A stretch of 64,000 nucleotides of DNA from NCBI GenBank assembly GCA_032622095.1, contig CP136069.1, positions 6,248,976-6,312,975 of the forward strand, read 5' to 3'. Below the pieces are notes generated by a model. That model saw nothing but the letters and a program-made list of their open reading frames with translations, searched no databases and was not told where the DNA came from. The translations under genes and the position numbers were made by a program. Source of the DNA: Siphonodentalium dalli. Lineage: Eukaryota; Mollusca; Scaphopoda; Gadilida; Siphonodentaliidae. Below, in pieces: positions 1 to 64,000 of this stretch. The stretch's first letter is position 1. Every line of letters starts with the position of its first letter.

Positions 1-221
1 TTCTCTATCGTAACTGCGCGGTGTTAGTCTGAATGTACGGTTCTTGTTTGGTTCGGGTTAGTGACTATCGGATGAAGGCGGTTGGCGTATTAACACGAGA
101 GCCGAAGGCTCGAGTGAAATCCTTACGCCAGCTACAGTAATGTCGTTACCTCTAACCTGTGCCAGTACGAGTACATCTGTAATTACGTTTGCAACATAAT
201 TTACCACACGCTTCTACGGGG

Positions 222-692
222 TTAACCATTTACCCAACAAAACGCCCAGAAAAATAGCCCAAAATGAAGCTGCAACAGCCTAAATTATCTTGGGCCTGTC
301 TCAATAGAACCTTACAAATATGGATATCATTGGAACCGGTTCATTGACCACATTGTGATAGTTACAGTTATGCCCTGTGCCAATGCATTCTCTTATATAT
401 GCGAGTCGACCATAGGTCGCCTCGCATATATATAAGAGAATGCATTGGCCTAAAAAAAATCATTTTTTAACACTTTTTACCATTTTTTCTTACATTCTTT
501 AACAATTTTATAATTTTTTCTTATATTTTTTAACAATTTTTATAATATTTTTCTACATTCTTTGACAATTTTATCATTTTTAATATGTGTTAAGCCAATT
601 GATTCTCTGATATATGCGAGGCGACCTATGGTCGACTCGCATATATAAGAGAATGCATTGGCACAGGGCCGTTTTGTTGGGTGAAGGATTAA
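222..692. mobile_element. TTAA-flanked MITE, CCCTTTACCCAAC family, copy 1
   Basis: Starts TTAACCATTTACCCAAC and ends in its inverted counterpart GTTGGGTGAAGGATTAA. The TTAA on both sides matches the target preference of piggyBac-like transposases (family knowledge). Inside are two 69-bp palindromes in opposite orientation (about 376-446 and 593-661), separated by an AT-rich spacer. The termini are slightly diverged, so this is an older copy. There is no coding capacity. Confidence 0.8.
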
Positions 693-1649
693 TCCAAATT
701 GTAGTAAATCGATTTATCGAATCATTATCACACATGATGATTAATAAATCGATTTATCGAAATTTATCACGATGATGGGTGTGCACTAAAGGAATTCGAA
801 GAACACACTAGATGTATATTGCCTTAAGTAGAAACTCATGGTCAAAGTTTTTAGTAACCGTACAAGTGCAAATTACTTTATATAATAGATCTAGGTCAAT
901 ACAACTGTCAATTATTTATAATTGGCTTCGTGCTCGTTATGATTAATCAAGAACTGGTCATGTGATCAGCCATCAGCCATGATGGTCAATTGGAGAATGT
1001 GTTAACATTTTTAAATCACTTAAATGAAAATGTTCTTCAATTTCTTCTGTATCTCGTAATAATTTTACATATAGATGCAGCGGGTATATATATCCTTCAT
1101 TTATAGCATCTACTGCACACCGGTGGTGTGACGTAGCAAACTATTAATAATATTAATATAATTAAGCGGAATGTAAGAAGTGTTATGTTACACAATTGAT
1201 GACAATGATCAACAATGCGGCAAGATTCATCGAGTGAAATACTTTATGTTATAACCGATACATGTTATACCGACGTGGTTGTTTGGAGCATATCAAATGG
1301 GCGTGAGATAAAAACAACACTCACCTCTCGTGATCAATCGTTATTTATCTTTGATACTCGTGATTGCTGGACGACCAGGTGACTCTCTCTCGAGCAAATT
1401 ACAATATCCTTCCGAAATCACAGTCATGCAAAAACATTCCAGTGTGCGGTTATGTCCCTTTCGCGCGCGGACGTCGTGGGTTTGTGCATCAACTTTTTAT
1501 TGGATAATTGATGTTGCTGTGTCCACCATTTTTTACGATTATTAATGAAAATAATGGAATAAATGCAAGAAAATTTTCTATTACCTTACAGAAACCATTT
1601 ATATCGTGCCTAATATAATCTATAATATATGGGGTACATTTGTTTGCGA
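693..1649. other. Unassigned AT-rich non-coding sequence
   Basis: Apart from a short repeated motif ATCGATTTATCGA near 708-760, I see no repeat, exon borders or recognisable protein. A 71-codon open frame at 1330-1545 resembles no family I know and is probably chance. Confidence 0.5.
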
Positions 1650-2000
1650 CTAATTACGCTTAAGCGCAATCAATTGCACTTAAGCGCTATTAATTGTACT
1701 TAAGTCCAATTAATTGTACATAAGCAAAATTGAATTATGTTTGATCTTAATTAAATTGCGCTTGATCATAATTAAATTGCGCTTAATCGCAATGGAATTG
1801 CGCTTAATCACAATTGAATTATACTTAAGCGCAATTAAGTTTAATACATATGAAAACGGCCTCCCATAAGGATCGAGGTTTAGCCATATATGGACAGATA
1901 ATTCCGCTTCAGCTGAATAACATTTAAATTACGCTGAATCACATTGATTGCGCTGAAGCACAATTGCGCTTCACAATTTAACTGAAGCGCAATTATTGAT
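1650..2000. repeat. Degenerate palindromic AATTGCGCTTAAG repeats
   Basis: Many imperfect copies of CTTAAGCGCAATT and its complement occur in both orientations every 15-25 bases. Two blocks are separated by a short segment containing GGCCTCCCAT, which recurs after the second block near 2012. Origin unknown. Confidence 0.65.
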
Positions 2001-2217
2001 ATATGTGAATTTGGCCTCCCATGTTTCAGATAATGACATTTTTTATATTGAGGCTACCAGCCCCTGCCCCCAAGTGCTCCTGGGACCCGAATCCGTCTTT
2101 AAAAAAGACATGAAATTCAGTTTATGAATTTAGGGCGTAATACGACATTTGAAAGGGTGGGTCGGTGGGGGTTGTAGCCTCATATATATAGGATATCCAT
2201 GTGTGTCACCCTGTCCA

Positions 2218-2395
2218 ACATGGCTAGAGCTTCCTGAATTTTGCGAAAACCCTGTGCCAATGCATTCTCTTATATATGCGAGTCCCCCACAGGGAGACTC
2301 GCTTATATAAGAGAATGCGTTGGCCTAACAATATTTACCTTCACCTTGTAAGCCAGTGCATTTTCTTATATATGCGAGGTTCCCTATGGTAGAGA
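2218..2395. mobile_element. Truncated palindrome-pair MITE, CATGG/GTTTCGC end type
   Basis: An outer arm (AGCTTCCTGAATTTTGCG, complementary to the right end of the 4.9-kb copy) leads into a variant 69-bp palindrome at about 2258-2325. A second half-palindrome at 2350-2395 breaks off after GGTTCCCTATGG. The right half is missing. Confidence 0.65.
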
Positions 2396-2944
2396 TAATG
2401 CACAGCCACATGATCTTCAATGTTTCACAAGCGCAGCGCCCGTCATGAAAGGACAAAGAGTGAATAATGATGCGAATTGGGAGTTTTTGCAAAGGGGGGT
2501 TATCAGATTGTTGTTTTGAACAGCACAGAATACGTAGATAACTAGATATATATGACACGTGTACCTTTCCCATTCACCTCATGGTGCGATCAATATTGCT
2601 GTGATGCCATATCTCATATGACGACTCTCTCATTACGCAATCCTCATTATAGACCACGCTGATTAGTTGGTTGTTTACGTTATTTTCTTCGAAACCGGAC
2701 CAGGCGTCGGAATTTTGATCGTAAACTTCCACCAATTAATCCTGTCGATACAGCGGGAGCTTGTATAATGTCGGGTATATAAAGCAGGTTTAATCGCATC
2801 TGGTGCACTATTTAGTCGGTGTGAGATATTCCCTATGAAGTTTGATTGGTATGTTTGCACCTCAATACCACGAACTGTGGAGGGCATTCGTACTAACGTC
2901 ATGTGTCGGAAACACATTGCGTTGCATTGTATGACACTCAATTT

Positions 2945-3055
2945 AACTCTTGACACATAGAGAGCCCCACATAGACAACAGCAGACGACACTCCACAGTA
3001 CATGCTTCCATCTGGGTGAGGCTCCCTGTGGGTTAAACATTAATCTTTATATATC
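2945..3055. mobile_element. GAGCCCCAC hairpin element
   Basis: A foldback with arms AGAGAGCCCCACATAG and GTGAGGCTCCCTGTGGG surrounds a CAGCAGACGACACTCC-type centre. It is followed by TTAAACATTAATC and TATATCGCCTCGGTTATT, the tail shared with copies at 14.8 and 23.7 kb. Non-coding, MITE-like. Confidence 0.6.
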
Positions 3056-3934
3056 GCCTCGGTTATTAAGTTTCCTCCACCATTCAAAGTAGGGTCGTGA
3101 TGCCACATAAATTCTATTAGCGAATATGAAAGTTAATCGAACTATTCGTAAGTACCGCCCACCTGTATGCTACATGGTTACTGTTACTAAGCACCGAAAG
3201 CCATCTCAATCTCGCTAAAATGGCTTCCGATGAGAATGGACCGTGTGTTTCAAGTTCGCTTTTAAATGTGTTTTAAAACGCCATGTAGGTTACAAACGCC
3301 TAATTATTTCCCATAGGCGACAGTGTTAACTAGAAGTCCCGCCGGCCATGGGTTAAGCCTATTTGTACTTCAAGTGGTCAATTTTCCCTTAGAACGTCAT
3401 CCGCTGCACCAGTATGTGACGTCAAACGCGCCCTTTTCGGTATTGTTTTCAAACGATAATCTTGCATTTCCACAACTACCCCATTTACTGCACAAAAATC
3501 AGCAGCATAAAAATACCCAGACCCCTTCCATAACATCGGGACCCCACCAGACCCTTCCTGGACATCCAAACATGCATGATCGCCACATTTACGTAGGCTA
3601 TTATTTTATGTTCCCGCTTAGGGATATTTCCCTCAATGATAATCAACCAATCAGCAGCCAGATTTTTTTTTTATGCTGACTCGAGTTTCCCTACACAAAT
3701 TCAAGAAGCGTAACTCTATATAATTAGTTGCTTGTAACCTGTAACACGATAATATAGCTTCTCTCAGAGATTCACGAATTTCAAGATGCCTAACTCTGTT
3801 CTTGAAACTGGATAAAGCGCGAAGATCGGTGGGGACACAGCAACACCAAAAACAAAAAACAAAAAACATGTGATTGTTTGATTGATTCGTATGCCTTTAA
3901 TTGGCATGTCGGCCTGCCATCAAGTCTAATAATA

Positions 3935-4286
3935 TGGTGCCGGACATTTGCAGAATGAGGTCACAAGAGGGTGACGCTACCCCACACATCGAGCTATAGC
4001 ATTACTAAATTCACCCGCTGTGGACCTCATTCTGCTTAAGCCTCGATTTTCTTGGCCTGTTTTTCTTTAGTTTCTCCTTCACAAATATTCTTGTGCTTTT
4101 TTAGTTTAGTTTCTCTATATCCCAAAATTGACAGACGACACAATGAATAATCGAGGTGCCCAATGGGTGTACATCACAATATTCATCATCTGGGAACTTA
4201 AATCTGAGCCAAGGTCTCCCATAGCGTATTAAGCCATGCAGAATGGGACCTCAGAGGATGAGTTTGTTGACGCTATATCCGGTACC
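3935..4286. mobile_element. GCAGAATGAGG foldback composite, copy 1
   Basis: The left outer arm GGTGCCGGACATTTGCAG is matched by ATATCCGGTACC on the right. A GAATGAGG...CCTCATTCTGC hairpin at about 3950-4040 is followed by the shared interior (TTTCTCTATATCCC, AATCGAGGTGCCCAATGGG) and a decayed second hairpin near 4240. Confidence 0.65.
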
Positions 4287-4879
4287 ATATCCTCAATCGG
4301 CCTGCTATAATGACTCCATATGATATGCTCCATTTCAGTCTTCATAGATGCAGATTAACAATTTTATAGGTGGGGGTCACTCGGTCGTGTAATTTTGATA
4401 TTCTGTGTTATAAAATAGGTAAAACATGTAATTCTAAATTCTACTTCGCCTATCACCAAAAGCTTATGTTACTAGAAATTGATTTGTTTTAATTTAATAA
4501 CACACTGGAACAGCAAGTGTTACTATTTAAAAACACTAAGCTGTTCAGCAATTATGTGGTTGTGGCTACCCAGTGATCGTGAAATTCTCTCTATGAAATA
4601 AATATTTATTCGAACATACATGTAAGTGTTTATGCATATTGATGTGATCACGTGGTTCGTTATAAGCATTCTATGATTCTTGAGATGTTGCCAGCGACAA
4701 GTATTCATATTTATGTTGCCAGCGAAATGATCATATTGTTGACGTTAATCTGAATTTGACCTGGCTGGTCACGTGCCGAAGCATTATCCAATTTAATGCC
4801 TGCCATTGCGAATTTGTGACGTTACGTGATATTTTTGTGAACTCATGTTTGCGTACGACGGCTAACAAACTTGGATGAT

Positions 4880-5140
4880 TGAGGTATTAGCCCTAATGTT
4901 CATGACGGGAGCAGCATTAAATATCCTGTGCCAGTGCATCCTCTTATATACGCAAGTCTCTCATAGAGAGCCTTGCTTATATATGAGCATGTTTTGGCTT
5001 ACAAGGTCAATGTAAATATTGTTAGACCGATGTATTCTCTTATATATGCGAGGCTCTCTATGGGAGACTCGCATATATAAGAGAATTCATAGGCACAGGG
5101 TTTCGCAAAATTTCAGGAAGCTCCAGTCATGGAAGGGATA
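4880..5140. mobile_element. Palindrome-pair MITE, CATGACGGGAGC end type
   Basis: Left end contains TTCATGACGGGAGCAGC; right end contains GGAAGCTCCAGTCATGGAAGGG. Two variant 69-bp palindromes (about 4928-4995 and 5031-5097) carry the central sequence CTCTCTATGGGAGACTC instead of the usual CGACCTATGGTCG. This is a separate subfamily of the same module. Confidence 0.7.
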
Positions 5141-6125
5141 AATCTATCACAATAAATTCACACAATTTTCAGTATTTTTATGTATTTTTTAACTCATAAT
5201 ATTTAACATGTTGTGTTGACTTTTGGAAGTCATTTAGTAGAAAAGCCAAATCTTTCATAAGATATTCATCCATTCGAGATCCATGCTCTATCACAACATT
5301 AATTGTGCAATGGCACTTATTTGGTCCTAAGATATCTCCAATATTCCTGTCTGGTTTTTATTTTAGAATTTCCACAGCCCTATAGCACTATTCTCATATA
5401 TCATAGTATAATTTTGCTATTCTACACAAAAGAACAATTCACCTTTGTTTCACGGTGGAAAATGTCACCAAGTTTGTTGACCGTGCTTCCGTCAAATATC
5501 TCTTGTTGACAGTCATGTGACCTTGTTATGTATTTTCAGTCATGTGACCTTGTGATGTATTTTCGTACTATGAACGTTTCCAGTCCATCTGTAGCCATTG
5601 GGCGCGATTTTGCCATATTTCGTGACCGTAATACGAAATAGGATATAATATATTCATCCAGCTTAATCATATGCTGTTCATTAGATAATATTGCCACATT
5701 TCTGGCTATTGAAAGTAGGCAAGTGCATAATGTTGCTCTTATAAAAATAGTTTGTTTATATTACGAATTTGCTGGTGTTTTATCCCCACCAAATTCTAAT
5801 TTTACCAACATTGTAAATCCAAGCACTGCTAGGTTATTCATATTTTACTAGAATCTTCCACACAATAATATCTTCTTTTCATTGTTCCTCTTTACTATTT
5901 TTATATAACAAAATTATTTGTCTTGAAATAAGTTTTTCTTAGTGCTGCTATGGTGGACTGGTTTCGTTACTCCGTAACGTGTGTCTTCTTGTACGTTTGA
6001 TGTAATTAAATCTATTTATTTCTCTTCTTTTTAAGCTAGGCTATATACTTCGTGGATTGTATCAGTTTTCGTACCATTCAATATAGTTATCGTTCCTGTC
6101 AACACACTGCGCGCAGTACCCTGTG
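5141..6125. other. Unassigned AT-rich non-coding sequence
   Basis: A short direct repeat (AGTCATGTGACCTTGT, 5511 and 5539) is the only structure seen. No exon borders with a supporting reading frame were found. Confidence 0.5.
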
Positions 6126-6139
6126 TCAAGCCAAGATAA

Positions 6140-6220
6140 ATTTACCTAAACCATAGAGAGCCCCACATAGACAACAGCTTCCATCTGAGTGAGGCTCCCT
6201 GTGGGTTCATTTACCTAGCA
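6140..6220. mobile_element. GAGCCCCAC hairpin element, short copy
   Basis: Contains ATAGAGAGCCCCACATAG and GAGTGAGGCTCCCTGTGG close together, so it is a deleted version of the 2.95-kb copy: the central CAGACGACAC segment is largely missing. Confidence 0.55.
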
Positions 6221-6626
6221 TATAATATACTGAGAACAAAACAAGCAGTGAATTTCAAATCGAAAATTGAAGTTTTCTGCATACAATCTTGTCGTGGTAT
6301 AACCATGATAGAACGTACCTACTATTTAACACACATTACATTTATATATAAATATAAAACATTGCAAAGATCAAGAATGTTTGAGATACAGCAGACCCCG
6401 CCAGTATATTTATTATGGTAGCTTGGCATTAAAGAGTTACTCGAGCATCTTACGCACACTGAACGACTGAATTCTTTTTGAAACCATGACAATTATTGTC
6501 TGTATAGTTTAACTAGCGACAAATGCACACTTAATTGCGAAAACTTGGAATCTTAAATTGCTACAGGTTATACATGTACATAAACCAAACATAAACCAAA
6601 AGTTGTGCAAATGAATAACAACAATA

Positions 6627-7091
6627 TGTGACCCGCCATATCAAATCCAGTCGTAAGTCGGGATTTTTTACCCTGTGCCAATGCATTCTCTTATGTATGT
6701 GAGTCGACCATAGGTCGCCTCGCATATATAAGAGAATGCATTGGCCTAACAATGTTTTATCATTTTTTTTAAATAAATGTTTCTTACAATTTTTAGGACA
6801 TAAAATAAAAACACATCTATTACCCTGCAGGGAGCCCCACACATATATGTATATAGAAGCATATAGAAGAGTGTCGACTGCTCATGTTTGTCTGGGGCTC
6901 TGTGTGGGTGAAATTATAAAATTGTTAAAGAATACAAGAAAAAATTATTAAAATTGTAAAAAATTGTTAGGCCAATGCATTCTCTTATATATGCGAGGCG
7001 ACCTATGGTCGACTCGCATATATAAGAGAATACGTTGGCACAGGGTAAAAAAAATCCCGACTTACGACTGGATTTGATATGGCGGGTCACA
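6627..7091. mobile_element. TGTGACCCGCC composite MITE, copy 1
   Basis: Terminal inverted repeats of about 45 bp run from TGTGACCCGCCATATC to GATATGGCGGGTCACA. Just inside lie two 69-bp palindromes in opposite orientation (about 6678-6746 and 6970-7038). The centre holds a degenerate hairpin of the GAGCCCCAC family (6828-6905). The target duplication is unclear; TA is possible. Open frames inside are by-products of the palindromes. Confidence 0.85.
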
Positions 7092-7995
7092 TATATGAAT
7101 CCGGGTTTTTTTTAATCTTGAATACTATCAGTGATTCGGCTTAGATTGTAATGGCATTGTCCGCAGGATAGTTTGGAAACATGCTATACGAACGCTAAAG
7201 TTACCATGGTGCTAATTCTAGAAACCTTAAGGCTATATAGTCAGGACAACTCTATTAACCAAAGAATATTCTTCTAGTTAGTTAATTGTTTATGACTTGT
7301 TATTTCAATAAATAAATCAACATTGACACATTTAACTCGCTTTTGTCCTTGACAGAATGTTCGATCAATGCGCCCAGTCAATGAACACGACAGGGCGTAA
7401 CGTTTCTGCCTTTCACATTTCACAAATCATGCGCCGAATGACAATGTGAATTCATTATTTATGGGATGACGAAGGTTGGTGGAATTATTGCACTTTGCTA
7501 TTCCAATCATCGTCCGTGTGACGTTTTATAGTATTATAGTACTGAAATCGTTAGATCGTCATCGGTATTTATACTTTTGAAATATCTCCGTCAACATCGG
7601 TAGAATCATCCTGAGATAATATATTATATTATACGCTCAATGGTGACATATCGTAAAAGAACGCGGTTAAATCAATTTCGATATCTCCAGTTTTCACTTT
7701 CGTGCCTGCGACCGATTCACTTGCCTGTATCAATGCGCTACCGGAATATTCCAAACTCCTCGAGCATCAGTAGAGTTATTCTTTAGTTATTATAATAAAA
7801 ATCTATTCTATGTTGAATTTCGACACGATTATGGGGGAAATGGAAGAATTCCGGAACTATATTTCTCTATTATGCGGATGATTAAGTAAACAGGCAGCGA
7901 TAAACTGGTTGCTTTGATATAAAGATTGACGCGATTGTGAGCGCATTTATCATCGTAAATGGCGAATTTGGAAACGCATGCAAAAAAAAAGAGAG
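7092..7995. other. Unassigned non-coding sequence
   Basis: Unique AT-rich DNA with no exon, RNA gene or repeat that I can support. Confidence 0.45.
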
Positions 7996-8155
7996 AAGAG
8001 AATATCTTGTGTTTTTGAGTAGACACCGAAAGTCATGTCATTCACGAACGAGAGAAATCTATATAGATTTCCGCTCGCGAAAATAACAAAAAAAATTCTC
8101 GCTGACTCATGACACAATTTCGGTATCCACTCAAAAACACTGGATATCTTCTATG
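7996..8155. repeat. Long imperfect inverted repeat (foldback)
   Basis: Arms contain GTGTTTTTGAGTAGACACCG on the left and CGGTATCCACTCAAAAACAC on the right. The centre is a smaller palindrome around ATCTATATAGAT. Flanks ATATCTTGTG and TGGATATCTTC are partly symmetrical. Probably a foldback MITE of unknown family. Confidence 0.65.
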
Positions 8156-8477
8156 TATCAGACATGGCATTCGTAAGACATCAGTGCAACTGAACGCATC
8201 ATCATCTCAAGAATTATGGACATCCATATTAATATCCGTGGGGCAATGGCTGAGTAGAATGGAGATACAATTAGGGTTATGCTCATGTAATCGTGTTGGC
8301 ATTTGATGTCAGGTTATGGTGCTGAATTGTGCTACTGATCTCTAACGATCACATGTGGAGGAAACTCCACATCAGTTATAAAGTTATACATTGGAACGTT
8401 CTATTATCCATTTGAAGGGGTGTTCATATAATGACATCAGACCACAAACACGAAAAGATAATACAGTGCTGATGGAG

Positions 8478-8747
8478 TTGACCACATTGTGATAGTTACA
8501 GCTATGCCCTGTGCCAATGCATTCTCTGATATATGCGAGTCGACCATAGGTCGCATCGCATATATAAGAGAATGCATTGGCCTAAAAAAAAAAATTCTTA
8601 CATTTAAAAAAAAACAATTATAACATTTTTCTACATTCTTTGACAATTTTATCATTTTTAATATGTGTTAAGCCAACGCATTCTCTTATATATGCGAGGC
8701 GACCTATGGTCGACTCGCATATATAAGAGAATGCATTGGCACAGGGA
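8478..8747. mobile_element. Fragment of CCCTTTACCCAAC-family MITE
   Basis: The internal block TTGACCACATTGTGATAG and a palindrome pair (8513-8582, 8674-8742) are present, but the TTAACCCTTTACCC termini on both sides are missing. The first palindrome has a base change (TCTGATAT). Confidence 0.75.
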
Positions 8748-9129
8748 CTTTGTTCACTTGTTGAACTTATTTGTGGAATATTTCCTTAGTGATACCTACT
8801 CGCCAATTAGTGTTTTGTACAGAAAATGTTAAAATAGAATATTCCGAGTTCTAACGAGTTTGCAGTGCTAGATATTGCACATGTCATGAAATCTTATTTG
8901 TTAAAATGAAATTTCAATGGTTAATGAATAATCTATATTAAGTTGTGTTTTCAAACATTGGAAGTGTTACAAATTCTACTCGTATGTTGTATTTCTATGA
9001 TAAAATAGAAAAGTTATGCCATACGTTGAGTATATATGCAGCTCTGTTCATAAATGCCTGTCCTGGTATTGCTTGTAGTTGGTTAATTTGTCTTATAAAA
9101 ATAAACTAGTTTGAAATTCGTGGTGTAAA
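8748..9129. other. Unassigned AT-rich sequence
   Basis: No gene or repeat seen. TTGTAGTTGGTTAATTTG near 9073 is echoed near 9696, a small dispersed repeat. Confidence 0.45.
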
Positions 9130-9589
9130 TGTGACCCGCCGTATCAAATCCAGTCGTAAGTCGGGATTTTTTTTTACCCTGTGCCAATGCATTCTCTTAT
9201 ATATGCGAGTCGACCATATGTCGCCTCGCATATATAAGAGAATGCATTGGCCTAACAATTTTTTATCATGTTTTTTAAATAAATGTTTCTTACAATTTTT
9301 AGGACATAAAATAAAAAACACCCATTACCCTGCAGGGAGCCCCACACATATATAGAAGCATATAGAAGAGTGTCGTCTGCTCATGTTTGTCTGGGGCTCT
9401 GTATTGGTGAAATTATAAAATTGTTAAAGAATACAAGAACAAATTATTAAAATTGTAAAAAATTGTTAGGCCAATGCATTCTCTTATATATGCGAGGCGA
9501 CCTATGGTCGACTCGCATATATAAGAGAATGCATTGGCACAGGGTAAAAAAATCGCGACTTACGACTGGATTTGATATGGCGGGTCACA
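9130..9589. mobile_element. TGTGACCCGCC composite MITE, copy 2
   Basis: Same organisation as the 6.6-kb copy: terminal repeats TGTGACCCGCC/GGCGGGTCACA, palindromes at about 9182-9250 and 9471-9539, and a central GAGCCCCAC hairpin. The flanks are AAA on the left and AAT on the right, so no clear target duplication is visible. Confidence 0.85.
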
Positions 9590-10079
9590 AATAACTCACA
9601 AAAACCCTTCAGACGTTCAGTGTGCATACAGATGGCTTGTGTCACTTCTCTGATATGCCAGGGTTGATGTATGTAGTTGCCAGGGTTGATGTATGTAGTT
9701 GGTTAATTTGACTTACAAAAATAAAATAGTTGGGGAAACTCTTGGATGCAAAGAAATCATCAAAACCATTCAGGCGTGCTGCACTCATCAACAATGCCAA
9801 GACTGGTGGATGTAGTTGGCAAACGGATTGGGATTCGTTCATAGTCAATATGATTGTTTTGTTTTATCTTGGATTGGCACAGGGGTACTCGTTGTCGGTA
9901 TATTTTATATTTATCAAAGGAAAACCACGCAAACCATCCGTAATAGCGGGGTGTGTTGATTTCGATTCACAACAACAACGCGATGAGGAATTCATTGGTT
10001 AAAATGTAGCTTTCCACACACTAGTAGGAGGAACTTACTGTTTTTAGGAGACCGGATGTCTGCCTAAATATATTAATTA
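9590..10079. other. Unassigned sequence with a small tandem duplication
   Basis: GCCAGGGTTGATGTATGTAGTT occurs twice in tandem at about 9657-9700. A 90-codon frame (9730-10002) lacks recognisable motifs, so I do not call it a gene. Confidence 0.45.
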
Positions 10080-10081
10080 TA

Positions 10082-10294
10082 CAGTAATGCCCTAAATAAT
10101 CGACTTCTTAACCACAGCAGAATTATGGGTAACTTTTCAGGAATTAGTCGGAAATATGGCTTGTTGCCATTCATCGGAAAGCTCCAACTGAGAGCTTTCC
10201 GACGAACGGCAACAAGCCATATTTCCGACTAAATCCTGAAAAATTACCCATAATTCTGCTGTGGTTAAGTGGTCAATTACTTTGGGCATTACTG
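10082..10294. mobile_element. Tc1/mariner-like foldback MITE, CAGTAATGCCC family, copy 1
   Basis: Flanked by TA on both sides, begins CAGTAATGCCC and ends GGGCATTACTG. Almost the whole 213 bp folds back; arms include CCACAGCAGAATTATGGGTA and GTCGGAAATATGGCTTGTTG. The turn is at GGAAAGCTCCAACTGAGAGC. TA target plus CAGT termini fits the Tc1/mariner superfamily. Confidence 0.85.
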
Positions 10295-10397
10295 TATATT
10301 GGTAGATACCAATAGTTTACATGGATAGAGTGGTAGTATCTTCTACATGCAGACATAGGAATAAGTATGTTCTCCGTATGGATACATTGGGCAGATC

Positions 10398-10686
10398 CAG
10401 TGTTCGCGCTGTCGGTGGCCAAACTGGCCAATGGCCAATCTTTTTCGAATTTGGCTAATAAAAATTTCATTTGGCTAAATTTTTGGCTAAATTGTGTTTT
10501 ACCCCAATTGGAGACGGAAAGAATGGAGCCGGAAAGCTATTTTTAAAAGCGCTGAATAGATCGACATTCAAGACGAAGTTAGGCGAGTATTTTTGTAATG
10601 TCCAAAATCAAAAAACATTTGGCCAAAGTTTTTTGCATTTGGCTAAACTTTCGGCCGCAAATTATTTCGGTCCAGCGCAAACACTG
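10398..10686. mobile_element. hAT-like non-autonomous element
   Basis: Terminal repeats CAGTGTTCGCGC and GCGCAAACACTG are bounded by a perfect 8-bp target duplication GGCAGATC (10390-10397 and 10687-10694). An 8-bp duplication with CAG-type ends is the hAT signature. The 289-bp interior contains several TTTGGCTAAA motifs and has no credible transposase frame. Confidence 0.85.
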
Positions 10687-10719
10687 GGCAGATCACTCGA
10701 AGATGATCTCGAAACCAAC

Positions 10720-10806
10720 GATGAGGTCACCAGACGGTGGATTTGGTGATGCTAGCCCGCTGTGTGAGATAACGTCACTAAACTCACACTCTAATGGCCT
10801 CAATTT
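10720..10806. mobile_element. Remnant of GCAGAATGAGG foldback hairpin
   Basis: GATGAGGTCACCAGACGG, GGTGATGCTAGCCCGC and the complementary GATAACGTCACTAAACTCAC with ATGGCCTCA form a decayed hairpin of the family that is intact at 43 kb. Confidence 0.55.
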
Positions 10807-10920
10807 GATCACATATGCTGATTCAGCTGCTTATGCTGTATGTCTGGTGAAAATGACTTATACGACATAACGATACCATACGTCGTACATCAACACACCC
10901 CGGCTATTTACTGTGATGAT

Positions 10921-11286
10921 TTAAGAGGGAGGTAATTTGAAAGTGAATTTCCATGCAAATCTCTGGAGCAAACGTTATACACGAAGCAGGTGTCTGGGAA
11001 GTTGGACATTTAACTAGGTAAATTTATCAATTTTTATTATAAATTTATTTTTGTGAAAATGTTCTAGAATTACAACACTTGACCTACTCTTGAAAAATAA
11101 ATCTAAAATTTTAAAATAAACACATCAATATTCTACTGTTTACAAGTTCCAAGATGACCTGCCTCTCAAATATCTATTAATTCAGATATCACACATCAAG
11201 TCACAACTGGAAACATTTGGAACTCTTCCTCTGAAGATTTGCATGGAAATCCCCGTTCAAAATTGGTCACGTGCCCCCCTCCTTAA
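10921..11286. mobile_element. TTAA-flanked MITE, first of three joined elements
   Basis: Ends TTAAGAGGGAGG and CCCCCTCCTTAA are inverted. Subterminal arms TTTCCATGCAAATC and GATTTGCATGGAAA match exactly. Its right TTAA is also the left TTAA of the next element. A partial relative lies near 48830-48910. Confidence 0.7.
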
Positions 11287-11640
11287 AGGGATCACTGTAC
11301 ACTAACTCCGCCCATTTATGGGACCATCTCATATTATACTGAACATAATATATGCAACAAATGAATGAATTGGAGCCAAAGATAATTGCAAAATACACTC
11401 ATTTCCCTTTATGGACGATGCGAGCAGCATGGTAATTATAATGAAAATGAAATTATGACTGGAGTCTTTAAATCATGTTCATCATAATTGCCATGCTGTT
11501 TGCATCGTTCATAGGGCACATGAGTGTATATTGCACCTATCCATGGCTCAAATTCATTCCTTTGTTGCATTAATTCTTTTGAATATAAAAGGAGATGTTC
11601 ACATACATGGCCGGATTTAGTTTGTTCAGTATCCCTTTAA
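11283..11640. mobile_element. TTAA-flanked foldback MITE, AGGGATCACTG family, second of three
   Basis: Begins TTAAAGGGATCACTGTAC and ends GTTCAGTATCCCTTTAA. Most of the interior folds back: GGACCATCTC with GGAGATGTTC, and CAGCATGGTAATTATAATGA with its complement. It shares its terminal TTAA with elements on both sides. A partial copy lies at 60958-61130. Confidence 0.8.
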
Positions 11641-11852
11641 CCCTTTCAGTGCCAAGTCCGATTTTTTGTATCAACCCATATTTTCTTGATCATTTTTTCA
11701 AATTTATTGGTTATAATAATGTGATACATTGACGTAAGAGCTCTAAGAGCTCTTTCCATTAATGTATCACATTATTATAATCAATAAATTTTAAAAATGA
11801 TCAAGGAAATATGGGTTGATACAAAAATCGGACTTCGCACTGAAAGGGTTAA
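11637..11852. mobile_element. TTAA-flanked palindromic MITE, CCCTTTCAGTGC family, copy 1
   Basis: 216 bp, nearly a perfect palindrome from TTAACCCTTTCAGTGC to GCACTGAAAGGGTTAA, centred on GAGCTCTAAGAGCTC. A second full copy lies at 49143-49357. No coding capacity. Confidence 0.88.
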
Positions 11853-12470
11853 GTCAAATATCAAATAAGAGAATAACCTTCTGGTTCGTTTCACTTTTCG
11901 AAAGGTGGTGGCGCTATTCAAGAGATGATGCCCTTTCGTAGTAAGTCTTTGAGTGTTTATGTGCATGTTTTTGCAGCCCGGTCACCCTGCATTGGCGAAA
12001 GTTGATGGACATGTATAATTATTAAACACATAGCGCGATTATAGCATTACCTCGCTTCACTTTCGCCGTGTAGGTGGCCGGAATTTATACTAACAAATCC
12101 AACAGCATGCGCATGCGTAAGACATGATTGTCGTTTTCCATCCCCAGATAATTGTAGCACCCCGTTACTAACAATAATGAGTACGCATAGCAACAGATTG
12201 AAATTAGCTTCGATCTCGTTGATAATGACATAATAGTGTCGCCTATATAGTGCTATTTATCCATAGAGCTTCCTCGTAGTTCCTTATCGATATATATAGG
12301 ATTAGGACGTAAATGTGAACTTAATAATTTATTCATATCAGCTAAGAAAGCTGGTATCATCGATCGTGTATTCGACGTGTGCAGCTAAGTTCAGTGTCCG
12401 CTTCTCGTATTCAAGAAACGCCATGCACTCCCGCAATTCATACATTATATTATTCAACTATTAAAGGCCT

Positions 12471-12909
12471 ACTTTATTTTCGAGTCGCCGATTTTTTTTT
12501 TATCATGCCTTGATATACGGTTTTAATAACAATCTATGCCATAAAATATTATTTAAATACTATAATCATCACCATTTGAAACGTCTGTGTCTCAGAAGAT
12601 GTCCATAGAGAAATAGAAAACAGCTGAAATCATAGAAAGATTTCCCCAATATGGCTCCCATAATGCATCAGAATTCAAACTAAAAATGCAGTTTCAATGG
12701 AAGGGGAATAACTCTATCTTTAAGATATAAAGATAATCAGCTCCATTGAAAATTATACTTTGCACTACAATCCAGATAAAACTTAAACACAAAAACACGT
12801 CGGTAACTAAAAAAACGTCATGGTCACATCGGATAAGTTGATAATGCAATGTTTTGAAGCTTCTTTCAAATGATATTTAATATTTTATATATGTGATCTG
12901 GGCCTTTAA
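12471..12909. mobile_element. TTAA-flanked MITE, AGGCC family, copy 1
   Basis: TTAAAGGCC at the left and GGCCTTTAA at the right give short terminal repeats with TTAA sites. The interior (ATTTTCGAG, CTTGATATACGG, ACGTCTGTGTCTCAGAAG) is shared with a truncated copy at 31755. Confidence 0.75.
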
Positions 12910-13077
12910 TCTGCATTTCATTATAAATTAATTACTAAAATTGTAAATAGTCCTTTGCTTTGGTACATACATATATACGTATGTAACGTATCTACGTAAT
13001 ATGTGAAGGTTGTACTTTCGCGGAATGAGTTCAGAGGTCGTGCTAACTTGGCTGCATATCGATAGAACCGTCACGTG

Positions 13078-13365
13078 TCGGCCTGTCCCCAGAGAGTGAA
13101 TTTAGTTATGCTATCCCGCATAGCGGGCTAGCATCACCAAATTCACCCTCTGGGGACCTCATTCTGCTTAGGATCATCTTCTGAGAAGTATCTATAGTAT
13201 CAAATTAACTTTGTTTTTAGTTACATTTCCCTTCTAGGAAGTTTCTATATCCCCTAATTTGCAGAAGATAAAATTCATAATTGAGGTGCCCAATGGGTGA
13301 ACATCACCAACTTCAACTGGGGAACTGGTGGGGGCATTTAGTATAGAAGGGGTTAAAGTCATATC
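13078..13365. mobile_element. GCAGAATGAGG foldback composite, partial copy
   Basis: One hairpin (about 13085-13170; arms GTCCCCAGAGAGTGAATTTA and CTGGGGACCTCATTCTGC) plus the family interior (TATCCCCTAATTTGCAGAAG, GAGGTGCCCAATGGGTG). The second hairpin is absent. Confidence 0.65.
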
Positions 13366-13479
13366 CAGTGGTTTTGGGTTGAATACCATAATATTATATA
13401 TTATTATCCATCCCTTAACTAAGACTATTTCTGATTAGACAAAAGCTGCCACGTGATAATCTGGGAAAAAATCATATCG

Positions 13480-13945
13480 GACTCCCGAATGTCATATTGG
13501 ACTCCCCAAGTGTGCAATATGACATTTTATGGAGACTCTGTGACGTCGCCGATTAACTATTGCGAAATGAATCTGTGATATTGTGATGCGCGCGCAACAC
13601 TGGTGGATTTAGCAGACGTTTCACTTTTCATTTCCGTGTTTACTATTCCAAATCATGCTTTCAGATGATCAAATACAGGCTTTTATAGAAAAAGAAGTGC
13701 CGACAAATACAAAAAATAACCACAAACGTTTTATTCCCAAAATTTGGATAAACATACAGATGGATAATAAAAATGTCATTATACATGTACAATATGTTGT
13801 GTACAGTATGAGCTTTTCTTGTACTCGTCCAGGTTGTGGTGAAAAGTCATATTGGACTCGACACTGTGTGTTTCGTCCAATATCACTTTTCACCACAACC
13901 TGGACTCGTACAAGAAAAACACATACTGTACACATCATTGTATAA
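13480..13945. repeat. Foldback region built on ATATTGGACTC motifs
   Basis: An inverted repeat at about 13795-13938 pairs GTACAGTATGAGCTTTTCTT and CCAGGTTGTGGTGAAAAG with their complements around CGACACTGTGTGTTTCGTCC. The motif TCATATTGGACTC also occurs at 13490. Overlapping open frames on both strands follow from the symmetry. Confidence 0.6.
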
Positions 13946-14800
13946 TAACTTTATAATATGTGAGTGGCGGGAAAATCGTTCAACCATGGCGGTCTCCAAT
14001 CTACTGATAATCTCCACACAGCGTTCATGTGTGAAATCGTATGGGTATATCTCGCATACATTAGTATTTACTACTGCAATATATCATTTTCCTTTTTTAT
14101 TGTCGACTAAAGAATCTTGCGGGAAAAAATGTTTCGGATATGTGAAACAAACTATAACAGTTTCTAACTGGGCGATTCGGGCTTATATAGTCGTTCTCTA
14201 TTGTTGACGTTACTCAGTTGATCTAAACATGGCTATTGTATAATTATCTCATTGTTTCGACGTTGGTACGATGAAAGGTCGTTCCGATGTCTTTATATTC
14301 ACCAAAAGAGTTAAGTAAGTCATCTTCATTGTTTTCGGGATGATTTTATGACGTCATCAATCTTTGACAGGTGGGCGGCATTACCCGATTTATGGTTTGT
14401 TCACTTTCACATTTAGGACTGGGTCAAACTGCAATGTAGAGTTCAGTCCCTTGATGTGCTGGACATAACACTGCCATCACGTACAGATTATGTGAGGAAA
14501 TCACCCATTTTTTAATGAATACTTTTGTCGATAACAAATCATTCTGCACGAGAAACAGAGCTTCCATATTCATTGAATATTGGCTATAGATGAAGCCAGA
14601 ATGAATTGTAACTGACAAACCACTTAATTGAAATTAGATTTAATTACTAAAATATACACAATGGCAGCGGACAGACCAGTGTAGCGAGGGGACTGAAATC
14701 TGTTTTGTAGCTTATATAGGGCTGGGTATTTACCTCATTCGATATATATATATACTGTGCATGCATTTTAAAGATGGTCTATCTCTTCTCAACAAGCAGT

Positions 14801-14936
14801 TTAACCCTTTCGTGACCCACAGGGAGCCCCACAAAGACTGCACCAGACGACACTTCGTAGTGCATGCTTCCATATGTATGAGGCTCAATGTGGGTTAAAC
14901 GTTAAACTTTTTTATATCGCCTCGGTTATTATCCAT
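14801..14936. mobile_element. TTAACCC hairpin element, GAGCCCCAC family
   Basis: TTAACCCTTTCGTGACCCAC leads into GGGAGCCCCAC, a CAGACGACAC centre, GAGGCTCAATGTGGGTTAA, and the shared TATATCGCCTCGGTTATT tail. TTAA at the outer ends suggests the same mobilising system as the other TTAA MITEs. Confidence 0.65.
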
Positions 14937-15150
14937 TTCATGACGGGAGCTGCGCTGTTACAGCATTAACGATCATGTACGAGTGCATGCTATGATAATA
15001 TATGCGAATCTACCTCACATGTATATCAGGGAATCAAGGTAAATATTTTTAGACCAATATATTCTCTTCTATATGCAAGGTTCCCTATTGGAGACTCGCA
15101 TATAAAATACAATGCATTGGTTCATGGTTTTCGCAACATTTCAGCAAGCT
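14937..15150. mobile_element. Decayed palindrome-pair MITE, CATGACGGGAGC end type
   Basis: CATTTCATGACGGGAGC at the left, mutated palindromes at about 14980-15030 and 15055-15125, and TTTCGCAACATTTCAGCAAG with CAGTCATGGAAGGGTTAA at the right. The right end runs directly into a 33-bp tandem array. Confidence 0.65.
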
Positions 15151-15151
15151 T

Positions 15152-15305
15152 CAGTCATGGAAGGGTTAATAAGGGGGGGTAACTCCAGTCACGGAAGGGC
15201 TAATAAGGGAGGTAACTCCAGTCATGGAAGGGCTAATAAGGGAGGTAACTCCAGCCATGGAAGGGTTAATAAGGTAGATAACTCCAGTCATGGAAGGGTT
15301 AATAA
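15152..15305 (+). repeat. 33-bp tandem repeat of a MITE end, about 4.5 copies
   Basis: The unit consists of CTCCAGTCATGGAAGGG plus TTAATAAGGGAGGTAA. Its first part is the right terminus of the CATGACGGGAGC MITE, so the array is a local amplification of that end. As 33 is a multiple of three, the array is open in one frame (GGNSSHGRANK units); not treated as coding. Confidence 0.8.
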
Positions 15306-15624
15306 TGATTTTATTTCGTATTTTCTAGTATAATACATAAGTCAATTTAGGACATTTTACTGCTCGCGGGGCTTAGTAAGAAGAACACTATCTCTCGCGG
15401 GGGGAGGGGGGGGGTAGCAAGAAGGAGAACTCTATCTCCATCTGAGATCGCATGAACGTATCATGACAGACTGTTATAAAAATAGTAACGCAAAATGCAT
15501 CATGCAATTGGTTATTGCATTATATAAGACATTATCGATATAAAATCAATAATAATTTATATAAGAGTTTCCGGCCAGGTGTCTTCCATTCATATTTATT
15601 ATTGTATACCCCGGATACTATATA

Positions 15625-16087
15625 TGTGACCCGCCATGCATATCAAGTCCAGTCGTAAGTCGGGATTTGTTTTACCCTGTGCCAATGCATTCTCTTATAT
15701 ATGCGAGTCGACCATAGGTCGCCTCGCATATATAAGAGAATGCATTGGCCTAACAATTTTTTATCATGTTTTTTAAATAAATGTTTCTTACAATTTTTAG
15801 GACATAAAATAAAAAACATCCATTACCCTGCAGGGAGCCCCATACATATATAGAAGCATATAGAAGAGTGTCGTCTGCTCATGTTTGTCTGGGGCTCTGT
15901 ATGGGTGAAATTATAAAATTGTTAAAGAATACAAGAACAAATTATAAAAATTGTAAAAAATTGTTAGGCCAATGCATTCTCTTATATATGCGAGGCGACC
16001 TATGGTCGACTCGCATATATAAGAGAATGCATTGACACAGGGTAAAACAATCCCGACTTCCGACTGGATTTGATATGGCGGGTCACA
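15625..16087. mobile_element. TGTGACCCGCC composite MITE, copy 3
   Basis: Terminal repeats TGTGACCCGCC/GGCGGGTCACA, palindrome pair at about 15680-15748 and 15968-16036, and a central GAGCCCCAC hairpin (15833-15905). TA occurs on both flanks. Confidence 0.85.
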
Positions 16088-17033
16088 TATGTATTGAGGA
16101 AGAGATAGACCATCATACATTTTACAACTTTGTCTGAAGATTTTAGCAACCACTTTTCACATATGTTCATTATGGGAGCTTTACAGGGGTACACTTTTTA
16201 CACACTTACAAGTATTTTATACAATTTTTTATTCTTGATTACTAGTGTTTTCTTTGGAGAGGGTACTAATGTCATACCATGTCATGAATTTCTACTCTGA
16301 CTACGCCCGTAGATATCATATTCCACCCATTCAAAATATAGGAACATTTTGATGTTATGACCTGTTCTGATGGGAATTTTATAACATTGAACACACAACG
16401 CAAGGTGCATATTTCGTTGTTAATACTCGTTCCTTAATAATCTAGCTCTCGATTGCATGATTTTTGTGACTTTTGTGAGTTGATATCGCAATAAACGTGG
16501 AAATATTTCCCGGGAGAAATGCCATAATGATTGTGAGCGATGAAAATCAAAATCGGCTCAACAAAGTCACCTAAATCATGCAAACTCAAGCTGGAACCTT
16601 CACGTACTGTGAAATACATTATTACGGAAATGGTATTAACGAAGATATATATCAGCGGCACTGTTTTTCTTTCTCTCTCAATGTTATAAAGTTCCCAGGT
16701 TTTGATCTGCATGGAGTATGGTCACTACGGGTGTACCGTGAGTAGATACGCATGACGTGTTCTAGGTTAGATGGGCATGTACAAATGCATGGGGTTTGGT
16801 AATGAATTATAAACCCATAATATACGCACTGGTGATATATACTAGACTTCTTATCACAATGGCATTATATTATGTGTAGCACTATGCCATGGAATGCAAC
16901 ATTTTATCAGAAAACAGTGTAAACCGCTCATTGATTCGATTATTGATTCTATATCGACGCCAAGATCATGTCTCGTCGTGTTCGATTATTGATCGATTAT
17001 TGTGTTTGAATGATTGTTTATTTTTAACCCTTT
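16088..17033. other. Unassigned non-coding sequence
   Basis: No repeat or exon supported. A 92-codon minus-strand frame (16434-16712) has no motif I recognise. Confidence 0.45.
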
Positions 17034-17411
17034 ACCCAACAAAACGGTCAACAACGCCCAAATAAAGCTTCAACAGCCTAAAATATCTTCGGTCTGTCTC
17101 AATAACACCATACAAATATGGATATCATTGGAACCGGTTCATTGACCACATTGTGATGGTTACAGTTATGCCCTGTGCCAATGCATTCTCTTATATATGC
17201 GAGTCGACCATAGGTCGCCTCGCATATATAAGAGAATGCATTGGCCTTATAACAATTTTTATAATATTTTTCTACATTCTTTGACAATTTTATCATTTTT
17301 AATATGTGTTAAGCCAATGCATTCTCTTATATATGCGAGGCGACCTATGGTCAACTCGCATATATAAGAGAATGCATTGGCACAGGGCCGTTCTGTTGGG
17401 TAAAGGGTTAA
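17034..17411. mobile_element. TTAA-flanked MITE, CCCTTTACCCAAC family, copy 2
   Basis: A clean copy: TTAACCCTTTACCCAAC at the left, GTTGGGTAAAGGGTTAA at the right. Interior blocks AGCTTCAACAGCCTAAAATA and TTGACCACATTGTGATGG precede a palindrome pair (17178-17246, 17311-17379). Confidence 0.9.
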
Positions 17412-18626
17412 CATAATTACAAGCGTATGACAACGGTGATAATAAACAAAACAAAACTATGATAATATGAATCGTACGTGACACGCAGTGGAGCAACCAC
17501 ACATGGTGTGCCTCAAATTTGCCTTTTTTCGGCGACATAATGCTAAGATTAATTTATGTAACATCATTCATTGGTCATGACGCATGCCAACTTGACAAGA
17601 CGTGTCGTGGATTGTAAAATCTTATCTGGATTCTCGTCATGACTTCTTCATTTTTCGTTTTCATTAAGCGAACCAACGGAATTGGTCTAAATGAAATTAA
17701 TAGACTTAAATCACATGTGAATTCTTCGTCAGTTTGTGAAGTAGTTACTTTAATTTTTGTCGCGATCCTTAATTTCCAATTCCGCGTTTTGTTTTTGCAA
17801 TCTCCACACGGTTGCTAACCGGAAGTCACGTGACAATTTCTCCAAAATCTGTACCCGCGATCTTGAAAAATCACTGATGGATATAGAAAAAAGATATTGG
17901 TGATTGCTATTATACAGGAGCGACATGGCCCAGGTGCGCCTTCTTCCTGTGGCCACTATACGTTACAAACATGAAGTGGCATCTAATAAAGTGAAATGGA
18001 ATGATAGAACGTAATTCACAGAAGACAAATAATGTATCTAAACCAAACGACCTTGCTCACCCGTATGTGTACAAAGCGCCCCAATTCGTTTATACAACAC
18101 ATACACTGTATTGATGTAAGCTCTCATTTAATGGAGGTTAATGAAGATATATATTCACTTACGGGATGTACCTATAGGTGTTGATACATATGTATTGGTT
18201 GTTTTCATACATCTGTCACTAATGGTGGGGGTATGGTTGGGGCTGTTTCGATTGTTTACTGGATAAGAAAATAATGGCTTCCGATTATGAAATTCATTGA
18301 AAGATCGTTATTGCAGAAGTTCGTCGATCTCGTGCACAATTGTATTTAAAGTGATGTGAAACACTACGGTAGGGTGATCAAATAGAAATTGAGAATAATC
18401 TTGCTCAAAGAAATTATTTTTTACGAATATTAATCCAAGTTGACAACACAAAGCGTCATTTTCATATATTAATTAAATGCAATGACTTTATGGCGAAATC
18501 AATTCTGTTAGTTTATCGCCAAAAGTTGCGTCCCGAATCGAGGTGTAAATATTTACAATTGAGCGTAGTTCAGACGATGTTTTCTATGGAGTGGTATGGT
18601 CGATTTCTTTGATTTTTTCGGCGACG
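17412..18626. other. Unassigned non-coding sequence
   Basis: Unique DNA. A 68-codon minus-strand frame (17750-17956) has acceptable composition but no identifiable family or convincing splice borders. No RNA gene seen. Confidence 0.45.
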
Positions 18627-19025
18627 TTAACCCTTTACCCAACAAACCGGCCAAAACCGGCCAAATAAAGCTTCAACAGCCTAAAATATCTTCGGTCTGT
18701 CTCAATAGAACCATACAAATATGGGTATCATTGGAACCGTCTCCTTGACCACATTGTGATAGTTACAGTTATGCCCTGTGCCAATGCATTCTCTTATATA
18801 TGCGAGTCGACCATAGGTCGCCTCGCATATATAAGAGAATGCATTGGCCTAAAAAAAATCTTTTTTTAACACTTTTTACCATTTTTTCTTACATTCTTTA
18901 ACAATTTTATAATTTTAATGTGTTAAGCCAATGCATTCTCTTATATATGCGAGGCGACCTATGGTCGACTCGCATATATAAGAGAGTGCATTGGCACAGG
19001 GCCCTTCTGTTGGGTAAAGGGTTAG
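18627..19025. mobile_element. TTAA-flanked MITE, CCCTTTACCCAAC family, copy 3
   Basis: TTAACCCTTTACCCAAC at the left, TTGGGTAAAGGG at the right, followed by TTAG instead of TTAA (point change). Palindrome pair at about 18779-18847 and 18927-18995. Confidence 0.88.
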
Positions 19026-19330
19026 TAGAATAATACATTCCCCAGGTTGCCATATGGCATAAGTAACTTATCATTTTCACGCACCCGAACAACTCCATAA
19101 TATGTCTTTAACAGGCCACGCACATCCTGGATTGATTGTTTATTTAAAACAATATTTACAAACATAATGATAACAGTAAAATATTCAGAAATAAACATGA
19201 ATATATTGTACAGGAGCGGCATGGCAATTTAGGCCGTCTCCATGCTGCCCATATGTGGAAATGAAATTTAAATAGTAAAATGACAAGGTGAAATAGAGTA
19301 AATAGATGAACGCAATATGAACAAGATATG

Positions 19331-19446
19331 TATGAATGTCGTATATATCCAAACCATTCACATGGTGTACATAGTATGATAGTATATGTATGAATGTCGT
19401 ATCCAAACCATTCACATGGTGTACATAGTATGCTAGTATATGTAAT
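19331..19446. repeat. 58-bp tandem duplication
   Basis: TATGAATGTCGTAT and CCAAACCATTCACATGGTGT recur with a 58-bp period, two copies. The 94- and 101-codon minus-strand frames here come from the duplication. Confidence 0.75.
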
Positions 19447-19619
19447 GGTTGTACCAAGCACTTGGCCAATGTTACTGTATCATAAGTGTAGTGGAAATTA
19501 TGGTTTTAGGCTATATGACCATATAAGAGCCTTTGGTGATCGCTGTTCATATGATCAGGTCTGTTCACAAAGGGCAGGGAAACTTCCTGGATTCATCTAG
19601 TATGGTTATATTTAACTAT

Positions 19620-20263
19620 TATATTTGAATTTGTTAAGCCAAAACCAACTATTTCATTGTTTGGGGGGGGGGGGGCATCAAAGTCATGGTTATAAGGTCT
19701 CCATTGTGGTGTCTACATTGGAATTTCCAACTGCAATAGCCAGACCAAAACTCACAAGCGTTTGTGTAATTTCATTTGCATACCCCCCCCCCCCCCCATG
19801 GGCTTTGATTTTTCTAACATCTGTATTGGTCTAACTCCAGGCAAATTTCCACTCCGATTTGTTTTACTTGAATTCATTAACAGTTTTGATTGGCCATGGG
19901 GAAGTGAGCAGGACACATCGAGCAATAAAATGTTTGAAATATGAACATGAACGTATCAAAATCTTAGCATCTAGACTGCCCTCAAGCTTTCAAAGTGTAG
20001 GAAATGGTCCAACCTGACACTCCATTAAGGTTGGACATTTTCCAATTGATGGCCATATTTTAAATGCTCTACACCCATTTAACTAAAACTAATAGTGTGT
20101 CAGGTATGAAATTTCCAACTGTTGAACATTTTGATCAAAGTTGGGGAAAGTCAGACCCTCTCGACCCCAAACCAACCCCACTCAACCCCCCATTGACGCC
20201 ATGTCCCTGTGCGCATCACAGAGCACAACTACAGCACATGGACTTTCTCCAGATACAATTTCA
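19620..20263. other. Unassigned sequence with homopolymer runs
   Basis: A G-run at about 19662 and a C-run at about 19785 are candidate slippage or assembly-error sites. No exon supported. Confidence 0.45.
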
Positions 20264-20395
20264 CGGAAATTCGTAATTCAATTTATGGCTCCAGCCATAA
20301 ATTAAATCTATGTCAAATTATTAACTTTGATTTTAAGATAACCTATTAACCTGAACGTTTACAGAATACATCTTCTACTCAAATTACCCCTTTAA
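20264..20395 (-). mobile_element. Truncated relative of the AGGGGTACTGTAC MITE
   Basis: ATTTATGGCTCCAGCCATAAA, a TTTACAGAATACATCTTC block and CCCCTTTAAGG resemble, in opposite orientation, the left part of the complete element at 54788. Divergent fragment. Confidence 0.5.
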
Positions 20396-20617
20396 GGAAC
20401 ATGTATTAACTAAGAAATATATTGCACTGATTTTTCAATGGTATAAACTTCCCTGTCACAAAATCAAAATGTTCCCATGCGTTGTACTGGTAGAATATGA
20501 TCTCTTCGGGCGAGCTGGAGCGGAGACTCATGGCCTAATGGAAACAGCGACGGGTGAAATATGAAGACCAAACTACTTATGTATTCCTTTCACGATCTCG
20601 TCCCTGTCTGACCATCA

Positions 20618-22078
20618 CACCCTTTCTATACTAAAGCATCATTGAAAAGTAGTTATCCCATAGGACATGTTCAGATAATAAGTTTAACCCTTTCTATACT
20701 AAAGTATCATTGACGAGTAGTTATCACATAGGAAATGTTCAGATAATAAGTTTAACCCATTCTATATTATAATAAGTTTAACCCTTTCTATACGAAAGTA
20801 TCATTGACGAGTAGTTATCCCATAGGAAATGTTCCGATAATAAGTTTAACCCATTCTATACTATAATAAGTTTAACCATACTAAAGTATCATTGACGAGT
20901 AGTTATCCCATAGGAAATGTTCCGATAATAAGTTTAACCCATTCTATACTATAATAAGTTTAACCCTTTCTATACTAAAGTATCATTGACGAGTAGTTAT
21001 CCCATAGGAAATGTTCAGATAATAAGTTTAACCCATTCTATATTATAATAAGTTGAACCCTTTCTATACGAAAGTATCATTGACGAGTAGTTATCCCATA
21101 GGAAAAATGTTCAGATAATAAGTTTAACCCATTCTATACTATACTAAGTTTAACCATACTAAAGTATCATTGACGAGTAGTTATCACATAGGAAATGTTC
21201 CGATAATAAGTTTAACCCATTCTATATTATAATAAGTTTAACCCTTTCTATATGAAAGTATCATTGACGAGTAGTTATCCCATAGGAAATGTTCAGATAA
21301 TAAGTTTAACCCATTCTATATTATAATAAGTTTAACCCTTTCTATACTAAAGTATCATTGACGAGTAGTTATCCCATAGGAAATGTTCAGATAATAAGTT
21401 TAACCCATTCTATATTATAATAAGTTTAACCCTTTCTATACTAAAGTATCATTGACGAGTAGTTATCCCATAGGAAATGTTCAGATAATAAGTTTAACCC
21501 ATTCTATATTATAATAAGTTTAAACCTTTCTATACTAAAGTATCATTGACGTAGTTATCACATAGGAAATGTTCAGATAATAAGTTTAACCCATTCTATA
21601 TTATAATAAGTTTAAACCTTTCTAAAGTAAAGTATCATTGACGAGTAGTTATCACATAGGAAATGTTCAGATAATAAGTTTAACCCATTCTATATTATAA
21701 TAAGTTTAAACCTTTCTATACTAAAGTATCATTGACGAGTAGTTATCCCATAGGAAATGTTCAGATAATAAGTTTAACCCATTCTATATTATAATAAGTT
21801 TAAACCTTTCTATACTAAAGTATCATTGACGAGTAGTTATCCCATAGGAAATGTTCAGATAATAAGTTTAACCCTTTCTATACTAAAGCATCATTGACGA
21901 GTAGTTATCACATAGGAAATGTTCAGATAATAAGTTTAACCCTTTCTACACTAAAGCATCATTGACGAGTAGTTATCACATAGGAAATGTTCAAATAATA
22001 AGTTTAACCCTTTCTATACTAAAGTATCATTGACGAGTAGTTATCCCATAGGAAATGTTCAGATAATAAGTTCAACAT
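20618..22078 (+). repeat. 68-bp satellite, forward-orientation block
   Basis: The unit runs TTAACCCTTTCTATACTAAA, CATTGACGAGTAGTTATCCC, ATAGGAAATGTTCAGATAAT, AAG. The first units have a 68-bp period; most later ones carry an extra CCATTCTATATTATAATAAG segment, giving about 93 bp. Roughly 16-18 units. The same monomer appears inverted at 24.0-26.7 and 27.9-30.2 kb. Confidence 0.9.
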
Positions 22079-22158
22079 AGATAGTTTGATGAACTTATTT
22101 TCTAAACATATCGTCTGCTTTTATCACCTTAGCATCCCTCCAAATGAATTATATAGAT

Positions 22159-22680
22159 CCCACCAAATATAGCTTATTATCTGAACATTTCCCACCAAAT
22201 ATAGCTTATTATCTGAACATTTCCCACCAAATATAGCTTATTATCTGAACATTTCCCACCAAATATAGCTTATTATCTGAACATTTCCCACCATATATAG
22301 CTTATTATCTGAACATTTCCCACCAAATATAGCTTATTATCTGAACATTTCCCACCAAATATAGCTTATTATTTGAACATTTCCCACCAAATATAGCTTA
22401 TTATCTGAACATTTCCCACCAAATATAGCTTATTATCTGAACATTTCCCACCATGTATAGCTTATTATCTGAACATTTCCCACCAAATATAGCTTATTAT
22501 CTGAACATTTCCCACCATATATAGCTTATTATCTGAACATTTCCCACCAAATATAGCTTATTATCTGAACATTTCCCACCAAATATAGCTTATTATCTGA
22601 ACATTTCCCACCAAATATAGCTTATTATTTGAACATTTCCCACCAAATATAGCTTATTATCTGAACATTTCCCACCAAAT
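22159..22680 (-). repeat. 32-bp tandem array, about 16 copies
   Basis: The unit is CCCACCAAATATAGC followed by TTATTATCTGAACATTT. The second half is part of the 68-bp monomer in reverse orientation, so this array probably arose from it. Units differ by at most two bases. No unique spacers, so not CRISPR. Confidence 0.92.
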
Positions 22681-22699
22681 AACATGAATCATTCTGCAC

Positions 22700-23310
22700 T
22701 TGTGTTATCATTTTTATACCCCCTTTTTTTGTTCATGTCATAACTTGAACAGTAGTGCTCGGATCTCAATAAAATTAGGTATGGATGTTCACTACTATGA
22801 GGACATTGAGGGTTCCATCGTTTTGTTCCATTTTTCCATTCTAGAGTTATTCATCTTTTTGGTCCGTCTGGTGTCTGTTCGTGTCGTAACTTCAACAGTT
22901 GTGCTGCGATCTCAATGAAATTTGGTATGGATGGTCACTACTATGTGGACATTTAATAGAGGGGTCCATCGTTTTGTTCGGGTTTTCCATTCTAGAGTTA
23001 TACATCTTTGATTATCTGGAAATGTTGGCTTTTTGGTCAATCTGGTGTCTGTTACGTTCATAACTTGAACAGTAGTTCTCGTATCTCAATGAAATTTGGT
23101 ATGGATGTTCACCACTATGAGGCAATTTAATGGCGCATTCAGCTGTTTTGTTTTGATTTTTGGTTCTATAGTTATTCAGCTTTGTTTATATGAACATGCT
23201 GATGTTTGGGTCCATCAGCTATAAGTTATAGATATGCCCACACTAGGCGGTATGCCACAAGGGTGTATGCACCGGACGACAGTCCATCTCTTGTTTATAC
23301 TGTCGTCTGC
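22700..23310 (+). repeat. Three diverged ~145-170-bp repeats, pearl/satellite-like
   Basis: Three copies share GTCATAACTTGAACAGTAG, ATCTCAATGAAATTTGGTAT and GGATGTTCACTACTATG, at about 22735, 22880 and 23055. The segment ends CACCGGACGACAGTCCATCT. The layout resembles core repeats of Helentron-like elements in marine invertebrates, but no terminal structure was identified. Confidence 0.6.
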
Positions 23311-23649
23311 TGATTTTTCCTGAACACCGATCCAAATGAAGAATAGACAATTCTAGTGTTTTCTTGTATAACTGATTGGAAGAAACCATTTAGTAACTGC
23401 AGGGTTAATAGAGTGTGGCACGATCGATTGAACTCAAGCTGTGTGTTCTTATATGAAATAATCCGCACTGGGCCGATGTGTGGCCACGGTATTCAATTGA
23501 TTAAAACTGAAATAATTGGATTCGCAATCTGTTCGGAATTCCGCCCCAGCTGGCAGTATTTCGTAATAACTCGGCCCTCGCATCACCAGGCCAACCTGCT
23601 GCCATCAGCAGATAAATAGGTCAAATGCTACAGCCCGACTTCTCACTCT

Positions 23650-23775
23650 TAACCTGTTCATGAACCCTATAGAGAGCACCATGTATAGTGCAGCAGACGA
23701 CACTCCGTAGTGCATGCTTCCATCTGTGTGGGGCTCCCTATGGGTTAATCATTAAACTCTATAATATATCGCCTC
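23650..23775. mobile_element. GAGCCCCAC hairpin element, tandem copy a
   Basis: GTTCATGAACCCTATAGAGAG, CAGCAGACGACACTCCGTAG and GTGGGGCTCCCTATGGGTTAA form the family hairpin, followed by the TATCGCCTCGGTTATT tail. Confidence 0.65.
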
Positions 23776-23787
23776 GGTTATTATGTT

Positions 23788-23915
23788 TAACCATTTCATG
23801 AACCATAGAGAGCCCCATGTATTCTGCAACAGACGACACTCTGTAGTGCATGATTCCATCTGTGTGGGGCTCCCTGTGGGTTAATCGCTAAACTCTATAT
23901 ATCGCCTCGGTTATT
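23788..23915. mobile_element. GAGCCCCAC hairpin element, tandem copy b
   Basis: A second copy lies directly after copy a: AACCATAGAGAGCCCCATG, CAACAGACGACACTCTGTAG, GTGGGGCTCCCTGTGGGTTAA and the same tail. The head-to-tail arrangement suggests duplication of the whole element. Confidence 0.65.
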
Positions 23916-23934
23916 ATGTTTATCCCTAAACAAT

Positions 23935-26715
23935 GGACCAAAATCAATGGTGGGAAATGTTCAGACAATAATTTCAACAAACATCCTATAGTCGTTTGTT
24001 GAACTTATTTTCTGAACATTTCACAAGGGAACACCTCATCAATGGGTATTTAGTATAGAAAGGGTTTAACTTATTATCTGAACATTTCCTATGGGATAAC
24101 TACTCATCAATGATGCTTTAGTATTGAAATGATTAAACTTATTATCTGAACATTTCCTATGGGATAACTATTCATCAATGATGGTTCAGTATAGAAAGGG
24201 TTTAACTTATTATCTGAACATTTCCTATGTGATAACTACTCATCAATGATGCTTTAGTATTGAAATGATTAAACTTATTATCTGAACATTTCCTATGTGA
24301 TAACTACTCGTCAATGATGCTTTATTATTGAAAGGATTATACTTATTATCTGAACATTTCTCATGAGATAACTACTCATCAATGAGGCTTTAGTATAGAA
24401 AGGGTTAAACTTATTATCTGAACATTTCCTGTGGGATAACTACTCATCAATGATGCTTTAGTATAGAAAGGGTTAAATTTATTATCTGAACATTTCCTAT
24501 GGGATAACTACTCATCAATGATGCTTTAGTATTGAAATGATTAAACTTATTATCTGAACATTTCCTATGGGATAACTACTCATCAATGATGGTTCAGTAT
24601 AGAAAGGGTTTAACTTATTATCTAAACATTTCCTATGGGATAACTACTCATCAATGATGGTTCAGTATAGAAAGGGTTAAACTTATCTGAACATTTCTCA
24701 TGAGATAACTACTCATCAATGATGCTTTAGTATAGAAAGGGTTAAACTTATTATCTGAACATTTCCTATGTGATAACTACTCATCAATGATGCTTTAGTA
24801 TTGAAAGGATTAAACTTATTATCTGAACATTTCCTACGTGATAACTACTCATCAATGATGCTTTAGTATAGAAAGGATTAAACTTATTATCTGAACATTT
24901 CCTACGTGATAACTACTCATCAATGATGCTTTAGTATTGAAATGATTAAACTTATTATCTGAACATTTCCTATGTGATAACTACTCATCAATGATGCTTT
25001 AGTATTGAAAGGATTAAACTTATTATCTGAACATTTCCTATGGGATAACTACTCATCAATGATGGTTCAGTATAGAAAGGGTTTAACTTATTATCTGAAC
25101 ATTTCCTATGGGATAACTACTCATCAATGATGGTTCAGTATAGAAAGGGTTAAACTTATCTGAACATTTCTCATGAGATAACTACTCATCAATGAGACTT
25201 TAGTATAGAAAGGGTTAAACTTATTATCTGAACATTTCCTGTGGGATAACTATTCATCAGTGATGCTTTAGTATAGAAATGGTTAGACTTATTATCTGAA
25301 CATCTCCTATGGGATAACTACTCATTAATGATGCTTTAGTATAGAAAGGATTAAACTTATTATCTGAACATTTCCTACGTGATAACTACTCATCAATGAT
25401 GCTTTAGTATAGAACGGATTAAACTTATTATCTGAACATTTCCTACGTGATAACTACTCATCAATGATGCTTTAGTATTGAAATGATTAAACTTATTATC
25501 TGAACATTTCCTATGTGATAACTACTCATCAATGATGCTTTAGTATTGAAAGGATTAAACTTATTATCTGAACATTTCCTATGGGATAACTACTCATCAA
25601 TGATGGTTCAGTATAGAAAGGGTTAAACTTATTATCTGAACAGTTCCTATGGGATAACTACTCATCAATGATGCTTTAGTATAGAAATGGTTAAATTTAT
25701 TATCTGAACATTTCCTATGGGATAACTATTCATCAGTGATGCGTTAGTATAGAAAGGGTTAGACTTATTATCTGAACATCTCCTATGGGATAACTACTTA
25801 TCAATGATGCTTTAGTATAGAAAGGGTTAAATTTATTATCTGAACATTTCCTATGGGATAACTACTCGTCGATGATGCTTTAGTATAGAAAGGGTTAAAC
25901 TTATTATCTGAACATTTCCTATGGGACAACTACTCATCAATGATGCTATAGTCTAGAAAGGGTTAAACCTATTATCTGAACATCTCCTATGGGATAACTA
26001 ATTAACAATGACTCTTTAGTATAGAAAGGGTTAAACTTATTATCTGAATATTTCCTATGGGATAACTATTCATCAATGATGCTATAGAATAGAAAGCGTT
26101 AAACGTATTATCTGAACATTTCCTATGGCATAACTACTCATCAATGATGCTTTAGTATAGAAAGGGTTAAATTTATTATCTGATCATTTCCTATGGGATA
26201 ACTATTCATCAATGATGCTTTAGTATAGTAAGGGTTAGACTTAATATCTGAACATTTCCTATGTGATAACTACTCACCAATGAGGCTTTAGTATATAAAT
26301 GGTTAAACTTATCTGAACATTTCTTATGAGATAACTACTCATCAATGATGCTTTAGTATAGAAAGGGTTAAACTTATTATGTGAACATTTCCTATGGGAT
26401 AACTACTCATCAATGATGCTTTAGTATAGAAATGGTTAATCTTATTATCTGAACAGTTCCTACGGGATAACTACTCATCAATGATGCTTTAGTGTAGAAA
26501 GGGTTAAACTTAGTATCTGAACAGTTCCTATGGGATAACTACTCATCAATGATGCTTTGGTATAGAAGGTGTTAAACTTGTTATCTGAAAATTTCCTATA
26601 GGGTAACTAATCATCAATGATTCTTCAGTATAGAAGGTTCTAAACTTATTATCTGAACATATCCTAATTGGTAACTACTCATCAATGGGTATTTAGCATA
26701 CAAAAGGGTTAAACT
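23935..26715 (-). repeat. 68-bp satellite, reverse-orientation block 1
   Basis: About 40 units of AAACTTATTATCTGAACATT, TCCTATGGGATAACTACTCA, TCAATGATGCTTTAGTATAG, AAAGGGTT. Variants differ at the GATGCTT/GATGGTT and GGG/GTG positions, and sub-blocks alternate, indicating local higher-order duplication. Confidence 0.92.
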
Positions 26716-26843
26716 AATGACATTGGATATTTAGACATGTTTAAAATACGTTCAATTAGTTTTGAAGGGGTGTTCTGATAATACAATTGAAGACATATTC
26801 GATTCCTAGCTATTTGTTTCGTCGATTAAAATTAAAATAAGAG

Positions 26844-27481
26844 ATGGTGTGATTTGAGAGAGTCTGCTGTGCCATGCTGCCATGAATATGATCGGAATTC
26901 GATTGTGTGATTTGAGAGAGTCTGCTGTGCCATGCCACCATGAATATGATCGGAATTCGATTGTGTGATTTGAGAGAGTCTGCTGTGTCATGCCGCCATG
27001 AATATGACCGGAATTCGATGGTGTGATTTGAGACAGACTGCTGTGCCATGCCGCCATGAATATGATCGGAATTCGATGGTGTGATTTGAGAGAGACTGCT
27101 GTGCCATGCCGCCATGAATATGATCGGAATTCGATGGTGTGATTTGAGAGAGTCTGCTGTGCCATGTCGCCATGAATATGATCGGAATTCGATGGTGTGA
27201 TTTGAGAGAGTCTGCTGTGCCATGCCACCATGAATATGATCGGAATTCGATGGTGTGATTTGAGAGAGTCTGCTGTGCCATGCCGCCATGAATATGATCG
27301 GAATTCGATGGTGTGATTTGAGAGAGTCTGCTGTGCCATGCCGCCATGAATATGATCGGAATTCTATGGTGTGATTTGAGAGAGTCTGCTGTGCCATGCC
27401 GCCATGAATATGATCGGAATTCGATGGTGTGATTTGAGAGAATCTGCTGTGCCATGCCGTCATGAAGATGATCGGAATTCG
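26844..27481 (-). repeat. 58-bp tandem array, 11 copies
   Basis: The unit contains GTGTGATTTGAGAGAGTCTG, CTGTGCCATGCCGCCATGAA and TATGATCGGAATTCGAT. All three minus-strand frames lack stops, which produces overlapping frames of 155-217 codons. A 58-bp period is not a multiple of three, so a single protein repeat is not maintained; I do not call a gene. Confidence 0.93.
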
Positions 27482-27545
27482 GCTTGTTCAGAGCCTTTGT
27501 TTATATACAACCTTCTTAGATCATGCCATGGAACTATTCTCTGGC

Positions 27546-27799
27546 TAACGCCCGTATCATAATCAACCAGCTCAAAACACTAACGCCCGTATCATAATCA
27601 ACCAGCTCAAAACACTAACGCCCGTATCATAATCAACCAGCTCAAAACATTACTCTGGCTAACGCCCGTATCATAATCAACCAGCTCAAAACACTAACGC
27701 CCGTATCATAATCAACCAGCTCAAAACACTAACGCCCGTATCATAATCAACCAGCTCAAAACACTAACGCCCGTATTATAATCAACCAGCTCAAAACAT
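27546..27799. repeat. 35-bp tandem array, 7 copies in two runs
   Basis: The unit is TAACGCCCGTATCATAATCA plus ACCAGCTCAAAACAC. Three copies (27546-27650) and four copies (27660-27799) are separated by TTACTCTGGC, which also precedes the first run, so the array has a higher-order repeat. Confidence 0.93.
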
Positions 27800-27929
27800 T
27801 ACTTTTTGAAGTTTTGAAAGGGAAACTTTTGAAGTTGAAAAAAATAACGCGGAAAATATATTTCTTAGTTATTATCTGTTCCTTAAATTTTATTTCGAAA
27901 TTTCACGATTTAAGTGACTTTGTGGGCGA

Positions 27930-30162
27930 TGAAACTTATTATCTGAACATTTCCTATCGGATAATTGCTCATCAATGATGCATTAGTATAGCAAGGTTTA
28001 AACGTATTATCTGAACATTTCCTATGGGATAACTACTCATCAATGATGCTTTAGTGTAGAAAGGGTTAAACTTATTATCTGAACATTTAATATGGGATAA
28101 CTACTCATCAATGATGCTTTAGTGTAGAAAGGGTTAAACTTATTATCTGAACATTTCCTATGGGATAACTACTCATCAATGATGCTTTAGTATAGGAAGG
28201 GTTAAACTTATTATCTGAGCATTTCCTATGGGATAACTACTCCTCAATGATGCACTAGTATAGAAAGGGTTAAACTTATTATCTGAACATTTCCTATGGG
28301 ATAATTGCTCATCAATGATGCATTAGTATAGCAAGGTTTAAACGTATTATCTGAACATTTCCTATGGGATAACTACTCATCAATGATGCTTTAGTGTAGA
28401 AAGGGTTAAACTTATTATCTGAACATTTAATATGGGATAACTACTCATCAATGATGCTTTAGTATAGGAAGGGTTAAACTTATTATCTGAACATTTCCTA
28501 TGGGATAACTACTCATTTTATGGTGCTATATGGTAGAGGAATGGTTACACATATTATCTGAACATTTAATATGGGATAACAACTCATTTTATGGTGCTAT
28601 ATGGTATAGGAATGGCTACACATATTATCTGAACATTTAATATGGGATAACAACTCATGTAATGATTATATAGTATAGACAGGGTTAAACTTATTATCTG
28701 AACATTTCCTATGGGATAACTACTCATTTCATGGTGCTACATGGTATAGGAATGGTTACACATATTATCTGAACATTTAATATGGGATAACTACTCATTT
28801 TATGGTGCTATATGGTATAGGAATGGTTACATATATTATCTGTACATTTAGTATGGGATAACGACCCATTTTATGGTGCTACATGGTACAGGAATGGTTA
28901 CACATATTATCTGAACATTTAATATGGGATAACAACTCATCTTATGGTGCTATATGGTATAGGAATGGTTACACATATTATCTGAACATTTCCTATGGGA
29001 TAACTACTCATTTTATGGTGCTATATGGTATAGGAATGGTTACACATATTATCTGAACATTTCCTATGGGATAACTACTCATCAATGATGCTTTAGTATA
29101 GAAAGGGTTAAACTTATTATCTGAACATTTCCTATTGGATTACAACTCATGTAATGATTCTATAGTATAGAAAGGGTTAAACTTATTATCTGAAAATTTC
29201 CTATGAGATAACTACTCATTTTATGGTGCTATATGGTATATGAATGGTTACACATATTATCTGAACATTTGATATGGGATAACTACTCATTTTATGGTGC
29301 TATATGGTATAGGAATGGTTACGCATATTATCTGAACATTTCCTATGGGATAACTACTCATTTTATGGTGCTATATGGTATAGGAATGGTTATACATATT
29401 ATCTGAACATTTCCTATGGGATAACTACTCATTTTATGGTTCTATATGGTACAGAAATGGTTACACATATTATCTGAACATTTAATATGGGATAACTACT
29501 CATTTTATGGTGCTATATGGTATAGGAATGGTTACACATATTATCTGAACATTTATTATGGGATAACTACTCATTTTATGGTGACATGTGGTATAGGAAT
29601 GGTTACACATATTATCTGAACATTTAATATGGGATAACTACTCATTTTATGGTGCTATATGGTATAGTAATGGTTACACATATTATATGAACATTTCCTA
29701 TGGGATAACTACTCATTTTATGGTGCTATATGGTATAGGAATGGTTACACATATTATCTGAACATTTAATATGGGATAACTACTCATTTTATGGTGATAT
29801 ATGGTATAATAATGGTTACACATATTATCTGAACATTTAGTATGGGATAACTACTCATTTTATGGTGCTACATGGTACAGGAATGGTTACACATATTATC
29901 TGAACATTTCCTATGGGATAACAACTCATGTAATGATTATATAGTATAGAAAGGGTTAAACTTATTATCTGAACATTTCATATTGGATAACAACTCATGT
30001 AATGATTCTATAGTATAGACAGGGTTAAACTTATTATCTGAACATTTAATATGGGATAACTACTCATATAATGATGCTATATAGTATAGACAGGGTTAAA
30101 CTTATTATCCGAACATTTCCTATGGGATAACAACGCATGTAATGATTCTATAGAAAGGGTTA
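27930..30162 (-). repeat. 68-71-bp satellite, reverse-orientation block 2
   Basis: Continues the 68-bp monomer, then from about 28510 switches to a variant with CATTTTATGGTGCTATATGG, TATAGGAATGGTTACACAT and frequent GAACATTTAATATGGG. About 31-33 units. It marks a distinct subfamily of the same satellite. Confidence 0.92.
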
Positions 30163-30211
30163 CTGGACATATCAAGTCCACAGATGGTTCGCGTCTTAGT
30201 GGAATATATTT

Positions 30212-30591
30212 TTTACCCTGTGCCAATGCATTCTCTTATATATGCGAGTCGACCATAGGTCGCCTCGCATATATAAGAGAATGCATTGGCCTAACAATTT
30301 TTTACAATTTTAATAATTTATTCTTTTATTCTTTAACAATTTTATAATTTTACCCATACAGAGCCCAGACAAACATGAGCAGACGACACTCTTCTATCTG
30401 CTTCTATATATGTGTGGGGCTCCCTGCAGGGTAATGGATGTTTTTTATTTTATGTCCTAAAAATTGTAAGAAACATTTATATTTAAAAAATGATAAAAAA
30501 TCGTTAGGCCAATGCATTCTCTTATATATGCGAGGCGACCTATGGTCGACTCGCATATATAAGAGAATGCATTGGCACAGGGTAAAACAAA
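30212..30591. mobile_element. Composite palindrome-pair MITE lacking GTGACCCGCC ends
   Basis: Palindromes at about 30222-30290 and 30508-30576 flank the same centre as the TGTGACCCGCC elements, but the centre is reversed (GAGCCCAGAC before GTGGGGCTCCC). The outer terminal repeats are missing; the flanks read ATTTTTTACCCTG and CAGGGTAAAACAA. Confidence 0.75.
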
Positions 30592-30826
30592 TAGTCGCTG
30601 TATATCGATGTCTGGGAAAAGAAATAATGTGGGGTCGAACATTGTATGGTTCTTTAAGATGCCGCTTCAACATAAATCATAGTACATCAATACCCCCTCC
30701 AGTCCCCATTTAGATTCGATATTAATCTGCTGTTTATTTTCGGACGGAAGGCCAACCGAACCGTAGCAATGAAGCAACAAATCAGCGTGAATTGAAAGAC
30801 GGCCAAATTGAAATCATATGAATGAA

Positions 30827-30925
30827 GCCCCGAACAACTATACGTTCGAGCGGTATGTAGCCCCGAACAACTATACGTTCGAGCGGTATGTAGCCCCGAA
30901 CAACTATACGTTCGAGCGGTATGTG
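30827..30925 (+). repeat. 33-bp tandem repeat, 3 perfect copies
   Basis: Unit GCCCCGAACAACTATACGTT followed by CGAGCGGTATGTA. It encodes an APNNYTFERYV-type 11-residue repeat in a frame that stays open into the next array. Confidence 0.9.
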
Positions 30926-30966
30926 ATTCTCCAATCTGGCGTAAATTTAGTCCATGTTTCTTTCGA

Positions 30967-31725
30967 CGTAAACCAGCTAGTGAAATCGGTAGTGATAATA
31001 CTGGTTTACGTAAACCAGCTAGTGAAATCGGTAGTGATAATACTGGTTTACGTAAACCAGCTAGTGAAATCGGTAGAGATAATACTGGTTTACTTAAACC
31101 ATCTAGTGAAATCGGTAGTGATAATACTGATTTACGTCCACCAGCTAGTGAAATCGGTAGAGATAATACTGGTTTACTTAAACCATCTAGTGAAATCGGT
31201 AGTGATAATACTGATTTACGTCCACCAGCTAGTGAAATCGGTAGAGATAATACTGGTTTACTTAAACCATCTAGTGAAATCGGTAGTGATAATACTGATT
31301 TACGTCCACCAGCTAGTGAAATCGGTAGAGATAATGATGGTTTACTTCAACCAGCTAGTGAAATCGGTAAGGATAATACTGGATTACGTCGACCAGATGG
31401 TGAAATCGGTAGAGATAGTGATGGTTTACGTCAACCAGCTAGTGAAATCGGTAGAGATAATGATGGTTTACTTCAACCAGCTAGTGAAATCGGTAGGGAT
31501 AATGCTGGTTTACGCCAACCACTAGTGAAATCGGTAAGGATAATACTGGTTTACTTCAACCAGCTAGTGAAATCGGTAGGGATAATGCTGGTTTACGCCA
31601 ACCAGATAGTTAAATGGGTAGGGATAATGATGATTTACGCCAATCAGCTAGTGAAATCGTTAGAGATAGCACTGGTTTACGCCAACCAGCTAGTGAAATC
31701 GGTATAGGGGTGATATTGGTTTACG
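30967..31725 (+). repeat. 42-bp tandem array, about 18 copies
   Basis: The unit is CGTAAACCAGCTAGTGAAAT, CGGTAGTGATAATACTGGTT, TA. As 42 is divisible by three, one frame reads VNQLVKSVVIILVY-like units, joined in frame to the preceding 33-bp repeat, giving 235 codons from an ATG at 30818. A one-base deletion at about 31524 breaks the frame. No splice borders or family match; probably not a gene. Confidence 0.88.
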
Positions 31726-31754
31726 TCCAAGAACGGTTGCCTTAATTGTAGTAA

Positions 31755-32110
31755 TTAAAGGCCCATTTAATTTTCGAGATTCCGATTATTTTTATTATAG
31801 TGCCGTGATATACGGATTTAATAGCAATCTATGACATAAAATATGATTATCATTTCACTATAATTCATCACCATTTGGAAAGTCTGTGTCCCAGAAGGTG
31901 CTCATAGAGTAATAGAATATAGCTGAAATCATAGAAACATTTACCCCGTTTCACTCCCAGAATGCAACATAATTCAAACTAAGATATAAAGTTATTCCCC
32001 TTCCATTGGAAATTATATACTTTGCAGTACAGTCCATATGGAACTTATGCACATAAAGCACGTCGGTACTTCAACAAAAAAACATCCGCTCCTCTCTCGC
32101 AATGTCATGA
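31755..32110. mobile_element. Truncated TTAA MITE, AGGCC family, copy 2
   Basis: TTAAAGGCCCATTTAATTTTC begins a sequence that follows the 12471-12909 element (CGTGATATACGG, AAAGTCTGTGTCCCAGAAGG). The right end is lost near 32110. Confidence 0.65.
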
Positions 32111-32367
32111 CCAGGGGTGAGATTAAAGGCTGGGCACACCGTCGGATCGGGAGCCGACGCTAAATGGCTGTCTCGTGTGCTACAATCCCTACCGCAACGA
32201 ATAAGTCATGGTTTCAGCGATAAAAATCCTGGACAAATTGGGCAAAAATTCCGTGTTCGATCTACTCGACCCAAGTGCATCATGATCAGCATTGCCCCCT
32301 GTACTGAAAACTCTAAATATACAGATACACTAAGGGTATTAATAGTATAATCGTCAGTGAGTATATA

Positions 32368-32694
32368 CAGTAATGCCCTAAGTAATCGACCTCTTAACCA
32401 CAGCAGAGTTATGGGTAACTTTTCAGGATTTAGTCGGAAATATAGCATGTTGCAATTCATCGGAAAGCTCTCACCGAGGATTTAGTCGGAAATATGGCTT
32501 GTTGCCATTCATCGGAAAGCTCTCACTGGGAGCTTTCCGATGAATGGCAACAATCCATATTTCCGACTAAATGGAAATGGAAATATGGCTTGTTGCCATT
32601 CATCGGAAAGCTCTCACCATATTTCCGACTAAATCCTGAAAAGTTACCCATAATTCTTCTGTGGTTACGAGGTCGATTACTTTGGACATTACTG
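32368..32694. mobile_element. Tc1/mariner-like foldback MITE, CAGTAATGCCC family, copy 2
   Basis: TA on both sides, begins CAGTAATGCCC and ends GGACATTACTG. The interior holds extra partial copies of the stem (GTCGGAAATATGGCTTGTTG occurs repeatedly in both senses), so the foldback was partially duplicated after insertion. Confidence 0.82.
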
Positions 32695-32974
32695 TAGTAT
32701 AGGAAGGGTTAACTATCAATAATGAGATTTATTTCACAGCGAGGCTGAGCGAGGGGTCTTAATTGGTAACTCATACGGCTATGTTTGAATGAGCGCAATG
32801 CTATGTATTCTTAAAAGACATACCCCCACCCCCCCCCCCCCCGTTAACAGCGGCCCCTGCCGATGTCATCAAACGCATTATTCTATGGACAAACATATCC
32901 AGCGCTAAGCGATTGTTCATGGAGTGTTCAGCGCGAGTGTTCAGGGAGTGACCTGTTGTGAGGACGTGGAGTTT

Positions 32975-33323
32975 TCAGTTGTCACAGCACTCAATAATCT
33001 GAAAACAAATCCAAGCATAACGTACCTAACACGATCTGATATCGATCTCACATCGATCTCGTATCGACCCGTAACACGACCTTATCGATCTGTTCATTGT
33101 CTGGTGATCCTTTGGGAGAATGATATTTTCAATTTCGCCCCGTAGACGGCCTGATATTTCAGTTGTCACAGCACTCAATAATCTGAAAACAAATCCAAGC
33201 ATAACATACCTAACACGATCTGATATCGATCTCACATCGATCTCGTATCGATCTGTTCATTGTCTGGTGATCCTTTGGGAGAATGATATTTTCAATTTCG
33301 CCCCGTAGACGGCCTGATATTTC
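32975..33323. repeat. Tandem duplication of about 184 bp
   Basis: TCAGTTGTCACAGCACTC starts at 32975 and again at 33159. The copies share TCTGATATCGATCTCACATC and GAGAATGATATTTTCAATTT. The second copy lacks about 20 bp around ACCCGTAACACGACC. Confidence 0.85.
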
Positions 33324-33599
33324 CAGTTTCCCCCCCAAGCCCACCCACCATATAGAAGAATTTGACTTATATTTCACCAGAGTTGATCTATTGTGGTGTT
33401 GGAATTTCTCATACAAATCGCCGTTATTTCGTAAATGTACATTCTTTATAGAGTTATTACCCTTCAGATTAAATATGATAGTCAATCGAAACCACGCGTG
33501 CCTCCCGTGGTCGCGATTGTATGCCAATAACCATCTCATCGTGAACCCCGATATGTTATCTTGTGGTAGTCAAGCGTGTGCGTATTAGGTGAATAAATA

Positions 33600-33775
33600 G
33601 TGTTCCTACTTCAATCATTACTGATATGTAGTTAAAATTGTAATTGAAATGCATTTCAAAGTAATTATAATTGTAATGAATTACATTGTGAAATAGATGT
33701 AATGGGAAGTGTGATTGTAATTGAAAAATGTTGAAGTAATTGTAATTAATTACATTCACAAGTAATTTCTTCAAG
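33600..33775. repeat. TGTAATT-rich low-complexity tract
   Basis: Degenerate repeats of TAATTGTAATTGAAATGCAT and its complement. Simple AT-rich sequence; a 99-codon minus frame across it is low-complexity. Confidence 0.65.
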
Positions 33776-34481
33776 CCCGCCTCCCATTGGCACCCGTTGG
33801 AATATGTTTTCCATAATGTAAGCTTCGAATACACACACATGATCTTTGATGACAACCTAAAATATACGGTGATATGTACGAAGCTTGTGTATTATACTCA
33901 CGCGCGTATATGCACGGCATAAATACTCGAGCTCTCAGGCTTTATACAACTCGCCAGGCTTTATACATCTCGCCGATATTGTTGACAACAAAAATATGCT
34001 CCATACCACCCTTCCTGCTTTGAGTGTTTACAAACCGCTATATTCGTGAAATGTTGTGCATATTTGTGTTTGTATCTATATACTATAGAGTTATGACCCT
34101 TTCTATTATACTGAAAGGATTATCGCATTTGGTTATAACAGTATATTTACATACTAAGTGTTGTCATCACTAAATCCAGCATTCTGATTTGTCGGCGACC
34201 ACGTGGCTAGTTGCAGTTATTTCTCAGTGAATGCGCAACAGCTAATAACGGCAAGCTCATAACAACATCGATACGTCATTTGGGTTTGGAAAGACGAACG
34301 CGTAATGTTTTGGGCGCATTTGGATCCGCGCAGGATTGACTTAATAAATCATCGGGTTTCAATTGTTCCTGTTAACTTTTGCCAAGGGTGTTATGGGTTA
34401 TTTTGGGCTGGTTTTGTCATGATACACTTTTCGATTTAAATACATTTACAAAAGTGGCTTATTCGCTAAATGTATATAAAT
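33776..34481. other. Unassigned non-coding sequence
   Basis: A small direct repeat (CTCGCCAGGCTTTATACA/CTCGCCG) near 33950 is the only structure seen. No exon supported. Confidence 0.45.
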
Positions 34482-34642
34482 ATAAGGATTAAATGTCATG
34501 TGGACTGTTTTTATGGAGATGTAACCGTGAGGTAAGTGGTCATAACTTGTATGTAAAACGATTCGGGTTTTACACAAGTTATGACCACTTACCTCACGGT
34601 TACATCTCCATAAAAACAGTCCACATGACAGTTAATCCTTAT
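34482..34642. repeat. Near-perfect 70-bp-arm inverted repeat
   Basis: The left arm from ATAAGGATTAAATGTCATG to GGTCATAACTTGT is matched on the right with a single mismatch (AAATG versus AACTG); the loop is about 20 bases. Each arm carries GTGAGGTAAGT, a good match to a splice donor (on the + strand in the left arm). TTAA lies near both ends. Foldback MITE or hairpin-RNA locus. Confidence 0.85.
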
Positions 34643-34734
34643 GTATACATTGGAACGGTCTATTATTCATTTGGAGGGTTTTTTTCAGAAGAAAACATTA
34701 AGCGGATAAAAAGTGCAGAAGATCGAGTCCAATG

Positions 34735-34806
34735 TATAGGAGAGCAGACGACTTGTTATCTGCACATGTCATAAGGGATAACTACTCGTCGATGAGTATT
34801 TAGCAT
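34735..34806 (-). repeat. Isolated diverged monomer of the 68-bp satellite
   Basis: GTTATCTGCACATGTCATAA, GGGATAACTACTCGTCGATG and AGTATTTAGCATA match one satellite unit. It sits alone, directly beside a composite MITE. Confidence 0.65.
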
Positions 34807-34807
34807 A

Positions 34808-35267
34808 TGTGACCCGCCATATCAAATCCAGTCGGAAGTCGGGATTTTTTTACCCTGTGCCAATGCATTCTCTTATATATGCGAGTCGACCATAGGTCGC
34901 CTCGCATATATAAGAGAATGCATTGGCCTAACAATTTTTTATCATGTTTTTTAAATAAATGTTTCTTACAATTTTTAGGACATAAAATAAAAAAAAACAT
35001 CCATTACCCTCCAGGGAGCCCCACATATATATAGAAGCATATAGAAGAGTGTCGTCTGCTCATGTTTGTCTGGGGCTCTGTATGGGTGAAGTTATAAAAT
35101 TGTTAAAGAATACAAGAAAAAATTATTAAAATTGTAAAAAAGTGTTAAGCCATGCATTCTCTTATATATGCGAGGCGACCTATGGTCGACTCGCATATAT
35201 AAGAGAATGCATTGGCACAGGGTAAAACAATCCCGACTTCCGACTGGATTTGATATGGCGGGTCACA
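34808..35267. mobile_element. TGTGACCCGCC composite MITE, copy 4
   Basis: Terminal repeats TGTGACCCGCC and GGCGGGTCACA, palindromes at about 34859-34927 and 35149-35216, and a central GAGCCCCAC hairpin. The right palindrome has lost a base (AAGCCATGC). Confidence 0.85.
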
Positions 35268-35375
35268 TGTGGTCCAATAAAGTTACAAAATTCCATGTGG
35301 TCCAATAAAGTTACAAAATTCCATGTGACAAATATTGTCGTCACCCGATCCTTACAGAAGTACAGTACTCATATG

Positions 35376-36017
35376 CTGGGTTCGCGTTGCTACTTGCCAA
35401 ATTTACCAATGGAAAACATAATTCGCATTTGGAAAAAAAATATTTTCATTCAGCAAAAATTTTAGCAATTCACTTTTGATTCCCCAAGAAAGTGTAATAA
35501 CCAATACCACTCATTTCAGGAAACTCTTATATGGTGTTAGTGGTGATTTATAAGGTTATGAACGTTAGCACATCTATCAAGATACGATTAATCCGATATC
35601 ATTTGTATCTGCTGGTGATGTTTACATAGCTAATCATCTGCTGGTGGTGTTTACATAGCTAATCATCTGCTGGTGGTGTTTACATAGCTAATCATCTGCT
35701 GGTGGTGTTTACATAGCTAATCATCTTTGTTTCGACGTCCCTTTCTGAATTCTAATGAAGAAACCCTTCTACAATTCCATTGTAATGTTGTTGGTTTATT
35801 GTTCTATAATAAACCCAAGTATAGAGGCAAACTTGTTAACTGCTTTCATATCGATATCAAAGGCCGCTCAAGCACCGATTGTCGAAATAGTCAAAACAAA
35901 AGGCACAAAGTTGTAGAACTGATAGTATTTGGCAAGTTCTAACAGCATTTGGCAAAATATTATTTTCATTTAGCAAAATATTTGGCAAAACAAAATTTCG
36001 GGCCAACCCGGGCCCTG
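35376..36017. mobile_element. Probable hAT-like non-autonomous element
   Basis: Left end CTGGGTTCGCG and right end CGGGCCCTG are loosely inverted and are flanked by CTCATATG and GTCATATG, an 8-bp target duplication with one mismatch. TTTGGCAAAATATT motifs near the right end echo the TTTGGCTAAAA motifs of the 10.4-kb hAT-like element. A 29-bp array lies inside. Confidence 0.6.
35607..35727 (+). repeat. 29-bp tandem repeat, 4 copies
   Basis: Unit ATCTGCTGGTGGTGTTTACA plus TAGCTAATC. The first copy differs by one base (GGTGATG). It lies inside the hAT-like element. Confidence 0.9.
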
Positions 36018-36257
36018 GTCATATGCTGTTGTAGAATATCGTAACCAGATTTCCATTATTTGACTGCCTGCTGAGTACGAAATAATGTTACAAATGGCAG
36101 ACAAGCCGGAATGCAAAAATAGATGGCTTGTCAGTGATATATTTGTGTACAGTTATCAGGTAAATGTATCAAATAAATATATATGCACACTAGTCCCAGA
36201 TACTCATTAATTGTGTTGCATAGTCAGTGAGTGGCTTCACTTCTCGTCCCGTTTGTC

Positions 36258-36652
36258 ATTTGCAAAATGAGGTCCCCAGAGGGTGAATTTAGTGATGCTA
36301 TCCCGCACAGCGTGATAGCATAACCAAATTCTCCCTCTGGAGACCTCATTCTGCTTAGGCCTCATCTTCTGTGAAGTATCTATAGTATCAAATTAACATT
36401 GTTGTTAGTTACGTTTCCCTTATGGGAAGTTTCTATATCCCCTAATTTGCAGAAGATAAAATGCCAATGGGTGAACATCACCAACTTCAACTGGGGAACT
36501 TCAATCTGATCCTAGGTCTACTATAGCAGTTGGGGGCCTAAGCAGAATGAGGTCCCTAGAGGGTGAATTTGGTGACGCTAGCCCGCTGTGTGGGATAGCG
36601 TCATTAAAATCACTCTCTGGGGACCTGAATCTGCAAATGACAGACAAGCTAT
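36258..36652. mobile_element. GCAGAATGAGG foldback composite, copy 2
   Basis: Outer arms TTTGTCATTTGCAAAATGAG and CTGCAAATGACAGACAAG are inverted. Hairpins lie at about 36268-36356 and 36541-36640. Between them is the family interior with TATCCCCTAATTTGCAGAAG. Both inner borders read GCTTAGGCC/GGCCTAAGC, forming a further inverted pair. Confidence 0.8.
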
Positions 36653-36689
36653 TTTACACGATGCTTACCAATCCACTATCCGTCCATTA

Positions 36690-37885
36690 ATTTGATTGCG
36701 TCTTATACGTTAAACTTCGCAACTAGATTCATAAAGTAAATTAATATTAAATTACTAAAATTTGATTTAAGATAATATTTTAACATGTTTACAGAAGACA
36801 TCTTCGACATCAAATTTATTATTGTTCTGTATACTATCGATATTATATCGCTGTTTTTAACGGTAATTTATTATTGTTCTGTATACTATCGATATTATAT
36901 CGCTGTTTTTAACGGTAATTTATTATTGTTCTGTATACTATCGATATTATATCGCTGTTTTTAACGGTAATTTATTATTGTTCTGTATACTATCGATATT
37001 ATATCGCTGTTTTTAACGGTAATTTATTATTGTTCTGTATACTATCGATATTATATCGCTGTTTTTAACGGTAATTTATTATTGTTCTGTATACTATCGA
37101 TATTATATCGCTGTTTTTAACGGTAATTTATTATTGTTCTGTATACTATCGATATTATATCGCTGTTTTTAACGGTAATTTATTATTGTTCTGTATACTA
37201 TCGATATTATATCGCTGTTTTTAACGGTAATTTATTATTGTTCTGTATACTATCGATATTATATCGCTGTTTTAACGGTAATTTATTATTGTTCTGTATA
37301 CTATCGATATTATATCGCTGTTTTTAACGGTAATTTATTATTGTTCTGTATACTATCGATATTATATCGCTGTTTTTAACGGTAATTTATTATTGTTCTG
37401 TATACTATCGATATTATATCGCTGTTTTTAACGGTAATTTATTATTGTTCTGTATACTATCGATATTATATCGCTGTTTTTAACGGTAATTTATTATTGT
37501 TCTGTATACTATCGATATTATATCGCTGTTTTTAACGGTAATTTATTATTGTTCTGTATACTATCGATATTATATCGCTGTTTTTAACGGTAATTTATTA
37601 TTGTTCTGTATACTATCGATATTATATCGCTGTTTTTAACGGTAATTTATTATTGTTCTGTATACTATCGATATTATATCGCTGTTTTTAACGGTAATTT
37701 ATTATTGTTCTGTATACTATCGATATTATATCGCTGTTTTTAACGGTAATTTATTATTGTTCTGTATACTATCGATATTATATCGCTGTTTTTAACGGTA
37801 ATTTATTATTGTTCTGTATACTATCGATATTATATCGCTGTTTTTAACGGTAATTTATGGAAATTGGGGTCCAGTCTACCTTTAA
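36690..37885. mobile_element. AGGGGTACTGTAC-type MITE relative expanded by an internal array
   Basis: Before the array, GTTTACAGAAGACATCTTCG matches the subterminal block of the 20264 fragment. After it, TGGGGTCCAGTCTACCTTTAA matches the AGGGG MITE terminus (TGGGGTACAGTACCCCTTTAA type). The 52-bp array therefore sits inside a MITE copy. The left terminus was not found. Confidence 0.55.
36812..37857 (+). repeat. 52-bp tandem array, about 20 copies
   Basis: The unit is TTATTATTGTTCTGTATACT, ATCGATATTATATCGCTGTT, TTTAACGGTAAT. Copies are essentially identical; one has lost a T (near 37270). The unit contains CGATATTATATCG, an internal palindrome. Very recent amplification or active homogenisation. 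Confidence 0.96.
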
Positions 37886-38067
37886 GATCAGTACGGAATG
37901 TGACTCAAACGTTCATATGCATAGCAAACCCACACCACACAGCACCACGCACAATGGGTATGACAATCTATTCATGGCTTCATCGTGGACCATGGGTTGT
38001 TCACAGAATGTACAGTAATTCCCAAAGTAATTGACCACTTAACCACAGCAGAATTATGGGTAATTTT

Positions 38068-41000
38068 TAGCTCAACTTACTTTTGTAAGTTTGAGCTATT
38101 GCCATGGCTTGGCGTCCGTCGTCCGTGTGTGCGTGTGTTCGTGTGTGCGTGTGTGCGTGTGTCCGTCACCAATTTCCTTTGGCGCGGGCTACAGGTCGTA
38201 CCTTTGGTCTGATCTTTATGAAATTTGTCATGAATGTTGACATTGACATGTAGATGGGAACGAGTCATTTTGGGGTCATTCGGCCAAAAAACATGGCCGC
38301 TGGTGGCCATTTTGGATTTCAAAATTCAATCCATTGGCGCGGGCTACAGGTCGTACTGTTCGTCTGATCATTATGAAATTTGTCATGGATGTTAATATTG
38401 ACATGTAGATGGGAACGAGTCATTTTGGGGTCGTTCAGCCAAAAAACATGGCCGCTGGCAGCCATCTTGGATTTTACTCTTTGCATGACTAAATCCTTTG
38501 GCGCGGGCTACAGGTCGTAGTTTTGATCAGAATTTCATGAAATTTGTCATGGATGTTAACAATGACATGTAGATGGGAACGAGTGATCTTGGGGATGTTC
38601 GGCCAAAAAACATGGCCGCCAGCAGCCATCATGGATTTTACTCTTTGCATGACTAAATCCTTTGGCGCAGGCTACAGGTCGTACCTATGGTCTGATCTTT
38701 ATGAATTTTGTCATGAATGTTGACATTGACATGTAGATGGGAACGAATCATTTTGGGGTCATTCTGCCAAAAAATATGGCCGCTGGTGGCCATTTTGGAT
38801 TTCAAAATTCAATCCATTGGCGCGGGCTACAGGTCGTGCTGTTCGTCTGATCATTATGAAATTTGTCATGGATGTTAATATTGACATGTAGATGGGAACG
38901 AGTGATTTTGGGGTCGTTCAGCCAAAAAACATGGCCGCCAGCAGCCATCTTGGATTTTACTCTTTGCATGACTAAATTCTTTGGCGCGGGCTACAGGTTG
39001 TAGCTTTGGTCAGAACTTCATGAAATTTGTCATGAATGTTAACAATGACATGTAGATGGGAACGAGTGATTTTGGGGTCATTTGGCCAAAAAACATGGCC
39101 GCCAGCAACCATCTTGGATTTTACTCTTTGCATGACTAAATCCTTTGGCACGGGTTACAGATCGTACCTTTGGTCTGACCTTTATGAAATTTGTCATGAA
39201 TATTGATATTGACATGTATATGGGAACGAGTCATTTTGGGGTCATACGGCCAAAAAACATGGCCGCTGGCAGCCATCTTGGATTTTACTCTTTGCATGAC
39301 TAAATCCTTTGACGCAGGCTACAGGTCGTAGTTTTGATCAGAACTTCATGAAATTTGTCATGGATGTTAACAATGAAATGTGGATGGGAACGAGTGATTT
39401 TGGGGTCATTCGGCCAAAAAACATGGCTGCCAGCAACCATCTTGGATTTTACTCTTTGCATGACTAAATTCTTTGGCGCGGGCTACAGGTCGTGCTGTTC
39501 GTCTGATCATTATGAAATTTGTCATGGATGTTAATATTGACATGTAGATGGGAACTAGTGATTTTGGGGTCGTTCAGCCAAAAAACATGGCCGCCAGCAG
39601 CCATCTTGGATTTTACTCTTTGCATGACTAAATTCTTTGGCGCGGGCTACAGGTTGTAGCTTTGGTCAGAACTTCATGAAATTTGTCATGGATGTTAACA
39701 ATGACATGTAGATGGGAACGAGTGATTTTGGGGTCATTCGGCCAAAAAACATGGCCGCCAGCAACCATCTTGGATTTTACTCTTTGCATGACTAAATCCT
39801 TTGGCACGGGTTACAGGTCGTACCTTTGGTCTGACCTTTATGAAATTTGTCATGAATATTGATATTGACATGTATATGGGAACGAGTCATTTTGGGGTCA
39901 TACGGCCAAAAAACATGGCCGCTGGCAGCCATCTTGGATTTTACTCTTTGCATGACTAAATCCTTTGACGCAGGCTACAGGTCGTAGTTTTGATCAGAAC
40001 TTCATGAAATTTGTCATGGATGTTAACAATGACATGTGGATGGGAACGAGTGATTTTGGGGTCATTCGGCCAAAAAACATGGCCGCCAGCAACCATCTTG
40101 GATTTTACTCTTTGCATGACTAAATTCTTTGGCGCGGGCTACAGGTCGTGCTGTTCGTCTGATCATTATGAAATTTGTCATGGATGTTAATATTGACATG
40201 TAGATGGGAACGAGTGATTTTGGGGTCGTTCAGCCAAAAAACATGGCCGCCAGCAGCCATCTTGGATTTTACTCTTTGCATGACTAAATTCTTTGGCGCG
40301 GGCTACAGGTTGTAGCTTTGGTCAGAACTTCGTGAAATTTGTCATGGATGTTAACAATGACATGTAGATGGGAACGAGTGATTTTTGGGGTCATTCGGCC
40401 AAAAAACATGGCCGCCAGCAACCATCTTGGATTTTACTCTTTGCATGACTAAATCCTTTGGCACGGGTTACAGGTCGTACCTTTGGTCTGACCTTTATGA
40501 AATTTGTCATGAATATTGATATTGACATGTATATGGGAACGAGTCATTTTGGGGTCATACGGCCAAAAAACATGGCCGCTGGTGGCCATTTTGGATTTCA
40601 AAATTCAATCCATTGGCGCGGGCTACAGGTCGTGCTGTTCGTCTGATCATCATGAAATTTGTCATGGATGTTAACAATGACATGTAGATGGGAACGAGTC
40701 ATTTTGAGGTCGTTCAGCCAAAAAACATGGCCGCCAGCAGCCATCTTGGATTTTACTCTTTGCATGACTAAATTCTTTGGCGCGGGCTACAGGTTGTAGC
40801 TTTGGTCAGAACTTCATGAAATTTGTCATGGATGTTAACAATGACATGTAGATGGGAACGAGTGATTTTGGGGTTGTTCGGCCAAAAAACATGGCCGCCA
40901 GCAGCCATCTTGGATTTTACTCTTTCAATGACTAAATCCTTTGGCGCGGGTTACAGGTCGTACCTTTGGTCTGACCTTTATGAAATTTGTAATGAATATT

Positions 41001-41518
41001 GATATTGACATGTATATGGGAACGAGTCATTTTGGGGTCATACGGCCAAAAAACATGGCCGCTGGCAGCCATCTTGGATTTCAAAATTCAATCCATTGGC
41101 ACGGGCTACAGGTCGTACTGTTTGTCTGATCATCATGATATTTATCATGGATGTTAATATTAACATGTAGATGGGAACGAGTAATTTTGGGGTCGTTTGG
41201 CTAAAAAACATGTCCGCCAGCAGCCATATTGGATTTTACTCTTTGCATGAATAAATCCTTTGGTGTGGGCTACAGGTCGTAGCTTTGGTCGGAACTTCAA
41301 GAAATTTGTCATGTATGTTATCAATGACATGTAGATGGGAAACGAGTCATTTTGGGGTCGTTCAGCCGAAAAACATGGCCGCCAGCAGCCATCTTGGATG
41401 TTATAAATGTTGATATTGACATGTACATCTAGTCTTACTTAGACATTTCAATTAGCACTTTTCCTATTCCTCCATTTACTGTCGACCATTAAATTATTCC
41501 CCTACCTAAGTTGAGCTA
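38068..41518 (+). mobile_element. Pearl/Helentron-like element with ~160-bp core repeats
   Basis: The insert starts TAGCTCAACTTAC, folds at once into GTAAGTTTGAGCTA, continues through GGCTTGGCGTCCGTCGTCCG and a GTGTGTGCGTGTGT microsatellite, then about 20 tandem units, and ends CCTAAGTTGAGCTA. Hairpin end, microsatellite and ~160-bp cores match the layout described for bivalve pearl elements and Helentron-derived non-autonomous elements. No protein-coding capacity; open frames reflect repeat units. Confidence 0.7.
38179..41405 (+). repeat. 155-164-bp core tandem array, about 20 units
   Basis: The unit contains GGCGCGGGCTACAGGTCGTA, TGAAATTTGTCATGAATGTT, ACATGTAGATGGGAACGAGT and CCAAAAAACATGGCCGC. 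Variant markers recur in order: the CCTTTGGTCTGACCTTTATG type appears near 39165, 39822 and 40478, about 656 bp apart, so four-unit higher-order repeats are present. Confidence 0.92.
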
Positions 41519-42169
41519 CAGTGTCATTGACACTTTCATTCAGGATTTAGTCGGAAATATGGCCTGTTGCCATTCATCGGAAAGCTCTCGACGAGAGCTT
41601 TCCGATGAATGGCAACAAGCCATATTTCCGACTAAATCCTGAAAAATTACCCATAATTCTGCTGTGGTTAAGTGGTCAATTACTTTGGGCATTACTGTAT
41701 GAGCTTATATAGTTGTTATCATTTCTTAGCGGACTTGGGCAGTTGGGATATAGCATTTGGGTTTTGTTTAGTGGTGTAAATATACCACGATCGCTCGTTT
41801 GATCATTTATTTTGTTTGTTGTGTTGGCTATTGTCAATGTTCACCCCTGCTTCCTATATGAAGAACAACATGTTTTTACAGCGTAAAAATTAAATTATCA
41901 TTTAAGACATGCAGCTTGCGTTAATTCTACCAAGGAACGGATGTTAGCAGTTATTGTCCATGTGATGCCGAGTTTTCATCGAAACTAAGCACCGATGGGA
42001 TCACCATAATTATGTCGATCGGGGTCACCATGTATCGATCGAGGTCACCATGTATGGATCGGGGTCACCATGTGTATCGGCTCATTGACGATATAGATCC
42101 CCAATAAGACTTCGTCGGCATCAGATTATATTTTATATTTCATCAGCTAGCGACCAGCCTGAAAACATA

Positions 42170-42612
42170 GTGCCGGATATTTGAAGAATGAGGTTCACAG
42201 AGGGTGTACTTAGTGACACTACCCTACACAGCGGGCTAGCATCACTAAATTCGACTTCTGGTGGCCTCATTCTGCTTAGGCCTCATCTTCTCTGGAAAGT
42301 ATATTTATGATCAAATTAACAAGATTTTTAGTTTTTTTAGAAACTTCTTCAGAAAAAAAGGTTTTCGTTTTTAGATTAGTTTCTCCATATCCCCAAATTG
42401 GCAGACGACACGATGCATAATCGAGGTGCCCAATAGGCGCACATCACCATCTTCGCATCTGGAACTTAAATCTGAGTCTAAGTATCCCATATCAGATGAA
42501 ACCATGCAACATGAGGTCCACGGAGGATGACTTTGATGACGTTAACCCGTTGTGCGGGGTAGCACCACTAAATTCACCCTCTGGGAACCTCATTCTGCAA
42601 ATATCCGGCACC
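42170..42612. mobile_element. GCAGAATGAGG foldback composite, copy 3
   Basis: Outer arms GTGCCGGATATTTG and CAAATATCCGGCAC match exactly. Two hairpins (about 42187-42275 and 42505-42598) flank the family interior. The outer arm differs from the 36.3- and 42.9-kb copies (GTCATTTGC type) but resembles the 3.9-kb one. Confidence 0.82.
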
Positions 42613-42668
42613 ACGCGTTCAGTCTTGTCAGCGACGACTATAATAAAGGACCCAGAGTAATCGTTATC

Positions 42669-42785
42669 CAGGTGTTCCAATCGTTTCCAGGTGTTCTAAT
42701 TGGTATTCAGGTGTTCCAATCGGTATTCAGGTGTTCCAATCGGTATTCAGGTGTTCCAATCGGTATTCAGTTGTTCCAATAGTTA
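42669..42785 (+). repeat. 20-bp tandem array, about 6 copies
   Basis: Unit CAGGTGTTCCAATCGGTATT with small changes in the first and last copies. Confidence 0.92.
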
Positions 42786-42924
42786 TTCTGGAGTCGGTCC
42801 AAAACATCAACCCAACCAATTTACCTATAATCCAAAGACATACAAGCAAAATAACTCCCGCCCAGGGTCTGTTATAGAAGAGTAACAGGACGGATCTCTG
42901 TCAAAAATAACATCAACCCAACCA

Positions 42925-43179
42925 CAAGCCTTGAAATAGTGTGTCTGTCATTTGCAGAATGAGGTCCCCAGAGGGTGAATTTAGTTATGCTACCCCGCAT
43001 AGCGGGCTAGCATCACCAAATTCACCCTCTATGGGACCTCATTCTGCTTACAACTCAACAGAATGAGGTTCCCAGAGGGTGAATTTGGTGATGCTAACCC
43101 GCATAGCGGGCTAGCATCACCAAATTCTCCCTCTTGGGACCTCATTCTGCAAATGACAGGCACACTATTTCAAGGCTTG
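42925..43179. mobile_element. GCAGAATGAGG foldback composite, compact copy
   Basis: The outer inverted arms CAAGCCTTGAAATAGTGTG and CACACTATTTCAAGGCTTG enclose two complete hairpins, at about 42954-43047 and 43059-43149, separated by only about 12 bases; the usual interior is missing. The second hairpin is a 91-bp near-perfect palindrome around ACCCGCATAGCGGGCT. Confidence 0.88.
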
Positions 43180-43622
43180 CCCAACCGTTACCACAAGCTG
43201 TTGTGGACCGAGAAGATTTGGTCTGAGCAGAAACTCATAAAGTCAAGTCCCTTCTGATCAATCAACTATTTATTTTAACTAATATATTAATTTATTTTTG
43301 TGGTATAACGCTGGTCGTTAACATGTTTTTATCGCCTATGAAACCACGCTTAATGTGATTACAGATACGCCCCTCGTTTTTAAATTACTAGAACGACTGT
43401 TGTATAAATATAAAAAAACATGTATTATCGCGTTCGTAAGTTGACCGTATTTCTATATACAATGCAATTCGGGTATATACTTCAGTTTCACGCACAGCTG
43501 CTTTATATTTCGTTGCACACATGAATTTACATTTATCATCATATTATGAGTTTGTAAATAGATCCAAATTGTTTGTCTTCTGTTATGATATACATGTTCC
43601 CATATAGGTGGCATTTAACATG

Positions 43623-44011
43623 TTAACCCTTTACCCAACAGAAGGGCCCTGTGCCAATGCATTCTCTTATATATGCGAGTCGACCATAGGTCGCCTCGCA
43701 TATATAAGAGAATGCATTGGCTTAACACATTAAAAATTATAAAATTGTTAAAGAATGTAAGAAAAAATGTTTAAAAAGATTTTTTTTAGGCCAATGCATT
43801 CTCTTATATATGCGAGGCGACCTATAGTCGACTCGCATATATAAGAGAATGCATTGGCACAGGGCATAACTGTAACTATCACAATGTGGTCAAGGAGCCG
43901 GTTCCAATGATATCCATATTTGTATGGTTCTATTGAGACAGACCGAAGATATTTTAGGCTGTTGAAGCTTTATTTGGCCGGTTTTGGCCGGTTTGTTGGG
44001 TAAAGGGTTAA
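43623..44011. mobile_element. TTAA-flanked MITE, CCCTTTACCCAAC family, copy 4
   Basis: Complete copy, opposite orientation to the 17.0-kb one. TTAACCCTTTACCCAAC and GTTGGGTAAAGGGTTAA are intact and TTAA is duplicated. Palindromes at about 43653-43721 and 43791-43859. The 54 bases immediately to its left reappear inside the 48.2-kb element. Confidence 0.92.
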
Positions 44012-44284
44012 TGTCTTTGTTGGTATATAGACGAGCTATGTTTGCACTTAATTAGGTATTCGATTAACGTTAATCCTGAGACAACCAATGGCATGTCTTG
44101 ACTTTATAAATAACGCAAACTATACTTTAATTTAATTACTTAGGACTCAGAATCGACTTCAAACCGCTAATGTCGATCATATGCTGCTGTTAAAAACTTG
44201 CAAAAACAAGTTGTCGTTTTACTATTTAGCGCGGGATATATTTTAGTCTCATATCACGTTATTGAACTGTTTGAATTTGAATAT

Positions 44285-44400
44285 ATATTGATTTACATAT
44301 CATTGAAATTATTATAGTACATATACTTTAAGTACAGTACATATACTTTATTCTACAATTATAGTACATATAGTTTCATTTATAATATAGTACATATACG
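44285..44400. repeat. Degenerate TAGTACATATACTTTA repeats
   Basis: Four or five imperfect copies of ATTATAGTACATATACTTTA. Low-complexity intronic-type sequence upstream of the terminal exon. Confidence 0.65.
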
Positions 44401-44825
44401 TTAATACATATATAGTGCAATTGAATGCACATATGCGCTGAGGTTAACTTTGAAATTGAATACTTAATAGGAATTGTTCTAGTCTTTGAATTTGAATAAA
44501 TATAGGTACATGTACTTACTTGTCTAATCCTTGCGATAGAACGTTAATTGCAATGTTTCAAATAAATATAGTTACTGACATAATTCTTGAGCTGGAAGGG
44601 TTATTGAATTGACTAAATATAGGTACCAGCATAATCCTTGAGATGGGTGTCTCATTGAAATGTTTGAATTTGAATAATCTTATAATCTTTAATCTTCCGC
44701 CTTAATTTGCGAAGAACTACTCGTCATAAAACACTCGTTGTGTTCGTTACTGATCTATTTTGTTATTTGGTTGTGCATTGGTTAAATTTAGCTACTGACT
44801 TTTACCTTTATCCTTGAGATGGGTG

Positions 44826-45005
44826 TCTCATTGACATGTTTGAATTTGAATATATAGGCAGGAACGGAAGTCTCATTGACATGTTTGAATTTGAATATAT
44901 AGGCAGGAACGGAAGTCTCATTGACATGTTTGAATTTGAATATATAGGCAGGAACGGAAGTCTCATTGACATGTTTGAATTTGAATATATAGGCAGGAAC
45001 GGAGA
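44826..45005 (+). repeat. 45-bp minisatellite, 4 copies, spanning a splice acceptor
   Basis: The unit is TCTCATTGACATGTTTGAAT, TTGAATATATAGGCAGGAAC, GGAAG. The four copies are essentially identical and the last fuses to exon sequence at GGAACGGAGAAGAGG. Each contains TATAGGCAG followed by GAACGG, so the acceptor-like sequence is present four times, 45 bp apart and in the same reading frame. Confidence 0.92.
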
Positions 45006-45192
45006 AGAGGCCATACCGATGCTGATGATAAATCACACGGATTCTAAAGACGAAATGCCTCCCCGGAACAGGCCACCACCTCAGTACAGCTCCGTGGAGA
45101 AATCGAGTACACCCAGACTGGTCGAGATCAGCTCCCAGCCCGGCTCGCCCTTAAAAGTGACCGAAATTAAATCGGGCGGTCAGTATAGATGA
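44997..45192 (+). CDS. Terminal coding exon of an unidentified gene (proline/serine-rich C-terminal tail)
   Basis: Partial: this is the last coding exon; the rest of the gene lies upstream and was not found. After a split codon it encodes 64 residues and ends in TGA. Supporting points are higher GC than the surroundings, balanced amino-acid use, no stop, and a polyadenylation signal at 45523. The preferred acceptor is CAG at 44994-44996 (phase 2); AG at 44991-44992 is an alternative. The upstream pyrimidine tract is weak. The peptide is hydrophilic and probably disordered. It contains PPRNRPPPQY, whose PPQY fits a PPxY motif recognised by WW domains, plus STP and GSP sites that could be phosphorylated. 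A cytoplasmic tail of a membrane or adaptor protein is plausible, but I do not recognise the family. There is no signal peptide or membrane segment in this part. Confidence 0.65.
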
Positions 45193-45545
45193 ATTCACAA
45201 ATCTATTCTCTCACGTTTCCCTTCTGTATCTTTTATCGTTGGACAATAGACTCTTTTTCCAAAATTTTGATTTTTCTCACCTCACGCTTTTACTTCGTGT
45301 TCTTGTGATTATTGTGACGTCATTTCTCGTTGTGTTGTGTAACTTGTATCGGTTCAATGTCCCCCGCCATGCAGTGTCTAGCAACAGTTGTCATAGGGGA
45401 GCAAACTTAACAAAAGCCCTTGTGCTTGTTCTTTAACCCCCTTTCCGATCAGACAATCTGTACTATTCTATTTATCAATGTCAAAACGCCTGTTAAATGT
45501 TCATATATGTTGTTAGGATTGGAATAAAATATGTTTGATTTAACA
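45193..45545 (+). other. Probable 3' untranslated region
   Basis: Follows the TGA of the terminal exon, is pyrimidine-rich, and contains AATAAA at 45523-45528 followed by T/G-rich sequence (ATGTTTGATTT), a typical poly(A) site arrangement. No other AATAAA lies closer to the stop. Confidence 0.55.
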
Positions 45546-46104
45546 GTTGCCATAACAACAAACTTGAATACCATAGCAACATTTTTTGTTTCGATTGGAA
45601 AGATCTAATTTTGTTGAACTTTTTTTGTCCTATCACGCATAAAATTAGTTTTATTGTCGAATACCGATGGACTCGGATATGGCGAAGAATATTCACCCAC
45701 AGCAAATAAATGATTCTCGAGATATAGTTAAATAGTGTAGCTATGGTAACCATCGGCAGCCAATGTTGCAAATCTTCGATATGGCAAAACAAATATATTT
45801 ATTTAATTTGAGCTAACCGTATCTGATAGACTATATACTCAGTGACGCCTACTTTCCGTTTCACCGTCACAAAAATAGCTGATTTTATAGGACGGTGGGC
45901 CAATTTCAGTATCAATTTATTTGGAACAAGCATTCGGCTTTCACATTATGTTAATGGTGTATGCATGTTACATGGCGATGAATTAAGAGTCAACTTATTA
46001 ACTGACATAAGACTAATTATTTCCACTATTTATCCGGCATAAAGACATCAGTAAATGATCTGTGTTTCCCCCTTCCACTGAAATAAACTGAAGTGAAGCT
46101 AACA

Positions 46105-46345
46105 CTATTGCACCTATTTACCACACTTATTGTTACATACCACCACCTATATCTAGATGCTGCACCTATTTACCACACTTAATATCACATGCCACCACCT
46201 ATATCTAGATGCTGCACGCACTCATCGTGAAACACCACACTGCCAATATCACACAGCCTGCTAAAATGATTCTACTAGAATATTAGGTTGTTGTGGGTCC
46301 AGCTTGCTAAAATGATTCTGCTATAATATTAGGTTGTTGGTGGGT
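46105..46345. repeat. Two small tandem duplications
   Basis: CACCTATTTACCACACTTA with CCACCTATATCTAGATGCTG is duplicated at about 46105-46218. GCTAAAATGATTCTACTAGA with ATATTAGGTTGTTG is duplicated at about 46258-46345. Confidence 0.75.
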
Positions 46346-46429
46346 CCAGCTGATTTGTTTGAAAAATCATAACGATTCGAGAAAAAGTCATTATCTGTAA
46401 CAGCGATATTTAAAATATTTTTCAATGGC

Positions 46430-47470
46430 TATTTGCTTGTTTAGAAGTTAGACGTGTTTTTTGTCACAAAGTTATCAGAAATGAAAATATTTCACCCATC
46501 CTTGTTTAAAAAGGGTTACAAAGTTACATTTGGAAGTCGTTTCAAAAATGCGACGTGTGTTTTGTCACATAGTTATAAATGATTTTCAGAGAACTAGAAA
46601 AATGAAAATATTTCACCCATCCTAGTTTTAAAACGGTTACAAGGTTACATTTGGAAGTCGTTTCAAAAATCCAACGTTTTTTTTGTCACAAAGTTACGAA
46701 TGCTTATCAGAATATTACTCCAACTAGAAAAATTAAAATATTTCACCTCTCCTTGTTTAATAAGGGTTACAAAGTTACATTTGGAAGTCGTTTCAAAAAT
46801 CCGACGTGTTTTTTAGTCACAAAGTTACCAATGCTTATCAGAATATAACTCCAACTAGAAAAATGAAAATATTTCACTTATCATTGTTTAAAAAGGGTTA
46901 AAAGTTACATTTGCAAGTCGTTTCAAAAATCCGACTTGTTTTTGTCACATAGTTACAAATGCTTATCTGCGAATAACCGCAACTATAGATAAATGAAAAT
47001 ATTTCACCCGTCCTTGTTAAAAAGGATTACAAAGGTGAAATATTTTCATTTTTCTAGTTGGAGTTATTCTCTGATAATCATTGGTAACTTTGTGACAAAA
47101 ACACGTCGCATTTTTGAAACGACTTCCAAATGTAACTATGTGACAAAAAAATACGTCGCATTGTTTAAACGACTTCCAAATGTAACTTTGTAACCCTTTT
47201 TAAACATTGATGGGTGAAATATTTTCATTTTTCTTCTAGTAGGAGTAATTCTCTGATAAGCATTTGTAACTATGTGACAAAAAACACATCGCATTTATAA
47301 ACGACTTCCAAATGTAACTTTGTAACCCTTTTTTAACAAGGATGGGAGAAATATTTTCATTTTTCTAGTTGGGGTTATTCTCTGATAATCATTGGTAGCT
47401 TTGTGACAAAAACACTTCGCATTTTTGAAACGACTTCCAAATGTAACTATGTGACAAAAAAACACTTCGA
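46430..47470. repeat. Inverted tandem array with ~110-130-bp units
   Basis: About five forward units (46430-47030) contain AAAATGAAAATATTTCACCC, GGGTTACAAAGTTACATTTG and GAAGTCGTTTCAAAAAT. From about 47030 the same unit continues in reverse for about three units to 47470. The switch is abrupt (AAAGGTGAAATATTTTCATT). Confidence 0.85.
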
Positions 47471-47479
47471 AATTAATGT

Positions 47480-48229
47480 AGCATATTAGAGACCTTTCGC
47501 AAAATCACTAATACGATTACGGATAGGACATATTGTCCTAGTAAGGTGGACACAATCACAACTTACATACGATGGTTATTTGGTGAGACGGCATATGCCC
47601 CACTCTTTTCAGTTACACATATATTTGATGGAAAAAGTAATGTGTGTCTCTTTCAGATCCCATGTTATATCCCTTGATATACACCACACGGATAATGTTA
47701 GAGCGTCCCCAAGCAGGACCAGTGGCACATCCTTGACACATCTGAACATGATTAAACTGAATGGGGTATATTTCGTCTCACATAAGAACCCCCGCGCGTA
47801 AAGATCTCTAACAATGGGTTATACACGCATATTAAAAGGCGTTAAATAGACCTCTCGTTGTAGTTAAATAGACCTCTCGTTGTAGTTACATCACAAACTG
47901 CGATCATGTATCAAAACACCGTTTCCATATAAGGAAGTGACACCTGTCAATATATTTGGGCTTGTTTGATCCGATTCGGTATGATTACTATCGAATAAGC
48001 AACACAAACAATGGTAATTTGCCTTTCATTTGGGACTACGTTTACTCATAATGGGTAACAGAAACCCATACATATTTGGCTGCCACATTAACATTTGTAT
48101 TTGCTTGCACAAAAGATCACATTTTGGTGAAGTAACATTTAACTGTCGGTTGGGCTAGGTAAATTGTCAATTTGTGCTATATATTTATTTTTAAGAATTC
48201 TTTTTCTAGAATTTCCACACAATCCTCTG
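47480..48229. other. Unassigned non-coding sequence
   Basis: A short tandem repeat (TAGACCTCTCGTTGTAGTTA, twice, near 47850) is the only structure. A 73-codon frame (47580-47801) has no recognised motif. Confidence 0.45.
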
Positions 48230-48792
48230 TTAACCCTTTACCCAACAGAAGAGCCCTGTGCCAATGCATTCTCTTATATATGCGAGTCGACCATAGGTCG
48301 CCTCGCATATATAAGAGAATGCATATATAAGAGAATGCATTGTTTGTCTTCTGTTATGATATACATGTTCCCATATAGGTGGCATTTAACATGTTAACCC
48401 TTTACCCAACAGAAGGGCCCTGTGCCAATGCATTCTCTTATATATGCGAGTCGACCATAGGTCGCCTCGCATATATAAGAGAATGCATTGGCTTAACACA
48501 TTACAAATTATAAAATTGTTAAAGAATGTAAGAACAAATGGTAAAAGGTGTTAAAAAAAGATTTGTTTAGGCCAATGCATTCTCTTATATATGCGAGGCG
48601 ACCTATTGTCGACTCGCATATATAAGAGAATGCATTGGCACAGGGCATAACTGTAACTATCACAATGTGGTCAAGGAGCCGGTTCCAATGATATCCATAT
48701 TTGTATGGTTCTATTGAGACAGACCGAAGATATTTTAGGCTGTTGAAGCTTTATTTGGCCGGTTCTGGCCGGTTTGTTGGGTAAAGGGTTAA
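48230..48792. mobile_element. Chimeric CCCTTTACCCAAC-family MITE carrying captured flank DNA
   Basis: An outer left end (TTAACCCTTTACCCAAC, 48230) runs through one palindrome to about 48338, then 54 bases identical to the left flank of the 43.6-kb element, then a second complete left end (TTAA at about 48394) and the rest of the element to GTTGGGTAAAGGGTTAA at 48792. It thus has two left ends and one right end. Confidence 0.85.
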
Positions 48793-49142
48793 AAACTCAA
48801 TATAAAATGAAAACATAACTACATCAATTAATTTCAATATCACATCAACTCATAACTGGAAACATTTGCAAGTCTGTAACGTTTGCATAGAAATCCCCAT
48901 TCACCATTGATCAATTTGGATAATTTGTTTGACAAAGTGTATGTTTTATTACTCTGCCATTCAAATGCAATGACCACAGACGAGCTTCTTGTGATTTCTT
49001 ATGGAAAGACACTCTCGGCACAGCGACTATCATAACGCATACAAACTACTAATTAACAACATTATTTTGGCTCACCAACATCACCGCAATTTAGCAGGAT
49101 CTGCCAATACCATAGAACAAACTAGCACGAACCATCAACACC

Positions 49143-49357
49143 TTAACCCTTTCAGTGCCAAGTCCGATTTTTGTATCAACCCATATTTCCTTGATCATTT
49201 TTCAAATTTATTGATTATAATAATGTGATACATTGATGGAAAGAGCTCTTAGAGCTCTTTCCATCAATGTATCACATTATTGTAATCAATAAATTTGAAA
49301 AATGATCAAGGAAATATGGGTTGATAAAAAAATCGGACATGGTACTGAAAGGGTTAA
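49143..49357. mobile_element. TTAA-flanked palindromic MITE, CCCTTTCAGTGC family, copy 2
   Basis: 215 bp, TTAACCCTTTCAGTGCC to GTACTGAAAGGGTTAA, palindromic around GAGCTCTTAGAGCTC. Closely matches 11637-11852, so the family moved fairly recently. Confidence 0.88.
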
Positions 49358-49500
49358 TTATTGAGCAGAACCCACCATCATCAAAGAATAAATTAGCACG
49401 AACCATAAACATCTTAGTTATTGAGCAGGACCAACCAACATAATAGAACAAAGTAGCACGAACCACCAACATCATAGTAACTTAGCAGGACCATGGGTTA
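49358..49500. repeat. Degenerate ~60-bp repeats
   Basis: GAACAAACTAGCACGAACCA-like segments recur (near 49115, 49388, 49447) with CATCATAGTAACTTAGCAGG-like spacers. They lie on both sides of the 49.1-kb MITE, so the MITE inserted into an older small array. Confidence 0.65.
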
Positions 49501-49659
49501 TTCCGCTGTGACAAATGTATGATACATCACTCAATATATGTCCCAAATGTGAACATCAGTCAGTCGTGACGTAATATGATAACTTGGAGCAGACGAATCG
49601 CCAGCACACAGTTCGTTCTCATTTGACTTCGGTTCTAACTTATGAACAGACAATAGCTG

Positions 49660-49790
49660 TACAGCGACTATCATATACACGACTAATAATGCACAGGCGC
49701 TGTCCGTACAGCGACTATCATATACACGACTAATAATGCACAGTCGCTGTCCGTACAATGGCTATCATACACGCCGCTAATTATTTCCCA
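49660..49790. repeat. ~60-bp tandem duplication
   Basis: GTACAGCGACTATCATATAC followed by ACGACTAATAATGCACAG occurs twice, with a weaker third copy (GTACAATGGCTATCATACAC). Confidence 0.8.
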
Positions 49791-49804
49791 GAGGCGACAT
49801 CTAT

Positions 49805-52800
49805 AACAGTACTCCGCCTTGCGACAGTGACCGCCTTATAACAGTACTCCGCCTTGTAACAGTACTCCGCCTTGTAACAGTACTCCGCTTTGTAATAGTA
49901 CTCCGTCTTGTAACAGTACTCCGCCTTGTAACAGTACTCCGCCTTGTAACAGTACTCCACCTTGTAATAGTACTCCGTCTTGTAACAGTACTCCGTCTTG
50001 TAACAGTACCCCGCCTTGTAACAGTACTCCGTCTTGTAACAGTACTTCGTCTTGTAACAGTACTCCGCCTTGTAACAGTACCCCGCCTTGTAACAGTACT
50101 CCGCATTGTAACAGTACTCCGCCTTGTAACAGTACTCCGCCCTGTAATATTACTCCGCCTTGTAACAGTACTCCGCCTTGTAACAGTACTCCGCCTTGTA
50201 ACAGTACTCCGTCTTGTAACAGTACTCCGTCTTGTAACAGTACTCCGCCTTGTAACAGTACTCCGCCTAATAACAGTACTCCACCTTGTAACAGTACTCC
50301 GCCTTGTAACAGTACTCCGCCTTGTCACAGTACTCCGCCTTGTAACAGTACTCCGCCTTGTAACAGTACTCCGCCTTGTAACAGTACTCCGCCTTGTAAC
50401 AGTACTCCGCCTTGTAACAGTACTCCGCCTTGTAACAGTAATCCGCCTTGTAACAGTACTCCGCCTTGTAACAGTACTCCGCCTTGTAACAGTACTCCGC
50501 CTTGTAACAGTACTCCGCCTTGTAACAGAACGCCGCCATCTAATAGTACTCCGCCTTGGAACAGTACACTGCCTTGTAACAGTACTCCGCCTTTGAACAG
50601 TACTCCGCCATGTAATAGTATGCCGCCTTGTAGCAGTACTCCGTCTTGTAACAGTACTCCGCCTTGTAACAGTACTCCGTCTTGTAACAGTACGCCGCCT
50701 TGTAACAGTACTCCGGAATACTCCGCCTTGTAACAGTACTCCGCATTATAACAGTAATCCACCTTGTAACAGTACTCCGCAGTACTCCGCAGTGTAACAG
50801 TACTCCGCATTGTAACAGTACTCCGCCTTGTAACAGTACTCCGGAATACTCCGCCTTGTAACAGTACTCCGCATTATAACAGTAATCCACCTTGTAACAG
50901 TACTCCGCAGTACTCCGCAGTGTAACAGTACTCCGCATTGTAACAGTACTCCGCCTTGTAACAGTACTCCGCCGTGTAACAGTACTCCGCATTATAACAG
51001 TAATCCACCTTGTAACAGTACTCCGCAGTACTCCGCAGTGTAACAGTACTCCGCATTGTAACAGTACTCCGCCTTTTAACAGTACTCCGCCTTGTAACAG
51101 TACTCCGCATTGTAACAGTATGCTGCCTTGTAACAGTACTCCTCCTTGTAACAGTACTCCGCCTTGTAATAGTACTCCGCCTTGTAACAGTACTCCGCCT
51201 TGTAATAGTACTCCGCCTTGTAACAGTACTCCGTCTTGTAACAGTACTCCGCCTTGTAACAGTACTCCGCCTTGTAACAGTACTCTGCCTTGTAATAGTA
51301 TGCCACCTTGGAACAGTATGCGGCCTTGTAATAGTACGCCACCTTGTAACAGTAATCCGCCTTGTAACAGTACTCCGCCTTGTAACAGTACTCCGCCTTG
51401 TAACAGTACTCCGCCTTGTAACAGTACTCCGCCTTGGAACAGTAATCCGCCTTGTAACAGTACGCCGCCATCTAATAGTACTCCGCCTTGGAACAGTACA
51501 CTGCCTTGTAACAGTACTCCGCCTTTGAACAGTACTCCGCCATGTTATAGTATGCCACCTTGGAACAGTACTCCGCCTTGTAACAGTACTCTGCCTTGTA
51601 ACAGTACTCTGCCTTGTAATAGTATGCCACCTTGGAACAGTATGCCGCCTTGTAATAGTACGCCGCCTTGTAACAGTACGCCGCCTTGTAACAGTAATCC
51701 GCCTTGTAACAGTACTCCGCCTTGTAACAGTACTCCGCCTTGTAACAGTACTCCGCCTTGTAACAGTACTTCGCCTTGGAACAGTACTCCGCCTTGTAAC
51801 AGTACGCCGCCATCTAATAGTACTCCGCCTTGGAACAGTACACTGCCTTGTAACAGTACTCCGCCTTTGAACAGTACTCCGCCATGTAATAGTATGCCAC
51901 CTTGGAACAGTACTCCGCCTTGTAACAGTACTCTGCCTTGTAACAGTACTCTGCCTTGTAATAGTATGCCACCTTGGAACAGTATGCCGCCTTGTAATAG
52001 TACGCCGCCTTGGAACAGTATGCCGTCTTGTAACAGTACTCCGCCTTGTAACAGTACTCCGCATTGTAACAGTAATCCGCATTGTAACAGTACCCCGCCT
52101 TGTAACAGTACTCCGTCTTGTAACAGTACTCCGCCTTGTAACAGTAATCCGCTTTGTAACAGTACTCCACATTGTAACAGTACTCCGCCTTGTAACAGTA
52201 CTCTGCATTGTAAGTGTTCTCCGCCTTGTAACAGTATTCCGCATTGTAACAGTACTCCGCATTGTAACAGTACTCCGCATTGTAATAGTACTATGCCTTG
52301 CAACAGTACGCTGTCTTGCAACAGTACTCCGCATTGTAACAGTATTCTGCCTTGTAATAGTATGCCACCTTGGAACAGTATGCCGCCTTGTAATAGTACT
52401 ACGCCTTGCAACAGTATGCTGTCTTGTAATAGTATGCCACCTTGGAACAGTATGCCGCATTGTAATAGTACCCCGCCTTGTAACAGTACTCCGCATTTTA
52501 ACAGTACTCCGCCTTGTAACAGTACTCCGCATTGTAACAGTACTTCGTCTTGTAATAGTACTCCGCCTTGTAACAGTACTCCGCCTTGTAATATTACTCC
52601 GCCTTGTAACAGTACTCCGCCTTGTAACAATACTCCGCCTTGTAACAGTACTCCGTCTTGTAACAGTACTCCGTCTTGTAACAGTACTCCGCCTTGTAAC
52701 AGTACTCCGCCTAATAACAGTACTCCGCCTTGTAACAGTACTCCGCCTTGTAACAGTACTCCGCCTTGTCACAGTACTCCGCCTTGTAACAGTACTCCGC

Positions 52801-54762
52801 CTTGTAACAGTACTCCGCCTTGTAACAGTACTCCGCCTTGTAACAGCACTCCGCCTTGTAACAGTAATCCGCCTTGTAACAGTACTCCGCCTTGTAACAG
52901 TACTCCGCCTTGTAACAGTACTCCGCCTTGTAACAGTACTCCGCCTTGGAACAGTACTCCGCCTTGTAACAGTACGCCGCCTTGGAACAGTACACTGCCT
53001 TGTAACAGTACTCCGCCTTTGAACAGTACTCCGCCTTTGAACAGTACTCCGCCATATAATAGTATGCCGCCTTGTAGCAGTACTCCGTCTTGTAACAGTA
53101 CTCCGCCTTGTAACAGTACTCCGTCTTGTAACAGTACGCCGCCTTGTAACAGTACTCCGGAATACTCCGCCTTGTAACAGTACTCCGCATTATAACAGTA
53201 ATCCACCTTGTAACAGTACTCCGCAGTACTCCGCAGTGTAACAGTACTCCGCATTGTAACAGTACTCCGCCTTGTAACAGTACTCCGGAATACTCCGCCT
53301 TGTAACAGTACTCCGCATTATAACAGTAATCCACCTTGTAACAGTACTCCGCAGTACTCCGCAGTGTAACAGTACTCCGCATTGTAACAGTACTCCGCCT
53401 TGTAACAGTACTCCGCCTTGTAACAGTACTCCGCATTATAACAGTAATCCACCTTGTAACAGTACTCCGCAGTACTCCGCAGTGTAACAGTACTCCGCAT
53501 TGTAACAGTACTCCGCCTTGTAACAGTACTCCGCCTTGTAACAGTACTCCGCATTGTAACAGTATGCTGCCTTGTAACAGTACTCCTCCTTGTAACAGTA
53601 CTCCGCCTTGTAATAGTACTCCGCCTTGTAACAGTACTCCGCCTTGTAATAGTACTCCGCCTTGTAACAGTACTCCGCCTTGTAACAGTACTCCGCCTTG
53701 TAACAGTACTCCGCCTTGTAACAGTACTCTGCCTTGTAACAGTACTCTGCCTTGTAATAGTATGCCACCTTGGAACAGTATGCCGCCTTGTAATAGTACG
53801 CCGCCTTGGAACAGTATGCCGTCTTGTAACAGTACTCCGCCTTGTAACAGTACTCCGCATTGTAACAGTAATCCGCATTGTAACAGTACCCCGCCTTGTA
53901 ACAGTACTCCGTCTTGTAACAGTACTCCGCCTTGTAACAGTAATCCGCTTTGTAACAGTACTCCACATTGTAACAGTACTCCGCCTTGTAACAGTACTCC
54001 GCCTTGTAACAGTACTCTGCATTGTAAGTGTTCTCCGCATTGTAACAGTACTCCGCATTGTAACAGTACTCCGCATTGTAATAGTACTACGCCTTGCAAC
54101 AGTACGCTGTCTTGCAACAGTACTCCGCATTGTAACAGTATTCTGCCTTGTAATAGTATGCCACCTTGGAACAGTATGCCGCCTTGTAATAGTACTACGC
54201 CTTGCAACAGTATGCTGTCTTGTAATAGTATGCCACCTTGGAACAGTATGCCGCATTGTAATAGTACTCCGCATTGTAACAGTATTCTGCCTTGTAATAG
54301 TATGCCACCTTGGAACAGTATGCCGCCTTGTAATAGTACTCCGCATTGTAACAGTATTCTGCCTTGTAATAGTATGCCACCTTGGAACAGTATGCCGCCT
54401 TGTAATAGTACTACGCCTTGCAACAGTACGCTGTCTTGTAATAGTATGCCACCTTGGAACAGTATGCCGCATTGTAATAGTACTCCGCATTGTAACAGTA
54501 TTCTGCCTTGTAATAGTATGCCACCTTGGAACAGTATGCCGCCTTGTAATAGTACTCCGCATTGTAACAGTATTCTGCCTTGTAATAGTATGCCACCTTG
54601 GAACAGTATGCCGCATTGTAATAGTACTACGCCTTGCAACAGTACGCTGTCTTGTAATAGTATGCCACCTTGGAACAGTATGCCGCATTGTAATAGTACT
54701 CCGCATTGTAACAGTATTCTGCCTTGTAATAGTATGCCACCTTGGAACAGTATGCCGTCTTT
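49805..54762. repeat. 18-bp minisatellite array, about 275 copies (~5 kb)
   Basis: Unit CCGCCTTGTAACAGTACT. Common variants are CCGCATTGTAACAGTACT, CCACCTTGGAACAGTATG and CCGTCTTGTAACAGTACT. Because 18 is a multiple of three and the unit has no stop in five of six frames, the array yields frames up to 685 codons on + (PPCNST units) and 642 on - (VLLQGG, STVTRR, YCYKAE units). No flanking gene structure, so I do not call protein. Landmarks (CCTAATAAC at 50266 and 52710; TGCTGCC at 51121 and 53565) are exactly 2,444 bp apart, showing a large internal duplication. Confidence 0.95.
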
Positions 54763-54787
54763 CTCGATACATAATTAAGTAATTTAC

Positions 54788-55426
54788 TTAAAGGGGTACT
54801 GTACCCCAATTGCAATAAATTTCTGGTGACAATAGCTATCTATTATCAATATTATATTTTAAAATAACTAATTTGAGTCGATGATGTCTACTGAAAACCT
54901 TCGGTTAACAGGCTATCATAAAAGTTAAATTGAATTATTTAATATAAATCAATTTATGGCTGGAGTCATAAAATGGAGAATTATGCCATTACGAGTTACC
55001 GTTCTTTAAATCTCATATGTTGGGTGACTTTTATCGACGGCCGTTCGCGAACATTATTGAGTTGCAAACAAAACATGTTACCTGCAAAAGAAAGGCCCGC
55101 TATAACCGATTCGGAAATAAACGAGAAAGAAACAAGATTCAAAGCGTCAAGTATTTTTATAGGGAGTGATTCTCACTCGATGAAAGAGATTGAAGCTGCG
55201 AACAACGAACTTCCGGTTCTTCATGCGACCTGCGTTTTCTCCGGTGAAGGTCAAAAACATGGCGCGTAGTTTGAAATCGTAATATTTTTGTTTCCAAGAT
55301 CAATATTTTCTTCGCTAAATTAGGTTTATACGAAACTCGTATAACGCGAGCACAATCTAACTTGAAAGTTATTTCAGTGGGAGTAAATAAAAAAATCGTC
55401 TATCTCTGTGTACAGTACCCCTTTAA
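54788..55426. mobile_element. TTAA-flanked MITE, AGGGGTACTGTAC family
   Basis: TTAAAGGGGTACTGTAC at the left and GTACAGTACCCCTTTAA at the right form perfect terminal repeats with TTAA target sites. 639 bp. It carries a 98-codon frame (54973-55269) with no transposase-like motif. It lies 26 bp beyond the end of the 18-bp array. Confidence 0.88.
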
Positions 55427-57390
55427 GAATTTTAAAAACTGTACGTCTGGATTTTCGAAATATGTGTACGACTTATATCCAAGTCGGTAGAAGCCACTAA
55501 ATTGCTTTGGGGTTAAATGGAGCTAAGCAATGCTGACCTATTATTGGACTAATATTATGTGGTGCTATTACAGTAAAAAATGCACATTCATCCTTCTAAT
55601 GTATTAAAAGATAAATTGTAGCTTCTGTTACCACTGTGCTTGGGAAATCCCATCGCTTAGGTCCAATACAGTGTAAACCTGGCTGCAAAGAAACCAATTA
55701 TTTAAACCGCATTTTGACAGCTAAAAACAGTTAAAAGCTTTAAGTGACAGATTCGCCATCTTCAGTTTCGCCAATCGGTACATCTAGACAGTTGTAATGT
55801 CTCCTTATCATTGAATATAATAACCGCATTGTGTGTACCGCCCAGTTATATCGACAGTGACAGTCTGAAAACTAAGAAACAGCGAAACTTCGTTAGATAC
55901 AAGCATTCCCAGCTGTATATGTTATGATGGAGAACTTTTGTTAAATATGTGTTTCAAGGGGAAGTAGCAGTGCCAAAGTCCCTACCACATGCTCCGAGAA
56001 TAATTATATATTATCGTCTATATCCTCTAACCATGTGTGATCGTAACAGCCAAGCTTCTAGAAGACCAACTAATGAATTGTACCGCTTGGCAAACTAGTA
56101 CTCTGGAAGATCTTATCAGCGATAATGCAGTCTTTAAGTTTGCACCATATAGAATCATTTCTGTTATCGCCATATTGTTACTGTAAATTTGTGTTATCGA
56201 GATGTGTATTCGAGTTAGAGGCTTGATACGTTGAAACAACTTGTGTCCGAACTCTTATGCAAATACAATATGTTTGATGGACAGACGTGACAGGTGATAC
56301 AATCGGGGAAGCCAATTCTCAAGAAACAACTGACAAACTAAGTATATGTGTTTATGCGGACAGACAGAAGATCACTACGATGATATCTCCCAGTGTCAGC
56401 TTTTCTCTATCAAAGGCTACTGTCGTCCCTTCTGTTAATATTTTTCTTAGTGGTGACTACACCACAAGTTTGAAAAGGAATTTATTGATTTTCGAAGAAA
56501 TTCAAAACATTTATTTCATGCAAAACAATTTTCATAGTCTTAAAATTATAGCGCTGACCACAATGCATACTTTAAATATCTTACATGGCCCAACAGATAA
56601 AGAAAGCCTCCGACTTACTGTCATTCTCCTTCTCATCAGATATAACACACTTATATAAATCCCCATTGAACACCCGTTACTCTACTTTTGTATCCATATT
56701 CATGTATTAAATTTATAATATTATTTTGATGGGAATACACAAAGTTTAAACAAACTAGTCCAAACCATTTTGTGTCAATGTTTTTCCGCTACTGCTATTT
56801 CTGCCGCCAACTCTTTGTTGGTTCTTGCTGAATATATTCAACAATGGGAAGGTAAACTGAGATAGATATAACGCTAGATCCATGCTAGTTAGTGTGAATG
56901 TGTACTACGTGTGGTTATATGCCACATTATCCCACTTAGTGTCCAGTAAATGATAGAATCGTTTATTGGCTCAGTTCCCTGAATGTTCCTTCGTGTGTAT
57001 AGTTTACACCGGAGATGTGAATTTAAATCGTCTAACAATATATCACTTGAATTCCACTTTGCTTGTGAGTCCTTTGTACTTCTGAATTACTCACTTGTGT
57101 GTTATATGAGGAAATAGGTATTATATAATATTAGCATATACTGTCTATACATACATGTTGGCATACATGGGTATTTGACGATATATCTTGTATGGTTATA
57201 CCACACGTTCTGCTGTCTTGCTTGAAAACATAGATAAACAGTTTCACATCTACTGACGTAAAGTGACAAATACAGTGTGTACGACCTGGACACTAAACTT
57301 ACTAACTCGCCCACACCTCCACTATAACTGTTTAAATGTGTCATGTAGTGAAACAAATCCACTGTAACATTTAACCTTTAGAAGTTAGAA
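55427..57390. other. Unassigned non-coding sequence
   Basis: No repeats or splice-bounded exons that I can defend. The longest frame not caused by repeats in the window lies here (56287-56658, + strand, 123 codons, begins MTGDTIGEANSQ). It has no motif I recognise and could be chance. Confidence 0.45.
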
Positions 57391-57402
57391 GCACTATCTA
57401 CT

Positions 57403-57560
57403 CACTCATATGGTGTGTTCACCAGACTGTTCACTCCATACTACAGTAACTACTCACTCATATGGTGTTCACCAGACTGTTCACTCCATACTACAGTAAC
57501 TACTCACTCATATGGTGTTCACCAGACTGTTCAATCTATACTACTCACTCCGTTATCGAG
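57403..57560 (+). repeat. ~51-bp tandem repeat, 3 copies
   Basis: Unit TACTCACTCATATGGTGTTC, ACCAGACTGTTCACTCCATA, CTACAGTAAC. The first copy has an extra GT and the last is diverged. Confidence 0.88.
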
Positions 57561-57727
57561 TGTTCACCAGACTCTTCGTAGATTAGAGCTCATTTGTAGA
57601 GAATTTAGCCAGGGACGTGACGACAGAGGGTTTGGTGCGACTTTACAAATCCGAATCTCAATCAATGACAGTGAAACATTTCAGACCGAAAATTGGTTGA
57701 GAATGTTCCAATAGATTGAGTTTGAAA

Positions 57728-57865
57728 CCAACAACTTGTGCAACATATGTCATTTTTAACTAACAACTTGTGTAAAATGCGTCGTTTTAACCAACAACTT
57801 GTGTATAATATGTCGTTTTAAACCAACAACTAGTGTAAAATGTGTCGTTTTAACCCACGATTAGG
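57728..57865 (+). repeat. ~31-bp tandem repeat, 4 copies
   Basis: Unit AACCAACAACTTGTGTAAAA followed by TGTGTCGTTTT; copies differ by several bases. Confidence 0.82.
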
Positions 57866-58009
57866 ATATCTTGCTACTTTCAGTAAGTACTGTAGACTGG
57901 AACAGCAATCAGTTGGAAATGTCACGTCATGGAGAAATTAACTTTGAGTTATCATTTAGAAAAAAATCCAAATTGAGAGGGGGGAGTCAATTAATTTGCG
58001 AGTGTAATG

Positions 58010-58082
58010 CAGGGAGCCCCATAAATGTAGCTGATTATATTGCTGACTGTCGTCTGCTCACATCTGTGTGATGCTCCATAAG
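58010..58082. mobile_element. GAGCCCCAC hairpin element, isolated
   Basis: AGGGAGCCCCATAAATGTAG, GACTGTCGTCTGCTCACATC and GTGTGATGCTCCATAAGG form the family hairpin without the TTAACCC ends. Confidence 0.55.
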
Positions 58083-58480
58083 GATTTGATACCACAGGAC
58101 CCTCTAGCCACGTCCCTACGAATCACTTAGTACAAAGTTAAATATTTCATCAAGAAGACGCAACTATTTGGTGAGTATATTTATCTATTTGATTTATTCG
58201 AGTATCTCTCTCTTTTCGCATATTTATGTAGGAATCATCATTTATGTTAGTGTAATTATAATTATTCACACAGTAACTAACACTGAAGTGGTCACACTCG
58301 CCAAAAAAAGTGCTGAAGGGTACACAGGTTTTGATGGCGCGCTGAACGGTACACAGGTTTTGAAATATCGTTATAAATGACGTTTATTGTTCGTGTCTGC
58401 CATCATTGTACATGGTCCAAGGGAAATTAAAATAAACTGAAAACGAACTGCTGTTGGGCCCCAGACTTTTAGCAACACAG

Positions 58481-58590
58481 TTAAAGTAACTGCATTAGTG
58501 TCGACCTGTTAAAGTAACTGCATTAGTGTCGACCTGTTAAAGTAACTGCATTAGTGTCGACCTGTTAAAGTAACTGCATTAGTGTCGACC
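58481..58590 (+). repeat. 28-bp tandem repeat, 4 copies
   Basis: Unit TTAAAGTAACTGCATTAGTG plus TCGACCTG; copies are identical apart from the last end. Confidence 0.93.
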
Positions 58591-58704
58591 ACAAACCTTG
58601 TCAACCTTCGCACATTTTTAAAAACTGTGTAACCTTCAGCACTTTTTGTGGTGAGAGCGTCACCTTCAGCGTAACTAACATCTATTTATTCTTGTATGTT
58701 CATT

Positions 58705-58765
58705 ATCGTAACCCACAAACGTCAAAGTCCACCATTATCGTAACCCACAAACGTCAAAGTAATGA
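58705..58765 (+). repeat. ~28-bp tandem duplication
   Basis: CATTATCGTAACCCACAAAC followed by GTCAAAGT occurs twice in tandem. Confidence 0.8.
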
Positions 58766-59169
58766 AAACTCAATCAGCACTTTTTCATTATTTCATATTC
58801 ACAATCCTCAGATTTTGAAACATATGTAGCAACATTATCTGATTTATCAGTTTCCATTGTCAGTTACAAATTGTCGTTCCACATATTTGGCAGCTACTGA
58901 TGTTTTGTAGCCACATATATTGGCAGCCACATATGTGGCAATTCTTCTCTGTGGAGATTCCTGAATATAGAACAATTTGAACATTCAGACTCCAGATATT
59001 CATTACTCTTTTAATTTTCCCTTGCGTTCACCATACATTTCGGACACCAAACATTCAATATTTAGAGCAATGTTTTGCTAAACATTACACAATTCGGCTA
59101 TTTTCGGTACATGTCTTAAATTGGAACATTGGTTGCATTTTCATTTTAATAACAAATATTTCGATTGGG

Positions 59170-59245
59170 TATGTCACCCTAATTTGCAGAACATAAAATT
59201 CATAATCGAGGTGAGTCACTAAATTCACCCTCTGGGAACCTCAAT
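59170..59245. mobile_element. Remnant of GCAGAATGAGG foldback composite
   Basis: CTAATTTGCAGAACATAAAA, CATAATCGAGGTGAG and AATTCACCCTCTGGGAACCT match the family interior and hairpin arm, joined by a deletion. Confidence 0.55.
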
Positions 59246-59507
59246 CAAAGTATCGTCGCTGATCTTTAATATTTTTGACCGCAACAAAAAGTTGAATCGA
59301 CACAACTACAGCCCTCATTGTTTTGCAGGTATAGAAGCATAAAAGGTAAAAATGGAGTTATATGGTGTCAAACGGGGCGTCTATAACATTCATATGTTGC
59401 TTTCAGAAGTGTGGAATTTCATATCGTTGCAGTCAGTAAAACTATGTTGAAGTAATTGACATCTTATAGAGGTCGTTGCCCTGCAGTTTACTGCACAAAA
59501 TGTTCTT

Positions 59508-59722
59508 TGTAACCACGTGAAATCACATGGCAACATCACATATTCCTAGTAACCACATGTTTTGCCTTGCAATCAAGTGTTATTTCATAGTAACCACATG
59601 TTCTTGCCTAGCAATCAAGTGCTATTGCATAGCAACCATATTTTCGTGCCTAGAAACCACGTGTTCTTACATAGTAACCACGTGTTCTTACGTAGTAACC
59701 ACGTGTTCTTGCCTGGTAACTG
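59508..59722 (+). repeat. ~21-24-bp degenerate tandem repeat, about 9 copies
   Basis: Unit TAGTAACCACATGTTCTTGC with variable ends. Two overlapping + frames of about 70 codons arise from it and are not called as genes. Confidence 0.82.
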
Positions 59723-60418
59723 CAATATTACGGAAGGTATGTTTTATTATATGAATTATGTATTGTGTTAATATGTATGCCGGCATTAAATATACACATT
59801 TGCAATATTGATAGAGCATGCACAATTTGATGTCTTTCTCTTTCTAAATAGTTTTTATTTGTAGTGCTTTTACCTCTCTATTAATATATTTGCCTTGCTG
59901 TATGTTTTATATATTTTCATTCTATAACATGCCTCAATTTCAGGAAGAGGATACTACTGTTTTATATCAGATGAGATTAACGCATGTCCATCGCCGCTTT
60001 AGATTGTCAACATTGTTTCAGGTGTTCCCGATTGAAAGCAACTATAAAGTATATCCAATGTGTGACATGTTACCGTCATATATTTAGTTAAAATATAACA
60101 ATTGTTCTACTAAATCAGTTCCATGGCGTGGTTAATGGTTGTGTTTCTCTAAAGTGTAAACGTCACCTGCATGATTAGTGAATTTACGTTGAATAGTTAA
60201 AGTGACTATTTCCAAATTCCAATATTCCAAATTTTAATTTGCTGTTGTATTTGCCAATTAGGATAATTCTAAACTATTGGCATATTTCTTTGAGGTAGAG
60301 TTTCGGTTGTTTTTCATCTGCCACTCTCTAAACACATAACGTGTTCTTCTTAACTATGTTTAGATTCCAAATAGTGTTTCGTTGATATGAAATCGACCAC
60401 AAAATATATCTGTACCTT
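59723..60418. other. Unassigned non-coding sequence
   Basis: AT-rich. No exon, RNA gene or repeat supported. Confidence 0.45.
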
Positions 60419-60866
60419 TTAACCCTTTACCCAATAAAACGGCAAAAAACGCCCAAATAAAGCTTCAACAGCCTAAAATATCTTCGGTCTGTCTCAAAAA
60501 CACCATACAAATATGGATATCATTGGAACCGGTACATTGACCACATTGTGATGGTTACAGTTATGCCCTGTGCCAGTGCATTCTCTTATATATGCGAGTC
60601 GACCATAGGTCGCCTCGCATATATAAGAGAATGCATTGGCATTTTACCATTTTTTCTTACATTCTTTAACAATTTTATAATTTTTTCTTACAGTTTTTAA
60701 CAATTTTTATAATATTTTTCTACATTCTTTGACAATTTTATCATTTTTAATATGTGTTAAGCCAATGCATTCTCTTATATATGCGAGGCGACCTATGGTC
60801 GACTCGCATATATAAGAGAATGCATTGGCACAGGGCCGTTCTGTTGGGTAAAGGCCAAAGGGTTAA
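60419..60866. mobile_element. TTAA-flanked MITE, CCCTTTACCCAAC family, copy 5
   Basis: TTAACCCTTTACCCAATAAAA at the left; GTTGGGTAAAGGCCAAAGGG then TTAA at the right, where AAAGG is duplicated. Palindromes at about 60572-60640 and 60761-60829. Confidence 0.88.
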
Positions 60867-60957
60867 AAGATAAATGAGCGTATGCATTGTCGTGGTGCTC
60901 GTGTTTGTCGCAACTAACCACGGGACATTTTTCCTGATAAATGGGATCTGTACCCTA

Positions 60958-61130
60958 AATCCGGCCATTTATGGGACCATCTCCTTTTATACTCAACAGA
61001 ATATATGCAACAACTGAATGAATTTGAGCCATGGGGTAGTGCAAAATACACTCCTTTGCACTATGAACGATACAAACAACATGGTAATTATAGCGAAAAT
61101 GAATCTGGAGTTGGCCGGATTTATGGTGTT
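60958..61130. mobile_element. Partial AGGGATCACTG-family MITE
   Basis: CCATTTATGGGACCATCTCC, ATATGCAACAACTGAATGAA and CATGGTAATTATAGCGAAAA match the 11283-11640 element. Both TTAAAGGGAT termini are missing. Confidence 0.65.
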
Positions 61131-61184
61131 TCGGGATTTTTTTTACATGTTCACAAAATGGGATTTGTTTGACCGAGGTTGTGT

Positions 61185-61325
61185 ACAGGCTCAGCTCCCG
61201 TCATTGGTCTTGTCAGCCTTCTCTTATATATCCGAGGCTCCATATGGGAGCATATATAAGAGAATACAATGGCACATGATAGTTAATGCCGCAATGCAGT
61301 TCCCGTCATGAGCACCGGGGTTAAA
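61185..61325. mobile_element. Single-palindrome MITE, CATGACGGGAGC end type
   Basis: The left end CAGCTCCCGTCATTGG and right end CAGTTCCCGTCATGAGC are recognisable. One shortened palindrome (CTTCTCTTATATATCCGAGG with CATATATAAGAGAATACAAT) lies between. A one-palindrome derivative. Confidence 0.6.
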
Positions 61326-61561
61326 GTTCTATTCAGGGTTCCTGTCCCCAGTTAACCGACAAAAAATATCATATTTTACACGCTGAAATAAGGTCGAGAA
61401 CCTACATGCTTATTCCAAAGAATGCCATTTTATTATTGAATATTAACACAATATTCCGACGTAGGAACAATTTATTCTGCATTTCACGCACTGTTTGTTG
61501 TTAAAGTGCAGTGAATTTGCAAATAATCTGGTTATTTATGTTAATTATTTACTCTTTTCAG

Positions 61562-61711
61562 ATGCACAAGCGACTGCCCTATCGAGTTTGATCATGAGCC
61601 CACACCCTCCCGTCTCAGCCGTCAACTCATCCGTATCGTCTATAGCCAAATCCACAGCAAACTCTACCACCATCAACGCGACGGGCAGTGCGCCGTCGAC
61701 AGATATAAAAA
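61562..61711 (+). CDS. Internal coding exon (Ser/Thr-rich) of an unidentified gene
   Basis: Partial. A pyrimidine-rich tract ending TTACTCTTTTCAG precedes it and AAAA|GTGAGC follows, a good acceptor and donor. It is exactly 150 bp and phase 1 at both borders, so it can be included or skipped without changing frame. It encodes 49 whole codons with 12 Ser and 6 Thr, beginning AQATALSSLIMSPHPPVSAV. GC is clearly higher than in the surroundings. The sequence looks disordered: it could be a linker in a transcription regulator or an extracellular Ser/Thr-rich stalk. Three N-X-S/T sequons (NSS, NST, NAT) would favour the latter if it is secreted. The family is not recognised. No neighbouring exon was found within the window, so long introns are implied on both sides. 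Confidence 0.75.
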
Positions 61712-61723
61712 GTGAGCAAAAAC

Positions 61724-64000
61724 CATACCACAAAACGATCTTATATATACCACAACACGACCAGCTTTACGTCTTATATACCACAACCCTATCATGTGTA
61801 CGTCTTATATACCATGACATGATCATCTGTACGTCTTATATACCATGACACGATCATATATACGTCTTATATACCATAACACGATCATCTGTACGTCTCA
61901 TATACCATAACACGATCATCTGTACGTCTCATATACCATAACACGATCATCGGTACGTCTTATATACAATAACATGATCATCTGTACGTCTTATATACCA
62001 CAACACGATCATCTGTACGTCTTATATACCATAACACGATCATCTGTACGTCTCATATACCATAACATGATCATCGGTACGTCTTATATACCATGACACG
62101 ATCAGCTGTACGTCTTATATACCACAACACGATCAGCTTTACGTCTTATATACCACAACACTATCATGTGTACGTCTTATATACCATGACACGATCATAT
62201 ATACGTCTTATATACAATAACATGATCATCGGTACGTCTTATATACCATGACACGATCATCTGTACGTCTTATATACAATAACATGATCATCTGTACGTC
62301 TTATATACCACAACACGATCATCTGTACGTCTTATATACCATAACACGATCATCTGTACGTCTCATATACAATAACATGATCATCGGTACGTCTTATATA
62401 CCATGACACGATCAGCTGTACGTCTTATATACCACAACACGATCAGCTGTACGTCTCATATACAATAACATGATCATATGTACGTCTTATATACCACAAC
62501 ACTATCATATGTACGTCTTATATACCACAACACGATCAGCTGTACGTCTCATATACAATAACATGATCATATGTACGTCTTATATACCATGACACGATCA
62601 TATATACGTCTCATATACAATAACATGATCATCGGTACGTCTTATATACCACAACACGATCATCGATACGTCTTATATACCACAACACGATCATATGTAC
62701 GTCTTATATACCATGACACGATCATCTGTACGTCTTATATACAATAACACGATCATCGGTACGTCTTATATACCACAACACGATCATCGATACGTCTTAT
62801 ATACCACAACACGATCATATGTACGTCTTATATACCATGACACGATCATCTGTACGTCTCATATACCATAACACGATCATATGTACGTCTTATATACCAT
62901 GACACGATCAGCTGTACGTCTTATATACCACAACACTATCATGTGTACGTCTTATATACCATGACACGATCATCTGTACGTCTTATATACCATGACACGA
63001 TCATCTGTACGTCTCATATACCATAACACGATCATATGTACGTCTTATATACCATAACACGATCATCTGTACGTCTCATATACCATAACACGATCATATG
63101 TACGTCTCATATACCATAACACAATCATCTGTACGTCTTATATACCATAACACGATCATCTGTACGTCTCATATACCATAACACGATCATATGTACGTCT
63201 TATATACCATAACACAATCATATGTGCGTCTTATATACCACAACACGATCAGCTGTACGTCTTGTATACCACAACACTATCATCTGTACGTCTTATATAC
63301 CACAACACGATCATATGTACGTCTTATATACCACAACACGATCATCTGTACGTCTTATATACCACAACACGATCATCTGTACGTCTTGTATACCACAACA
63401 CTATCATGTGTACGTCTTATATACCATGACACGATCATCTGTACGTCTTATATACAATAACACGATCATATATACGTCTTGTATACCATAACACGATCAT
63501 CGATACGTCTTATATACCATAACACGATCATATGTACGTCTTATATACCATAACACGATCATATGTACGTCTTATATACCACAACACGATCAGCTGTACG
63601 TCTCATATACAATAACATGATCATATGTACGTCTTATATACCATAACACAATCATATGTACGTCTTATATACCACAACACGATCAGATGTACGTCTTTAT
63701 ACCATAACACGATCATATGTACGTCTTATATACCATGACACGATCATATGTATAATGTACGTCTTATATACAATAACACGATCATATGTACGTCTTTATA
63801 CTATACCATAACATGAGCATATGTACGTCGTATATACAACAACACGATCATATGTACGTCTTATATACCACAATACGATCATCTGTACGTCTTATATACA
63901 ACAACACGATCATATGTACGTCTTATATACCACAATACGATCATCTGTACGTCGTATATACCATGACACGATAATATGTACGTATTATATAGAACAAACC
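61724..64000 (+). repeat. 31-bp intronic tandem array, about 73 copies, reaching the window end
   Basis: Unit CATCTGTACGTCTTATATAC followed by CACAACACGAT, with variants CATATGT, CAGCTGT, CATCGGT and CCATGACACGAT or CAATAACATGAT. It starts about 12 bp after the donor of the 61.56-kb exon, so it forms the beginning of that intron. Frames of up to 117 codons here are repeat-derived. It continues beyond the window. Confidence 0.95.

Follow-up and report, generated by a model that had tools for sequence, protein, structure and literature searches.

A palindromic core common to MITE-like elements with unrelated-looking ends in Siphonodentalium dalli

Introduction

How can the same interior come to lie between terminal repeats that have nothing visible in common? 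The question is raised by a stretch of 64,000 nucleotides from the scaphopod Siphonodentalium dalli (GCA_032622095.1, contig CP136069.1, positions 6,248,976–6,312,975, forward strand), which was analysed as a whole and is referred to here as the window. Its GGGAGGTAACTC motif is one that we take to be suggestive of a mollusc. A sequence-only reading had proposed that a single palindrome module occurs in inverted pairs within at least three families of terminal repeats, that its arms have remained complementary while the spacers diverged and that a transcribed copy would form a hairpin of pre-microRNA size.

Results

The consensus module has the proposed architecture: it spans 69 bp, with perfect 27 bp arms, then a T/C mismatch and five further pairs (CGACC/GGTCG) that close on a 3-base ATA loop. 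At least 12 inverted pairs had been claimed, and 12 pairs (24 modules) indeed align end to end in the 64 kb window, with decayed relatives besides; ten of the 24 modules match the consensus letter for letter. Chance palindromes are ruled out by the arm end GAGAATGCATTGGC: allowing up to two mismatches, the window contains 55 occurrences, whereas 100 shuffles gave 0.44 on average and 3 at most. The shared unit is larger than the palindrome itself. CCCTGT lies outside it in nearly all copies, while the inner edge reads CTAACA or TTAACA in family B and on family A's short side, as it does in two of the four C modules shown.

The elements are short, MITE-like and non-coding; their ends differ and their core with two palindromes is the same. 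The module-bearing elements of the window showed no coding capacity, and ten of its frames, a subset of those in the 103–131 amino-acid size class, gave no Pfam match above the cut-off. Viral contigs contain no exact match to four arm or end patterns and prokaryote genomes none to one such pattern, phage records did not match one family A element, and six sequence strings from the window do not occur in the literature searched.

Seven of the 12 pairs have a family A core. The ends of this family are piggyBac-like, with TTAA followed by CCCTTTACCC. Full copies are located at 222–692 (modules 379–449, with a 2 bp insertion, and 594–662), 17024–17411 (17177–17245 and 17313–17381), 18627–19025 (18780–18848 and 18927–18995) and 60419–60866 (60572–60640 and 60761–60829) on the forward strand, and at 43623–44011 (43653–43721 and 43790–43858) and 48394–48792 (48424–48492 and 48571–48639) on the reverse strand. 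TTAA is found on both sides in five of these six and the copy at 18627 has TTAA/TTAG; a half copy and a truncated copy were left out of this count. The latter (8478–8746, forward, modules 8513–8581 and 8672–8740) is the one A-core pair without A ends. Piggybac-type MITEs are defined in a coral study by a CC[C/T]T terminal motif and a 12–19 bp TIR (PMC2872659). The A ends, CCCTTTACCCAACARAACGG, carry this motif in addition to the TTAA duplication, and their TIR is slightly longer than that range.

Four pairs belong to family B, which has TGTGACCCGCC ends and 2 bp flanking repeats. Its copies, all on the forward strand, are at 6627–7091 (flanks TA/TA, modules 6677–6745 and 6971–7039), 9130–9589 (AA/AA, 9183–9251 and 9470–9538), 15625–16087 (TA/TA, 15681–15749 and 15968–16036) and 34808–35267 (TA/TG, 34859–34927 and 35148–35216), and none is flanked by a TTAA duplication. 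The remaining pair, at 30205–30592 on the reverse strand, has a B-type core without the TGTGACC ends, and both of its modules (30222–30290 and 30508–30576) are perfect.

Family C is older, with CATGACKGGAGC ends. Its decayed copies lie on the forward strand with approximate ends at 2195–2450 (module 2256–2324 and a partial one from 2352), 4885–5141 (4930–4998 and 5026–5094) and 14930–15170 (right module about 15052–15122, left one degenerate); a C-like element at 61200–61320 has one alignable module (61214–61276) and, close to its end, a CCCGTCATGA stretch. The right end at 15170 reads GGAAGGGTTAA, GGGGTTAA lies beside another end, and the other ends are decayed. The CATGACGGGAGC family, whose exact string occurs twice in the window, was correctly named as a carrier of the module, but it is a decayed one: none of its six alignable modules retains perfect arms, their stem-tip letters are other than those in A and B, and the copies are 7–17% away from their own consensus.

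The claim of one module in three terminal families is upheld, as the A, B and C ends differ and CCCTGT plus the module is common to all. By eye, no relationship is apparent among the ends, in contrast to the matching core, and divergence of a single terminal family by point mutation was rejected for this reason. Foldback elements have long stem-forming TIRs that are built of internal tandem repeats. Long TIRs that form a stem are present here (arms of up to 120 nt, 98% complementary). However, the tandem units are in the A spacer, and the sole repeat reported within the TIRs is a slipped arm at 48305–48340.

The three sets of ends could in principle have been acquired by nested insertion: the core would itself be a transposon that had landed close to the middle of three different host MITEs, and the hosts would then have multiplied as composites. 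We regard this as a serious rival, possible rather than probable. The B core at 30205–30592 lacks B ends and its flanks can be read as TA on both sides. Foldbacks without an interior do exist: a 215 bp palindrome with TTAACCCTTT ends at 49143–49357 has a 93% copy at 11637–11852, so that similar palindromes could have served as the B and C hosts. The coral CMITE-IN arose by such an insertion (PMC2872659). On the other hand, no core-free A, B or C host is among the matches listed in the window, and C ends without a core appear among them only in a 33 bp array beside 15170. The B and C hosts would moreover need to be palindromes hit near their centre, and no target duplication common to A, B and C is seen in the letters next to the core.

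Substitution rates were compared in six of the seven A copies (the truncated copy at 8478 and the half copy at 48230 were left out) and in the four B copies plus 30205; the copies are few and from one 64 kb window, and the Fisher tests take sites as independent. In family A the changes per cell are 5/648 in the arms, 52/1098 in the outer parts and 31/441 in the spacer. Sites with shared variants number 0/138 in the modules and 18/264 elsewhere (p = 0.0006), and singletons in arms versus spacer give p = 0.098. The contrast is weaker in family B (arms 5/539 versus 13/442 and 25/1089), where shared-variant sites follow the same trend without reaching significance (p = 0.33), and singletons are not significant either (p = 0.39 and 0.15). 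When the singletons of both families are pooled, the arms have 10/1187 and the rest 63/3070 (p = 0.005). Conserved arms between diverged spacers, as had been proposed, are seen as slower arm change in family A, whereas the difference in B is weaker and not significant.

Between the families, the A and B module consensus sequences are identical (0/138 differences), while alignable pieces of spacer are 81–88% identical over 23–60 bp in a comparison of three A copies with one B copy. Two such pieces, with 7/53 and 8/56 mismatches, differ from the module at p = 9e-5 and 3e-5, respectively. Near-identity of the A and B modules, together with the ten perfect copies among 24, would also be expected had the A/B cores been exchanged too recently for the modules to diverge, without any constraint. 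We consider such recent spread alone unlikely, since in the same A elements the spacers and outer parts are more diverged than the modules, and the more diverged family C retains 27 bp arms that are identical in consensus to those of A and B.

Base pairing was followed in an alignment of 22 modules: 16 of the 24 modules of A, B and 30205 type (the eight omitted all equal the consensus) and the six decayed C modules, with the degenerate module near 14975 and a broken one at 48260 excluded. The consensus of the six C modules differs from A/B at four of 69 positions, and these four positions make up two base pairs, each altered in both partners. Over the alignment seven pairs are changed on both sides, a number reached in two of 500 shuffles and in no slid control, although for related sequences such counts may surpass those of shuffles even when no structure is present. 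Ten of the 16 both-side cells come from two pairs common to five C rows, which may represent one inherited change. Judged from the consensus sequences, the tip differences would fit copying from arm to arm via the hairpin or selection on pairing. By inspection, none of the listed substitutions in the A/B modules has a counterpart in the opposite arm, and none recurs in the partner module. Being uncompensated, these substitutions indicate that correction after insertion is not frequent, and local palindrome correction was not seen in the substitution list. Arm pairing in A and B persists because the copies stay close to one master sequence.

Preserved pairing in C might also reflect a function of the RNA, with transcribed modules giving rise to microRNA-like or piRNA products for which the stem is kept. 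A single module as a 69 nt RNA is predicted to fold into one hairpin of −54.3 kcal/mol (z = −14.3). When one element was searched permissively against Rfam, 31 matches were obtained up to E = 10; many were to microRNA precursor models, the best being MIR841 (90.4 bits, E = 7.5e-20). All 31 are below their gathering scores (200 for MIR841), as any long foldback would give, and no match in the window is found at the gathering threshold, which rules out a known microRNA gene. The DNA strand also folds strongly (−35.4, z = −15.6), and individual copies whose pairing has been lost give no indication that each locus acts through an RNA. We consider this reading highly improbable. The sequence-only interpretation as a whole is supported in part: sharing by three families stands, and the hairpin of pre-microRNA size is a stable fold; it is this foldability that the microRNA idea draws on.

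Two loci carry possible traces of exchange. The composite at 48230–48792 begins with half a family A element on the reverse strand (48230–48342), made up of the short-side end plus a single module that carries a 16 bp arm duplication. A shared ATTG connects this slipped arm to a foreign flank of 51 bp (48343–48393, forward), which also occurs unchanged beside the 43623 element (55 bp including ATTG), and the second A element follows at 48394. The locus, a single event, looks like a preserved switch junction at a palindrome arm. In the B copy at 34808, the second module has an A-like inner edge, which reads GGCTTAACAC, compared with GGCCTAACAA in the three other B copies; the change consists of two substitutions beside a 1 bp deletion.

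The modules are subterminal and paired, and by analogy with piggyBac and piggyBat they might be palindromic sites for transposase binding. The ends of piggyBac contain identical 19 bp palindromes bound by cysteine-rich domains (PMC11707139). A module of 69 bp with 27 bp arms far exceeds such a site, and it is also found in family B, the flanks of which are not TTAA. This explanation seems very unlikely to us.

Discussion

The account that we favour, with roughly even credence, is that a core has been exchanged between end families, is constrained in spreading lineages and has undergone hairpin-guided change at its tip. The shared MITE core would consist of CCCTGT, palindrome and short inner edge, a spacer, and the mirror image. 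Exchange between elements, by ectopic template switching or conversion, would on at least three occasions have placed it between terminal repeats unrelated to one another. The mobilizing transposases would be made elsewhere, a piggyBac-type enzyme serving A and perhaps C and another enzyme with a 2 bp target moving B. In lineages that went on multiplying the module has stayed near-constant, as found for A and as a trend in B, most simply, we suggest, because it aids multiplication of the element in cis. The stem tip would have been altered in matched pairs, either by one arm being copied from the other through the hairpin or by selection on pairing. A bolder version, which we hold to be rather unlikely, is that the palindrome core acts as a transferable module for amplification that gains new ends by hairpin-induced template switching while its arms are kept matched.

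The closest precedent is the CMITEs of the coral Acropora, and our literature search, judged by title and abstract, returned none closer. CMITEs are likewise piggyBac-type TTAA MITE families with differing TIRs and a common internal region (PMC2872659). That region is more conserved than the TIRs; here the same is true between families for the modules and not for the spacer. Tandem arrays and the composite CMITE-IN are further likenesses (PMC2872659). The ends of the CMITE families listed in Table 1 of that paper are of the TTAA and CCYT type, whereas family B has other ends and 2 bp flanks; compared by description, CMITEs are about 100 bp long with a 75 bp core, and an inverted palindrome pair is absent from that description (PMC2872659). 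A conserved module common to differing mobile elements is also known from the MER6 MITE and the highly conserved domain of V-SINEs, but the transfer there was from V-SINE to a Mariner-derived MITE and the abstract mentions no palindrome (PMC6887750). Chimeric Galileo copies in Drosophila have long TIRs and have exchanged terminal repeats and interiors between subfamilies, but Galileo is a P-superfamily transposon, some of whose copies bear transposase, and the exchange is inside one transposon (PMC3573991). Palindromes near the ends of piggyBac and piggyBat are bound by transposase domains, but these sites are short (19 bp in piggyBac) and are not 69 bp hairpins shared with a non-TTAA family (PMC11707139). 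Maintenance of hairpins by template switching in replication has been put forward to explain multi-base matched arm changes; that case concerns RNA genes and ours transposons (PMC8794818).

The origin of the shared CMITE core is called a mystery in the coral paper (PMC2872659), and the present finding bears on how MITE families gain new ends and interiors. The core is found in elements of the TTAA type as well as in elements whose ends are of another kind; together with the matched changes and the switch-like junction, this makes module exchange testable in one genome through copy counts and trees. If the bolder version is true, the core acquires ends even of a different transposase class and would be a sub-element that survives by changing its vehicle.

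Palindrome modules and element ends

The sequence-only reading had described a 69 bp palindrome present as at least 12 inverted pairs, and this is borne out: 12 pairs (24 modules) lie in the window, each module consisting of two 27 bp arms with a T/C mismatch, five further pairs and a 3-base loop. The consensus is matched exactly by ten of these modules, and the arm end (at most two mismatches) occurs 55 times in the window compared with 0.44 times in shuffles. The elements are ∼270–470 bp long. The longest stop-to-stop frame among those listed, tandem arrays excluded, spans 131 amino acids, and none of the ten frames of 103–131 amino acids searched against Pfam scored above the cut-off.

The module was also rightly assigned to three terminal families, here A, B and C, the ends of which differ. 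Family A (full elements starting at 222, 17024, 18627, 43623, 48394 and 60419; a truncated one at 8478) has TTAA followed by CCCTTTACCCAACARAACGG, with TTAA on both sides in five of the six full copies, and is asymmetric in that ∼120 bp on one side are absent from the other. The terminal inverted repeats (TIRs) of family B (6627, 9130, 15625 and 34808) begin with TGTGACCCGCC; the flanks of these four copies are TA/TA, AA/AA, TA/TA and TA/TG, and thus not TTAA. The decayed members of family C (∼2195, 4885, 14930 and 61200) end in CATGACKGGAGC, the right-hand end of one copy being GGAAGGGTTAA. B interior without B ends is found at 30205–30592 (94% identity over 215 bp).

A core shared between families

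The unit common to the families extends past the palindrome. All A and B modules shown are bordered externally by CCCTGT, as are two of the four C modules. The inner border is CTAACA or TTAACA in B, on the short side of A and in two of the four C modules; on the long side of A it is mostly CTAAAA. Spacer pieces from three A copies are 81–88% identical over 23–60 bp to the interior of one B copy, which suggests that the A and B cores share descent, with ends that are seemingly unrelated. The A spacer at 461–581 and 60641–60748 contains ∼31 bp subrepeats in variable number, so that spacer length differs among copies. One stretch within the B interior, GGGAGCCCCA...GGGGCTC (15822–15904), has weak solitary relatives (71–74% identity) at 23803–23885 and 58008–58076, from which the B core may hold a further insert.

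The core could have been inserted as a nested element into host elements, for which the interior-free palindromes in the window could have served; however, among the window matches listed A or B ends never occur without the core and C ends do so only as a short tandem array. Each unit of a 33 bp tandem array at 15152–15305 includes a family C terminus together with TTAA and a little flanking sequence, as though the array had grown from a MITE end. The nearly perfect, interior-free 215 bp palindrome at 49143–49357 (ends TTAACCCTTT / TTAACCCTTTCAGTGCC; 93% identical copy at 11637–11852) may be related to piggyBac-type MITEs as a pure foldback form.

Two loci are candidates for exchange. At 48230–48792, half an A element terminates in its own palindrome arm, which carries a 16 bp duplication; past a common ATTG the flank is that of element 43623 (55 bp identical including ATTG), and a full A element is next. 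The full A elements 43623 and 48394 are 95.5% identical. We read this junction as a putative template switch at the palindrome arm, and infer the order of events. In the B element at 34808, the inner edge of one module is GGCTTAACAC, as in A, compared with GGCCTAACAA in the other three B copies, a candidate conversion patch based on two substitutions.

Apparent constraint on the modules

The proposal that arms change more slowly than spacers stands for family A (changes per cells: arms 5/648, spacers 31/441, outer parts 52/1098), where variants common to at least two copies occupy 0/138 module sites and 18/264 sites elsewhere (p = 0.0006), but in family B the same trend is not significant (0/138 versus 5/321, p = 0.33). 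Private changes in A and B pooled number 10/1187 in arms and 63/3070 elsewhere (p = 0.005); for arms versus outer parts and arms versus spacer, p is 0.014 and 0.098 in A alone and 0.39 and 0.15 in B alone, all of these p values being only guides, since the tests assume independent sites and spacer sequence is of low complexity. Six C modules show 5–12 differences from the C consensus over 56–69 positions; despite this divergence, the 27 bp arms of the C consensus are identical to those of A/B.

Hairpin RNA and known elements

A hairpin of pre-microRNA size had been suggested. The computed fold of the module is very stable for RNA and DNA alike. Across the whole window no Rfam model scores up to its gathering threshold, and a permissive search with one element returned 31 matches, many to microRNA precursor models and all below gathering scores. 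The fold and the Rfam results neither support nor exclude small RNAs.

The six sequence strings tried were absent from the literature searched. Coral CMITEs (PMC2872659) are TTAA MITE families whose TIRs differ and whose shared interior is better conserved than those TIRs. The present elements likewise have a core common to elements with different TIRs; relative to that account they add the inverted palindrome pair, matched stem changes and a family (B) without TTAA flanks. Long related tandem arrays with 68–94 bp units lie at 20675–22076, 23998–26715 and 27937–30152, and array-like units occur in one flank of three module elements (8478, 30205 and 34808). A further inverted-repeat group with CTGTCATTTGCA-like stretches (36251–36645, 42152–42629, 42925–43179, 13085–13326 and 3923–4275) has 68–95% mutual identity.

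Matched changes in the stem

The C consensus differs from the A/B consensus only at positions 30, 31, 39 and 40, as G–C to T–A and A–T to C–G, each changed on both sides. Under a simple model, four random differences would form two complementary pairs with a chance of ∼6 × 10−5. Across 22 modules, both-side changes occur in seven pairs (equalled by 2/500 shuffles) and the covariation score is 0.118 (reached by 0/500), with the reservation that kinship among sequences can by itself exceed shuffles; slid controls give at most four both-side pairs and a score of at most 0.042. The two C pairs account for 10 of the 16 both-side cells and are perhaps one inherited event. Template switching within a hairpin is a described route to paired changes (PMC8794818). 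By inspection, the substitution list contains no compensated substitutions among A/B modules. Since the C versus A/B changes are matched while the substitutions of A/B copies are uncompensated, pairing seems to be upheld in spreading lineages rather than in single copies.
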